Shown: piece by piece, positions 1 through 64,000 of the stretch
How the letters are laid out: each line of letters starts with the position of its first letter
Numbering within the stretch: position 1 is the stretch's first letter
Assembly: GCF_963576675.1 (NCBI RefSeq)
Contig: NC_088916.1
Location: 51,213,001-51,277,000 of the forward strand
From: Euphorbia lathyris
Taxonomy: Eukaryota > Streptophyta > Magnoliopsida > Malpighiales > Euphorbiaceae
Direction: 5' to 3'
Length of the DNA stretch: 64,000 nt
Program-made: the position numbers and the translations under genes
The notes under the pieces: model-generated
Databases searched by the model: none
What the model saw: only the letters and a program-made list of their open reading frames with translations
What the model was told of the DNA's origin: nothing

Positions 1-444
1 CTTAGACAATTTATTATCTCGGTAGAGTTTTAATTTGGTTAAGGAAGCAATCTAAACCAGTTAGGAGGATTGTTGCGTTCAAAGCCTAAAAATTAGAGGT
101 TCCGTCATTTATTTCATCTTTATAATTTATACAAAGTTTAAAGTTGTTTTCTTTGCTTAATGAAAACGAATACATTTGTTTACTTTTCTAAAAAGTACTA
201 AACGTTCCTGTCTTGCAAATTCACTCCTAAATCAGAAATATTTTCTAACATCTTCATACTCTAATCTAATTCTTATTCTAGCAATTTCAAAACCAAATCC
301 GATTTAACGATTTACCTTATTATAAATCTTAAAAGTATATTTAACCAATTCAAAATAAGTTTTTGTTAAAAAAACGTTCACTGTGGGATCGATATCTTTT
401 ATTACTACAAGCGTATACCGTGCACTTGCGGAAATCGCTCAACA
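1..444 (+). repeat. LARD 5' LTR, 3' portion only
   Basis: Matches 7451-7890 base for base apart from a few differences. Because the LTR on the right is 1533 bp, this is only the last 444 bases (R/U5 side). It ends in CA at 444 and is followed six bases later by the primer binding site. Confidence 0.88.
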
Positions 445-450
445 AGTTTT

Positions 451-468
451 TGGCGCCGTTGCCGGGGA
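451..468 (+). other. Primer binding site, tRNA-Asp type
   Basis: TGGCGCCGTTGCCGGGGA is the complement of the 3' end of plant tRNA-Asp, the primer used by many Athila and related Ty3 elements. It starts six bases after the LTR end. The same 18-mer occurs on the minus strand at 26526-26543 in the gag-only element. Confidence 0.88.
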
Positions 469-1458
469 ACGCCAAATTTTTAACAAAAATTTATGTTTTT
501 CGTGTTATTTCGAACCTTGGTTTATAATTTATTTATTTATGTATTTATTTATTTTTATAGTTTTTATTTTGAGGATGGTCGCTAGGACTAAATCCTCGTT
601 TTATTTAACGTTTGCATTTAAATGTTTGCAGATAAAAAAAATCCAAGTTTTTTCAAAGATAGACTGGAGATTTGATCATCAATATAAATGCACAGAAGGA
701 GTCTACATAAAAGAAATTCGGCTTGCAGATACATCAGAAGGGAAAGCAAATTTTTGAAACAGGATGTCAGACGTGGCAGATGATTTTTCCAAAAAATTTA
801 CCCCTTCCCAAACACATTTACCTCTTTTCTAAACACTTAGTCCTTCACCAAAATATCATCTCTCTTTGTTAAGAAATTTATTCAATTCCTACACTAAACC
901 CAAATAACTTCCCTTTTTATCATTTCCTTACAAACACCTACATTTATCTCTCTAAGAAATAGCCAATCAAAGAAAGATATATCAGAAGTATGATGAAATT
1001 ACCTTATCCGTCAGGAAGGAGTTGTGTGCTTTTAATATAGTTTTGAAAGTTTCGGTTCATTGGCGTAGTTTTTTGTTCGAGGCCTGAACCAGAAGTTCGG
1101 ACATTCAACCGAAATTACTAGATCCTTAAATTGAGAAAACGATAAAAAAGAAATCGCTTAAAAAAATGCCAAAAAAAAGGAGAAAAGAAAAAGAGAAAAA
1201 AAAATATAATAATAATTTCAAAGTTTGGGATACACTTCTACTTTTTTTGATTCCAAGTTGAAATTATTTCCACGTAAGTTAAAATGAACAAGACTATATT
1301 TAGTTGATAATTTTTTTTTAGTACGAAGACGCTCCAATTCGAGAAAATTGAATTTGTGGACGTATTCAATAAAAATTAATTACTTAGTTTTCAAACATTT
1401 TGTTGTTTATCTTTAGTCTTGTTTGTTGTTTTATTTTCATCTTTACTTGTTTTAAATT
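469..1458. other. LARD internal region, non-coding leader
   Basis: AT-rich sequence with short homopolymer runs. One reading frame crosses the LTR/PBS boundary (383-757) but it is low-complexity, overlaps structural sites and resembles no protein. I see no gene in this stretch. Confidence 0.6.
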
Positions 1459-1466
1459 TAATTTAC

Positions 1467-1650
1467 ACAGTAGTGTTCACATGGGCCCTAATGACCATGG
1501 TGAATTTGGTCATTCACCGTTAGATGTAGGCTGATTAAATCTAAGCCTTAGGATGCTTTGAATCTCCACTTTAGGATTTTAATCAGCCTACATCTAACGG
1601 TGAATGGCCAAATTCACCGTGGTCATCAGGGTCCATGTGAACACTACTGT
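1467..1650. mobile_element. MITE with 8-bp target duplication (hAT type)
   Basis: A 184-bp foldback: the first ~75 bases, beginning ACAGTAGTGTTCACATGG, are the reverse complement of the last ~75, ending CCATGTGAACACTACTGT. The flanks are perfect 8-bp direct repeats, TAATTTAC at 1459-1466 and 1651-1658. An 8-bp duplication is characteristic of hAT-superfamily transposases. It has no coding capacity and must have been moved in trans. The near-perfect arms suggest a fairly young insertion, or one carried along in a young LARD family. Confidence 0.88.
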
Positions 1651-1784
1651 TAATTTACATTTGTTTATGATTTTTAGTTTTTAGTTTTTTTGATATGAGT
1701 ATGTCGAGTTTAAAATCAATAAAAATTTATTTAAGTCATGTTTTAATTAGTTTTAAGAAATTAATGTGATTTGAAAAAAAATTC

Positions 1785-2260
1785 AGAAATCTCAGTTGAG
1801 ATTTCCGGATTCTCAGTTGAGAATCAGCAATCTCAGTGTGTCCAAGCAAAAGGAAGAAAAAAATATATTTCTGAACTTACTGAAAATGTGAATTCTCAGT
1901 TGAGAATTCAGGATTTCAAAATTTCAAGGGAAAGGAAGAGAAAAAAAAAATTCTGAACATACCGAGAACCGAAATTCTCGGTAACTTCAGCGAAACCAAA
2001 AAAAAAAATTTGTCGCGATCGAGAAACGTCATTCACGGTCGCGATACGGGCATATACCAGACCTGTATCTCTTCTTTCTTCTTCAGTTCATGCACCATTT
2101 CTGAAAATTTTGAAAAATTAAGCTTCTTCATATTCAAATGGTGTGAATTTACACCTTTTTAATCACAACAGACACATTGATTTGTCGTGGGTTAATTATA
2201 AATAATTAGAGAGGATCAGAAAGTTACAGACACATTTCTTTTCATCTCTATAAGACCATT
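1785..2260 (+). repeat. Internal palindrome cluster followed by TATA-like site
   Basis: Several short inverted repeats built on a TTCTCRGT core: a near-palindrome GAATTCTCAGTTGAGAATTC at 1890-1909, a smaller copy near 1810-1825, an ACCGAGAA...TTCTCGGT hairpin at about 1961-1982, and a CGCGA...TCGCG hairpin at about 2016-2045. A TATA-like CTATAAGACC follows at about 2250. The same TTCTCGGTAASTKCAG wording recurs at 4733-4790 and in the LTR at 6621-6790. Function is unknown; it could be an internal promoter module or an old LTR fragment. Confidence 0.55.
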
Positions 2261-2326
2261 CTGATTTCTTCTCAATTATTCAAACCTTTCAAAAAGTTAC
2301 AGAAACTTGTTCTTCCTTTAAAAACC

Positions 2327-2425
2327 ATGACTTCCAAGCATAAATCTTTAAAGAAGATTATTGTTGCACGCAACCAGCGTACTGATTTATCAGAATGCTA
2401 CGGTGCACCGTTTTCCATATACAAA
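2327..2425 (+). pseudogene. Possible small ORF interrupted by hAT-like insertion
   Basis: An ATG at 2327, about 70 bases after a TATA-like site, opens 33 codons of lysine/arginine-rich sequence (MTSKHKSLKK at the start) up to the exact point where the hAT-like element inserted. Past the right target duplication (3694-3701) the frame stays open for a few dozen codons but becomes hydrophobic and low-complexity. No family is recognised. It may be chance; the only supports are its position after the TATA-like motif and the placement of the insertion. Confidence 0.2.
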
Positions 2426-3693
2426 CAGTGGCGAATCCAGGATTTGAGGGAGGGGGGGCAAACCTCTACGTAAAAAAAAATTTTAGACTAATGTTTGTAG
2501 CCAAGAGCAAAAATACCCTTAACATTTTGGGTTAGGAGCAATTTTACCCCTAACGTCTAAAATAATGCAATTTTACCCCTAATGTTTGTAGCCAAGAGCA
2601 ATTTTACCCCTAACTATCAATCAAATTACTCCATGAATAAACATTTTATCAATTTGATTAAACTTATAAAAAAACACAGCAACAATAGTTTAGTGGCTAA
2701 CATGAATGTTAAATCAGTTTAATGGTTAACAATAGTTTCTAACATGAATGTCAAATCAGTTTGTGTGGGTTTGAACATTAATTTTGTGTTGAATATCAGA
2801 GGAATTTCTGTAAAGAGCAAGATGACAACAATTGAAGTCCTGTCAACAGTAACTTTACTAACACTACTTGCATGACATCAAGAAATTGAAAGTAGAAGTT
2901 AGTCTTAATAAAATTTAGTATTCGAAACATATGTCTGATGATAAAAGCACTTCATTGCATAACTCACCTAAACTCATGGAAATGTGGTTATAAGCAACTT
3001 GAACCAATATCCTCTTTTAATTTGTTGTTTTTTCTTCTTCATGGTTTGCTATTTGTTTCATTCATTTCTCCAACTAACTAATTTCTAGACAGGCCTTTTT
3101 TTTTTTTGCCAGTTCTTTGCTCTAAATTCTAATGAACACCCAGGTCTTTTAACATTAACCAGGCGCCTCAAATTCAAATCACGTGGTCTACATGTTCGAA
3201 CTTAGTTACCAACATAAATATCCAAAATACAGACATTGTTCCTAATTCTATAAACATATCATGTTCCCGATCCAAGACAAAACACTATAACAAGAAAAAT
3301 CACAAGGATAAATGAAATTTTGTACCAATTATCAGGTTAGTTTAACTTGAAGTTCATATCAATCATGTTCTAGAAGTTCATGTCAAAAATTAACCTAAAA
3401 TTAAAATTGAAGGACAAAAAGTTAAACTAACCTGAAATGTGTGGCCGGCCAGAGGAGGAGAGGCGTCGTCGACTCGTTTGCTGGAGGAGGAGAGGAGGGG
3501 CGTCACACGTTTGCGTTGTATGTTCTGTCTCGAGCGAGAGAAGCACAAATCCGTCCCTCCCTGCCTCTGCTGTTCTTCTGGTTTCTAAATTAAAAAGCTT
3601 AAACCAAAACAACGTCATTTTGGGGAAATTTTTTTTTCCCCCAGGATGAAGGGGGGGCAAATGCCCCCTTTGACCCCCCTAAATCCGCCCCTG
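2426..3693. mobile_element. Non-autonomous hAT-like DNA transposon
   Basis: A 1268-bp insertion bounded by imperfect terminal inverted repeats, CAGTGGCGAATCCAGGATTT on the left and CAGGGGCGGATTTAGG read inward from the right, and by perfect 8-bp direct repeats TATACAAA at 2418-2425 and 3694-3701. The CAG-GGCGGA terminus and 8-bp duplication fit the hAT superfamily. There is no transposase frame; the short overlapping frames at 3427-3660 lie in a GC-richer subterminal stretch and look accidental. Subterminal G and C runs (GGGAGGGGGG, CCCCCCTAAATCC) extend the inverted ends. Degenerate AGCAATTTTACCCCTAA repeats occur near 2535-2615. Confidence 0.85.
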
Positions 3694-3701
3694 TATACAA
3701 A

Positions 3702-4732
3702 CATGATGAAGAACGAAGATATTTGTTGTTTGTATATATGTTTGTTTTTGTGTTTGTTCTTTCTGTAACTTGTATATATGTTTTCTAATTTTAATAAAAC
3801 TATGAAGTTTGATTCTTTAATTCTTTTTGCTTAATATGTGTTAATCATACAAGTTATACGAATACATCTGAATCTCAGTTTAAATGAAATAGTTTAACTT
3901 TTAACATGAATATGTATATGATGTTAAAATGAATCTGTATATCATTACCTTAATCTGTATAAGTTTCAATGTTTCAGATTTCATATGAATAAATGATTAA
4001 AAATTTGATTTGTTTAATTTTCATTTGTTTATTTTTTTTATATAGATTTGTTTTTAATTTTTCTTGTATATATGTTCTTGTTCATTTATGTAAACATGGG
4101 TTATGCAATAAACCTTTATTTCATTTTTTAAATCTTAATATCCTGGTTTATGTCCGTTAAAATTTATAAACTATTAGCAAATGAATCTGTTCATACATAT
4201 ATCTTAAATGCTAATAAGTTGTAATCCTTATTAACTATTCCACATGATAATAATTTTCATTTTCATGCAATTATTGAGTTTAATTTTAATTATGAAATTA
4301 TGAACTTATATCGTGTTGATTATTAAATATATAAGTATGAACTTGTTATAATGAAACATACAATTTTTCATATGAATCTGTATCAGATAGAATACAGTTA
4401 ATGTTTCATTATTCGACTGCTGATTTAATTCGAACAAGGTTCATGTTTAAGTTTTAAGCATGAATAAATACCTACATAAACTTACATTCATTATCGATTA
4501 GAAGATTAATTTACCTTATGTGAATTAATAAAAATTGATTCTACATTAACTCTAATTAGGCATTTAATGTTTCATTACTCCAATTTACTAAGGATAAATC
4601 TTTGGTTTACCTTGTATTTAATGTTTTAATTTGTGTTTTTAAGTTTCAGGTATACATTTACTTAATTACAGGACATATTTACCCAGAAAATTTCACAAAC
4701 GGAGTTCTTACGCATATTTTGTCGCTGCCAGG
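3702..4732. other. LARD internal region, AT-rich, no gene seen
   Basis: About 1 kb of strongly AT-rich sequence with recurring ATATATGTTT, GAATCTGTAT and TTAATGTTTCATTA wording and stops in all frames. I see nothing coding in it. Confidence 0.6.
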
Positions 4733-4925
4733 TGCAGATTCTCGACCGAGAATTAATTATTCTCGGTAAGTTCAGCGAAAACGTGAAGTTTTCAGAGAGA
4801 TTTTCTCTCTGAAAATAGCATGTCGTGACCTGTAGGGGGGTTTGAGTCCGATTTTTGACAAAACTTAAGTTTTTCCTATTCCTCCCCTAACTCCTAAACA
4901 CCTAAATTCATATCTATATATACCT
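4733..4925 (+). repeat. Second internal TTCTCGGT palindrome cluster with TATA-like site
   Basis: CTCGACCGAGAATTAATTATTCTCGGTAAG-type sequence at about 4740-4772 forms a hairpin with GACCGAGAAT and ATTCTCGGT arms. It is followed by a second hairpin, TTTTCAGAGAG...CTCTCTGAAAA, around 4787-4815. A TATA-like CTATATATACC lies at about 4914-4924. The arrangement matches that in the LTR (hairpins, then a TATA box 100-300 bp later), but the surrounding sequence is not obviously an LTR copy. Confidence 0.5.
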
Positions 4926-5569
4926 ATCCCTTATACAAACCTTACATTACCTCCTATTTTTTCCAATTACACAATCCAAACTCTTCCCAGTACAAATAAT
5001 TCCACACCATATCACCTTTACTTTTACCAAATTTTTACCTATTCACCATACCAAATTTCCAAACCATACTTCTTCTCCATACACAAACTCAATAACCTAC
5101 TCCTCTATTTTTATATCTCGCCTAAACGTAAGACGGTTACTCATCAGATTTCCTCTATCTCCATTCAGCATTATTTCTGATAGGGTCGGGCAAGCGGTAC
5201 AAGCACTATTATGGACATCGTGCCTAGTGAAACAGACATTATTATATTGGTTACTTTTTCCTACTCTAAAAAGAATGAGAGGGTTACATTTAGGGATTTA
5301 GATTAAATTTACGAAGTTGGGGATGACGAGATGAGTATTTTGTTTGGATATCATACAAAACTAATTTATTGTTAAGCCATCAATTTTCCTACCAATCCGG
5401 TTTGGACATACTTTGCCTAGTTTGGATGGATTTAATCCCAAGAATGCTACTCGCATGCTCATTCAAGATCGTTGGTTTTAGTGGTAGATAGTTTTGGCTT
5501 ACCTTTTGACAATTGAGTCCATGTTTCCATTTTCAAAAAATACGCACGTTAATATGGGTACTTTGATAA

Positions 5570-5990
5570 TTCAATTTACAATTTACAATTTTATAATTCA
5601 TATTAATTAATCAATTAGTTGAATTCTTAACTTTTAGCCACGATTGACTTAAAATTAATTAAAATTCAACTAATTTTTCCCAAGTTACAATTTCAATTTT
5701 ATAATTCATATAAATTAATCAATTAGTTGAATTCTTAACTTTTGGCTACGATTGAGACCAACCTTATCACAATCGAGGTATGAAAGGAAAGAAAATTAAG
5801 TACCGTTTACTTTTGGCCACGGTTGCGACCACCCTTATCACAATCGAGGTATGAAAGGAACGTTTAATAATAATAATAAGCGTGTTTAAGTTTAAAGTAA
5901 CGATTGCGTCCACCCATGACATGGTCGGTACCTCTTAAGCAAACACTAAGCAATAACATACGTATAAGGTTACGATAAAGACCACCCTTA
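5570..5990. repeat. Diverged tandem repeats in LARD 3' region
   Basis: A segment containing ATAATTCATATWAATTAATC and TTGAATTCTTAACTTTTRGC occurs twice, about 110 bp apart (near 5590 and 5700). It is followed by a second repeat with the wording CCTTATCACAATCGAGGTATGAAAGGA, twice about 71 bp apart (near 5762 and 5833) with degenerate relatives up to about 5990. Tandem repeats before the 3' LTR are common in plant Ty3 elements. Confidence 0.6.
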
Positions 5991-6339
5991 TCTCGGGCGT
6001 AACCAAGCAAATAAATTAATCCTAAGTACTTATTCATTTTTTTTGAGTTTAGGTTTGGGAAAGGAAATTTTGTGCTTTGAAATGCGTTGAGACGAAAGAC
6101 TCAATAACATGCGTGCTTATATCGTCCCGAATACTTCAAATCAAAATTGAAAATACAAGACGAATGATATATCGTATTTATACTAAGATAGTTTGATATT
6201 TTGCGTATAAATTTGCCATGCGAAGTTAGTTTTTTCGGCTTAACTAATTTAAAAGGTAATACAGAGATATATGTTTTATTTTTATAAACGAGATTAGTTA
6301 AAGAATAAATTCAGTGAAATTTTTCTCGGGACTAGCAAA

Positions 6340-6357
6340 AGATTAAGTGTGGAGATT
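6340..6357 (+). other. Polypurine tract of LARD
   Basis: AAGATTAAGTGTGGAGAT directly precedes the TGTTAAG start of the 3' LTR. GTGTGGAG-type tracts at this position are typical of Athila-like elements. Confidence 0.65.
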
Positions 6358-7890
6358 TGTTAAGCCCAAAATATACCTAATATATCATTTATAATTACAT
6401 CAATATTGCTACGAATTCATGCTATTTATACCTGTTTAGAATGCTTTTACTCTCGAATATGTTTCTTTCTTACAAGGTACATAAATATTTGGTAAAATCC
6501 AAATAGGAACGAAAAGAGCTCAAAAACTGAATAAAAACCCTACAAAAGGAGTTAAAAATGACGAAGATCAAATTACACCAAAACGAGGACAAAGACGAGG
6601 TCAGAAACAAAAGAAATGTCAAATTCTCGGTTGAGGAAACAAATTATCGATAGAGAATTTAATGAAAGCCGCGACCGAGAATCCACAATTCTCGGTCACG
6701 ACACGCGTTCTTCAGAAATTCCTTCCATTTGTTCGAAGACCAAATAATTGCTCCCTCATTCACGGACGAGAATTGCCATTCTCGGTAAGTGCAGAAATTC
6801 TGCCAAGCACAACATACACATGTTTAAATTCCAACAAACGCGTTCGTTCAGGTGGATAAAAGCGTCTCTTCGTAGCGGACACGATCCTTCACAACGGACA
6901 CGACACTTCAATCACGACTCTTCAACATCTATAAATAAAGTATTGATTTGAGAGTTGAATATATAATGAGAGAGTTAGATTTTAAGATTAGTGCAAGAGT
7001 TATGCATAAACTCTGACTCGGAAATGAGTCAGAGATTAGAAGTTCGATTCTGTAAAAAGCAATATGATGTACACAATTTGCTTATCAAATAATAGCAAAC
7101 ACAGTAGCGTTTAGATTTGTTCATATTTAGTTTACATTTTGGTAGAGGCTGACCGCATCCCTATTACGAAGTTACAACGAGAAGATTGAGTAGAGAATCC
7201 GCTCTGAGTCTGACAAACTCTAACGAAACCCAAGGAAAGGATTGACAACCCGTTCACTTGCAAGTCGTCGAATGTTTTCATGCTCCTTGTTCTCTGTAAA
7301 CTTGTATCAATTTATATTTCATCTAATAAAGTCCGTTCTATTCGATAGATTTTTATGCAGCACTTTGGTAAAGAATCCGAGGTGGACTGCTGGTGTTTTC
7401 ATTAAAACGTAGTTTAATTCAAAATCTTTACAAGGAAACTTTGTTGAACACTTAGACAATTTATTATCTCGGTAGAGTTTTAATTTGGTTAAGGAAGCAA
7501 TCTAAACCAGTTAGGAGGATTGTTGCGTTCAAAGCCTAAAAATTAGAGGTTCCGTCATTTATTTCATCTTTATAATTTATACAAAGTTTAAAGTTGTTTT
7601 CTTTGCTTAATGAAAACGAATACATTTGTTTACTTTTCTAAAAAGTACTAAACGTTCCTGTCTTGCAAATTCACTCCTAAATCAGAAATATTTCTAACAT
7701 CTTCATACTCTAATCTAATTCTTATTCTAGCAATTTCAAAACCAAATCCGATTTAATGATTTACCTTATTATAAATCTTAAAAGTATATTTAACCAATTC
7801 AAAATAAGTTTTTGTTAAAAACGTTCCCTGTGGGATCGATATCTTTTATTACTACAAGCGTATACCGTGCACTTGCGGAATCGCTCAACA
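6358..7890 (+). repeat. LARD 3' LTR, complete (1533 bp)
   Basis: It starts TGTTAAGCCC after the polypurine tract and ends GCTCAACA, giving TGTT...AACA termini. The last 440 bases duplicate the left edge of the window. A cluster of palindromes (6621-6786) is followed by a TATA box CTATAAATAAAG at 6929-6940, so U3 runs from 6358 to shortly after 6940. The base run after it, ATCTC (7891-7895), is the presumed right target duplication. Confidence 0.85.
6621..6940 (+). promoter_or_regulatory. LARD U3: palindrome array and TATA box
   Basis: Three inverted-repeat units share the core ATTCTCGGT: AATTCTC...GAGAATT at 6621-6660; a perfect 10-bp stem GACCGAGAAT/ATTCTCGGTC with a 5-base loop at about 6673-6697; and GACGAGAAT/ATTCTCGGT at 6765-6786. 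The TATA box CTATAAATAAAG is at 6929-6940. I infer this to be the transcription control region of the element. Confidence 0.65.
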
Positions 7891-7900
7891 ATCTCCGTTT

Positions 7901-9090
7901 ATGGCATCGGAACCATCAACGGTGACTTCCATATATTTATTTGACAAGAATGATGGCGGGTTATTTCTGCGGGCTCGTCAACACATTCCTGCACGTTCAA
8001 CCGAGAAGCCGCAACACCCACCACTGTTTCCTCCACCAGGTAACTTCTCTCAACCCCCTGTCCGCCCCGAATTTGGACCTCCCCCGTCTTACCACAGTTC
8101 CCAGCTACCGTCCACCTTCTACCCTCATACCTCTGATTCTTTTTTGTCCAACCCACCCCAAACTCATGCCTTCAATCAATATCATGAGCAAATTGCTCCA
8201 TCCCACTTCATTGGATATTCAAATACTAATAACAATACTGCTGCTCAAACTCGTTCCCACCCCACTCATACCCAAAAACACATCAAATTAACCCCTAATA
8301 ACTACAAAGCATGGAGAATGGCCATTGTGTCTACTCTAAAATTTCACCATTACTTTGATCACATCACAAGCAATGTCCCACCACCACCCAAATTCCTATC
8401 TCGGGGATGCTTTATGTCTGACACTAATAATACTTTCATTAATCCTGCATACGTTTCTTGGGATGAATTAGAAAATGCTGTGATGTCTTTATTACTTCAT
8501 TCTATCACTGAAGAGGTTTACTCTATCATTACCTGCTTTTACTATTCACATGATATCTAGATTGCTCTTGAAAAAGCGTATGGAATAATTAGTGATAGTA
8601 CACAGTTTCAGTTAGGCATTGAACTATATGCGTTTGAACAGAATGATTTACCCATTGGTGAATATATGCAAAAACTTAAGACTATTCTGGATGATTTGGC
8701 TGTGTCTGGCAACCCATATCCCATGCATCTGCTACATGCGCTACTTTACAAAAATGTGAGTGAAGTATTTAAATCCAGTATTCAAAACCTCATAACTCAG
8801 AAAGGGCTTCACATAGATTACTATGAACTATTTGAGAACCTTGAAGAATGTTGAAGGGATGGTAAAGTCCACTAAAAAATCCAACTTCATGGTCCCTGCG
8901 CAACAACAGAGTTCGCATGAAGCGAATGTGTCCACAATCTCTCCTCCATCTGGTGCAAAAACAAAAACAAAAAAGCGGAGAGGTGGAAAATGCTTTAATT
9001 GTGGTGACCTAGATCATTGGGCAGATAAATGCAAAAGGCCTAAGGGGTTTGCAACACAGAATTCTCGATCTGGTGCTCAAGCACATGTCA
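7901..9090 (+). pseudogene. gag: Copia-1 gag (nucleocapsid), broken
   Basis: Capsid/nucleocapsid protein that would package element RNA. An ATG at 7901 opens a proline-rich N-terminal region of roughly 120 residues, followed by the copia-type motif LTPNNYKAWRMAI that starts the UBN2/Retrotran_gag domain. A TAG at 8558 interrupts the frame, which then continues in register (ALEKAYG... KLKTILDDLAVSG) to about 8850, where a frameshift moves to a second frame. That frame carries a perfect CCHC knuckle, CFNCGDLDHWADKC, at about 8990-9031. The proline-rich N-terminus is longer than usual for copia gags. The ATG lies only ten bases from the LARD end, so the true start could lie further upstream in DNA outside the window. 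Confidence 0.8.
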
Positions 9091-12000
9091 CATGGTATGA
9101 CCCCACGGATCCGTTCAGTGGTCCGCCTCAACCATGGTATCCAGACACGGGAGCCATAAATCACATGACGGCTAATTCAAATCAATTGCAGCACATGCAT
9201 CCATATCCTGGAAACGATACAGTTCATTTTGGCAATGGACAAGGTTTGAAAATCTCTCATCTTGGGCAAACTCATGTCAATGATTTAAAAATTTCTGATG
9301 TATTGCTAGTACCCAAGCTTACAAAATCTCTACTTTCTGTTCAGAAATTCACTCGTGATAATGACTGTTTCTTTGAATTTTGGCCTAACCATTTTCTTGT
9401 GAAGGATCAAATTTCTGGGGAAATCCTGTTACGCAGTCCGAGTAAGGATGTGCTCTATGTGCTTCCACCCAATCTGAAAGAGGCGCTAGTAGGAGAGAAG
9501 GTGTCCTTTGAACGGTGGCATGCACGCCTTGGTCACTGTCAGAATCAGACAGTTAGCAGAATCTTGAAAGACAACAATCTATCATCATCAGCACCAGTTA
9601 GTGGTTGCTCCTTTTGACCTTTGGGAAAATTAACTCAATCTCCTTTATCTTCAATAATTCGTTCTAGTACTGCTAGATTTGAAAGTTTACATTTAGATGT
9701 TTGGGGCCCTGCTCTTGTTCTTTCTTTTAATGGACATCGTTATTTTTTATTATAATTGATGAATTTACTCGTTTTAGTTGGGTATTCTGTTTGAAAAATA
9801 AGAGTGAAGTTGCTTTAACTTTTCAAAACTTTCTTGCAATGATTCGAAACCAATTCAATGCAGAAGTCAAAAATTTCTACTCTGATCTTGGGGGTGAATT
9901 TCAAAAATTACAACCCTTTCTTCAAGCAAATGGAATTGTACACAAAATTGCATGTCCTCACACACATGCCCAGAATGGAATAGCTGAACGAAAAATTAGA
10001 CATGTGGTGGATACATGCCTAACAATGCTTGCCAATGCATCTTTACCCTTGCATTTTTGGAACTATGCCATAATTCACAATGTACGCATGATCAACATTC
10101 TTCCTACTAAAACACTTCGCAATCGCTCTCCTTATTTCTTGGTTCATCGAGAGCGACCTAATTACTCATCTTTGCGTGTTTTTGGTAGTGGCATTTATCC
10201 GTTACTGCGTCCGTACAACAAAAACAAATTTGATTTTCGTTCAAAATTATGTGTATATCTAGGACCCTCCTCCAATCATTCGGGAGATATATGTCTTAAT
10301 TTCTCAACAAATCGGATATACATTTGCAAGTTTGTGAAACATGATGAAGGAGTTTTTCCGGCAACTCAAGCGACGTCTGTTCCTCTCTCCTCTAGCGCAA
10401 GGGTGGAAGAAAAAACACATGAACTACCGTCTCTACTTGGACCATATCCAGGTAATACTCAAAATTCCATTACTCTTTCTCATGTATCTTCATCCCCATC
10501 CTCTACACCACCTATAGTAGCTACAATTCTAAACAATGAAACAGCTCCTGCCCAAAAGCGGGCGGGTGTGTCTGCTGTTCCGATTTTGGACGGCATTGAT
10601 GGCGATGCACTTGCGCAATCTCCCTCGCTGGTGTCTGCGACATGCGTAGTGTCTGTGATTCTCCCTTCTGGTGAGCAAATGCCTTGCGCTCCTGATGAAA
10701 CCGCAACAGTTGCGACGGAACAGGGGGCAATTCCACGAGACGCGTCGAACGGCACCGCTCCATCTATTTTTGTGCGCGATGAATTTGCTGCTGCTGCGGT
10801 TGATCCTACGCACGATAACTCAGCAGCAGGACGAGTAGCTGCTTCAACAACGGAGGCAACAGTCTTGTCAAATCCAATCATCATAGCACCTATGATCTGG
10901 TTTCCTCCTACATCATCGAACACAGTAGCAGCTGCTCCTGCGGGTGTCAATGCCGCTCCCCTCATTCCCCTTCGCAGGACACAGTACGACGCCACGCAAT
11001 GCAATTACGTCAATCCACGCTGAACTCTCGGGGTAAATTTGAAGCATTGCTAGTATCTCATGACAATGGGATAATCGACCCAACATGCTTCAGCAAGGCT
11101 CACAAATTACCTGAGTGGCAGCAAGCCATGTCAGATGAAATTAAAGCACTTCTTGACAACGGTACTTGGAAGCTTGTTCTCTGCCCTAACGGGCGACATG
11201 TCATAACCTCGCGGTGGTTGTTTCGCACGAAACGGAAATCTGATGGCTCGATAGAACGACGTAAAGCTCGTCTTGTGGCACGGGGATTCACTCAAAAATC
11301 AGGCATTGATTACAAGGAGACGTTTAGCCCTGTAGTGAAAGCTACAACAATTCGCACTGTTTTGGCAATTGCTGTTGCAAACCGATGGTTCATTAACAAA
11401 CTTGATGTCTCTAATGCGTTTCTCCATGGAAACCTCCCTGAAAAAATCTACATGGAGCAACCACAAGGATTTCGGGATCCGGACAATATTGATCTTGTGT
11501 GTCTACTTCAAAAGAGTCTTTATGGGTTAAAACAGGCTCCGTGTGAATGGTTCACACGACTACGAAACTTCCTAGTCTCACTTGGCTTCTGCATGTCTCT
11601 AGCGGATAACTCTCTATTTGTTCACAAAAATGGTATGATTCAGACATACATTTTGTGTTATGTGGATGACATTCTCATCACAGGTAACTCACCAGTACAC
11701 ATTGTCAATACCATTGCATCTATTGAAGCAGAATTTCCTATACGAAACCTTGGGCGAGCAGAATACTTTCTGGGCATAGAAATTCAATACTAAAATGATG
11801 GCATTCATCTGTGTCAAGCAAAGTATGCTGCTGACATACTTGACAGAGTCAACATGAGCGATGCCAAACCAATTCTAACACCCATGGCCACCACACCGAC
11901 ACTCTCCAAAAGTCTTGGAACTCTCCTTCCATCGGGAGACGAATACAGAAGCATAGTTGGTGCACTTCAATATCTTCTGCTAACAAGACCAGATATTGCC

Positions 12001-12110
12001 TTTCCGGTTAATAAACTCTGTCAATTTCTTCATTGTCCGACAGATGAACATTGGAAAAGTGTTAAACGGGTGTTCCGTTATCTTCAAGGAACCTTAGAAT
12101 TTGGTATTGT
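9091..12110 (+). pseudogene. pol: Copia-1 pol (PR-INT-RT-RNase H), broken and truncated
   Basis: The protease motif PDTGAINHMT is at about 9140-9170. The GAG-pre-integrase segment (WHARLGH) runs to a TGA at 9615. The integrase core has LHLDVWGP (first Asp, near 9690), a frameshift near 9750, then SDLGGEF (second Asp) and HAQNGIAERK (Glu) near 9885-9990. A long Ala/Pro/Ser-rich, GC-richer linker (about 10350-10990) separates integrase from RT. A frameshift near 11015 leads into RT with LDVSNAFLHG and the catalytic YVDD at about 11660. A TAA at 11791 precedes RNase H, of which only the start (ALQYLLLTRPDIAF) remains before the Tat LTR. The last few codons of the open frame are read from that LTR. 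Confidence 0.85.
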
Positions 12111-13759
12111 TGTTAGACGAGGTGCCGCGGCCTAATCTCCCGGGCTGACCGGGGGGTGGACACCTCATGGCGACGTAAGCGGTGATTGGCGCCGAAAGCA
12201 ACCAATCGTGGAATCAAGCTGCTCGGCAGGACCGGAGCTTGGAGATATGGAAGAGTCGCCACCCACGAATGGGAAAATGAACACCGATCCCTTGCGGGAG
12301 ACCGGTGTGGGTTCGGGAAACTTAGGTACGAGCCGAGAAGGCTAGCTCCTTTCCGGAGAAAGGCTACTAGGCACCCCGACATCGCCCGGTTATGAACCAC
12401 CGGCCTCCTACTCAGCATGTTAGGCGATAACGGACTAATCGTATATTCCTTTAAGTTTAAAATTCATTTGAAACCTTTTCTTTCTCGTTTTGAAAACCGT
12501 TTTGAGCATATATTATTGAAAAGCCACTTTGGTAAAGAATCATCCATTTACATCAGTTCAAAAATACATAGGAAAGAGAGGGGGAGAAGGAAGAATTGAT
12601 TTATTTACAACGTGATTTATGTTCCGTGTTACATACTAATTCTATACTAATTCACTTCCCCAAAACGAGTTCATTTACATGGTTCGCACCTTAATCGCTA
12701 TTGGAACGATTTGGGTACGTTTCAAAACCCCGTTTGATGAAGTTCACCCGAATCGCCGTTGGAACGACTCAAGCGTTTGAAAACATCAAGATAAAAACCT
12801 TTAATAAGAAAACGTGGTTAAACATACAAGTCAATTTTATTTTGTACAAACCCTTTAAGAAAACAATTCAAAACTCTATTATTCACAAAGAAACGATTTT
12901 AATTACAATGTTCGCTTAATCCGTCGTTGGAACGGACTAAGGTTTTAAAACGTGGTGTTTTGAGAAACGATTTGAAATGTCAAGAAAACTCAATTCATTT
13001 ACATTAGGAACCTCTAAAAATTCATTAATTTAAATAATTAAATTGAAAACTCTTTTTGTGATTTATTTTCCCCTTTTCCTTAATGGATTCTCTACTAGTC
13101 ATAATTACAATAATAAACATATTTAAACCAAAATTCACTCCCAAATAAAGCCCATTTGAAACATGGACCCCTAAATGACCCAAAAGAACAAAGGAAATAA
13201 TATAAGCATATATATATACATTTTAATCCAAAAAGGAAGCATGAAATAAAAGTTAATGAAAAGAGATTATATAATACATATATGAAAATACTAAATATAA
13301 TACATTTATACTTTAAACATGTGAAAATAGTAAATAAAACTCCTAGATAAGAAAATAACATTTATTCCCAAAATAGTTTTATTTAATAATAACTAATATA
13401 ACCCAAATATCCCAAAACTATATATATACATAACTAATGTAATTTTAAATGTAAAAAATAATACATATTTATCCACTAATACATCACTCCCAAAACCCCA
13501 AGTAAATATTCTTTTAAAATGAGATTAATTACCATTTAAGTAAAGGAAGAAGAAAAGAAAAGATATATATACATATACTTATATTTAAAAATAAAATAAA
13601 AAATGATATACAAACATCCTAAATAATTATATATACCAAATGTCTAAAAAAATAATTTGAAAACATATATTACATAACTATACATATATATATAAAGGAT
13701 CAAAAGCTCAAAAGTTAAGAAGGAGGGACCAAAACAGTATTTTTTACATTCCAGCAGAT

Positions 13760-13784
13760 TTACCGACGGAAAATCTGTCGGTAA
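13760..13784. repeat. Hairpin in Tat LTR
   Basis: TTACCGAC and GTCGGTAA form a perfect 8-bp stem around a 9-base loop. In element orientation it lies downstream of the TATA box, so it would be in the RNA. Confidence 0.55.
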
Positions 13785-14430
13785 ACAGCAATTAGTGACA
13801 GAAACGGAAAATTACAGAACTACTCCAACTGTTTCCAGATTTATTCAAAAGCTTTAAATTAAGTCTAATTCAATCGTTTTGGATTTTCGAACTCCCAAAA
13901 ATGGATCATAGTCAATAACGGAAGTTCCTAAAACGACGTTTTTATTTTAAAACATTATTCGGAAATTCTTTTAAATTAAAACTTATAATTACAACGTTTT
14001 TAACACCCGAACTACCTTTTTATCGGATCACGGTTCGTATTGGGATATCAAAACGAGGTTTTTTATTTTAAAGCAAAACCGAATTTTATTCAACACGAGA
14101 CGAAAATTGAATAAATATGCCAAATTAAATAAAACGTGATAAAATAAAAGAATAACTAAATAAAAAACTATAACATAAAAATAAATAAAGGAAAGAAATA
14201 AATAAAATAAAAGAGTCTAGTCCTCGGATAATACCTTACATTCGGTATCTGACAGACGAAGCCGATTGATTCCACGAGTCGTGATTTTCCGGTTTTTTGT
14301 GTTTTTTTAGTAAAAATTTAACTTTGGAAAATTTGGATTTTTTTGGGAAAAAAAACATTTTCTCCAAAAAATTGACTTTCTCTCTCTAAAAATGTTTAGA
14401 GTGAGAAAGCTCCAAAAATTCTCCTCCGTG

Positions 14431-14690
14431 CCTTTTATAGGCAAACGGGTCCCCGGACAAATGGGCGACGCCCGAGTAAAATCGGGCGTCGCCCAAAGCA
14501 TGTTGGGCGGCCGCCCAACCTTGCGTTGGGCTACCGCCCAACATTGTTGGGCGGCCGCCCAACAATTGTTGGGCGGTCGCCCAACGCGAGGTTGGGCGTG
14601 CACGCCCAACTGCCGTTGGGCGTTTGCCCGACGCGGTTGGGCGCTCGCCCAACGGCCGCCGGGGCGCGTCTCGCGCCACCGGGCGTGCAC
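14431..14690 (-). promoter_or_regulatory. Tat U3: TATA box with adjoining GTTGGGCG/CGCCCAAC palindrome array
   Basis: On the minus strand CTATAAAAGG (14440-14431) is a good TATA box. Directly upstream, 14463-14690 holds about eight palindromic units: GGGCGACGCCCG, CGGGCGTCGCCC, GTTGGGCGGCCGCCCAAC (twice), GTTGGGCTACCGCCCAAC, GTTGGGCGGTCGCCCAAC, GTTGGGCGTGCACGCCCAAC, and variants of GTTGGGCGCTCGCCCAAC. The arms are constant and the central bases vary. The array begins about 20 bp from the TATA box, so it is core-promoter proximal. Confidence 0.7.
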
Positions 14691-15116
14691 GCCCCGTGCG
14701 GCCGTCGAGCTCACGTTCCGCGCCGTCGGGCGTCCACGCGTCGTGACCACCGAACGTGTGTTCCGCGCTGCCTGGTGTATACGCCCCGTGGCCAACGAAC
14801 GCGCGCCTCGCGCTGCCAAGCTCGTGCATTGCTCGGACGTCGAGCGCGTACTATTCCTGGTTGGATGCGTGCATCCGACGGGCGTCGAGCGCGCGCTTTG
14901 CGTCATCGAGCGGGTGTCCGACTGTCGTCGAACGCGCGCCGGCCGCCGCTAAGTACTCGCACCATGCCGCTAAGCATTCGCGAGCCATCCAATCAACAAC
15001 AGCGACCCACCGTAGCTTATTTATTTTATTTTATTTTTTTGAAACTTCCGGAATCAATCGCTTCCACCGTCTTGTTTTCATGTTTTCGTCACAGGTCCTC
15101 CGACTCGGTGTCTACA

Positions 15117-15130
15117 GTTGCCCCTACTTT
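15117..15130 (-). other. Polypurine tract of Tat element
   Basis: On the minus strand AAAGTAGGGGCAAC directly precedes the LTR start TGTAGACACC, the usual arrangement for Tat-clade elements. Confidence 0.7.
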
Positions 15131-15353
15131 GCTATTTTGACAGTGATGTGTGTGTTTTGAAAACGTTTTTTTTGCTAACGCACACATGCAATGTAAAACA
15201 TATAAAAAGTAAAAGACACGTAAAGAGTAGGAGGGAGAATACCTGACCTTCGCGCTGCGCGCTCCGATGTTGTTTGTCGATTCTTTCCAGCCTTGCCTCT
15301 GAATCGGCCGTCGGTGGATGTTTTTCTCTCGGAATCTAGCGTACGTTGACTAT

Positions 15354-15905
15354 GGGTAAGAATGGCTCAAAAGCAACCTCGGTCGTGGACCGTAGGTAAG
15401 ATGGCTAAAAAGCTACCTCAGTCGTGAACCGTAGGTAAGATGGCTAAAAAGCTACCTCGGTCGTGAACCGTAGGTAAGATGGCTAAAAAGCTACCTCGGT
15501 CGTGAACCGTAGGTAAGATGGCTAAAAATCTACCTCGGTCGTGAACCGTAGGTAAGATGGCTAAAAATCTACCTCGGTCGTGAACCGTAGGTAAGATGGC
15601 TAAAAAGCTACCTCGGTCGTGAACCGTAGGTAAGATGGCTAAAGAGCTACCTCGGTCGTGAACCGTAGGTAAGATGGCTAAAAAGCTACCTCGGTCGTGA
15701 ACCGTAGGTAAGATGGCTAAAGAGCTACCTCGATCGTGAACCGTAGGTAAGATGGCTAAAGAGCTACCTCGGTCGTGAACCGTAGGTAAGATGGCTAAAG
15801 AGCTACCTCGGTCGTGAACCGTAGGTAAGATGGCTAAAGAGCTACCTCGGTCGTGAATCGTAGGTAAGATGGCTAAAAAGCTACCTTGGTCGTGAACCGT
15901 AGGTA
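15354..15905. repeat. 39-bp minisatellite in the Tat 3' region
   Basis: About 14 head-to-tail copies of a 39-bp unit with the wording GTAGGTAAGATGGCTAAA, then AGCTACCTCGGTCGTGAACC. The first and last copies are degenerate (AAGAATGGCTCAAAAGCAACC at the left, AAGAGGGCTCAAGGG at the right). Inner copies differ at one to three positions (AAAAAG, AAAGAG, AAAATC). It lies between integrase and 3' LTR, the hypervariable part of Tat/Ogre elements known to seed satellite repeats. It also lies about 200 bp upstream of the TATA box of the antisense gene. Copies are too regular and lack distinct spacers, so it is not a CRISPR array. Confidence 0.92.
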
Positions 15906-16095
15906 AGAGGGCTCAAGGGCAGAAAAGTTCTTTCTAACGATTCTGAATTCTTTTAAAACACCATTGTCTGGATTTTCTCACTGGAGCTAGTGTCCTGGAG
16001 GTTCGAATGGTTTGGTAGGAATGTCTTTTTGGTTTGGAATGATTCACATTGTCGATTATTTTTCTGTTGGCTGTCGTTTGTATTTTGACTGGTGC
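15906..16095. other. Spacer between minisatellite and antisense promoter
   Basis: No ORF or repeat is seen here. It is the presumed upstream region of the antisense gene and ends at its TATA box. Confidence 0.4.
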
Positions 16096-16102
16096 CACTG
16101 TT

Positions 16103-16110
16103 CTATAAAA
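16103..16110 (+). promoter_or_regulatory. TATA box of antisense gene
   Basis: CTATAAAA (within TTCTATAAAATTTCG) lies about 65 bp before the ATG at 16174, leaving a short leader of roughly 35-40 nt. It reads opposite to the Tat element. Confidence 0.5.
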
Positions 16111-16173
16111 TTTCGACTATCGTCTAGAGTCATGTCCTTGGGGTATTGGTCGCCGCTTTGCTGGTAGAGATGT

Positions 16174-17231
16174 ATGGGTTCATGCCGGGGCCGTGCTGCT
16201 TACTTATCGACCTTGTTGAGCGCGAGGGATGCCCCAGCGGTAGCGATGGAGGTGGACCCTGTGGCAGATGTGTTTTCGCGGGAGGCTGTCGCGGCAGTCT
16301 TTGGTCGGGAGGAAGTCCCGGTGAGTGGTTCGGCCTATTTATCTTTATTCCCGAGATAGTTAGTGGTATTTACAGTGTTTCTGATTGCAGGAGGGTTCTT
16401 GGAGGAGTGCCCATCTGTCCGATTTCTTCGACGGTACCCGAGCTCAGACACCTGTGAGCGAGCCGCCGTATTATGTTGGCGAGTCCTTTAGTGCCGCCCG
16501 ACCGGAGAGGTCTTCCCTAGGCGTGCCTGTACCGGACTACGGGAGAGATTTTGCCACGGTTTGTTACGATGAGTCCGGGGCAGCTTATGCGGGGGTCGAG
16601 GCGGCTCCTTCTATCTTTACCTCGAGGGTCCCATTTGATCCTTCAGACGCTTCTCTGACTACGAGAGAGACCTGTACAGATTATGTGGGACTGTCCGGTT
16701 ACCTCCGAGACCGCCTCAGCTTGCGTTGCGCCGATCACCTGGTATGTATCTTTATTTTATTTTAGTGTAGTGGGATGCATGCATGTATGTATGATTTCTG
16801 TTCTTGCCTATGCTGCTTTTTTTCTTTTTCTTTTTCTTTTTTTTTTCTTTTTTTCACATCTGTTTTTCTTCTTTTTTTTTGTTCCTTTTTAGAGCGATCT
16901 TCACGCCCATGAGCGAAGACGGAGTGAGTCGGTGCGGGAGGCCGATGCCAGGGTTGGCCAGGTGTACCAAGAGCGGAACGACCACTGGTCGGGGGTGATG
17001 CGGAGGGAGACCGAGGGTTGCCTTGCCGTTGAGGAGAGAGCACGTGATGAGACGATTGGACGCCTAGCTGCCGAGGAGAGAGTGCATGTTGAGACCACAA
17101 GACGCCTCGCTGCCGAGGAGAGAGCATGAGTTGCTGAGGAGAGGCTCCGAGCTGCCGAGGAGACACTATCTGCGGAGCGGGCATCGCACTTGAGGGAGTT
17201 TGAGGCCTACTGGGACTTCCCTCCATATTAG
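16174..17231 (+). CDS. Antisense, apparently spliced gene in the Tat 3' region (coiled-coil protein)
   Basis: Unknown protein encoded opposite to gag-pol. Three blocks form one open frame if two GT-AG introns are removed: exon 1 16174-16320 (49 codons), intron 16321-16390 (GTGAGT...TGATTGCAG), exon 2 16391-16741 (117 codons), intron 16742-16892 (GTATGT...pyrimidine tract...TTTTTAG), exon 3 from 16893. Both introns are phase 0. A TGA at 17127 ends it after 244 residues; beyond it the same pattern continues in frame to a TAG at 17229, so the TGA looks like a late mutation. Exon 3 encodes Glu/Arg/Ala-rich repeats (variants of RLAAEERV, about 14 residues each) predicted to form a coiled coil and ends FEAYWDFPPY. 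Extra antisense ORFs between integrase and LTR are known in Tat-clade elements; the function is unknown. Splicing is inferred from sequence only. Confidence 0.6.
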
Positions 17232-17687
17232 GCTCATTATGTATTGCTTCGTGGTTTTCATTAGAGTTACCCCGATGTATAGCTGATGTATAGGGAGTGG
17301 GGTGGATAGTAGGTAGGTTTTTTTTGTGAACAGTAAGATAGGAAATGTATAACTCATGATTCATATTACCATACATTCAGTAGATTGTGATGATTCCAAT
17401 CATTCTCGTCAAATATATTCATGCCTTTATTTATTTACAAACAACAGAAATACTTAGCCTCTTATACATTGTTTTTGTAACTGCTCAAGTTATAACTATT
17501 GTTACCAGGACCCGCCTTTCGGTTTTTGGATCCCGGCGATTTTTCTCCTCTCCTTTTACTATCCCGGAATTTTTAAATGAGTGCCCTTTCGGGTTTTCAC
17601 CCATTGGGATTTCCCTTATTGTTGCATAGGTCGCCCTTTGCGGGTTTTCAACCTATCGGGAATTTTTCTTTCTTTTTCTCTTTTTTT
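17232..17687. other. Tat element, between integrase end and antisense gene
   Basis: AT-rich spacer with pyrimidine-rich stretches and a tandem of CCC-TTTCGGGTTTT-like wording (17510-17660). It is the presumed 3' untranslated part for both convergent units. No gene seen. Confidence 0.5.
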
Positions 17688-19432
17688 TTACGAAAAGTAT
17701 TTCTTAAGCCTATCCAGGTTGGTAGGTTCGGAGAATTCCATGTCGTCCATGGTAGTTAACTTCACCGCTCCTTTGCTTAGTATCTTCTTCACGACGAATG
17801 GCCCTTCCCAGTTAAGTTTAAACTTGCCCCTAGGGTCGGTGTGCGTCACACGAATCTATTTCAGCACCAAATCTCCTTCTTTGATAGGACTGGTCTTGAC
17901 CTTTTTATTGAAAGCTCGAGCCATCCTTCTTTGATATAACTGTACATGGTAAAGGGCTTCCATCCTTTTCTCGTCAACCAAAGCCAACTGCTCACATCGC
18001 TTCTTCACCCATTCCGTCTCGGGGATTTCTGCTTCCACTGCGATTCTCAACGATCACTTTTCGATCTCAATCGGCAGGACTGCTTCTGTTCCGTATACCA
18101 AGGAGAACGGCGTTGCCCCAGTCGAGGTTCTGACTGTCGTGCGATAAGCCCATAATGCGAGTGGGAGCTGCTCATGCCAATTCCGATGTGATTCCACCGT
18201 TTTTACGAGAATCCTCTTAAGATTCTTATTAGCTGCTTCTACTACCCCATTAGCTTGTGGACGGTACGGAGAAGATCTGTGATGTTCAATGCCATATTCT
18301 CGGAAGAGACTTCTTACTTCCCCCTGAAACTGGACCCCATTATCCGTGATCATATGATGAGGCACTCCGAACCTGGTGACCAAGTGTTTCTCAATGAACT
18401 TTCTCATCTGCTTGGATCCCAATTTGCTAAACGACTCTGCCTCTACCCACTTGGTGAAATAATCGATGGCGACTGCAATAAACTTGTGCCCGTTTGAAGC
18501 ATTAGGCCTTACCTCACCAATGATGTCAATGCCCCAAGCCGCGAATGGCCAAATAGGTGCTAACACATGTAATTCCATGGCTGGAAGATGACTACAATCG
18601 CCGTGGACTTGACAATCGTGGCATTTCTTCGCATACTCGCTACAATCTCTTTCCATGGTGAGCCAATAGAAGCCTTGTCTGATGATTTTCTTGGCTAACA
18701 CTGCTCCTCCCATATGGGCCCCGCAAATTCCCGAGTGTACTGATTCCATTGCTTTGCGAGCTTCTTCCGCATCCAAGAACCTCAGTTGTAACCCATCGGT
18801 GTGCCTTTTATAAAGCAAATTGTTGTGGATGATGAACTACCGGGCTAACCTTCTAATCACAGCTTGATCCCTAGGTTTTGATTCTGCCGGATATGTTCCA
18901 CTTTTTATGAAGTTCACGATATCGAAATACCACGGTTTTTCATCTGCCCCTAACAGCATTACGTCCTCGTAGCATGGTTTGTGAGATCTCCTCAATACCA
19001 ACGGTTTCGAGGCAAGGTTCCGGGGGTTGTCCCAAACTGACACCAAAGTGGCCAAAGCATCCGCCGCCTGGTTCTGTGCTCGAGGAATATGATAGAAACG
19101 ACATTCCTTGAATCTTTGTGCTAACCCTTCTAGCTGATCTAGATATGGACGTAGCCTTACTTCCCAGTTTCCTTGTGCCTGTTCGATGATCAACTTGGAG
19201 TCACCCTAAATTTCGACATATGATGCTCCCAGTGCTGCTAATGACTCTAAGCCATAAATGCACGCTTCATATTCGGCCATATTACTGGTAAGAGGGAACG
19301 ACAACTTCTTGGCCATCGGGATCCTTTCTCCCTCTGGTGAGATAAGTAGTACTCCAACTCCGGCTCCATTCGAATTAACTGCTCCATCAAAGAACATTTT
19401 CCACGGTATAACTTCTATTGCGTTCAAGTGTT
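17688..19432 (-). pseudogene. pol: Tat pol C-terminal part: archaeal-type RNase H and integrase
   Basis: Continuation of the pol frame left of the nested insertion. The second RNase H starts at about 19400 with MFFDGA (first Asp), then NMAEYEACIYGL (Glu) and QNQAADALA (last Asp), the set typical of the dual-RNase H Tat clade. Integrase has the zinc-binding HSGICGAH...CHDCQVHG, then AWGIDIIG (Asp), MITDNGVQF (Asp) and NGVVEAANK (Glu), a complete DDE core, followed by YRTTVRTSTGATPFSLVYG, highly Ogre-like. The frame ends in TAA at 17688. Four in-frame stops (19206 TAG, 18837 TAG, 18054 TGA, 17856 TAG) inactivate it, with no frameshift over 1.74 kb. Confidence 0.88.
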
Positions 19433-21038
19433 TGATGCGCCCTCACCTAACTCGAGATGGAGACTCACTAAGGGATAAGTGTACCCCGTCGTTATCAAGT
19501 AATAAATTTCTGGTTTAAGTCCAGGTTATCGTCCACAGGATTTATTTCTACAAGTATCAAGCTACTCGATCTCGGATGTTATCTAGGCTTAGGGGGGTTT
19601 TGAGTTTGGTTTGTTTAATTAATCTACTCCTAGGTTGAATTATGCTAATCCTAGCTAAGTTATCTAATTCTAACTAAGTTATTCTAACCCTAACTAAGTT
19701 ACTCTACCCCTAATTGATCTTTTACCAAAGCAATTAACTGAATGAACATGAAGGAATAAGATGATAACAATGATAGAATGTTTAAGCAATTGAATTGAAA
19801 CTAAGTCGCTTGTGTCCAAAGCGATTAACCCGACCTATCCTCCTAAAGTCCCTAGTTCGTGATTCCCTTGTAAGGCCGAAACTAGCTCTAAGGCTCAGTA
19901 ATTTGGGCTTAATCTTCTATAGGGTCGTCAATCCTATAGGCACTGACTAGGTCAGATTCAGCTCGCAATATGTGCCAACCTAATTTTGGGATTATCGAAT
20001 GAGTTAAACCAATCAGACAAAGCGTGAGACAAAGATTAAAACATCAAAACAATTGAATGAACAAAAACTATATTATATATCAAAGATGAATGTATTGTCA
20101 CGAAGTTACAATAAACCTAGCATTCATAGCATGTATCAGAGGCTAGACAGAATATAAAAGAAGAAAAATCCCTTTCAGGGAACCTGTCTACCAATGCAGG
20201 CGTCTTTCTAGGATTTAAGGATGGAGCTTGAGTAATCCTCGGTGAACGGAGCTTCGAAGGTATCTTCAATGGAGGTTTGAAGGATATGGAGGAGGTGGAG
20301 AGGATTTCTCAAGGTGGAAGCTAAGCTAATTACAAAAGTAAAAGATATTTAATTTACAATTGAAAATTCCTATTTATAGACGCGTCTCGAGCCTCGTTTT
20401 GACCTATTTTCGTGTCCTAGTTGGTGTAGGAAGACGTGGGGCCGAACGTGGCTTCGTGGGGGCGGAATTGGTCTTTTTGACCAATTCCCGCAGGGCTGCT
20501 CGCGCCGAGCAGCCCCCTGCTCGCCGAGCAGGCGCCTGGTGGCCTGCTCGGCGAGCAGGCTCCTGCTCGCCGAGCAGGCCTCTGGCGGCCTGCTCGGCGA
20601 GCAGAAATGGCCCGTAGGGCCCTGCTCGCCGAGCGTTTTCGCCCGAAGCGCGCTCGATCCAAGCTCGATGAGTTCCGCGACCTTTTTCGTCCGACTTCAC
20701 ACCTGCACATGCATAAAAACTCCGGAAAACATTAGTCCAAAAGCCAAATTGATCCGTCAATCGCTTATTTTGAGCAAACGCTTCGTTTGGTGCGACTTTT
20801 GACGGACCAATTAGCTTCAAAAGATAACGGAATTCTAATACGCATGCTATTTCGGCCGTATTTGCCTAAATTGATTACAAAACGAGCCTAAACGACGAAA
20901 AGTAAATAGAATGTTCTCAATTCCTAACTAACTCACACAAAAGCATTTAAATGCGAGAATTGCTCGCTTATTAGCCAAATAACTCTAAAAACCGTCCTAA
21001 AACCGTACCCAAAGATAGGGGTTTTTGGACCCCTATCA
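19433..21038 (-). repeat. Gag-only element 3' LTR (1606 bp)
   Basis: On the minus strand it starts TGATAGGGGT after a GAGGAGG purine tract (21039-21050) and ends GGGCGCATCA. It is about 67 bp longer than its partner because of extra palindrome units at 20494-20634. Confidence 0.9.
20371..20634 (-). promoter_or_regulatory. Gag-only element U3: TATA box and CTGCTCGCCGAGCAG palindrome array
   Basis: TATA box TCTATAAATA on the minus strand at 20380-20371. Upstream of it lie: GAATTGGTC/GACCAATTC hairpin (20465-20487); CTGCTCGCGCCGAGCAG (about 20496-20512); CCTGCTCGCCGAGCAGG (20516-20532); GCCTGCTCGGCGAGCAGGC (20542-20560); CCTGCTCGCCGAGCAGG (20562-20578); CCTGCTCGGCGAGCAG (about 20589-20604); and a half-decayed unit at 20620-20634. 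Confidence 0.72.
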
Positions 21039-22754
21039 AACCTCCTCGCACTTAAAACTTTACTTGTCCCCAAGTAAACTAAAAAACTAAACCCGCCATC
21101 ACAAGCAAGCTAGAAAACTTCCCAGTTTGACTAGGTGATTGACACAATTTCGAGTATCTGTAATTACATGCATTCGGAAATACAAAGTAGAGACACGATA
21201 TCCAAAAGCCGCATGTCAATTACAATAGGTCATAGTTTTAAGCAAAAAGGACACATGTTCAATTAAACAAGCTTGAGGGGATCGCTAAGTAAAACACCTC
21301 ACCATAGGTAGTTCACTCATTCACACAATTTTTGGTGGCTAAGGTGTTTACTCTCGGCTTATGTTCTTGCTTAGGATTACGTTGATTTTGCACGTTCATC
21401 CGAGTTCCTCTACTATGCTATATGACTCCGATGATATCAAAAACAGCCTCTAATTGGGGTTGTAATGTGGTTAGAGGGTTAAAGGTACAACAAAGGTTAA
21501 ATGTTCTAGCGCTACAAAAACAAAGTTTAAATGGCTTTAGCAAATATGAAGTGACTGAGCTTTTTATTCATCCCTTATTATTTTCGTTTTGGGGTGTTTT
21601 CTTTGAGACGTTTTTTATTTTTCTAAAAACTGGGGAATGGAGTTCTTCCCTTTTGTTCGTCTCTTTTCTTTTCTTTTTCTTTTTCTGTTTTTCTCTTTCT
21701 TTTCCCTTTTTTTTTCTTTTTGGGATAGTGATGCTCATTCACTTTTTAGTCTTTTGGCTTGCTACTGTAATGCCATAAATAAAGACAAAGCGCTAGAAGA
21801 AAACAAAGGCTCAAGTCGAGCTTTGCAAAAACAAAGGTTAAGCGGCGAACCAAATTGTGGTTCGCAAAAACGGGTTAGAATGAAAGAAAAATCTACAAAC
21901 TACAAAAATGTCGGCTCAAAGGGGCTTCCTAGAGTGGATGAAAAAGAAAAACAAGGTAAAGAAAAGGGTTAATTCTAATGAGGCTGATTCATCGTTTACC
22001 ATCTCAAATCATTGCATGTAGGTTCAACACAGTATTAGGTGCAAAATCTGTAATCTTCCACAAGTCAAGGCATTCACACAAAAATGTCAAGAAAAAGAGC
22101 TTTTTGATGTTCGCTCTTAGGCTCAAATTCAGCTCACAATTCTTTGGGTTTCAATTTTGTGTTTACTAGTTTTCCCCAAACTCAAGTTTAATATCACATG
22201 CCTTCAATTCTTAAGTTATCTACCTAAGTAATGATTTTAGCATTTCATCAAAAGTAGGGTCTAAATGCAAACTGTAGCTCATGCTTTTACAGATATAAGA
22301 GTTGTGTCCTACGCCTAAACTAGTTGTCATGCAATTTTAGATTCGGTTCTCAGCCCTCAAAGACAAATAACGAAGTTTAGATTCGAAGGAGGTTCACGGT
22401 TTTAGGTCCTAAACATGAAAAAAATACATAAACAAAACCTAAAAACGCTAAACTAAACTAGACACGACGCAACAAAAATTTAAAATTTATACAATTTTTG
22501 TAAGTTTGTCTACCCCTCCTCCTCACACTAAAAATATGCAATAAGTTCCAACATTGCATCATAAATCATGAAGTACGAGTGTAAAAAGTTAGGGTGGAGA
22601 AGACAACTTACTGATCGGCCGGGGGGTATGGCCAACGCATGTTGTAGCGCTCGCAGTAGTTTGCCGCTACGTACTCAAGACCCGAAAGCCTTCGGTCCAT
22701 GTTCTGCTCAAAGTTGGTGAACCGTTGGTCCATCTGCTGAACAGTGTTAAAGGT
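21039..22754 (-). other. Gag-only element 3' non-coding region
   Basis: Between ORF2 and the 3' LTR (1.7 kb). It begins, seen from the LTR, with the GAGGAGG purine tract. Polypyrimidine stretches occur at 21640-21730. Short frames on both strands resemble nothing known. This is the usual long 3' untranslated part of Athila-like elements. Confidence 0.6.
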
Positions 22755-23798
22755 TCATAGGTTAAGATCTCGCATTTCTGCCATCATAGTGTTGATGGCT
22801 TGGAACTGGGCCTCCGTCCCCGGCGCTTGGTGTTCCCTTTGGTCTCCTGCTGTCGCAGGTTCTTCTTCCTCGGGTTCCTTGTCCCTTTGTTGCGGACCCC
22901 GTGCTCTTTTTCTTCGCCCTCCGCTGGAACTTGCTCCTCCAGTTGGGTTCCTGTTTAAGACTTCTTGAAAAGTAGATTTCCCCAAAAACTTGGAGTTAAG
23001 CAAAGTAGGGTAAATAGCAATTTCGGGGTTGTCCAAATTTTTAAATTGGCTCTCAAGCAGGTTGGTAACTAAGTGCCCAAGACCTAGGGAACCACGTTTT
23101 CTGCTCGTTTGGCTTAAGAAGCCTTCAAATATGGTCTTAACATTATCCACATGTTTGTGGTTGGCCACGCACCACAGTATGAGCAATTCCGTCTTTGAGA
23201 CTTTATTGCTCTCGTTTTTGCCCAATAAGTTGTGGGCCACAAATTTGTGAACAAGATTGAGAAGTGGGTCTAGGAGAGCGACTGGGCTAGCAGTCTGGGA
23301 GTTAAAGTCTGATATGCCTGTGAGTTGTTCCCAAGCTATATCTTTTGTTATAGGCTTCTCAAAGTCTGAGATCGCCTCTGGGTGATTATGAACTCCCATT
23401 AGGGCTGCTAGTGTGGTAGCATCAAGGCGGTAAGGTTTACCGTTTAGCCTAAAAGAATGCTTCCCACCGCCCAAGGGTAGCTCCTTTTTCCAAGTGGTCA
23501 AGAATTCTATAGTAAAGTTGTGATAAACCGGAGTCTGTGTTGTGGCTAGTCTATACCAGCCGTGGAATTTGAGGATTTCATTGAAATCCTTCTTTAAGCC
23601 TAGACTCGATAAAAAGGTTTGATCGACAACTACGTGTGTAGCAAGGTCTTGCTTGGAAAACCTATCGTACAAAATTCCCTCACGTTCATCAATAAGACCA
23701 AAGGGTGGATCATACTTAGCTTGGAGGCTTTCGTCGAACTCGACCTCAGATTCGGCTTCGTTCTCGACGACGATCTTAGCTTTGCCTTTCCGACCCAT
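22755..23798 (-). CDS. ORF2 in the env position, Athila ORF-1-like, intact
   Basis: An uninterrupted 347-residue frame from MGRKGKAKIVVENE. An upstream in-frame ATG would add 22 residues, but I choose the inner ATG because it follows a splice-acceptor-like CTATTCCTCAG and gives a basic N-terminus. The central part (FHGWYRLATTQTPVYHNFT, then EFLTT and FRLNGKPYRLD) resembles the plant Athila ORF-1 family, a protein of unknown function found downstream of pol in Athila elements. The C-terminus is basic and Gln/Glu-rich (RRKRARGPQQRDKEPEEEE), nuclear-localisation-like. No signal peptide or membrane segment is evident in the body, so an envelope role is not supported. It is intact although gag in the same element is broken. 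Confidence 0.65.
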   Translation of the reverse strand: MGRKGKAKIVVENEAESEVEFDESLQAKYDPPFGLIDEREGILYDRFSKQDLATHVVVDQTFLSSLGLKKDFNEILKFHGWYRLATTQTPVYHNFTIEFLTTWKKELPLGGGKHSFRLNGKPYRLDATTLAALMGVHNHPEAISDFEKPITKDIAWEQLTGISDFNSQTASPVALLDPLLNLVHKFVAHNLLGKNESNKVSKTELLILWCVANHKHVDNVKTIFEGFLSQTSRKRGSLGLGHLVTNLLESQFKNLDNPEIAIYPTLLNSKFLGKSTFQEVLNRNPTGGASSSGGRRKRARGPQQRDKEPEEEEPATAGDQREHQAPGTEAQFQAINTMMAEMRDLNL

Positions 23799-23803
23799 AT
23801 TTC

Positions 23804-24319
23804 CTGAGGAATAGACCAAAAATGGAAGAGTTAGAAAATATTTACAAGTTTCAACATAAACCATTCATAGGCAACAATCATAGCTTTAGGCACTTAGGGA
23901 CTAAACCATAAGTATTTGGTCCCTAAGTCTTTTACCCGAAATTCACAAAATTCATGCAAAATTGAAGATACCCAATGACTAAAACATAAAAAGAATGCAA
24001 TTCACAACTCTATTGACAAGTTTCTAACTATGATTTGAATAGTTGAACTTTGAGCTAAAATGGGGATTTTGCCCAAATTGAGCAATTTCTCCAAATATTC
24101 ACAAATTGAGAATAGAAATCACACCCAAACTATAGATTAATCATTATGTTAACATAAATTGCAAGGAAATTAAGAGTTTAAAAGCAAACAAGACATTAAT
24201 TTGAGAAAAGGAAAAAAAAACAAAACTTAGGTTTTTCTCAAACCTCAAAAATTATCACCCTAATCTAAAATCTAAGTCTATGAACATGTTAGAAATCAAA
24301 AATAGGTAAAGATTCATAC
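23804..24319 (-). other. Candidate 5'-leader intron before ORF2
   Basis: On the minus strand a donor-like AAG|GTATGAATC at 24320/24319 and an acceptor-like CTATTCCTCAG ending at 23804, six bases before the ORF2 ATG, bound a 516-bp AU-rich stretch. Upstream of the donor, 24350-24540 is a long pyrimidine-rich tract on the minus strand like plant 5' UTRs. This would allow a separately spliced ORF2 message. Sequence-based inference only. Confidence 0.35.
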
Positions 24320-24717
24320 CTTATATCTTGAATTCGGGTTAGAATGAAGAATTTGGGGGGTTAGGTTTTGAAGAAGAAAAAGAGGAAGGAGAAGGGAAGA
24401 ATGAAAGAATATGATAAAAAGAAAGAAGAGAGAAGGAAAGAAGAAGGTGGGGAAGGGGATGATGAGTCACCCCCCCTTTTTCTTTTCTTATTCTTTTCTT
24501 TATTTTTTTTTCTTCTTTCTTTCTTTTTTTTTTTTATAATAGAGTGCGGGGGAACAAAGTTTGACAGTATAAATAAACAAACGAGATCAAAATTCAATTA
24601 ACCAAAATAATAAAAGGAAATAGGAGCAAAATAAAAACAAAAAGAAAAGAAAATGCAGAATCAAATTGTTCAAACTTTGGATTAAAAACCGAGGAGAACC
24701 CGATTTCTCCCCCTTAC

Positions 24718-26168
24718 TCAATCCTTTCTCAGGATCTTTGGATTCTTCTCCGTTGTGCTCGGGAGAGAACCCTGTGGCCTTTCCTTCCTGTCCCTATTAA
24801 TCTGAGCCACCTGATTGCTCAAGTCCTTGCAGAAGGCTTCGTTGTTGGCAAGCCTAGCTGAGATCTCCTTCAGAAGAGTGATCACTTCGTCAGATTCCTT
24901 AGGGTGTTGCACTGGCCCTTGATTTTGCTGTTGGTATGGGGGCATGCCAAGCCCCTGCTCTCTATGCTCTTGAACAAATCCGCTAGGAGGTCGGAGCACA
25001 TTCTGATTTGAATTCCCGTAAGAGAGGTTCGGGTGCTGAGGCCTCCTGTAGTTGCCATTGTTGTTGTAGGAGTTGTAGTTGTTGGGGTTACCGTTGTTGT
25101 AGTTCTGATTGTATCTCGGCTGCCCCCAACGTAATTGACCATCTCCACCCCATCTCCAGTGAAAGGGCTACCTGCTTGACAATCCTTTCCATTGTGGTCG
25201 CTGCCACAGTGCACGCAGGTGGGAGGTCGGCTAAGCGTAGCCAACAGTACATCCATCTTCCTACTCAAATCTGCAACAGCTGGATTTTGTTCCTGTTCTT
25301 CCACAGCAAATACCCGCTGCCTAGTGGGGCCGGTGAGCTTCTGTTCTTGTCACTGCACACTCTTTCTGGCCAGCTCATTAATCATGTCATATGCCTCTGC
25401 TGCTGTCTTTCTAAACAAATCTCCACCCGCTGCGGAGTCGACAATGGCTCTGTTTGTGGGTGTCAGTCCGTGATAGAAGACGCTCACTAACTGATGCTTG
25501 GGTATGTCATGATGAGGGCACATGCGCAGCATTTTCCTGAATCGAGTCCAAGATGTGTGGAGTGCCTCATGCTCGGGTTGGTGGAAGGATGTGATCTCAC
25601 CCCTGAGCATTGCTGTCTTCGAGGGAGGGAAGTTGTAGGACAAGAATTCCTTCTCCAACCCTGCCCATGTTGTGATTGAACCAGGCTCCAGTGTTCTCCG
25701 CCATTCCAAAGCTTGCCCTGTCAGAGAGAATGGGAACAGTTTCAGTCTAGCAGCATCTTGGGGGACCCCGTTGGTCCTTGCAGTGTCTGCGCACATTAGG
25801 AAGCGATCCAGATGATCATTCGGGCTTTCATGTGCTTCTCCCCCAAACAGTCCAGTCTGTTGGATCAAGTGAATTATACCAGACTTGATTTCGTATGTAT
25901 TTGTCTGAATGTTTGGAGCAACAATGCCTGACAGATGCTGATGTCGGTGCGGTGCCAGGATCTCACTCATCAGACGAGTGTCGGTTTCTGGTCCGGTATT
26001 CTCAAGGTTCCGCTCATTGTTCTGTTCATTGTCAGTCATCTTGAGAGGCTTGATAGGCTCGATGATCTCGTCTTGCTTCAGCTTTCCGATCTGTTTGCTC
26101 CTGCGAAGAGTACGTTCAAGTTCAGGGTTAAGAGGGACAACCGGTATTTTCGCTGATCTCGTAGGCAT
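24718..26168 (-). pseudogene. gag: Gag-only element gag (Athila type), broken
   Basis: Capsid/nucleocapsid protein. An ATG at 26168 (MPTRSAKIPVVPLN) follows a splice-acceptor-like TTATCTTTTCTCAG on the minus strand. The Retrotrans_gag core has DHLDRFLMCADT, LKLFPFSLTGQALEW and SWTRFRKMLRMCPHH, diagnostic of Athila gag. A TGA at 25350 interrupts the frame, which continues in register into an Athila-type knuckle CVHCGSDHNGKDC (CX2CX3HX4C). A frameshift near 24950-25000 then leads to the C-terminal segment (LLKEISARLANNEAF...PQGSLPSTTEKNP), where an autonomous Athila would run on into protease. Here the frame stops at 24718 with no protease. Confidence 0.85.
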
Positions 26169-26525
26169 ACGCTGAGAAAAGATAAATACAGAAATAAATG
26201 AAAGCTGAAGGGAAATCATACAAATCATACAGTTTTTTACAAGTATAAGAATGGTATAGGTAAACATATACAGACACGTATAGGTGAAGTTGATAGCTAC
26301 ATGTTCGTACAAACGAATACACACAAGCGTAAGTATAAACAAGGATGGTTATCATAAATGAGTATATATAAATAAGTGTATATAAACAAGTATAAACGGT
26401 ATAGATACGTAATAAAAAGAATCATGATTATAAACAAGTATATATGATATTAACAAGGAAAGTATTCACAAAGAATGCCTAAACTAACAAGTCGACCTTT
26501 GGTTCGATATTGCAGAAGAAATAAA

Positions 26526-26543
26526 TCCCCGGCAACGGCGCCA
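26526..26543 (-). other. Primer binding site of gag-only element, tRNA-Asp type
   Basis: On the minus strand TGGCGCCGTTGCCGGGGA, six bases from the LTR, identical to the LARD site at 451-468. It is followed by a leader of about 360 bases to the gag ATG. Confidence 0.9.
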
Positions 26544-26549
26544 AAAACT

Positions 26550-28088
26550 TGATGCGCCCTCACCTAACTCGAGATGGAGACTCACTAAGGGATAAGTGTA
26601 CCCTGTCGTTATCAAGTAATAAATTTCTGGATTAAGTCCAGGTTATCGTCCACAGGATTTATTTCTGCAAGTATCAAGCTACTCGATCTCGGATGTTATC
26701 TAGGCTTAGGGGGGTTTTGAGTTTGGTTTGTTTAATTAATCTACTCCTAGGTTGAATTATGCTAATCCTAGCTAAGTTATCTAATTCTAACTAAGTTATT
26801 CTAACCCTAACTAAGTTACTCTACCCCTAATTGATCTTTTACCAAAGCAATTAACTGAATGAACATGAAGGAATACGATGATAACAATGATAGAATGTTT
26901 AAGCAATTGAATTAAAACTAAGTCGCTTGTGTCCAAGGCGATTAACCCGACCTATCCTCCTAAAGTCCCTAGTTCGTGATTCCCTTGTAAGGCCGAAACT
27001 AGCTCTAAGGCTCAGTAATTTGGGCTTAATCTTCTATAGGGTCGTCAATCCTATAGGCACTGACTAGGTCAGATTCAGCTCGCAATATGTGCCAAGCTAA
27101 TTTTGGGATTATCGAATGAGTTAAACCAATCAGACAAAGCGTGAGACAAAGATTAAAACATCAAAACAATTGAATGAACAAAAACTATATTATATATCAA
27201 AGATGAATGTATTGTCACGAAGTTACAATAAACCTAGCATTAATAGCATGTATCAGAGGCTAGACAGAATATAAAAGAAGAAAAATCCCTTTCAGGGAAC
27301 CTGTCTACCAATGCAGGCGTCTTTCTAGGATTTAAGGATGGAGCTTGAGTAATCCTCGGTGAACGGAGCTTCGAAGGTATCTTCAATGGAGGTTTGAAGG
27401 ATATGGAGGAGGTGGAGAGGATTTCTCAAGGTGGAAGCTAAGCTAATTACAAAAGTAAAAGATATTTAATTTACAATTGAAAATTCCTATTTATAGACGC
27501 GTCTCGGGCCTCGTTTTGACCTATTTTCGTGTCCTAGTTGGTGTAGGAAGACGTGGGGCCGAACGTGGCTTCGTGGGGGCGGAATTGGTCTTTTTGACCA
27601 ATTCCCGCAGGGCTGCTCGCCGAGCAGGCGCCTGGTGGCCTGCTCGACGAGCAGAAATGGCCCGTGGGGCCCTGCTCGCTGAGCGTTTTCGCCCGAAGCG
27701 CGCTCGATCCAAGCTCGATGAGTTTCGTGACCTTTTTCGTCCGACTTCACACCTGCACATGCATAAAAACTTCGGAAAACATTAGTCCAAAAGCCAAATT
27801 GATCCGTCAATCGCTTATTTTGAGCAAACGCTTCGTTTGGTGCGACTTTTGACGGACCAATTAGCTTCAAAAGATAACGGAATTCTAATACGCATGCTAT
27901 TTCGGCCGTATTTGCCTAAATTGATTACAAAACGAGCCTAAACGACGAAAAGTAAATAGAATGTTCTCAATTCCTAACTAACTCACACAAAAGCATTTAA
28001 ATGCGAGAATTGCTCGCTTATTAGCCAAATAACTCTAAAAACCGTCCTAAAACCGTACCTAAAGATAGGGGTTTTTGGACCCCTATCA
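26550..28088 (-). repeat. Gag-only element 5' LTR (1539 bp)
   Basis: Partner of 19433-21038 with the same ends. TATA box TCTATAAATA on the minus strand at 27497-27488. The palindrome array (27582-27690) has only about three CTGCTCG...CGAGCAG units, plus the shared GAATTGGTC/GACCAATTC hairpin, against about six in the partner. Confidence 0.9.
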
Positions 28089-30947
28089 GTGTTCATCGGG
28101 GAAATCATAGCTTATCTCTTCCTCTTCTATATTCAGAGGTTGGTTGGCCAGAAACTCTGCCACGGCCCTCCCTTTGATAACCTTCTTCGTTACATATTCA
28201 ATGTCAAACTCGGATAAAAGTAGTAACCATCGGGCTAACTTCCCTGTCAAAGACGGAGTTCGGTACAGATATTTCACGGGGTCCATCCGAGAAATAATGA
28301 TCACTTTATATGATTGAAAATAGTGCCGTAGTTTCTTTGTTAGCCATACTACTGCCACACACGTCTTTTCGATCATGTTGTACCTGAGCTCGTACTCCAG
28401 GAACTTCTTACTCAGATAATACACCGCGTGCTCAACACCGGTGTCTCCCTCTTGGGCCAGCATTGCCCCAATGGATCGCTCCTCGATTGCCACATAGAGG
28501 AGCAGCGGTTTTCCCAGTTTAGGCGGTCTCAGAATTGGCGGATTAGACAAGTAATCTCGGACCTTCTCTAAGGCCTGCTGACACTTATCATTCCAAATCG
28601 TGGGTTGATCTTTCCGTAGCAACTTAAAGATCGGCTCGCAGATTGCAGTGAGTCTTGCTATGAACCGGCTGATATACTGAACCTGCCCCAGAAACCCTCT
28701 CACTTCTTTCTCATTCTTTGGTGCCGGCATTTCTCGTATGGCCTTCACTTTGTCGGGATCTACCTCAATTCCCTTGTTTCCGATTATATAGCCTAAGATT
28801 TTCCCCGATGAAACGCCGAAGAAGCACTTCTTTGGGTTTAACCTTAGTTTGAATTCTGCAATTCGGGCCAAAAACTTCTCGAGTGCAGCAAAATGCCCCT
28901 CTCTCGTCTCTGATTTGACCATCATGTCATCCACATAAACTTCCACCTCCTTGTGTATCATATCATGGAACAGTGCTGTAGCCATTCGCTGGTAAGTTGC
29001 CCCGGCATTCTTCAAACCAAACGGCATTACCCTGTAGCAGTATGTTCCCCACTCAGTTGTGAACGAGGTTTTTGCTTTGTGTTTTTCGGCCATCTGAACT
29101 TGCATGTAGCCCATGAAACCGTCCACATTCGTGTGTAAGACACTTGATGCTGCACTGTCGATCAATACGTCAATATGAGGCAACGCGAATTCATCCTTGG
29201 GGCATGCCTTGTTAAGGTCTCGATAATCGACGCACATTCTTACTTTGCCGTCCTTCTTTGCGATGGGCACCACATTTGCGACCCAAGGGGGATAGTCGAT
29301 TACTTCGATGAACCCTGCTTCTAACTGCTTCTTCACTTCCTCTCTGATCTTATCTTCCCATTCCGGTCTCATGCGTCGGAGCTTCTGCTTTACGGGCCTC
29401 GCCTCGGGATATGTTGGAATACGGTGAGTTACGATTGATTGATCAATTCCAGGCATGTCTTCGTATGTCCAAGCAAACACTATTTCGTATTTTTTTATTA
29501 TTCTCTCAAATTCTTTCCTCTCTTCAATAGTTAATTCTTGAGCAATTTGTATAAGTTTAGGATTTTCATCCGTGCCAAGATTGAAAGTTGACATTTCTAT
29601 TGTATTGATTTCAAATGTAGGCATGTTATATGAATGAGAATGCATGGAATGATCACGATCAACATCAAGCAAGTAAGCAAAATCAGAATTCATTTCATTG
29701 ATAGTATTGGCGATTACATCGTCTGATTCAAACAAAGCAGTAATACAATTTTCATCATCGAGGTTCTCGGGCTTCTCATATGCTTTGGAGGTACTAGGCT
29801 CATTCACCGCTCCTGCAGTTGCTTCAATAGTGATGACTTTCTCCTCGGCATTCAATTCTAGCATCATAATCTCCTCGACAAAGCAGCTCGCCTTTCCTTT
29901 GCCCCAGTCGGCAACATCATTGAAGATTTCGAACCATGGCAGAATCTTCCCTTCTGTGCTAGTCCATGACTCGGGGGTTCCTGAATAAACCTTTCCGTGC
30001 CCCTCATTCACGAAATACTTCCTTAGGCCCACTTTTCCTTTACTACTTGCATTGGACGGACCTCCTTGCTCATATCCCAAACCCCTCCGGGTTTTCTGAC
30101 TCTTAAAATCCGGAAATTCTGGCAACCCCTGATGGTGTGCTCCTAAGCCCATTCCTGGGATGAAACCTCCCTTCATCATCTTCACCACGTCGGTGGTCAT
30201 GCTTGACTCGTAAATCCTGGACACTTGGAACCCAGAGAAAAGCTGAGGCTCAATTCCCAACGCTGCCACCGAGCTCAATTTCTCAGCTCTGATTGTCACT
30301 ATCTCCTCCCCGAAGGGAAACTTGATCATTTGATGGAGCGTGGAGGGCACACCTCCCAACTTATGGAACCATGGGCGTCCCAACAATACAGCAAAGGTTA
30401 CCGGGATATCCAGCACTGTGAACTCAGTTTCTTCTTCATGCGGCCCCACTTTCAACTTGGCCTTGAAGACTCCTTCAATATGCCTTCGGCTATCATCATA
30501 AGCCCTAATCACAGTTTCCGAGGCCGTCAAGTCTCCTCTTTCCACTCCCAATTTAGACAAGAGTTTCAACGGACAAACATTAATAGCCGATCCATCATTG
30601 ACCATCACACAGCTAGTCTTCTTCCCGTTGATTTCCGCTCGGATGTACAAAGGCTTATTGTGGGCCTTCCCTTCTTCTGGGAGATCCTCGTCGGTAAACG
30701 TGATTTCAGTTTTCTTTCGAGCCATGATTGCCCCTACTAGTGCTGCCGGTTCGGTATCGGTAGAAATAACCAAATTCTGCAGCTCTTTCATCAGGTTTTC
30801 ACGGTGGTACTTGGAATGGCATAAAACTTCCCACACTGTGGACTTAGCTTGTGTCTTCTTCAACTGCTCAAGAACTTGGTCATCGGGCTTAGGAGCCGAC
30901 CCTTCCCCTATCTCAGTCTCAACCATAGGTGCCTTTCCCTCGGCCAC
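28089..30947 (-). pseudogene. pol: Tat pol N-terminal part: protease, G-patch-like segment, RT, RNase H
   Basis: A 953-codon open stretch. The protease active site is VNDGSAINVCP at residues 116-126. Residues about 255-292 (KMMKGGFIPGMGLGAHHQG ... RRGLGY) look like a G-patch, an RNA-binding glycine motif. RT spans about 520-720 with MCVDYRDLNKACPKD, PFGLKNAGATYQR and catalytic YVDD at 671-674. RNase H I (815-935) keeps Glu (YNMIEKTC) and Asp (SRMDP), but the first catalytic Asp position reads LYVAIEERS, as in other Ogre-like elements where the second RNase H takes over. The frame runs unbroken to the insertion and its last native codons are the GTGTT duplication; the TGA at 28086 belongs to the inserted LTR. 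A TGA at 30948 separates it from gag. Confidence 0.88.
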
Positions 30948-33734
30948 TCATCCTGACCTTGTCATGACGGCGATTTCTGGCTCATCATCCGATTCATCCC
31001 AAATATTGATAGGAATCCTCTGATTAGCATCTTCCTCGTCCGAGGAACTTTCCCAAATATCCACAATCATTAAATCCATAACGTGAGGAACGTTCGGATT
31101 CAAATAAAAAGGATCCGCTGATCCATACAAAGCCCAACCTATCAGATCATTGTAATCTCGGAGGGACACTCTGCTCATCCTTCTAGCTGCCAACGGAATA
31201 GCTCCTCTTTGTATGCACATAAGCTGCACCTTATCACTCATTGTTTCGTGACACTGTTCATACCGGTGCCTCCACCTCCTAGCATAATCCACGAATGGTT
31301 CCTCGGGGAATTGCCTGATCCTATCCAGATCTTCCAGGGATCCCGTCCATGGAACATACATCTCATATCTTGCCACAAAAGCACTCCTAAGCGGTATCCA
31401 ATGACCCATTTCCTCCTCTGATAAGCCTTGGTGCCACAACAAGGCTTCTCCCATTAAAGTTTCCGGGAAATGTTCATGTAATTCACATTGCGGGAATCCG
31501 ACGTCGTACATATGATTGCGGAATAACCTCGCATGCTCAACAAGATCCTGGTATCCACCATACATAGGCATCGCTAACACCGCATCAGGTGTTTGGTAAG
31601 ACGGGGAATCCGGGGTTTGCTCTGCCAGCATCCATACTGTGTACTCCTTGATAAATCTTTTCATCATTGCCGCCCAATCGGTCTTAACATACATCGGCAA
31701 CGACATGTACCACATTAATGGTTCACCCATCAACGAATTACAAAACAAGCTAGTGATCTCTTCTTCTTTAAAACCCAAGGGCGCCATGGCCGATAAGTAG
31801 AAGTGAAGGTGCTCCATAGGGTCCTTGTTGCCATTATATTTGCTAACCCTCGGCAACGGACGCTTGATAGGTCCAATCTGCATTGCGAAGCGCTCCACGG
31901 CCCTGTCCTCAGCCCTTTGATACTTTTCTAGAAATAGATCTGACAATTGATCCCAATCATACTTGCAAGAGTCGGGTAATGCGTGAAACCACCCCAAAGG
32001 CTCGCCTATCAGAGAATGGTGGAACCACTGAGCAATCTCATCCACTCCGAAGGATTCAACAAACATATCGCGCATATATTCATGCAAGTGCACCTCGGGA
32101 TTCCCCCCTCCACTAAACAGACCCAAATTAGGCACAATAGTTCGAGACGACCCTTCTCCGGTCTCTTCGGCACTATCTTCATCATACGGTGCTCCACCAT
32201 CCAATCCCTCTTCCATCGGTTCATCCTCTTGTTCCTCGCCAAGGAAGGACACATATAGACCATTTCCTACATTGTTCCTTTCGTCGGAATCCAGCAACTC
32301 CTCTACGTTCTCCTCGAAGGATTCCATCACTACGCATTCTGTCAAACCAACTCCGATCATGCTCACCCTATGATTAGGCAATGGATTACGCCTAGTGGAA
32401 GGGTTTGCTGACAAAGGATCAGCTATCTTTTTCTCCTCGATTAAATCCTGGATTTCGTGTTTCAGCCTCTCACAATTCTCAATTGTATGCCCATAACTGC
32501 TGTGGAACTCACAATACCCTCTAGCCTGTATCTGCAGAGTAGGTGGAGCTTTGTTATAAGGGGTAAGGGCTTTCAATAGTCCTTTCTTCTACAAACGTTC
32601 GAAAACCTTTGCGTAAGTCTGATCAAATTTGGCGAACCGCCTCTTTTCGATAGCATTAAGATCAAGCACTTTCACTGCTGCAGATTCTGCACTCGCACTC
32701 GGCCCTCCGGCACTATACCCAGACTTCGTCCATTTAGTGTATGCTTTCTTCGGCTCTCCATCCCCCTCAACGGTCAAGGCACAACTATACATCTAATTGA
32801 AATCGATAAAAGGCATATACCGCAACTCATTCTTAATATATGGCAATGTGTTGCCCACTACCATTCGGATCTGATCCTGCTCAAGCGGCCTTTGTTTCAT
32901 AACCGCGGCCTTGGCCCTCCACCTTCTTACAAAATCGGAAAAGGATTCCCCCGTCTGCTGCTTAGTGCTCTCAAGTTCCTTCAAAGTGACCTCAAGCATG
33001 GTGTTGAAGCTATACTGAGCGATGAATGACTTCGCTAACTCTTTCCAATCCCTCTTCGTCACCATTGGTAATGCATGAAACCATGTGAGGGCAGCCCCCT
33101 CAAGATAAGTGTTAAACAGCCCTAGGACTTGATCCTCAGTAAGGATCGTGTGCTTCATTACAGCAACATACTGATTCATGTGAGCGGTGGGATCCCCAGT
33201 TCCATCGAACTTTTTCATGTCAGGGAGCCGGAATTTCAAAGGCAAAGCCGTTGCCGATAAACAATTCTTCAAGTTATAAAAGTCCTGACTTCCGGAACTT
33301 CCTCCGCGCAAGTCCTGCACCTCCTGCATGATGTGTTGCTTCCATTCCTCTTCCTTAGCTTTCTCTTTTTCCAGCTGTTTTCGGATATAATCCTGATAAT
33401 CCTCCTCATTCCCAAAGCGAGGGCCATCGTTCACCTCATTCTCAGCGTGTTTACTGCCATTTTTATCATCTCTCATGGCCAGCTTAGCTAACTGGGCCGC
33501 TATCACCGCTAACTGCTCATTAATATTGTTCATAGAGTTTTCCAATCCGGCCACTTTTTCATCGGTCGCAGACATACTGGCTGAAGACTGAGTATACTCG
33601 GACGAAGATGATTCCGAAGCCACAACTGCCGATTCAGAACTGTCAATCTGTAACTGGTCAAACTGCCTAACTAGCCGACTGCTATCTCGGTACCACAATC
33701 GCTTAATGGTGACGTCTGCGCGAACGGTATCCAT
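30948..33734 (-). pseudogene. gag: Tat gag with expanded capsid-like modules, three in-frame stops
   Basis: A single reading frame from ATG 33734, interrupted by TAG at 32793, TAG at 32589 and TGA at 30948 but with no frameshift. An N-terminal Ser-rich and coiled-coil region (KQLEKEKAKEEEWKQH) leads to a standard Retrotrans_gag capsid module (33209-33006) with its C-terminal half (ESFSDFVRRWRAKAAVMKQRP). Then comes the Tat-type knuckle YCEFHSSYGHTIENC (CX2HX4HX4C) at about 32516-32472. After an acidic linker, three more capsid-like modules follow at 32117-31914, 31838-31635 and 31562-31359; the last has a C-terminal half (EPFVDYARRWRHRYEQC). An acidic tail precedes protease. Ordinary Tat gags have only the first module, so this protein is about 350 residues longer than expected. 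Confidence 0.82.
31359..32117 (-). other. Three tandem capsid-like modules after the zinc knuckle
   Basis: Modules A (32117-31914), B (31838-31635) and C (31562-31359) align over about 67 residues to the canonical module at 33209-33006 without gaps. Shared pattern: [FY]xGxx[DN]xxxH, an LF/WF-type segment, LxGExLxW, LP (not C) and [DH]W...F...Y. Starts are 93 and 92 residues apart. The key wording differs (IGEPLGWFHALP, MGEPLMWYMSLP, MGEALLWHQGLS, against EGAALTWFHALP in the canonical one), so the duplication is old. Confidence 0.75.
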
Positions 33735-35653
33735 TAGTATGTATGCATGATTTTATATGCATGATTCGTGGTGTGTGCGTTTATTTATTTACGGATATAT
33801 AAGATAAGAAGAACAAACGTTAGTCTAATTACACGTATCACAACATCTCTCTTCCACCCTTATTCCTCCACACACTCGATGGTCCAAGTCTCTTTCCTAG
33901 GATTTTGGTTTGGGGCTCACATTGCGGTCCAGGGGACGCGTGATGCCATCGATTATTGCGGAAAAGTAGATCAGTCATCAGACAATACAGTTCGTTTTGA
34001 CGTATCAACGTTCAATGACTAAGAAATCGACCAAGTTGGATTGTCCTTTCGGAATAACTCGTCTTTCGTCCTTTCGTGAGATGCATTAGTTCGGGTTTTG
34101 ACTCCCTTTGAGCGCATCTCAGTTTTTAGACGTGGTACGAGTTATTCTTCTAGTCCAATCGTTCGTTATTGTCAATGACTCGTTCCCTTTTGTTCGCGCG
34201 GGTTCGTGTCTCGATTTTTGGATTACAACGGGATCTTTTGGATCTATCGAGAGACGCAACCATGTGTTTATTTAGTGATGATATAACTTTTGGATTTTAT
34301 TTTAGGGAACGGACTCATCGCGTAACGCGTTTGTTCTTAGCGTCGAGGATCCGTTTGCTCATTTTAGCTACGTGAAAAGACGGCGAGTCTTATTTTGAGC
34401 GCACGGTAACCTTTCGGCTAGCAACAGTTCGTTGTTCTTCCCAATCCACGGGATATATCATCTTAGTGTGGTTATAGAAAATCAACGTTTCGTTGAATCG
34501 CATGCTTATTCAAAGCGAGGATATCACCGTTCTCTTTCCTTTAGGCACGAATTAAGCAAACACGTACATCGGGCCATATTTCTTACAGTTTTGGTAACGG
34601 TCGAAATGATCGAGTCGTTAGTCAAAACCCGCAGTCTCGTCCATATGGCGTAATTATATGGTTTGGCTTAATTCGGCTTTGTGATTTTAAACGGGGTATA
34701 CACTCGTTCGAGGAACGTATTCAACGGCATCGGTTTATTTTCTTTAACTATGCTCGGGATTGACATATATCGTAAATTCGGAATGATTTTGGTCGTTTAG
34801 TTCAGTTTTTGCTTTTCTTTTCTTAGTCACTTCTGCGGACACGTCCATTTCTCTTAAGAACGACACGGGGCATAACGTAAAAGCTCATCTTTTATTCGGA
34901 AGGGACGGGCTACGTGCGCGAAACTTTTCACGTTATGATAGGGTCGTTCGAAACAGAAATGTTCTTCGTTTTCGTTTCGTTATGATCTCGTTTTATCCCA
35001 ATTTATTAAAGAATGTGAATAACGGCTACTGTTAATATAGTCTTTTGAATCGAAGTATAACTATCCTCAACACCAAACCGATTCATACTAATACGTGCTT
35101 ACGTCGTAACGCATTTCCTGAACATGTGCCTTCGTCGGGACACAGAAAGGGACAAGGCGGGCTGCACATGTTCATTCATACGAGATGACTAAGTCGTCTT
35201 TAGTTTAAATCGTTTCGATGTTTTAGGGTAACTAGTATGTCGACTCAAGAGTATATATTAACGCATCATTTCATTTTCTTTACATACTTTAGGATTTAGA
35301 CACGTATCATGGCGATTTGAAAACACGAACTGATTCATTTATCACGCCAAAAATAGTAACGGGTAATCCTATGGCAACTTCTAGGGCTACTATATACTGA
35401 CACGGCTGAGCGCGGGACCTCACAGGACCGCACAAATTCGCCCCTAACGAATGGATGGGGACCCTTTGGCGCCTTACTGTAAGGGGGAACTTACACTAGC
35501 CTCTTTCGAGCGACGAATGGACTCTCGCTAGAGGTTTCGCAGAAATTACCCAAAAGGTTTGCAATAATGCACATGAATGCATACGAAAAGAAATAATACG
35601 ATCCGTCCCCGTTAAGGGCTTAATACACGCCTTCCGGAATCAAATTTCTCGCT
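33735..35653 (-). other. Tat element leader (5' untranslated region)
   Basis: 1.9 kb between PBS and gag ATG on the minus strand. Rich in CGTTT/AACGA-type wording with stops in all frames; several short plus-strand frames (33768, 34169, 34432) look accidental. Long leaders are usual in Ogre-like elements. No gene seen. Confidence 0.65.
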
Positions 35654-35671
35654 TCCCCAGCAGAGTCGCCA
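35654..35671 (-). other. Primer binding site of Tat element, tRNA-Arg type
   Basis: On the minus strand TGGCGACTCTGCTGGGGA, two bases from the LTR end. This sequence is the tRNA-Arg-type PBS used by Ogre and related Tat elements. Confidence 0.82.
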
Positions 35672-35673
35672 CT

Positions 35674-37089
35674 TGTTAGACGAGGTGCCGCGGCCTAATC
35701 TCCCGGGCGGAATGGGGGGTGGACACCTCATGGCGATGTAAGCGGTGATTGGCGCCGAAAGCAACCAATCGTGGAATCAAGCTGCTCGGCAGGACCGGAG
35801 CTCGGAGATATGGAAGAGTCGCCACCCACGAATGGGAAAATGAACACCGATCCCTTGCGGGAGACCGGTGTGGGTTCGGGAAACTTAGGTACGAGCCGAG
35901 AAGGCTAGCTCCTTTCCGAAAAAAGGCTACTAGGCACCCCGACATCGCCCGGTTATGAACCACCGGCCTCCTACTCAGCATGTTAGGCGATAACGGACTA
36001 ATCGTATATTCCTTTAAGTTTAAAATTCATTTGAAACCTTTTCTTTCTCGTTTTGAAAACCGTTTTGAGCATATATTATTGAAAAGCCACTTTGGTAAAG
36101 AATCACCCATTTACATCAGTTCAAAAATACATAGGAAAGAGAGGGGGAGAAGGAAGAATTGATTTATTTACAACGTGATTTATGTTCCGTGTTACATACT
36201 AATTCACTTCCCCAAAACGAGTTCATTTACATGGTTCGCACCTTAATCGCCATTGGAACGATTTAGGTACGTTTCAAAACCCCGTTTGATGAAGTTCACC
36301 CGAATCGCCGTTGGAACGACTCAAGCGTTTGAAAACATCAAGATAAAAACCTTTAATAAGAAAACGTGGTTAAACATACAAGTCAATTTTATTTCGTACA
36401 AACCCTTTAAGAAAACAATTCAAAACTCTATTATTCACAAAGAAACGATTTTAATTACAATGTTCGCTTAATCCGTCGTTGGAACGGACTAAGGTTTTAA
36501 AACGTGGTGTTTTGAGAAACGATTTGAAATGTCAAGAAAACTCAATTCATTTACATTAGGAACCTCTAAAAATTCATTAATTTAAATAATTAAATTGAAA
36601 ACTCTTTTTGTGATTTATTTTCCCCTTTTCCTTAATGGATTCTCTACTAGTCATAATTACAATAATAAACATATTTAAACCAAAATTCACTCCCAAATAA
36701 AGCCCATTTGAAACATGGACCCCTAAATGACCCAAAAGAACAAAGGAAATAATATAAGCATATATATATACATTTTAATCCAAAAAGGAAGCATGAAATA
36801 AAAGTTAATGAAAAGAGATTATATAATACATATATGAAAATACTAAATATAATACATTTATACTTTAAACATGTGAAAATAGTAAATAAAACTCCTAGAT
36901 AAGAAAATAACATCTATTCTCAAAATAGTTTTATTTAATAATAACTAATATAACCCAAATATCCCAAAACTATATATATACATAACTAATGTAATTTTAA
37001 ATGTCAAAAATAATACATATTTATCCATTAATAAATCACTCCCAAAACCCCAAGTAAATATTCTTTTAAAATGAGATTAATTACCATTT
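35674..37089 (-). repeat. Tat element 5' LTR, truncated (1416 of ~3006 bp)
   Basis: Matches 12111-13537 with about 15-20 substitutions and an 11-bp deletion by eye, then stops abruptly after ACCATTT at 37089. The whole U3 with TATA box and palindrome array is missing, so this copy cannot drive transcription of the element. Beyond 37089 the sequence is the 3' flank of the carboxylesterase gene. A deletion here must also have removed the rest of Copia-1. Confidence 0.88.
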
Positions 37090-37173
37090 TTTATCCGCGA
37101 GACATGAGCATACAAGACTAAAGTTGATTTTGATTAAATTTGTATAATCTCAGCGAGTAATATGTGTACTATA

Positions 37174-37179
37174 TTTATT
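37174..37179 (-). terminator. Poly(A) signal of the carboxylesterase gene
   Basis: AATAAA on the minus strand about 75 nt after the stop codon, within the 163-bp stretch between the gene and the truncated Tat LTR. Confidence 0.5.
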
Positions 37180-37252
37180 GGCGAATTATTCCCAAAGTAT
37201 GAATTTTTTGAATATTGATACATCATACAATGTGGTTTAAGAAAAAGAAAAA

Positions 37253-38206
37253 TCAAAGATTGGAAATGTAAGAAGCCCAATGTTTGATTAAGACATGAGC
37301 ATTTTCACAATCTGCTTTAAAAAGATGAAAAACATGATCTTCTCCTTTTGTCTCCATTATCTCTGCCTTTCCTTTCCATCCACTTTTCATCAGATTTTCC
37401 TGATAAACTTTCCCCCTATCACACAATATATCTTTCTCTGCAACATAAACAACCACATTCTCACAACCCAAACCCATCAAACTCGGAGCTCCATCAACAA
37501 ACAGGTTTATATACGGATCATCACACCCTTTATCCGATGGACACACCAACATCCACCAATTATCAACTATTGCTTTTCTCACCCCATCATTTCTCTCTAT
37601 CCCAATCGGATCCTTCCCCCAAAAGTACGGATGGATCATAACAATCCCCCGAATCTTCACCTCCGAACCCGAGTCCGATTCCGAGTCCTTGACCCGGAAG
37701 CCCAAATGGTGCGCGATATTAGCACCAGCGCTATCTCCGGCTATGAAAATCCGATCGAAGTCCGCGTAATCGTTGATCCACGGGTCAGTTCCTTCACCGG
37801 GTTTAGATAGACATCGGAAGGCGGCGAATGAATCTTCATATGCGGCGGGGAGCGGGTTTTCAGGGGCTAATCTGTAATTTACGGAGACAGCGATGGCTTT
37901 AGCCTGAGAAACAAGGTGGTTGAGGCAATGGTGGTACAAGGGTTCAGCCGCGGAAGCTATACAGAAAGCTCCGCCGTGAAAGTAGAATAAAAGAGGAAGC
38001 TTTTGGTGATTGGGGATGTTTTGGGGGCGGTAAATTCTGGCAGAGAGGGTTGTTGATGTGGAGATGATGATATCTTTGGATAAAACGGAGGTTTGAGAAT
38101 CGAGACCTGCGGGTGTAAATTCTGTTCCGGCGTATCGCTCGATTGTTCCGTCGTCGTAGATTTTAAGATAAGGGAAAACGTCTTTGATTACTTGTTTCTG
38201 AGACAT
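37253..38206 (-). CDS. CXE: Plant carboxylesterase (CXE, alpha/beta-hydrolase fold 3), intact
   Basis: A 317-residue, intronless serine hydrolase of the plant CXE family, which cleaves carboxylic esters of small molecules. Relatives include tuliposide-converting enzymes, 2-hydroxyisoflavanone dehydratase and the gibberellin receptor GID1. Visible features: oxyanion-hole HGG at 77-79 (FYFHGGAF), nucleophile Ser159 in GDSAGAN, acid Asp259 (AEKDILCDRG), base His291 (GEDHVFHLF). All three catalytic residues are present; the Ser nucleophile and intact His argue for an active esterase rather than a GID1-type receptor. No signal peptide is apparent, so it is probably cytosolic. Length is typical and the frame has no lesions. 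The ATG at 38206 follows a CT-repeat leader and a TATA-like ATAAATA. Substrate cannot be read from the sequence. It is the only clear host gene in the window, with transposons 163 bp downstream and 190 bp upstream. Confidence 0.93.
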   Translation of the reverse strand: MSQKQVIKDVFPYLKIYDDGTIERYAGTEFTPAGLDSQTSVLSKDIIISTSTTLSARIYRPQNIPNHQKLPLLFYFHGGAFCIASAAEPLYHHCLNHLVSQAKAIAVSVNYRLAPENPLPAAYEDSFAAFRCLSKPGEGTDPWINDYADFDRIFIAGDSAGANIAHHLGFRVKDSESDSGSEVKIRGIVMIHPYFWGKDPIGIERNDGVRKAIVDNWWMLVCPSDKGCDDPYINLFVDGAPSLMGLGCENVVVYVAEKDILCDRGKVYQENLMKSGWKGKAEIMETKGEDHVFHLFKADCENAHVLIKHWASYISNL

Positions 38207-38262
38207 GTTTTTGGGAGAGTAGAAAAACAGGTGAATTGCATTGAAGAAGAAGAAGAAGAGGG

Positions 38263-38269
38263 TATTTAT
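38263..38269 (-). promoter_or_regulatory. TATA-like box of the carboxylesterase gene
   Basis: ATAAATA on the minus strand, about 57 bp upstream of the ATG, followed by a CTTCTTCTTCTTC leader typical of plant 5' UTRs. The next upstream element is the Copia-2 LTR, about 130 bp away. Confidence 0.5.
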
Positions 38270-38397
38270 GGAGAGAAGTAATGAGAGTGACTGTTATGGA
38301 AATGGAAATAGCATGCATTTAATTTTGAATATTGACTTTCACTTCTTTCTTCCTGTATCTGAGGGTGTTGTCGGTGTTTGACCGTTTAGGAGGGTGA

Positions 38398-38563
38398 TAT
38401 TAGAGAATATATTAGTTAGTAGTAGATAACCATGTATGGTACTGTTAGTTCCTCATATCTAGGTCAATCTCTATACTAGTCATTCAATACAACAACAACT
38501 GTACTTTGTATAAATAGACAGTTTGTCATCAATTGCAATTACGCAGAAATACAATTTGTTACA
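38398..38563 (+). repeat. Copia-2 5' LTR
   Basis: 166 bp, ending ATTTGTTACA just before the PBS. It contains a TATA box TATAAATAG at about 38509-38517. The 5' TG is missing relative to the 3' LTR. Confidence 0.9.
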
Positions 38564-38575
38564 TGGTATCAGAGC
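38564..38575 (+). other. Copia-2 primer binding site, initiator tRNA-Met
   Basis: TGGTATCAGAGC immediately follows the LTR: the standard iMet PBS of plant Ty1/copia elements. Confidence 0.92.
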
Positions 38576-38749
38576 TGAATACCTAAACCCTAATTTCTTC
38601 CCCACCTCTCAGCTATCGCCGCCGCTTACCCTTTTCTATCTTCGGCCACCGCCGCTTCTCCACGATCACCACCACTAGTCGATCGCTTCTTTCATCCCCA
38701 CCCACCTAAATCTCCGATTCCGTTCGGCTCCACCTACCTCCACACCAAA

Positions 38750-41700
38750 ATGTCGACAAATTCAACCAAGTCCGCAACCGACACTTCCAATACCGCCACC
38801 TCAAACACCACAAACACAGACACTGCCGTCACCACCCATCCCTCTCTCAACGTATCTAACATATCTACCTTTATCAAAATCACCCTAGACATCGAGAAAG
38901 GCCAATATCCCACATGGGCTGCCTTATTCAAACTTCACGCTACGGCTTACCAGGTCCTTGATCACATCCTGCCCCCTCCTACTACCCCAAACCTCAAACA
39001 ATCGAACCCCGACCTCTGGACCCGCATCGACGCGGTTGTTCTACAATGGATTTACAGCACAATCTCTCTTGACCTGCTAAACACAATCATTGAAGCCGAT
39101 TCCACGGCAGCCAGGGCCTGGACCCGATTACAGGACATTTTTTCTGACAATAAGCACTCTCGGGCTCTGTTTCTTCAATAAGAATTCTCCAAGCTCAAGC
39201 TCGACAATTTTTCTGACCTCTCCTCCTATTGCCAACAACTCAAGTCCCTGTCTGATCAATTGTCTAATGTGGATTGTCCTGTCACGAACGATCAGATGGT
39301 ATTACAACTTATTTCTGGTTTGACTGATGCTTACGATACTGTTGGGACTCAGATCAGACACGGGGACCCCCTTCCCACATTTCAAAAGGCTCGCTCCATG
39401 CTTATATTAGAAGAAACAGCTCGCTCCCGCAAGACCGCACCACCGTCTGATTCAGTTGCCCTCACCGCCGCCACCACCGACTCCACCAATTCACCGGCCT
39501 ACTTTCCACCCGCGCGCCCCGCGCTCCCTCGCCCTAATCACTACAACCGCGGCGGGCGACACGATGGCAGACACCATCATCACGGCAGAAACTATAATCG
39601 CGGTGGTCCGCGCTACTCTGGCTCTCCCTCCTATCGGACACCGTACAATCTTCCATGGGGTTATTCACTCCCTTGGGCTCCACAACAGCCATGGGCGGCA
39701 CCTCCTTGCCCCTATCCGACAAATAATTGGCCAACTCAGCCTCATTCAGGTAGACCACAACATCAATCTGGCATCTTGGGTCCCCGCCCGAATACACAAC
39801 AAGCACATCTAAGTATGATCAATCCGTCATACACTCCTACTGATATCGCAGAAGCCATGCACACCATGTCCATTGCACCACCTTCGGATCAGTGGCATAT
39901 GGACACCGGAGCTACATCTCATATGACAGCACAACAAGGTACACTCACTTCTTATTTTAATTCTAGCCTCAATGAAAACATTATTGTTGGTAATGGTCAC
40001 TGTGTACCTATTTGTGGATCTGGTAATGCAATCTTAGCAACTAAAACTCAGCCATTACATCTAAATAATGTCTTGCATGCTCCTAAACTTATCAAAAATC
40101 TTATCTCTGTTCGTCAATTCACAAAAGATAACCAAGTTTCTGTCGAATTTGACCCTTTCGGTTTTTCTGTGAAGGATTTACAGACGGGTCGTCATATCAT
40201 GAGATGTAACAGTACCGGGGACCTATATCCAGTCGCGTCTAGTAACCATCTGTCACCGTCTTCTCCTTCCGTCTTTATTGTTTTGTCTTCTAATGTTTGG
40301 CATAGTCGATTAGGACATCCCGGGCTTCCTGTTTTGAATGCCTTGCTCAATAAAAATTTCATTTCGTGTAATAAAGTTATGGATAATTCTGTCTGTTCTT
40401 CATGTATTAATGGAAAACAAGTAAAATTACCGTTTTAGTCCTCAAACAATTATGCGTGTATGCCTTTTGATTTAATTCACAGTGATATATGGACATCTCC
40501 AGTCATGAGTTCAAGTGGTCACCGTTACTATGTGTTGTTCCTTGATAATTACACTAATTTTCTTTGGACATTCCCATTAGCACATAAATCACAAGTTTAT
40601 AATGTCTTTCTTACCTTCCGCTCCTTTATTCGCACACAATTTGAACGTGAAATTAAAGTTTTTCAGTGCGACAACGGGGGAGAATTTAATAACAACTCCT
40701 TTCGTCAATTTTGTCACACACACGGCATGCAATTTCGGTTCTCATGCCCTTACACCTCTCCCCAAGATGGGAAATCTGAACGTACAATTCGCACAATCAA
40801 TAATCTCATTCGAACCGTCATGAACCATGCTTCTGTCCCATTTAAATTTTGGCATCACGCCCTTGAATTAGCAACATACCTTCTCAATATATATCCCCAC
40901 AAAATATTAGGATACGAATCTCCCACTAAAATTCTATATCAACGGGATCCAAATTACTCTTACTTACGTAGTTTTGGATGTCTATGCTTTCCCCTAATCC
41001 CTTCCGTGTCACGTCACAAACTAGAAGCTCGCTCTTTCCCGTGTGTCTTTCTCGGTTATCCTCCAAATCATCGAGGATATAAGTGCTTTGACATTTCTAA
41101 AAACAAATTCATCATTTCCCGTCACGTCGTCTTTGACGAATCAAAGTTTCCTTTCCGTTCCCAATCAAACACATACACATCTCCCGTCTCAACGCCTTGC
41201 GTGGTCGACGAGTGCCTCACTCCAGGTCTCTCGCCAATCCCGCGGTCCCCTATCTCTAATCCGTCGTCTGTCCATTCGAGTCAAAATCCTTCGTCTGCGT
41301 CCACCCCACTGCGTCCGCCATGTGCCTCTCCGTCATCCTCCAATTCCGAGTCGTTGTCTCCGTCGCCCTCCAAAACAGATTCGTCCCCTTTGTTGTCTTC
41401 ATCTACTGCGTCATTTTCTCCCCTAGTGTCTCCCTACGAGTCCCCAGTCCCAGTGACAGCCTCACGGCTCGCATCCGTCCCTTCCCCGTCAATACAACAA
41501 TCCTCCCTCAATTCTCAACCTGCGACAACCCCTCTTCCATCCCATACTCGCCCTGGTACTGCAATCAATCCTCAAATAAATCCAACCAGCCACACCATGA
41601 CCACACGAGCTCAAAACGGCATCCGAAAACCACGTCGTATGCTCAACCTCTCCGCCTCCAAACAGACAGCCATATCCCCAGTCCCTAAAACGCCATCCCT

Positions 41701-43231
41701 TGCATTAAGTGATCCAAATTGGTCACAGGCCATGACTGATGAATTTGAGGCTTTAATTCAAAATAAGACGTGGGTACTCGTACCCCGTCCCAAAAATGCT
41801 AATATTATTCGTAGTTGGTGGATTTTCAGGCACAAAACACATGCAGATGGCTCCTTTGAGCGATACAAAGCTAGATTGGTTGGAAATGGATCCGGACAGT
41901 TGGCTGGAGTTGATTGTGGTGAAACATTTAGTCCTGTGGTCAAACCGGCAACAATTAGAGCAGTTCTCAGTATAGCATTATCTAAAAATTGGAACATTCG
42001 GCAATTGGATGTCAAGAATGCTTTTCTACATGGCGATCTTAATGAAACTGTGTACATGCATCAGCCATTGGGCTTCCGGGACTCTCTCTATCCTGACCAT
42101 GTTTGTTTACTTCGCAAATCTCTATATGGTCTTAAGCAGGCTCCTCGGGCCTAGTATCAGCGATTCGCCAATTTTGTCATCAAAGTGGGATTTGTCAATA
42201 GCATCTCAGATAACTCATTGTTCATATACAGACAAGGTACCGATACTGCTTATATCCTTCTGTATGTAGATGATATTGTTCTGGTTACCTCTTCGGATGT
42301 GGTTCAGTCATCTATTCTATCTCAGTTGAATTCTGAATTTGCAATGAAAGACTTGGGTCCGTTACATTATTTCTTGGGAATTTCAGTCACTAGATCTCAT
42401 GACTCACTATTCTTATCTCAAAAGAAATATGCATCAGAAATAATTGAGAAAGCCGGTCTTGCATCCTGCAACGCAGCCAATACCCCAGTGGATACCAAAC
42501 AAAAGCTCAGCATCTCCTCGGGCTCCGCTTACCACGATCCTACTGAATACAGAAAACTAGCAGGAGCTCTTCAGTATTTGACTCTTACCAGACCAGACAT
42601 TTCTTATGCAGTACAACAGATTTGCTTGTTCATGCACGATCCCAAAACATCACACATGGCTGCTCTTAAGCGTATTTTACGATACGTTCATGGTACTCTT
42701 GATCTTGGTCTTACATTGCTGGCATCATCTCCCACTCAACTCACCTCGTACACCGATGCTGATTGGGCAGGCTGCCCCGATACCCGCAGATCCACCTCCG
42801 GTTACTGTGTCTTCCTCGGAGACAGTCTCATCTCTTGGTCAGCCAAACGACAGCCCACACTGTCCAGGTCCAGTGCTGAAGCTGAGTACCGCGGCGTTGC
42901 AAATGTAGTGTCTGAAACTTGCTGGATCCGCAACCTTCTTCTTGAACTTGGCTGCCCAATTGCCAAATCTACTCTAGTCTATTGTGACAATGTCAGTGCC
43001 GTATATCTCAGTGGCAATCCAGTTCAACACCATCGCACCAAACATGTTGAGATGGACATTCACTTTGTTCGTGAAAGAGTAGCTAAAGGTGAAGTACGTG
43101 TCCTACACGTCCCATCTCGTTATCAGATAGCCGACATCTTCACCAAAGGCTTACCATCACCACTCTTCGAAGATTTCCGGACTAGTCTCAATGTTCGGCC
43201 TCCGAACCTTTCAACTACGGGGGTGTATTAG
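38750..43231 (+). pseudogene. Copia-2 gag-pol, one frame with three stop codons
   Basis: A single frame from ATG 38750 to TAG 43229 (about 1490 codons) with stops at 39179 (TAA), 40436 (TAG) and 42152 (TAG) and no frameshift. Gag (UBN2-like, YPTWAALFKLHATAYQVLDH) lacks a CCHC knuckle. In its place is an Arg/Gly/His-rich stretch (RGGRHDGRHHHHGRNYNRGG) near 39545-39605, followed by a Pro/Trp-rich segment. Protease HMDTGATSHM is near 39896-39925; pre-integrase WHSRLGH; integrase SDIWTSP, QCDNGGEF and DGKSERTIRT give Asp, Asp and Glu. RT has LDVKNAFLHGDL and YVDDIVLV (about 42264). RNase H has YTDADWAGC, SSAEAEYRG and VYCDNVSAVYLS, and the frame ends next to the polypurine tract. Apart from the stops every catalytic residue I can locate is present. 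Confidence 0.92.
43215..43223 (+). other. Copia-2 polypurine tract
   Basis: ACTACGGGGG-type tract directly before the 3' LTR, inside the last codons of pol. Confidence 0.65.
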
Positions 43232-43391
43232 AGAATATATTAGTTAATAGTAGATAACCATGTATCTTACTGTTAGTTCCTGATATCTAGGTCAATCTCT
43301 AGACTAGTCATTCAATACAACAACAACTGTACTTTGTATAAATAGACAGTTTGTCATCAATTGCAATTACGCAGAAATACAATTTGTTACA
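43224..43391 (+). repeat. Copia-2 3' LTR
   Basis: 168 bp, TGTATTAGAG...TTTGTTACA, followed by the target duplication GGTGA. Confidence 0.92.
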
Positions 43392-43768
43392 GGTGAATGT
43401 TAAAATGGAGGAGGAGGCTGGACCGGACCTCAATTTTTGTGTGAACTCCTCAAGATGTCGTTTTTGGAAAATACTACTAATATTTCGAATTGCTAATCAT
43501 TTTATCAAATCAAGATCAAAAACTGCCTAAAATATGTAATTGAAATCATTAACTATTTTGGATTGAATTTGATGGATTTGTAAAGGTTAAATAATATTTT
43601 AAATAACTTTAATTCTTGAACTTTTTACATTTGATGTCAATTTAAATGTTGTTTTTTATGAGAGAAAAAACTATAAAAATGATGATTTTGAAAAATAAAA
43701 AATGTGTTTCTATAGTAATATTAAAAATGTAAACTTTGAATGATTAAGCTAAAATCTTATATTATAAA
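43392..43768. other. Displaced upstream flank of the carboxylesterase gene, no gene seen
   Basis: Before Copia-2 inserted, this AT-rich sequence adjoined the carboxylesterase promoter. No ORF or clear motif. Confidence 0.5.
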
Positions 43769-43777
43769 AATATTTTA

Positions 43778-44341
43778 GGTCTAATACATCATCCGGCTCT
43801 TTGAACTTGTCTAAAATATTATATTGGTTCCCTGAATTTTACAAGTATCTCACCAGCTCTCTAAACTTGCTTATTTCGTATCACCAGCTTTCTAAAATTG
43901 TCCAAAAAAGTAGATTAACTCCCTGAACTTTACAAGTGTCTCACCAACTCCCCAAACTTTCTTATTCTGTAACAACTATATATAAAAACCATATACTAGC
44001 TCTCGATTCTCATCCATTCAATCTCCCAAACCTGCAACACTAACTTTTATAATATGTTGAAAGGTAGGAGAAGCGAAAAAATTACCTCTCGAATAGATGA
44101 AGACGTATTTTTAGAATTTAGGTTTAATAAGTTTTTGTATTTAATTGTTACAAAATAAGCAAGTTTAGGAAGTTGGTGAGACACCTGCAAAGTTCAGAGA
44201 GCTAATCTATTTTTATAGACAAGTTTAAAGAACCAGCGATACAAAATAAGCAAGTTTGGAGAGCTGGTGAGACAATTGCAAAGTTCAGAAAGCCAATCTA
44301 CTCTTTTGAACAAGTTGAGGGAGCTGATAATGTATTAAACC
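43778..44341. mobile_element. Foldback element, Mutator-like MITE
   Basis: 564 bp that fold back on themselves: left end GGTCTAATACATCATCCGGC and right end (read inward) GGTTTAATACATTATCAGCT, with arms of about 200 bp containing several degenerate copies of CCAGCTCTCTAAACTTGC-like wording. The 9-bp flanks AATATTTTA (43769-43777 and 44342-44350) fit Mutator-like duplications, but AATATTTTA recurs in repeats just downstream, so the duplication is less secure than the foldback. No coding capacity. Confidence 0.72.
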
Positions 44342-44350
44342 AATATTTTA

Positions 44351-44640
44351 ATACCTTTCTCAAAACAAATTATTTTAATACCAATTATAATTAATACTAA
44401 TGTATTAAGCCAATATTTTAATACCAATTATAATTAATGCTAATGTATTAAGCCAATATTTTAATACCTTTCTCAAAAACAAATTATTTTAATACCAATT
44501 ATAATTAATGCTAAAACCTTATAGTATTGATTTTAATAAAAATGTTATATTTTCGTAAAAATATTTTAATACTTTTCTTTAAAAAAAATTATTTTAATAC
44601 CAATTATAATTAATGCCTAAAACCTTATATTATTGATTTT
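44351..44640. repeat. Four copies of an AT-rich repeat beside the foldback
   Basis: ATTTTAATACCAATTATAAT occurs at about 44373, 44415, 44487 and 44591, interleaved with GTATTAAGCCAATATTTTAA copies that resemble the end of the foldback plus its flank. Confidence 0.65.
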
Positions 44641-46022
44641 AATAAATTGATAAAATATATTCACAATATTTTTTTCCAAATTTTAAACCACGTGCCAAAA
44701 TATTCGAACAACATTTGTAAAGAAATATTGTATATAAACATCTCAAAATGATCAACAAATAAACTAGTACTACATCATTTTAGATTTTCTTTTTCTTTCT
44801 TAAATTAACAACTACCCCTATATATTTTTGATATTTATATACAATATTTCCTTATATATCTTCATTATTGCAATTTATTTTCAATTTTAGTTGGAGATTA
44901 ATAAGAAATTTGTGTTGTAAATCTTATGTTCTTTTTTTTTTTTTTTTATCTTGATAAAATAGTAAAAAAGAGAAGAAGTGAAGTGACCAATCCTATTTAA
45001 TTATCAGAACATAATTAATTTACACTAGAACATATAATTTTTATTACAAAAACATATTAGCAAATCTGAATTATTTATTACTAAACAATTACCATTGATA
45101 GTAAAAGTACTAACAAAACAACTAACAAAATGCTAAACAAATTATGATGAGCTAACGCAAAGGCTATCGTTACTCTGATAGTAACTATCTTTGCAACTGG
45201 ACTACAATATTCATAGTAGTCCAATCTCTATGTTTGGTAATAAACTTTTTTCCACCATCCTATCTTTCAGCTTATCAATGGGTTAGATGAACCCACATGC
45301 TTAAGTATATAAGCATATTTAAAAAAATTCTAACCCAACCTAAGATAACAATCTAAACTTAATCTTTGTGAATTAGAAAGCTCTCTCTCCCCCTCCCTAT
45401 CCATGTCGTTGCTGCCACTCTCTCTCTTTGTTCTGTTGTCTTGTTCTTAGTTCGTGGATCATCGTCTATCCTTACAGTGGCTCTCAGTGTAGTTGATTCG
45501 TGACTGGTTATACGCAATTAAGGTTCGTTCTTCTACTATAATCAACATAAACGAAATACACGCTTCTAGAGATAACTCATGAACCCATATTATTATCTTA
45601 GTGATTCAAAACCAATTTTTACATACTACTATAAAACTTTTAAAATTTAAGCAAGATTTGGACTACAAAATTAAGAATGAGTCGTTTTTAACAAACTTAG
45701 AAATTTTTTTATCGTCTATCACATATTAATCAAGTTAGATTTTGTAATGGCATAATACATTCCCAACCCTTTCAAGCTATCTAAAAACTGCAACTGACTC
45801 ATGAATTTCAAAATGTTATGACTAACCCCCTCAACTTATTTATTTGGAACAAATGACCCCTTAAATGTCACATGACAACGCGTGATTGGAACTTCAAAAC
45901 GTCACAACTAACATCTAAAATCACATGTTGCCACGGTAAACATTTTAGACAATTTGACAAAAAAAAACTGTGTTTAACTTATATGTGGTAGACTTAGTTG
46001 TTAGCATTTTAATAATTTTTTA
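44641..46022. other. AT-rich spacer, possible degraded MITE arm
   Basis: No gene seen. 45361-45500 is CT-rich and resembles a plant 5' leader but leads to no ORF. 45745-45860 has wording typical of one arm of a foldback MITE (ATAATACATTCCCAACCC..., CCCCTCAACTTATTTATTTG) without a clear partner. Confidence 0.45.
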
Positions 46023-46545
46023 GGTAAATTACATCCATGGCCACTAAACTTTACCTATTTTTACATTATGGCCACCGAACTTCATTTCTTCCCAGTATGG
46101 CCACTGAATTTTACACTTTTTAACATCGATAGCTACTCAATTTTAACTAACTTCTCAAAATGACCGCTAACGATCATTAACGACCTCAAAATAAAAATAT
46201 TCAAGAATTAAAGTTGTTCACAATGATATTTACCATAAACCCACATTTTTTATTTTCGAAAATCACATTTTTTGGAGCTTTCTCTCTCTAAAAAATCATT
46301 TTCTCTCTCCTAACCAAACAATACCTAAATGACCTCAAAACAAAAAATTTCAAGAATTAAAGTTCCTTAGAATATTGTTAACGCTTTGAATTTTTATTTT
46401 TAGCCGTCAACGGTCGTTTTGAGACGTTGAGTGGCCACGGGTGTTAAAAAGTGTAAACTTCAGTGGCCATACTGGGAAGAAATGAAGTTCAATGACCATA
46501 ATGTGAAAATGGGTAAAGTTCAGTGGTCATAGATGTAATTTATCC
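46023..46545. mobile_element. Foldback element (MITE), 523 bp
   Basis: Left end GGTAAATTACATCCATGGCC and right end (read inward) GGATAAATTACATCTATGAC; the inverted arms continue for more than 100 bp (ATGGCCACTGAATTTTACAC against its complement on the right). The flanks are T-rich and similar but imperfect, so the target duplication is uncertain. Long arms suggest a Mutator-like foldback. No ORF. Confidence 0.7.
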
Positions 46546-46631
46546 ATATTCTTTTTGTAACTGTGTTAGTAAAACATTAATATCTTAGACGTAATTGATG
46601 TTTGGAAGATACTATATGACAAGTATAATAG

Positions 46632-47130
46632 ATTTGTTCGAAACGAAGGCCGTCTGGACCGCCTAGGCGCTTGAAATCGAGAATCTGTCCTGATTTTCTA
46701 CAATTAATCTATCTTGGCGTTTTATTGACTCCTAGGTGATTTTCATCCGTTTGGGCTCTGTCTAGGCCACCTCGACACCGCCTAGACCGCCTAAACGATA
46801 ATGAACAAAAGCATTTTTAATTCTGAGTTTATTTTTTTGCTTTATTATAATTCACTTTTAAGTTGTTTCAATGATATTGTTATTGAAATATTGATGTTTG
46901 CACAATTTTAAAGATATATGTTACAAATATACGTGTTTTTCTATATTAAATAATTGTATATCATATTTTTAAATAGTATAATACATATTTTAATTGAATT
47001 TATACAATAATTTGTTGATTAATAAATAAAAAATATAAAAATACAAATTCGATTAATCTCCAACTAATCCCCGATTAAACCTCGAGGGTCATGTCCGTCC
47101 GACTAGCGTCTAGCGTTTTTAACAACCTTG
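46632..47130. mobile_element. Non-autonomous hAT-like element, 499 bp
   Basis: Perfect 8-bp flanking repeats TATAATAG at 46624-46631 and 47131-47138. The ends are weakly inverted (TTGTTCGAAACGA left; TTGTTAAAAACGC read inward from the right). GCCTAGGCGCT-, CCGCCTAGACCGCC- and CTAGCGTCTAGCG-type sequences lie near both ends. AT-rich centre, no ORF. Confidence 0.65.
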
Positions 47131-47138
47131 TATAATAG

Positions 47139-47497
47139 TATAACTAGCTTTTTTTCAAATTTTCGGTAACGTAGGGCTATATTGCATAGAAACTTTAGGG
47201 TTAAATTTAAATCAATTTGTTGGTTAGAACTAAATGGGTGATTGTTTCAACTTTTCAGATGAGCGTTTACCGTTTCACTCCAAACCGTGGAAAATATAAT
47301 ATTTGGTTAGGCATATATAACTGCAACATTTAGCATTTTTTTGAGAAACTGCAACATTTTGAAGCTTTTCACCAAAAGCTCATTTCTTAGCATTTCTTGA
47401 ACAATTATTTGTGCTTATTTCTTATTAACAAAGCTATCCTTCTTATTTTCACAAAATGTATTTCTTCTTTAACACTATTTCTATTTCTATCTCTATA
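47139..47497. other. AT-rich spacer, no gene seen
   Basis: No ORF or repeat recognised. The last bases are the 5' target duplication of the LINE-like insertion. Confidence 0.5.
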
Positions 47498-47829
47498 ACA
47501 TAATTATCTAAAGGACGTAAGGGTTGTAGAGAGAGAGGCTCCTCCTTCTCTCTATACTTTTTTCTTCTCCGCTGCTCCTTCTTCTCGAGCTTTTCGTCGT
47601 TGCCGTCACAGTCACTGTCAGCTTCTCGGTTCTTGTTTTCTATTCAGGTTCCTTTAGAGGAGGAACAGAAAGTTCCTTCTTCCTCCTCCCATTTATCTTT
47701 TTAGTCTTTGGTTTTTTTAGTTTCAGATTTTGTTAGTTTGAAGTCTATATACTTTCTCGAATTTCTTTTCTATCAGATCTACATCTGTTAGCTATACTTT
47801 TATCTTTTATTCTTTTTTCGGTCTTAGCA

Positions 47830-47982
47830 ATGGCGGAAAAGGTTCATCTTATCCGCAGATCTATAGATCTGCGTGGTTGCAAAAAGAGAAAGGACTTAGA
47901 TCCGAATTTCTGGAAGAGGCTAAAAGATAAAGAATGGATTACAACTATTTTTTTATGGGATTCGACTACGAGGAGTATATGA
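47830..47982 (+). CDS. Small ORF (50 aa) in the LINE-like insertion
   Basis: MAEKVHLIRRSIDLRGCKKR at the start, basic, ends with TGA at 47980. It follows a roughly 310-nt CT-rich leader. Not recognised; it may be the remaining start of a LINE ORF1 or of a host transcript. The context (first ATG after a plant-like leader) is the only support. Confidence 0.3.
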   Translation: MAEKVHLIRRSIDLRGCKKRKDLDPNFWKRLKDKEWITTIFLWDSTTRSI

Positions 47983-48166
47983 TTTCTATTGTTATTGTAT
48001 TTGTACCCTTTATGGTTTTTATTGCTCTTTGTAGTTATTGGCCCAAAATAAAATAAATTTTATTTTCATGTATATAGAAAGCTTGGGTTTAATTTTAGGA
48101 TATAGTTTACATTTTATCTGGAAAATAATAAAAATAAAAAGTATACATTAATAAATTCACTCCAAA

Positions 48167-48519
48167 TACGCGAGGCGTATATTTTTATACGCGGGGTGTA
48201 TACCACTTCCGAAGACGTTCAGTTTCAGAGACTCAACTACGCGGGGCGTAGTTACCGATACGCAGGGCGTCCTTCATTTTACGCGGGGCGTACTTGTTTA
48301 CGCGGGACGTACTCTCCAATACGCCACGCGTAAGACGCATCCGCAGAGTGTTCCAAGATCAGAGGCTTGAATACGCGGGGCGTATCCACCAATACGCAGG
48401 GCGTATTCCTTCACGCGGGACGCGACACCAGAGACGCCACGCGTGGAAACCATCAATGAAACGCACTAGGCCTAGTGTCCGCCAACACGCAGGGCGTAGT
48501 CGGACATACGCGGGGCGTC
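48167..48519. repeat. Array of 13 TACGCRGGGCGTA palindromes in the solo LTR
   Basis: Units at about 48167, 48188, 48238, 48259, 48280, 48299, 48320, 48372, 48393, 48412, 48433, 48486 and 48507. The consensus is TACGCGGGGCGTA with arms TACGC/GCGTA; two units read TACGCCACGCGTA or similar. Spacing often falls near 20-21 or 52-54 bp. Each unit carries three CpGs in an otherwise AT-rich sequence. Confidence 0.85.
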
Positions 48520-48687
48520 AACTCTCTCTCGGCAGCAGTTGGAATTGGTCAATGGAAGTTAATGGAAGTTGAGGTAGTGGGATGATGTGGCATTGGTAGT
48601 TGGAGGAAGTTAAGGAATTAGTTAAGTTAGTTAGTGACTATTTACCAAAATACCACTGACTATTTACCAAAATGCCACTCTAAAAAA

Positions 48688-48700
48688 CTATAAATAGACC
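48688..48700 (+). promoter_or_regulatory. TATA box of the solo LTR
   Basis: CTATAAATAGACC, about 170 bp downstream of the palindrome array, followed by a leader rich in TTCTAGTTCTTAG repeats. Confidence 0.65.
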
Positions 48701-50162
48701 CCTTCCCCTTCATTAAAAATCACACTCAACATAAACACAATCCCCTTCCTAAGGTCCCTTTCAATTCTCTCTAGTTTCTAGTTCTTAGTTTTCAAGTTCT
48801 TAGCTCCTAAGTTCTTTAATTTCTTCAAGTTCTTCAAGTTTTTCCTTTTCGTTCTTCGCTTTTTCTTAGCTTTGATCCTTTTTTTAAGCTCTCTTTAGCT
48901 CCAATTCAAGTTCCAATAGTCTTTCTTTTAAGTTTCTCAATTCAATTTAGCATTCCTAAGCTGTTATTCTGCTCAATTTTCAATTAGAATTTCATTTCCG
49001 AATTAATTTTCCAGATTCATCCAATTGTTTTCAAAGCCCGATTCCGTCCATTTTAAATCATTATTTGCTTTCAATCCCTTCGACAAAGTTGTTCCTGACG
49101 TCTTGAATTTCAATCTAGTGTTTTTAATTTCCCAATTCCGTACACAGAAACTATAGTTACACGCTGATCTTTCCAGCCCAAATTCTTTTAGTTACTCTGC
49201 CCAGATTTTTCCAGATTCGTCCAGTCATTTTCAACTCTCAATTTCGTCCATTTCCAATTCGTTTTAGCTTTCGATCCCTTATACAAAGTTGTTCCTGATA
49301 TTCTGAAGTTCAATTTACACTATTTACTCATCCAATTCTGCATTCTTAAGCACTCAAACCAAGCTCCCGAAATTAAGGTCTAAATCTGCCCCATTTGCCT
49401 ACCTACGTTTTGCCATTGCACCAAGCACATACCGTACGGGCCCGACCGATTGCAGCTCTCCAAAGACCTCACGCCGACGCCAAACTTCAACATCAATCCG
49501 AGATAGCTATTGTGGCTCCGAGTTTGTTGTTGAATTCCAATTTATTCTTATTGCATTTCAATTCCTTGTATTTGATTTGCTATTCCTTTTCAATTGAATC
49601 AGCTATATGTTTAGTATAGAAGTTTTTCAATTGTAATTTATTTCCAATTTCATGTTTCAAACAATTATCCAATCAATAAAATATCGATTTTTCACCAAAT
49701 CTTGTGTCAATTTCGCACTTTAAATTCCTTTATTTTATCGTCTTCAATTTACCCGCATTAGCTTAAATAAAACAATTTATCTAGCAAAGTTTCTATAACG
49801 GCGCTAGAGACCCAAGAGGGACTTTTTCAATCCTTGCGTCCCTCGCCAATCGTTTCGATTTAGAATTCATGTTTTCGGCGCACAATTTCACAAACGTAAC
49901 CGTTTTCATAATTGAGGAATAATTCCTCTGGCACGCCCGCACCCTAACCACACGTGACAAGGTTGAAATTAGCATATTCGCAAAATATCGCTAACAGTAG
50001 TATTTTTCTTGCTCTTTTTAGTCTATTTTCTTCCCTTTCTAGATCTTATACTGGATGTAGCCAGTATGGATGAGAAGTTTTATTGTGCTGTATTTGTACT
50101 TTGTGATCTAATGGAATGAAATATGACACTTTTATAAAAAAAAACATAATTAACTAAAGGAC

Positions 50163-51604
50163 AAAGTTTTGTTGCATTCAATAATTTTTTGTTTTATTTA
50201 GATTATTTTTATTAATTTGCGTTATACATTTTATATTTTATAATTTATTTGTTGATTAATTTAAAACATGTCCATATTAAATATTTTAAATATTAATAGC
50301 AACAGCTCAATATAATTTTATCAAACACTAATAATTGAACCATTAATAATAAACAACTAAGAACAACAACAAATAACTTACTGAAACTACAAACAGCTAA
50401 TAGCAATAACAACAACCATTAGCTAACATCTGAATCAAACATATTCTAAATTTGCACTTAACTCGACGTTGGGTCAAATTTAGCCTTAAAAGAAGAATAG
50501 AGAGGTAATACTAGCAATAAGTGTAGAAATTGATGTCAAATTTATTAAAAAAAAAACAATATCAAATTCATTTTCATGGTTGCATATGACACAAATGAAT
50601 GTTGATATTATATAAAATAGAAAATATGTCATCAAGAGACTTTTATTCGCTTTATTTTATTAGTGAAAGATTAATAAAGCTTTATGTTGATGGATGTTGT
50701 AGAGGGCAAAGAAGATATATCAGAAACATTGAAAGATTATTCGAGAACTTGAATGATTGCTATATACTACTTATTGAACTTCTTGTAAGCAAAGCAATGA
50801 TCCAACATCATTTTTATTTATTAAATTTTGTTTTATTTTTAAAAAGTAGCTCAATTAATTAATTAATTAATTAATTTAAAAAGTTATCCTAACAACGTTT
50901 TACTTTAAGCAGAAGGCAATTCTCTAAAACAGAAAGTAGCTTTCTTTTATTTTAATCAATAACTTTTTCATAAATTAAAATGATCCTGCACAAAAAGTAA
51001 TTTGAGGTATGTCTCATTTTGATTTTGATATATAGAGTATTTAATTTTTTGTGTGAAGGTGAAAAAATACTCCTACTTGTTTGGATCAAGAGCAATTTTA
51101 TCCTAACATTGATAAATTGGATCAATTTGAGAAATAATTCATCAAACTGTCTTTTCGGTCATGAATCTTGCCATCTACATTTCGTACGTGCGTTGATAAC
51201 ACAAACATATGTTGAGATGCGAAAAAATAAAAATTGTATATTGTCTTTCGTATGAATTGAACAAAAAAAATCAAAAAATTTACCAGATTTATAAATATTG
51301 ATCTCCAATTCTATTATTAAATTATAAAAAACATGAAATCTTTTTTTTTAGAACTAACTAATAACTAATATTAGTATTGTGTTCGCGCGTTGCATGATGC
51401 AATAAATTGTTTATATAGAAATAAAAAAATTGTAATTTTTTTTAATTACATATTATTATTGAATACAATGATATTAATATTTTATGTTAAAATGATTCAA
51501 ATCTTAAGTGTCATCAATAATTATTTTATAAAATTATATTGTTGGTTTTCAAAGATTCATTAACGAAATATTAATTTTTTTTATATATAATATTGTTTAA
51601 CCAA
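50163..51604. other. AT-rich spacer, no gene recognised
   Basis: Contains a (TTAA/ATTA) simple repeat near 50852-50876. Two short plus-strand frames (50599-50862, 51019-51255) are AT-rich and resemble nothing known. The end adjoins the poly(A) of the LINE. Confidence 0.5.
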
Positions 51605-53204
51605 CCTTTTTTTTTTCTTTTTGACAAAAGGTAAGAAGATATTATAAAGAATCAGAAGCAAGAGCAGAACATACATATGGAGGAGGCTCTGAAAGCCAGA
51701 CCTTCCTAACAGTGTCAGTTGTAACTGCACGGGCTAAAGAATGAGCAACACAATTTGCTGATTTACAAATAAATGAAATAGACACAGTAACAATTTCCTT
51801 GATTAGGTGTTTGCAGTCTTCAATTATGAGATCGAGAGTCGAATTGCCACTAATTTCTCGCTGGATAGCATACATTAGTGGTTGGGAATCCGGTTTAATT
51901 AACACGTTCTGCTTTTCGGACTTTTTATGCCAACTCAGTGCTTCCCGAGATGAGATTGCCTCAACTATAAATGGATCTAAATTACAGTGAATGACTCCAT
52001 TACCCGCAGCTTAGAAGTCTCCTACACTGTCCCGCAACACAAATCCGTACCCAGCGATCACCAAGCTAGAGAAGACGGCCCCATAAAAATCTAATTTAGA
52101 CATACCAGGGGGAGGCTTGCACCATTTCTGACCGCTGACCGGCGTCGGGCTTCCGGCCCATTGATGCCGTGTTTGTGCAACTTTCCAACTTGTGAAGAAT
52201 TGCATTGCAGATGTGAAGAGATCAACCGGCGTCATAACCTGATGGTTCCATACTTTATTATTTCGATTGATCCACAAGAACCAACAACAGATCGCTGCAC
52301 TGTCTGCTTCCTCCGGATAATGTTGAAGCAGCTCCGCCCAAAAGTGCTTGAACGATACACATCTGTTACCAAGAGCAGAAAGACGCGTCAAACCCCAAAG
52401 ATGTCGAGCTTGTCTACAGTTAATGAGAGCGTGAAACTCATCCTCTTCCGCTTCCTCACACATTGGACACCAATTGATAATTGGAACCCTTCGGGCTGCC
52501 AGCGCTTTCAGCGACGGGAGGCAACCAGCCAGTGTCCGCCACAACAGGTTCTTCACTTTTCGAGGAACTTTAAGAGCCCAAACGGACCCCCAATTCACTT
52601 CGTTTGCTTCCGCTGTCAGTCTAATACCAAAATGATCATTCCATAGACGTCTGTACAAGCTTTTGACGCAAAATCTTCCTCGCTTACCTAAGGACCATTC
52701 CCATGAGTCCGGAACTGAACGCATGCACAGTGGGATACTCCTAATGAGGTTTGCATCTCTTTCTACAAAAATACCACTTATTAGTTTTTCATCCCATTCT
52801 CCGGTATCTCTTCGGAGGCTTCGTACCGACTCACTGTCAAGATCTGAAAAATGATTACTGACAACAAAAGGATTTTTAGGATCCGGAAGCCATGGGTCTT
52901 TCCAAATGTTAATTAATTCGCCTGTACCAATAACCCGCCTTGCACCTGAAGCTATCAAAGACTGGGTAGCATGAATACTCTTCCATATAAAGCTAGGCTT
53001 ATTACCCAATTCTACTTCAAGGAAGGAAGAGGTAGGATAATATTTAGCTTTGTATACTCGCGCTACTAGTGATTCTGGGTTGGTTATGAGCCTCCAGGCT
53101 TGTTTAGCAAGCAGTGCTAAATTGAACAGATGTAGCTTTCGGAACCCCATCCCTCCATCCTGCTTTGAAATACACAGCTTATCCCACGATTTCCAATGAA
53201 GGTT
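51605..53204 (-). pseudogene. L1-type LINE, 3' half: zf-RVT and RNase H domains, poly(A)
   Basis: C-terminal part of a LINE ORF2. It contains HWKSWDKLC, GGMGFRKLHLFNLALLAKQAWR, the zinc-finger zf-RVT region with WCPMCEEAEEDEFHALINC, and a terminal RNase H (GAVFSSLVIAGYGFVLRDS; IICKSANCVAHSLAR-like end). An in-frame TAA at 52011 splits zf-RVT from the rest of RNase H; the frame ends at 51642. A short 3' UTR leads into an A-rich tail (AAAAAGAAAAAAAAAA on the minus strand at about 51620-51605). The upstream boundary is at 53204, where LTR-composite DNA begins. The frame is the same as that of the other half at 62173-63725. Confidence 0.88.
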
Positions 53205-53276
53205 ATCTTCCTCGGACATAGTAGTTACTATCAACCTTAGGTCCGAAGCATTTAATCTAGAGCTCTGATACCAAAT
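53205..53276 (-). other. Leader stub with iMet PBS left of LTR1
   Basis: On the minus strand TGGTATCAGAGC (53273-53262), three bases from the LTR end, followed by TCTAGATTAAATGCTTCGGA, matching the sequence beside LTR2. It shows that LTR1 once acted as a 5' LTR of a copy whose internal part stops here. It also opens a spurious frame into the LINE. Confidence 0.72.
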
Positions 53277-54817
53277 TGTCACACTCGACCCTAGACGACC
53301 TCAATCGGCATCAGGCGTGAAATAGAAAGATCATAATCAATACTTAGGAGTCTCCAACCTCGCCTAATCGGTCGGTAACCTTCTCCATATCCTGTACTTT
53401 ATCACCTAAAAACATTAAAACATTTAAAAACGTGAGACAAAAATCTCAGTAAAAAACTATCAGTGATAAAAACCAACTTTACTTAACATAGCTACATATA
53501 TAGCTTTAGAAAGGGATTTAATCAAAACCTTATAAAATATACTCAAAACTAAAGTTCATAATATAGTCAAAATAGTAAACCAAAAACCAAAAATATATAA
53601 TCTTGTATCGATTCTTGAGTACAAAACCTTATAAAATATTATAATCAAATAAGCGTTTTATCAAACCAAATCGTATTCAATAAAACGTAAAACCTTATAT
53701 CAAAATCAATCATAACCGAAAACATAATCCAAATGAACTTAAAACATTGTATCCATCCTCGAGTTTTTTCCCTTAAGTATCAATCAATAACCACATATAT
53801 AGTCGAGACGTCTCTTAACATTGCCTATCCCATATGGTCTTACCCAACACTTCGCTGCCATACCCAATAGGTCTTCAGACTGTGTACACAGGCCATGTCC
53901 TAACTGAACATGGTCTTCAAATATAAAACCACCAATCCGGATAACTCTCGATGGATATAAAATCATAAAATCATAACGTGCTCAAATTTCCTTTCACAAT
54001 CAAATTCCATAAATCATTTGGCTTCAATTAGCCCTTTTATAAAAATAACTACGGTTATTCAAAATATCAATCCTTAATCAATAAAAATTTCAAAGTTAAT
54101 CAATCAAAATAAGCCTTAAATCAACATAATCAAGTAAAATCTGAAATTCATATAGAAGCATAGTCAAAAGCTTCATTTGAACCATAATTTCACAATAAAA
54201 AGCAAAATCGTGAAAAACATCAATTTTACAAAATACTCGTATAAACCCCGAAATATCAATTTCTGAAAATTCTTTGATTATATATATATCTATATACATA
54301 AAATTCAAAATAATCAAAATATAGTTGATAGTTACTTACATTGGCTACTAATTTAGGAAAACACTCCCGTTCAATTCTCCTCTAAATTCTGTCTAAGCCA
54401 TTTCCCTCCAAACATTACTGAAACTCAAAAACTCTTCGGTTAGGACTTATATCTATGTATAAGGATGCTATGTTTTCAATTTCAAATGATACGGACGGTC
54501 GAATCTCCGTAAATCAAAGAAACGGTGGAGAAATGGTTCAGAGTAAATTGATGGAAAAAAAGGAAAATGAAAGAAAAAGATAATAATGCACCGTGTATAT
54601 CATTTGAGATATTTATCTGAAATTAGCAAATATCGTATTTGATCCTTCATCTTTTTATAATCTTCTAAAAATTATTTAAACTTTTAATTTACACATAAAA
54701 CTCTCAAATTAATTCCAAACTTTTCCTATAGTACCAAATTAACTTCACACACCCAATAACTACAATATATACTAATATAAAAATATAAATTCTAGAAATT
54801 TAGACACAGACGTGACA
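53277..54817 (-). repeat. Composite LTR1 (1541 bp)
   Basis: TGTCACACTCGACCC at the left and GACACAGACGTGACA at the right on the plus strand. It is bounded by a PBS stub on the left and a CCCCACC (GGTGGGG on minus) purine tract with CCTCGAAATTC wording on the right, so it looks like both a 5' and a 3' LTR. A conserved frame (CTQSEDLLGMAAKCWVRPYG) at 53784-53966 recurs in LTR3 but is LTR sequence. Confidence 0.85.
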
Positions 54818-56824
54818 ATTCTCCCCACCTTAAGAAATTTCGTCCTCGAAATTCATATTCTCTAATCTATCTTAATTTCCTTCCGAAACCATGATTCCTC
54901 ATAATCATCATAAGACCACAAATTCTAATGTTTTCTTCCATTAACTTAATGATTTATCAACATCAATATAACTCTTAGTAACTCTAAACTTTAACCTAGT
55001 TACTTCCATCACCATAATCCACAATAAAACTTCAAATATCATTCATATCTTCCTAACATACATCAAATCTCACTTTAATCAATTTAAATCACAATTGATT
55101 CCATCAATTACATATATAACAAATATATTTCACCTATCTCCAAGTTCTACAGACTTCAAAAATATCACTTTTGAACTGCTAATATGTACAATATTATATT
55201 TTTCTTAAACTTCAACTAATTCGAATCAATGATTTACATCAGTATATAATGTTACTTCATCATAATAATAATAATACTTATATCTATATTTTTTTCACTC
55301 CAATCATTATTTAGATTATAATCTTCAATCATTAACATCAACATCACCATCACTCTTATAAGAGTTATTTCATAAACATCAACATCAACATAACCAATAT
55401 AAACCTCATTATCAATCTAAAGAAACTTCAATCTTTTCTCCAAACCTCCAAACCATATAACCAAAGAAGATAGAGTACCTAAATTACGACAATCAGTGTT
55501 TTTTTTTCCAAACTCCAAAAAATATCTTTACACCCATAAAAGTCAATAAATCTATAATATCATTCGATTTTCTTATTTGACCTATAAACACTCAATTTGA
55601 TCCTTATATAAACTTAAACCATAATCACACAAACTTCAACTAAAAATAACTTCTAGTAACAATATATGTACTACAAAATTTTAATTATCAACATATATAT
55701 CCTCTTCTATCATATATATTTATCTCTTAATTTCCTACCTCAAACTGTGCTTAAGATCAGCAAAATTTATCCTTAAAATTCATATTTTAATTATTTCCTC
55801 AAACATTATTTAAGCTTACCAAATTTAATCATCAAATCATGAACTCCAAATATATTCTCCCACTTTATTTCTCATTGATCACTAACATCAATATCTCTCT
55901 AAACATCATTTATATAACTCACAATAATTCTAAGCCTCAACCTGATAAAGTTCAACAATAAAACAACAATTTAAATTTCAGATCTTATTTATTCAACTTA
56001 TAATTCTATAATACACTAAATTCATGTTATAATCTTCTAATTATTAATCAACTTCCAAACCCATTAAATGAAACCTCCATATTTTATCTTTCTCAATCCC
56101 ATATCTATTATTTTCAATTTATCACTTTATCATTTCCTCAATCTCCTATAGTCCTAAGAAGACCAACTTATCATGTAAACCAGTAGCAATATCTCTCAAA
56201 TAAGGAGAAAAATCAAAGCAAAAACCAAATTCTAGTTTAACGCTAAAATGACCAATATATGCCGTTTTCAGCATAACTTTTTCATATGGAGTCCGATTAA
56301 GGCGATTCAAAAATCCTTGGAAACGTAAGATAATAATAAAGAACTTTCATTTAGGACTCCATGACAGATTCAACCTTTATTTGATCGAAAAATGCATCAT
56401 AAGATTCAGATACGAATCTGATTCTCCCGCAGCACCTATATAGACAATTCTCTATTATCTCTAGCTCAAAATGATAATTTACTCATATCTCGGATATATA
56501 TGGTTGTAAGCTAACTATCAAACTCTCAAATATCAACTCCAAATCATACTTAATATCAAGTATGTAACCCATATCACCAATTAGAAAATAATTTGCAAAT
56601 TTTCATACACCCAATATTTTACTAACCATTAAATCTCATTTCTACCCCTCATTAGCTAGTTATTCAATCCTCGAAAAATTCCAAATTATTTCTTAGCTTT
56701 CACCAAAATATTCATATTCCTCAATTTCTATCGATTATTTCTTAGCTATCACCAAATATCGATATTCCTCAATTACTATCAACCTTAGGTCCAAAGAATT
56801 TAATCTAGAGCTCTAATACCAAAC
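54818..56824 (-). other. Composite internal region 1, non-coding
   Basis: 2.0 kb of AT-rich sequence without frames of note. It begins at the purine tract next to LTR1 and ends at the PBS (minus-strand TGGTATTAGAGC, 56821-56810) next to LTR2. It is the inverted counterpart of 58394-60473. Confidence 0.78.
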
Positions 56825-57825
56825 TGTCACACCCGACCCTAGACGACCTCAATCGGCATCAGGCGTGAAATAGAAAGATCATAATCAATACTTATGAGTC
56901 TCCAACCTCGCCCAATCGGTCGGTAACCTTCTCTATATCCTGTACTTTATCACCTAAAAACATTAAAACATTTAAAAACGTGAGACAAAAATCTCAGTAA
57001 GAAACTATCAGTCATAAAAACCAACTTTACTTAACATAGCTACATATATAGCTTTAGAAAGGAATTTAATCAAAACCTTATAAAATATACTCAAAACTAA
57101 AGTTCATAATATAGTCAAAATAGTAAACCAAAAACCAAAAATATATAATATTGTATCGATTCTTGAGTTCAAAACCTTATAAAATATTATAATCAAATAA
57201 GCGTTTTATCAAACCAAATCGTAATCAATAAAACGTAAAACCTTATATCAAAATCAATCATAACCGAAAACATAATCCAAATGAACTTAAAACATTGTAT
57301 CCATCATCGAGTTTCTCCCCTTAAGTATCAATCAATAACCACATATATAGTCGAGACGTCTCTTAACATTGCCTATCCCATATGGTCTTACCCAACACTT
57401 CGCTGCCATACCCAATAGGTCTTCAGACTGTGTACACAGACCATGTCCCTTACTGAACATGGTCTTCAAATATAAAACCACCAATCCGGATAACTCTCGA
57501 TGGATATAAAATCATAAAATCATAACTTGCTCAAATTTCCTTTCATAATCAAATTCCATAAATCATTTGGCTTCAATTAGCCCTTTTATAAAAGTAACCA
57601 CAGTTATTCAAAATATCAATCCTTAATCAATAAAAATTCCAAAGTTAATCAATCAAAATAAGCCTTAAATCAACATAATCAAGTAAAATCTGAAATTCAT
57701 ATAGAAGCATAGTCAAAAGCTTCATTTGAATCATAATTTCACAATAAAAAGCAAAATCGTGAAAAACATCAATTTTACAAAATACTCGTATAAACCCTGA
57801 AATATCAATTTCTGAAAATTCTTTG

Positions 57826-57879
<54 letters not shown>

Positions 57880-58392
57880 AAACTCAAAATACTCAAAATA
57901 TAGTTGATAGTTACTTACATTGGCTACTAATTGAGGAAAACACTCCCGTTCAATTCTCCTCTAAATTCTGTCGAAGCCATTTCCCTCCAAACATTGCCGA
58001 AACTCAAAAACTCTTCGGTTAGGACTTAGATCTATGTATAAGGATGCTATGTTTTCATTTCAAATGATACAGACGGTCGAATCTCCATAAATCAAAGAAA
58101 CGGTGGAGAAACGGTTCAGATAAAATCGATGGAAAAAAAAGGAAAATGAAGGAAAAAGATAATGATGCACCGTGTATATCATTTGAGATATTTATCTGAA
58201 ATTGGCAAATATCGTATTTGATCATTCATCTTTTTATAATCTTCTAAAAATTATTTAAACTTTTAATTTACACATAAAACTCTCAAATTAATTCCAAACT
58301 TTTCCTATAGTACCAAATTAACTTCACACACCCAATAACTATAATATATACTAATATAAAAATATAAATTCTAGAAATTTAGACACGGACGT
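56825..58392 (-). repeat. Composite LTR2, 5' end (minus) slightly truncated
   Basis: Direct repeat of LTR1, TGTCACACCCGACCC to GACACGGACGT; the expected final GACA is missing and AGTAATTAAATTC of the inverted internal region follows directly. It contains a long TA microsatellite. Confidence 0.85.
57826..57874. repeat. (TA)n microsatellite in LTR2
   Basis: About 24 TA units, where LTR1 and LTR3 have only a few TA units mixed with other bases. Expanded after the LTR copies separated. Confidence 0.9.
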
Positions 58393-58393
58393 A

Positions 58394-60473
58394 GTAATTA
58401 AATTCTTCGGATCTAAGGTTGATAGTAATTGAGGAATATCAATATTTGGTGATACCTAAGAAATAAGTGATAGTAGAGGAATATGAATATTTGGTGATAG
58501 CTAAGAAATAATCGATAGTAATTGAGGAATATGGATATCTGGTGCAAGCTAAGAAATAATTAGGAATTTTTTGAGGATTGAGTAACTAGCTAATGAGGGG
58601 TAGAAATGAGATTTGATGGTTAGTAAAATATTGGGTGTATTACAATTAGTAATCATTTGATATTTGGAGACATGGGTTACATAAATGACATTAAGTATGA
58701 TTTGGAGTTGATATTTGAGAGTTTAATAGTTAGCTTAAAATCATATATATAAGAGATATGAGTAAATTAAAACTTTGAGCTAGAGATAATAGAGAATTGT
58801 CTATATAGGTGCTGCGGGAGAATCTGATTCGTATCTGAATCTTGTGATGCATTTTTAGACCAGATAGAGGCCGAATTTGTCATAGAGTCCTAAATTAAAG
58901 TTCTTTATTATTATCTTACGTTTCCAGAGGTTTATGAATCGCCTTAATCGGACTCCGTATGAAAAAGTTAGGCTGGAAACGCAATCTGTTGGTCTTTTTA
59001 GCTGTCAACCGGATTTTGGTTTTTGTTTTGATTTTTCTCCTTATTTGAGAGACATTGCTACTGGTTTACATGATAAGTTGGTCTTCTTAGGAATATAGGA
59101 AATTGAGGAAATAATAAAGTGATCAATTGAGGGTGATAGATATGAGATTGAGGAAGATAAAAAAAAAATGGAGATTTCATTTAATGAGTTTGGAAATTGA
59201 TTAATAATTGAGAGATTATAACATGAATTTAGTGTATTATAGAATCTTAAGTTGAATAAATGAGATCAGACATTTAAATTACTGTTTTACTGGTGAATTT
59301 TATCGGGTTGAGGTTTAGAATTATTGAGAGTTATATAAATGATGTTTAGAGAGATACCGATGTTAGTGATCAATGAGAAGTAAAGTGGGAGAATATATTT
59401 GATGTTTGAGGAAATAATTAAGATATGAATTTTGATGATAAATTTTGTTGATCTTAAGCACAGTTTGAGATAGGAAATTAAGAGATAAATATGATATAAG
59501 AGGATATATATGTTGAGAATTGAAGTTTTGTAGTAGATATATTGTTAATAGAAGTTAGTTTTAGTTGAAGTTTGTGTGATTATGGTTTAAGTTTATATAA
59601 GGATCAAATTGAGTGTTTATAGGTCAAATAAGAAAAGCGAAGGATATTATAGGTTTATTGACTTTTATGGGTGTAAAAATCTCATTTGGAGTTTGGAAAA
59701 AAAAAAAAGTAGTTTAATTGAATTTGAGGAAATAAAGGGAAAATGTCAAGATTGATATTGATATTAAGATTTTATGGAAACGACTCTTATTGATAGGAAA
59801 TTGTATCATAATACTGGGGTTTATATTGGGGATGTTGATGTTGATGTTTATGAGATGACTCTTATAAGAGTGATGGTGATGTTGATGCTAATGATTGGAG
59901 ATTATAATATAAATAATGATTGAAGTGAGAAATTATAGATATAAGTATTATTATTCTTATGAAGTAAGATTATATGCTGATGCAAACCAGTGATGCGAAT
60001 GATTTAAAGGTTAAGGAAAATATAATATCATACATATTAGCGGTTCAAAAGTGATATTTTTGAAGTCCATAAAATTTGGAGATAGATGAAATATATTTGA
60101 TAAATATGCAATTGATGGAATCAATTGTGATTTCAGTTTATTAAAGTCAGATTTGGTATATGTTAAGAAGATATGAATATAAAGTATATCATATTATATA
60201 AAATTGAATATATGATATTTGAAATTTTATTGTGGATTTATTGGTGATAGAATTGACTAGGTTGAAGTTTAAAGTTACTAAGAATTATCTACTGTGAATA
60301 TGGATAAATGATGAAGTTAATAGAGGGAAAGATTAGAATTTGTGGTCTTATTATGATTATAAGGAATATTGATAATGTGAAATAATTTTGTGATGTTGGA
60401 GATGATTTGAGGAAGAAAATTTAAATTAGAGAATGTGAATTTCGAGGACGAAATTTTTTAAGATGGGGAAAAT
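58394..60473 (+). other. Composite internal region 2 (inverted copy), non-coding
   Basis: It begins ATTAAATTCTTCGGATCTAA, which lies about 20 bases inside the leader, so the PBS is missing. It ends TTTCGAGGACGAAATTTTTT then AAGATGGGGAAAAT directly before LTR3. By eye it is diverged from region 1 with many substitutions and small indels. Confidence 0.78.
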
Positions 60474-62172
60474 TGTCACGTCCGTGTCTAAATTTCTAAA
60501 AATTATATTTTGATATTAGTATATATTATCATTATTGGACGTGTGAAGTTAAATCGGTATTATAGGAAATGTTTGGAGTTAATTTGATGGTTCTAGATGT
60601 AAATTAAAAGTTTAGAATAATTTTACAAGATTATATAAAACTGGAGGATCAAACTAGATTTTATCCAAATTTAGATATATATTAAAACGAATTCAGTGAT
60701 GATGATAATCATCTTTATTTTCTTTTTTCTTTTTCTTTCTTTCTTTGCCTCTTCATTTTTCTTCATCGATCCCGAACCGTTTCTCCACCGTTTCTTTGAT
60801 TTACGAAGATTCGACCGTCCGAATCACTCGAGATTTAAAATATAGCATCCTTATACATAGATCTAAGTCCTAGTCGAAGAGTTTTTAAGTTTTGACGGTG
60901 TTTGGAGGGAAATGGCTTAGACAGAGTTTAAAGCCGAATTGAACGGGTTTGTGGTCTTTAATTAGTAGCCAAGGTAAGTAACTATCAACTATATTTTGAG
61001 TTTTATGTATATAGATATATATATAATCAAAGAATTTTCAGAAAGTGATATTTCAGGGTTTCTACGGGTATTTTATAAAATTGAGATTTTACACGATTTT
61101 GCTTTTTATTGTGAAATTATGGTTCAAATGAAGCTGTTGACTATGCTTCTATGTGAATTTCAGATTTTACTTGATTATGTTGATTTAAGGCTTAATTTGG
61201 TTGATTTACATATATACATATATGATTTTGGTTTCAATATATATCTATATTGAACAAAATGAATTTGATGATTTCTTACGAATTGCTTTTGGATTGAGAA
61301 ATCTGTTGCGGTTATTGTTATTATTTTGGATTGAAGTCCAAATATGATTTTTATAATACAAAAGGGCTAATTGAAACCAAATGATTTTTGGTTATGAAAT
61401 AGTTTGGAATTTGATTGTGAAAGAATATTTGAGCACGTTATGATTTTATAATTTTATGATTTATATCCATCGAGAGCTATTCGGATCGGTGGTTCCATAT
61501 TTGAAGACCATGTTCAGTGAGGGACATGGCATGTGTACACAGTCTGAAGACCTATTGGGTATGGCAGCGAAGTGTTGGGTAAGACCATATGGGATAGGCA
61601 ATGTTAAGAGACGTCTCGATTATATATGTGGTTATGGATTGATACTTAAGGGGAGAAACTCGAGGATGGATGCAATGTTTTAAGTTCCTTTGGATTCTGT
61701 TTTCCGTTATGATTGATTTTGATATAAGGTTTTACGTTTTATTGATTACGATTTGGTTTGATAAAACGCTTATTTGATTATAATATTTTATAAGGTTTTG
61801 AACTCAAGAACCGATACAATATTATATATTTTATATATATTTGGTTTAATACTTAAGTTTGGAGTATATTTTATAAAATTTTGAGTATATATATATTTTA
61901 TATATATTTGGTTTAATACTTAAGTTTGGAGTGTATATATATTTTATATATATGTAGCTATGTTAAGTAAAGTTGGTTTTTATGGTTGATAATTTCTTAC
62001 TGAGATTTTTGTCTCACATTTTTTAGTGTTTTAATGTTTTTAGGTGATAAAGTACAGGATATAGAGAAGGTTACTTACCGATTAGGCGAGGTTGGAGACT
62101 CCTAAGTGTTGATTATGATCTTTATATTTCACGCCCGATGCCGATTGATGTTATTTAGGGTCGGGTGTGACA
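60474..62172 (+). repeat. Composite LTR3 (1699 bp), inverted
   Basis: TGTCACGTCCGTGTC to GGGTCGGGTGTGACA, the inverted counterpart of LTR1 and LTR2. It is longer because of duplicated ATATATTTTATATATATTTGG wording near 61840-61960. Confidence 0.85.
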
Positions 62173-64000
62173 GCCTCTTCCCTCTGAAATAGACGAACCC
62201 CACCAGAAGGAATTCATCATCCTCTCTAAATCAGCACATAACAACTGGGGTAGAAGGAATAGACTCATAGCATAAGATGGTAATGCTTGAATGGTAGATT
62301 TCAGTAGTACCTCTTTACCAGCCCGAGATAGGAGCTTTGATTTCCAACTAGTGACTCTGGCTTTAAATTTGTCAGCTATATATTGAAAAACTTGTGATTT
62401 ATTCCTTCATGTCATGGTCGGGAGTCCTAAGTATTTAGCCGTGCCCAACCCTAGTGGAATCCCGAATAGACTACTCAAGGTAGAGCGTGTATCATCACTG
62501 CAATTTCGACTGAATGATATTGATGATTTGGAGAAATTCACTTTTTGCCCTGAGGCAGCTTCATATTGGATTAAACACTGCTGAACTGCTAAGCTCTCCT
62601 CTCTAGAAGCTTTAAAAAATAAATAACTGTCGTCTGCGAAAAAGAGATGGGAAATAGGAGGAGCTGTCCTGATTACACGACATCTATTAATTTGACCTTG
62701 ATTCTCTAGAGGTTGCAATAAAGCTGATAAACCCTCTGCACATATCAAAAACAGATATGGGGAGATTGGATCCCCCTGTCGGAGTCCCCGATGTGGGATA
62801 ATAGGACCAATTGAGTGATTATCGTGGATAATATTGTATTTAACCTTAGTAATGCATTGCATACCCAGAGAAATCCACATATCATCAAAGCCTAACTTTT
62901 GCATCATCTGTCTCAAGAATGTCCATTCTAATCTATCATATGCTTTAGCCATATCAAGTTTGAGAGAAACATACCCTTGTCGTCCACGTGTCTTGTGTTG
63001 AAGAAAATGGTTCACTTCAAATGCTAGTATAACATTGTCAGTGATCAACCGACTCGGGATGAAAGCACTCTGTGTTGGGGAGATAATTAGCTCAAGTACC
63101 TTCTTTAATCTGTTTGCTACTGTCTTGGAAAGGATCTTGTACACCACATTACATAGTGCAATTGGACGAAGATCAGACGCTTTTACAGGTACTGTCTTCT
63201 TTGGAATTAACACCATATTTGTGTCATGAATATCGTCTGGAAAAGCCCCTTCATTCAGCCAATGTATACACGACTGAACCACATCCGGACCAACTAAGCC
63301 CCAATAATGTTGATAGAAGCATGGGTTAAAGCCATCAGGCCCAGGGCTTTTATCAAGGTGCATTGAGAAAATTGCCTTTTTTATTTCATCCTCGGTATAA
63401 GGTTGAAGCAGTTCTGCATTTATCTCAGGTGAGATTTTGGCATGGACATGATCAAGAATAGGAGAAGAAAGACATCCAAAAGATGAGAAGATATTATTAA
63501 AGTAACCTGATATGAGAGATGGTAGCCCAGATTGCCAGTCAACCCAATTGCCTGCTTCATCTTGCAATCTGTGAATTACGTTCTTTTTCCTCCTGTTATT
63601 AGCAGCTGAATGAAAAAACTTGGAATTCTGATCCCCAAAACAAAGCCATAAAGCCTTACTTCTTTGTTTCCAGTAAGTTTCTTGTTGAAGGAGGAGCTCA
63701 TCAAGCCTATTCCTTGCTGTTGGCAAGCCTGACGAGCATGTGCGTCTATTTTAGATTTGAGCCTTTTGATATCCGACCTGCAGCTGCGAATCTGTCTCTT
63801 AAATCTATTTCTGACATTGTTCCCCCAAGCTTCGAGAATTTCTCCACACTTCCGTTGTTTACATAGAAGACCCCCATCTACTGGGCTCCGCCAGGCCGTG
63901 GTGATCTGATCTGTACAGTCTGTCTCATTAATCCATGCTTTTTCAAAACGAAAACGACGGTTCAAGGAGACAAAACCATTGTTTAGAGTTAAGAATAATA
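62173..64000 (-). pseudogene. L1-type LINE, RT half (runs off the right edge)
   Basis: Non-LTR reverse transcriptase. From the right edge, the end of the endonuclease domain and its linker (LNRRFRFEKAWI) lead to a frameshift near 63726. Then follows a long open stretch with FFHSAANNRRKKN, the RT motifs LDKSPGPDGF, LRPIALCNV, LDMAKAYDR, HRGLRQGDPISPYLF and the catalytic FFADDSYLFF (about 62650). A TGA at 62407 interrupts it, and the frame continues in register to FWWGSS at the composite boundary. The same reading frame resumes at 53204, so the two halves are one element. The endonuclease and ORF1 lie outside the window. Confidence 0.9.

Follow-up and report, generated by a model that had tools for sequence, protein, structure and literature searches.

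Palindrome arrays upstream of the TATA box in the U3 of four LTR retrotransposon families of Euphorbia lathyris

Results

Four families of LTR retrotransposon in a 64-kb window of the Euphorbia lathyris genome (the whole stretch of DNA analysed here), namely a LARD, a Tat element, a gag-only Athila-type element and a solo LTR, carry arrays of short palindromes in their U3 regions. Each array probably constitutes a promoter-proximal control region built of repeated two-fold-symmetric sites for a putative DNA-binding protein. The palindromic units are conserved while the intervening DNA is free to vary, the arrays keep their position in U3 and they recur in most of the copies read. From these patterns in the sequence we infer selection on symmetric, putatively protein-binding sites.

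All four arrays lie where an earlier note on this DNA had placed them, each upstream of a CTATAAA-type TATA box, and the distance of roughly 20–520 bp given there agrees with a near edge at ~23 to 170 bp and a far edge at ~214 to 522 bp. Palindrome density upstream of the TATA box is above that of dinucleotide-shuffled controls in all four families. None of 500 shuffles reached the inverted repeats of the Tat U3, both gag-only U3s or the solo U3, and the excess in the LARD U3 is weak (5/500 by coverage, 23/500 by centres and 9/500 by paired bases). The R-U5 regions of Tat, gag-only and solo LTRs showed no inverted-repeat enrichment in the same shuffle test, and that of the LARD showed a mild enrichment (8/500 by coverage). 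When tiles of the window were ranked, the best 14 of 638 all fell within U3s of these families. Moreover, whole-window counts of the family words, each compared with 100 shuffles, were never reached by a shuffle: 7 vs 0.46 for the LARD word ATTCTCGGT, 6 vs 0.02 for the Tat word TTGGGCN3-6GCCCAA, 8 vs 0.65 for the gag-only word CTGCTCGNCGAGCAG (≤3 mismatches) and 22 vs 9.5 for the solo word TACGCNNNGCGTA (≤2 mismatches), 12 of the 22 matches lying inside the solo array. The arrays had also been described as GC-rich islands. Their GC content ranges from 0.43 to 0.71 and their CpG o/e is 1.74 (LARD), 1.18 (Tat), 0.80 and 0.74 (gag-only) and 1.55 (solo); the description fails for the LARD, whose array has the GC content of 0.43 despite its CpG o/e.

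The solo LTR (48036..49996, plus strand; TSD GTAGT at 48031-48035 and 49997-50001) has its array at 48167..48519, with a TATA box at ~48689. It comprises 13 units TACGC(n3)GCGTA with centre gaps of 19, 21 and 50-53 bp; the 13 positions were entered by hand, and three further table entries were judged spurious and omitted. Units u4-u7 and u8-u11 form two blocks whose unit order and gaps suggest a single duplication. Between these blocks the units are identical at 44/52 positions, and the four linker pairs are at chance (60 to 482 of 500 shuffles did as well or better). Among 21 copies of the solo U3 in two lineages, differing positions number 16/129 in arms vs 41/182 in linkers (p 0.026), counts that are weakened by MAFFT having aligned the first units of the two lineages out of register; the contrast as a whole is modest (by halves, p 0.039 and 0.143). 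The units are helically phased, with R 0.887 near 10.3 bp, which none of 5000 jittered nulls reached. With typical unit positions entered by hand, R was 0.932 at 10.25 bp in both lineages; as these have most units in common, the two phases do not count as independent. Their sets of units are not the same, yet both lineages stay in phase.

In the Tat element, on the minus strand, the array is found in the ~3.0-kb 3′ LTR (12111..15116; ends TGTAGACACC..TCTAACA), the 5′ LTR lying in the window without its U3. Nine units TTGGGC(n3-6)GCCCAA (≤2 mismatches), with centres 21–24 bp apart, occupy 14462..14653, and the TATA box is at ~14439. Mean pairwise identity is 0.931 for the arms vs 0.359 for the linkers (linker shuffles: mean 0.322, maximum 0.419). 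Here, as in the solo blocks, it is the palindromic units and not the DNA between them that are conserved, which agrees with the view of the earlier note that the palindrome seems selected or amplified. The Tat units are likewise helically phased (p 0.0012); a rigid dimer would be hard to fit to their centres, which range from 3 to 6 bp. In the element there are matches to RVT_1/RT_RNaseH and integrase, together with an aRNH-like stretch that was recognised by eye from its motif. Past the site of an insertion the aRNH-like FFDGA frame resumes and is followed by integrase (19431-18054, minus strand, same element as the 3′ LTR), placing an aRH beside RT/RNase H, as is characteristic of the Tat clade of the OTA superclade. 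Scans of viral contigs with Tat pol and gag as queries gave no match, nor did a protein search with the ORF spanning the Tat array. A Pfam scan for a TRP28-like ORF, run on four antisense pieces from the 3′ region of the Tat element, gave 0/4 matches at E up to 10.

The insertion is the gag-only Athila-type element (19433..28088, minus strand; TSD AACAC), which sits in the Tat pol, where it separates RNase H from the aRNH-like stretch, and has a Retrotrans_gag match and an ATHILA Pfam match (9.4e-08). Its 3′ LTR array (20493..20636, minus strand; TATA ~20378) consists of six units CTGCTCG(n1-3)CGAGCAG (≤3 mismatches), five of which have a single C or G as centre and represent one word in alternating orientation. 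The 5′ LTR array (27613..27686, minus strand) is 67 bp shorter, which we read as 46+21, whole units; this second array was absent from the list in the earlier note. A hairpin, GGAATTGGTC-n5-GACCAATTCC, lies between array and TATA box on the minus strand (20464..20488, also 27581-27605). Unit number varies from 1 to 9 among copies with near-identical anchors, and the array shows no helical phase (p 0.73). In one relative, 70% identical and read by eye, both arms have changed together and hairpin pairing is preserved by a paired change, the aligner having shifted the second arm of the hairpin out of register. All eight counted U3 differences between the two LTRs of the element are transitions, six of them at CG or CHG sites, vs 4/8 transitions in R-U5 (p 0.077), the count omitting three array positions as misaligned. 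This is no more than suggestive of a methylation footprint. The element also contains an extra ORF (PF20167/ATHILA; 22755..23864, minus strand; 369 aa) whose product has a basic RKRxR stretch, conserved in all six of the proteins aligned. Its structure prediction was uninformative (mean pLDDT 35.3) and its best match among PDB sequences had an E of 1.1; its product may be considered a candidate partner of the gag-only array.

The LARD, in which no gene was found, has its 3′ LTR at 6358..7890 (plus strand; ends TGTTAAGCCC..CTCAACA; TSD ATCTC), and its 5′ LTR starts ~1.1 kb left of the window. Its U3 array (6623..6786, plus strand; TATA ~6930) has only two palindromes ACCGAGAAT(n4-5)ATTCTCGGT, at 6674-6696 and 6765-6786, and one half-site at 6623. 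Within the span 1961..4767 of the interior the same motif recurs on the plus strand at 1961-1982, 2018-2039 (3 mismatches) and 4745-4767. The view that the arms are constant and the centre varies holds for the LARD and Tat arrays. It does not extend to the solo units, whose centre is conserved too (mostly RGG), nor to the gag-only copy with its single C or G.

To survey other copies in Euphorbia lathyris, 20 more per family were fetched (80 in all), with 40 per family scored out of that family's first-look candidate places (1024 to 3445). The arrays are present in other members of every family: 20/20 for Tat, 20/20 for solo, 19/20 for gag-only and, for two units in the LARD, 16/20 at a strict cut and 20/20 at a loose cut. 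As controls we took LTR pairs from a 200-kb sample of this genome. Seventeen repeat hits were found there; six of 100–200 bp were dropped and two of the remaining 11 were judged to be tandem duplications (without TG..CA ends and TSD). Both LTRs were tested for six of the nine pairs left and one LTR for three, P8 and P9 having approximate ends. An array was found in 0/9 pairs, which contradicts a general LTR feature. Pair P8 has the same PBS stretch as the LARD and gag-only elements and no array, and there was none in five control pairs of this genome that we assume to be Sirevirus-like from their PBS and PPT patterns, not an RT tree. What tells against this contrast is that both LTRs of SIRE_P0 and both of SIRE_P6 have a best tile above all 200 shuffles, though none of the four carries an array. 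Three of these tiles contain one conserved 10-bp-arm palindrome (GCTGAGTACT..AGTACTCAGC) lying after a TATA, and that of SIRE_P6_3 contains two short palindromes. In five further control LTRs, again without an array, no more than 1 to 4 of 200 shuffles came up to the best tile.

The CAMTA-type CGCG box, VCGCGB, had been suggested as a possible binding site in the solo unit. It is enriched in the solo U3 (9 vs 2.08 shuffled, 0/300) and weakly in the LARD U3 (2 vs 0.42, 14/300), and not in the U3s of Tat (12 vs 13.07) or gag-only (1 vs 3.79 and 1 vs 2.40). We reject it as a factor common to all four families.

Lastly, the families had been called unrelated and their arrays convergent. The LARD and gag-only elements have a PBS stretch in common, presumably of Athila type, and their PPT regions are similar at a borderline level (alignment score 35, the best of 500 shuffles scoring 34). 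Neither carries an RT for tree placement, and the solo and LARD carriers are not typable by protein. Within OTA, Tat and Athila are sister clades according to the available part of one account (PMC6317226). Given this kinship, the families are not all unrelated and a convergent origin is not supported; common ancestry with turnover of the motif is at least as likely.

Discussion

We propose that the units would be bound by a protein dimer or by paired monomers, that several bound molecules would act together and that binding would drive or protect transcription of the element. Units would be gained by duplication and lost by deletion, one or more complete units or a block at a time. Elements still able to copy themselves would be under selection to keep the units and, in some families, their spacing, and the motif would turn over between families with both arms changing together. 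Homogenisation of arms by recombination could imitate part of the pattern in units and linkers.

The arrays might instead be a mutational by-product of no benefit to the element, palindromes growing by slippage, by hairpin or cruciform repair or by template switching of reverse transcriptase. The 67 bp array difference within a single gag-only insertion, the spread of unit number among close gag-only copies and the alternating orientation of the gag-only units in the window speak for such growth. We nevertheless think it unlikely: it leaves unexplained the random linkers of constrained length, the phase in both solo lineages, the kept units of the solo blocks with linkers at chance and the position of the arrays upstream of the TATA box. 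The genomic RNA also carries U3 in its 3′-terminal part, and palindromes there could form hairpins that influence the fate of the RNA or feed small-RNA silencing by the host; the available text of PMC10760457 has a proposal of this kind for maize Sireviruses. Fold z-scores of -13.7 for Tat and -12.4 for gag-only, the paired changes that keep pairing in the gag-only relative and the excess of small RNAs at the palindromic clusters of maize Sireviruses (Bousios 2016, as cited in that text) are consistent with such a role. It seems improbable in view of the weak folds of the solo (z -3.1, 1/100 shuffles) and LARD (-2.0, 7/200) arrays, the solo unit keeping a non-pairing centre as well, and a phased DNA spacing that RNA hairpins would not lead one to expect.

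We consider highly improbable a device in which symmetric CpGs would sense methylation or form an island excluding nucleosomes, and would not make up a specific protein site. CpG o/e is 1.29-1.49 in five U3s vs 0.23-0.24 in Copia LTRs, every family's motif contains CG, the solo gaps fit 10.25 bp and the U3 transitions of the gag-only LTR pair point the same way. However, the Tat R-U5 has a CpG o/e of 1.36 without palindromes, the excess of transitions over R-U5 is of doubtful significance, the LARD is not GC-rich and family-specific motifs are left unexplained.

Within the reading of the arrays as repeated protein-binding sites, the sites could be targets of element-encoded, sequence-specific proteins that activate or un-silence their own family only, a counterpart of VANC in retrotransposons. 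We offer this tentatively and regard it as doubtful. The PF20167/ATHILA ORF would encode one such putative protein, and the LARD would borrow that of a relative. Such a system would account for the private motif of each family and for the joint change of both arms. It is also in keeping with palindromic U3 arrays now being seen in SIRE and OTA, for which extra ORFs lying downstream of the polyprotein have been pointed out (PMC6317226, in the part available). According to the accessible portions of PMC5735166 and PMC10398659, VANDAL elements similarly have family-specific short motifs in dense, fast-changing arrays in their non-coding DNA; they are, however, DNA transposons, their motif YAGTATTAY is arrayed in one orientation and binding by VANC has been demonstrated, whereas the arrays here are known from sequence alone. 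Were the binding protein element-encoded, plant retrotransposons would possess private activation or anti-silencing systems.

The earlier note knew of no description of such arrays. A published counterpart exists in Sireviruses (Ty1/copia), whose LTR repeats, in the available part of the description (Bousios 2010, PMC2829016), are palindromic, form CpG islands and precede the TATA box. As here, these RM boxes are many short dyad-symmetric, CpG-rich palindromes just upstream of a conserved TATA, their motif varies between elements and some elements have a further interior cluster, as does the LARD. A multi-copy palindrome upstream of TATA is likewise present in Tat, gag-only and solo, with about two units in the LARD. 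The carriers here are instead Ty3/gypsy, of Tat and probably Athila type, as indicated by the Tat pol matches and the Retrotrans_gag and ATHILA matches of the gag-only element. Moreover, the Sirevirus CGG-CCG core is not the invariant part here (arms TTGGGC, CTGCTCG, TACGC and ACCGAGAAT), and CCG..CGG occurs in the LARD only, in the opposite order. Relative to what that text reports for RM boxes, the analyses of linkers, phase and paired changes are added here. New are the Ty3/gypsy hosts, the helical phasing and the paired arm changes. Palindromic promoter arrays, described before in one Copia genus, are hereby extended to Ty3/gypsy lineages that are abundant in Euphorbia lathyris. The signature of kept units, free linkers, helical phase and paired changes can be tested in other assembled plant genomes.

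Among Ty3/gypsy elements, Del (Tekay) chromoviruses also have, in the 5′ portion of the LTR, a block that is CpG-rich and varies in length. The portion of PMC4029996 available has 0 occurrences of palindrom, inverted or tandem repeat and describes the eudicot Del group as being without a CpG island. Repeated U3 cis-elements, sometimes palindromic, are likewise described for Tnt1 and other LTRs, in other lineages, in the accessible parts of PMC3601003 and PMC10760457.

Results

An earlier note asked for palindrome density upstream of TATA to be scored against shuffled controls, and in the five U3s that carry arrays it exceeds them. Inverted-repeat content was compared, region by region, with 500 dinucleotide shuffles on three measures. 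The Tat U3, both U3s of the gag-only element and the solo U3 were reached by 0/500 on all three, and the LARD U3 stands out less, being reached by 5, 23 and 9 of 500 (after a GC filter, 0/500 for its 3′ LTR and 2/500 for its 5′ LTR). The same comparison gave no enrichment in the R-U5 of Tat, gag-only and solo or in the Copia LTRs of the window, and mild enrichment in the LARD R-U5 (8, 39 and 24 of 500). The whole window was also divided into 638 tiles and these were ranked by paired bases. Each of the first 14 overlaps the five U3s, and one of the 14 (14601-14900) is reached by 2/100 shuffles; lower-ranked tiles outside the U3s, such as 3401-3900 and 47601-47900, also beat their own shuffles.

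The window, 51,213,001-51,277,000 of contig C7, belongs to a genome of 1.02 Gb. The LARD, an element at the left in which no gene was found, has TSD ATCTC; its 3′ LTR is at 6358-7890 and its 5′ LTR starts ~1.1 kb beyond the left edge of the window. An insertion within it (~2429-3695), read by eye, is bounded on either side by the 8-bp direct repeat ATACAAAC and has hAT-like ends. A self-complementary, MITE-like stretch (1454-1662) matches its reverse complement at 84% identity. On the minus strand, the Tat element (3′ LTR 15116-12111; 5′ LTR, without U3, 37089-35674) encodes RT-RNase H followed by an aRNH-like stretch and integrase. Its 5′ LTR stops abruptly at 37089, ~1.6 kb shorter than the 3′ LTR and ~160 bp from an ORF (37253-38206) that looks esterase-like by eye. 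Between pol and the 3′ LTR, a 39-bp tandem repeat of 14.3 copies (15355-15913) resembles repeats described for Retand elements in a portion of PMC11963269. The gag-only element (28088-19433, TSD AACAC) interrupts the Tat element and holds, besides a gag ORF, an extra one (22755..23864, minus strand) matching PF20167/ATHILA. Further right are a Copia element with short LTRs (38392-38567 and 43221-43394), the solo LTR (48036-49996, TSD GTAGT) and a large inverted duplication (53225-62173), in which parts of 53.2-58.4 kb match 58.4-62.2 kb at 80-93% identity. The duplication includes a 95% direct repeat, and its GC skew is strong and changes sign, from -0.69 at 55-56 kb to +0.64 at 59-60 kb; its flanking ORFs resemble LINE reverse transcriptase by eye.

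The arrays recur in other family members. Copies were located by sequence beside the array rather than by the array itself. Of the other scored places, we read 20 of 39 in each of the gag-only, solo and Tat families and 20 of 38 in the LARD family; some probably pair up as the LTRs of a single element, so not all are independent. Scoring covered the best 40 among 1024 to 3445 first-look candidates per family, which under-samples old copies. All 20 Tat copies exceed all 100 shuffles, with 8-19 half-sites, and all 20 solo copies have 11-13 units by a loose criterion (one unit, in L063, looks spurious). Gag-only copies hold 4-9 units in 19/20 and one unit in L036; nine units occur in a more distant copy (L001). 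Every LARD copy has 2-3 units at ≤4 mismatches of 18; at ≤2 mismatches, 16/20 have two and 4/20 one. In the shuffle comparison, 19/20 LARD copies are reached by ≤1/100 (L092 by 14/100).

The suggestion that this is a general LTR feature is contradicted by control LTRs. Nine pairs counted in 200 kb of contig C1 have no array, their best 300-bp tiles containing 0-16 paired bases, compared with 23 in LARD, 33-34 in the gag-only 5′ LTR and solo, and 114-133 in the gag-only 3′ LTR and Tat. The nine include five Sirevirus-like Copia pairs and one pair (P8) whose PBS stretch is that of LARD and gag-only; therefore that PBS lineage is not always array-bearing. The same 200 kb holds two further LTRs, outside the nine, that are related to window families: one of the gag-only family with 28 paired bases and one of the solo family with 11. 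Four of five Sirevirus-like 5′ LTRs (L004-L023, C1:30.0-30.2 Mb) share one palindrome with 10-bp arms, GCTGAGTACT..AGTACTCAGC, ~205-230 bp downstream of a TATA located at LTR positions 591-727.

Arms had been described as constant and centres as variable. The first part stands for Tat, with inter-unit arm identity of 93% and linkers near chance, but solo centres are kept too: two solo-family U3 lineages differ at 16/129 arm, 5/39 centre and 41/182 linker positions (arm vs linker, p 0.026), so the whole 13-bp word is kept, not the arms alone. Because variant order and gaps repeat between solo units 4-7 and 8-11 (21, 19, 21, 52 vs 21, 19, 21, 53), we read these as one block duplication. Unit identity peaks at a four-unit lag (0.85 vs 0.77-0.79), and between the blocks the units are 44/52 identical and the four linker pairs at chance. 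Solo gaps are 19, 21 and 50-53 bp, with a phase statistic of 0.887 near 10.3 bp (0/5000 jittered nulls) and, for both lineages despite differences in some units, 0.932 at 10.25 bp, the gaps being partly non-independent through the repeated block and units common to both lineages. Tat units are spaced at 21-24 bp (phasing p 0.0012), and gag-only units showed no phasing (p 0.73).

In a gag-only relative at C1:30,088,750 (70% identity over 1402 columns), the half-sites are AGCTCG (3) and GAGCT (2) vs TGCTCG (5) and CGAGCA (7) in the window copy, the same position being altered in both arms; an adjoining hairpin changes from GGTC/GACC to AGTC/GACT (both read by eye). In a relative of the solo family (72% identity across 1079 columns) there is a single such palindrome, of other sequence, ~306 bp upstream of TATA. 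So, to judge from these two relatives in one sample, palindrome symmetry appears to outlive sequence. At C1:~30087190-30090418 a gag-only-family LTR lies within a solo-family relative, the palindromes of both differing from the window copies. The two LTRs of one element should be identical at insertion; those of the gag-only element have a 67-bp difference in the array, which we read as whole units (46 + 21 bp), and are elsewhere 98.8% identical. Unit number ranges from 1 to 9 across the gag-only family and varies little in the solo family.

Discussion

Because units are constant, linkers free, spacing constrained and changes paired, we rather favour the arrays as putative sites of a two-fold-symmetric DNA-binding protein, whose binding to the units would leave this pattern. 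Were structure in RNA the reason, the strong hairpins predicted for Tat and gag-only would fit, but those predicted for solo and LARD are weak; CpG alone does not account for motifs specific to each family.

The earlier note knew of no description of such arrays, yet passages of PMC2829016 report palindromic, CpG-rich repeats upstream of TATA in Sirevirus LTRs, and 2016 work, as cited in part of PMC10760457, small-RNA targeting of the maize repeats. Our searches of open-access literature listed no description of palindromic arrays in Tat or Athila-type LTRs, and five exact array words were all absent from the open-access texts searched. Hence the arrays are a variant on a known theme, the Tat and Athila-type carriers being new.

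In VANDAL transposons, as an excerpt of PMC5735166 has it, silencing is removed by element-encoded proteins that bind arrays of a motif specific to the family. That the arrays are candidate targets of comparable proteins, activating or un-silencing their own family, seems to us unlikely: family-private motifs suit such proteins better than shared host factors, but Del/Tekay LTRs also have CpG blocks (variable CpG islands in a section of PMC4029996), the P8 pair lacks an array, and we came across no account of DNA binding by the PF20167 protein. Extra ORFs downstream of the polyprotein are noted for SIRE and OTA elements in part of PMC6317226. Relatives of the gag-only extra ORF are all from Euphorbia lathyris (5/5 and 6/6 among the matches listed). 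A database protein named GDSL esterase/lipase (P0006) bears PF20167/ATHILA domains too, probably because a retrotransposon ORF was merged into the gene model.
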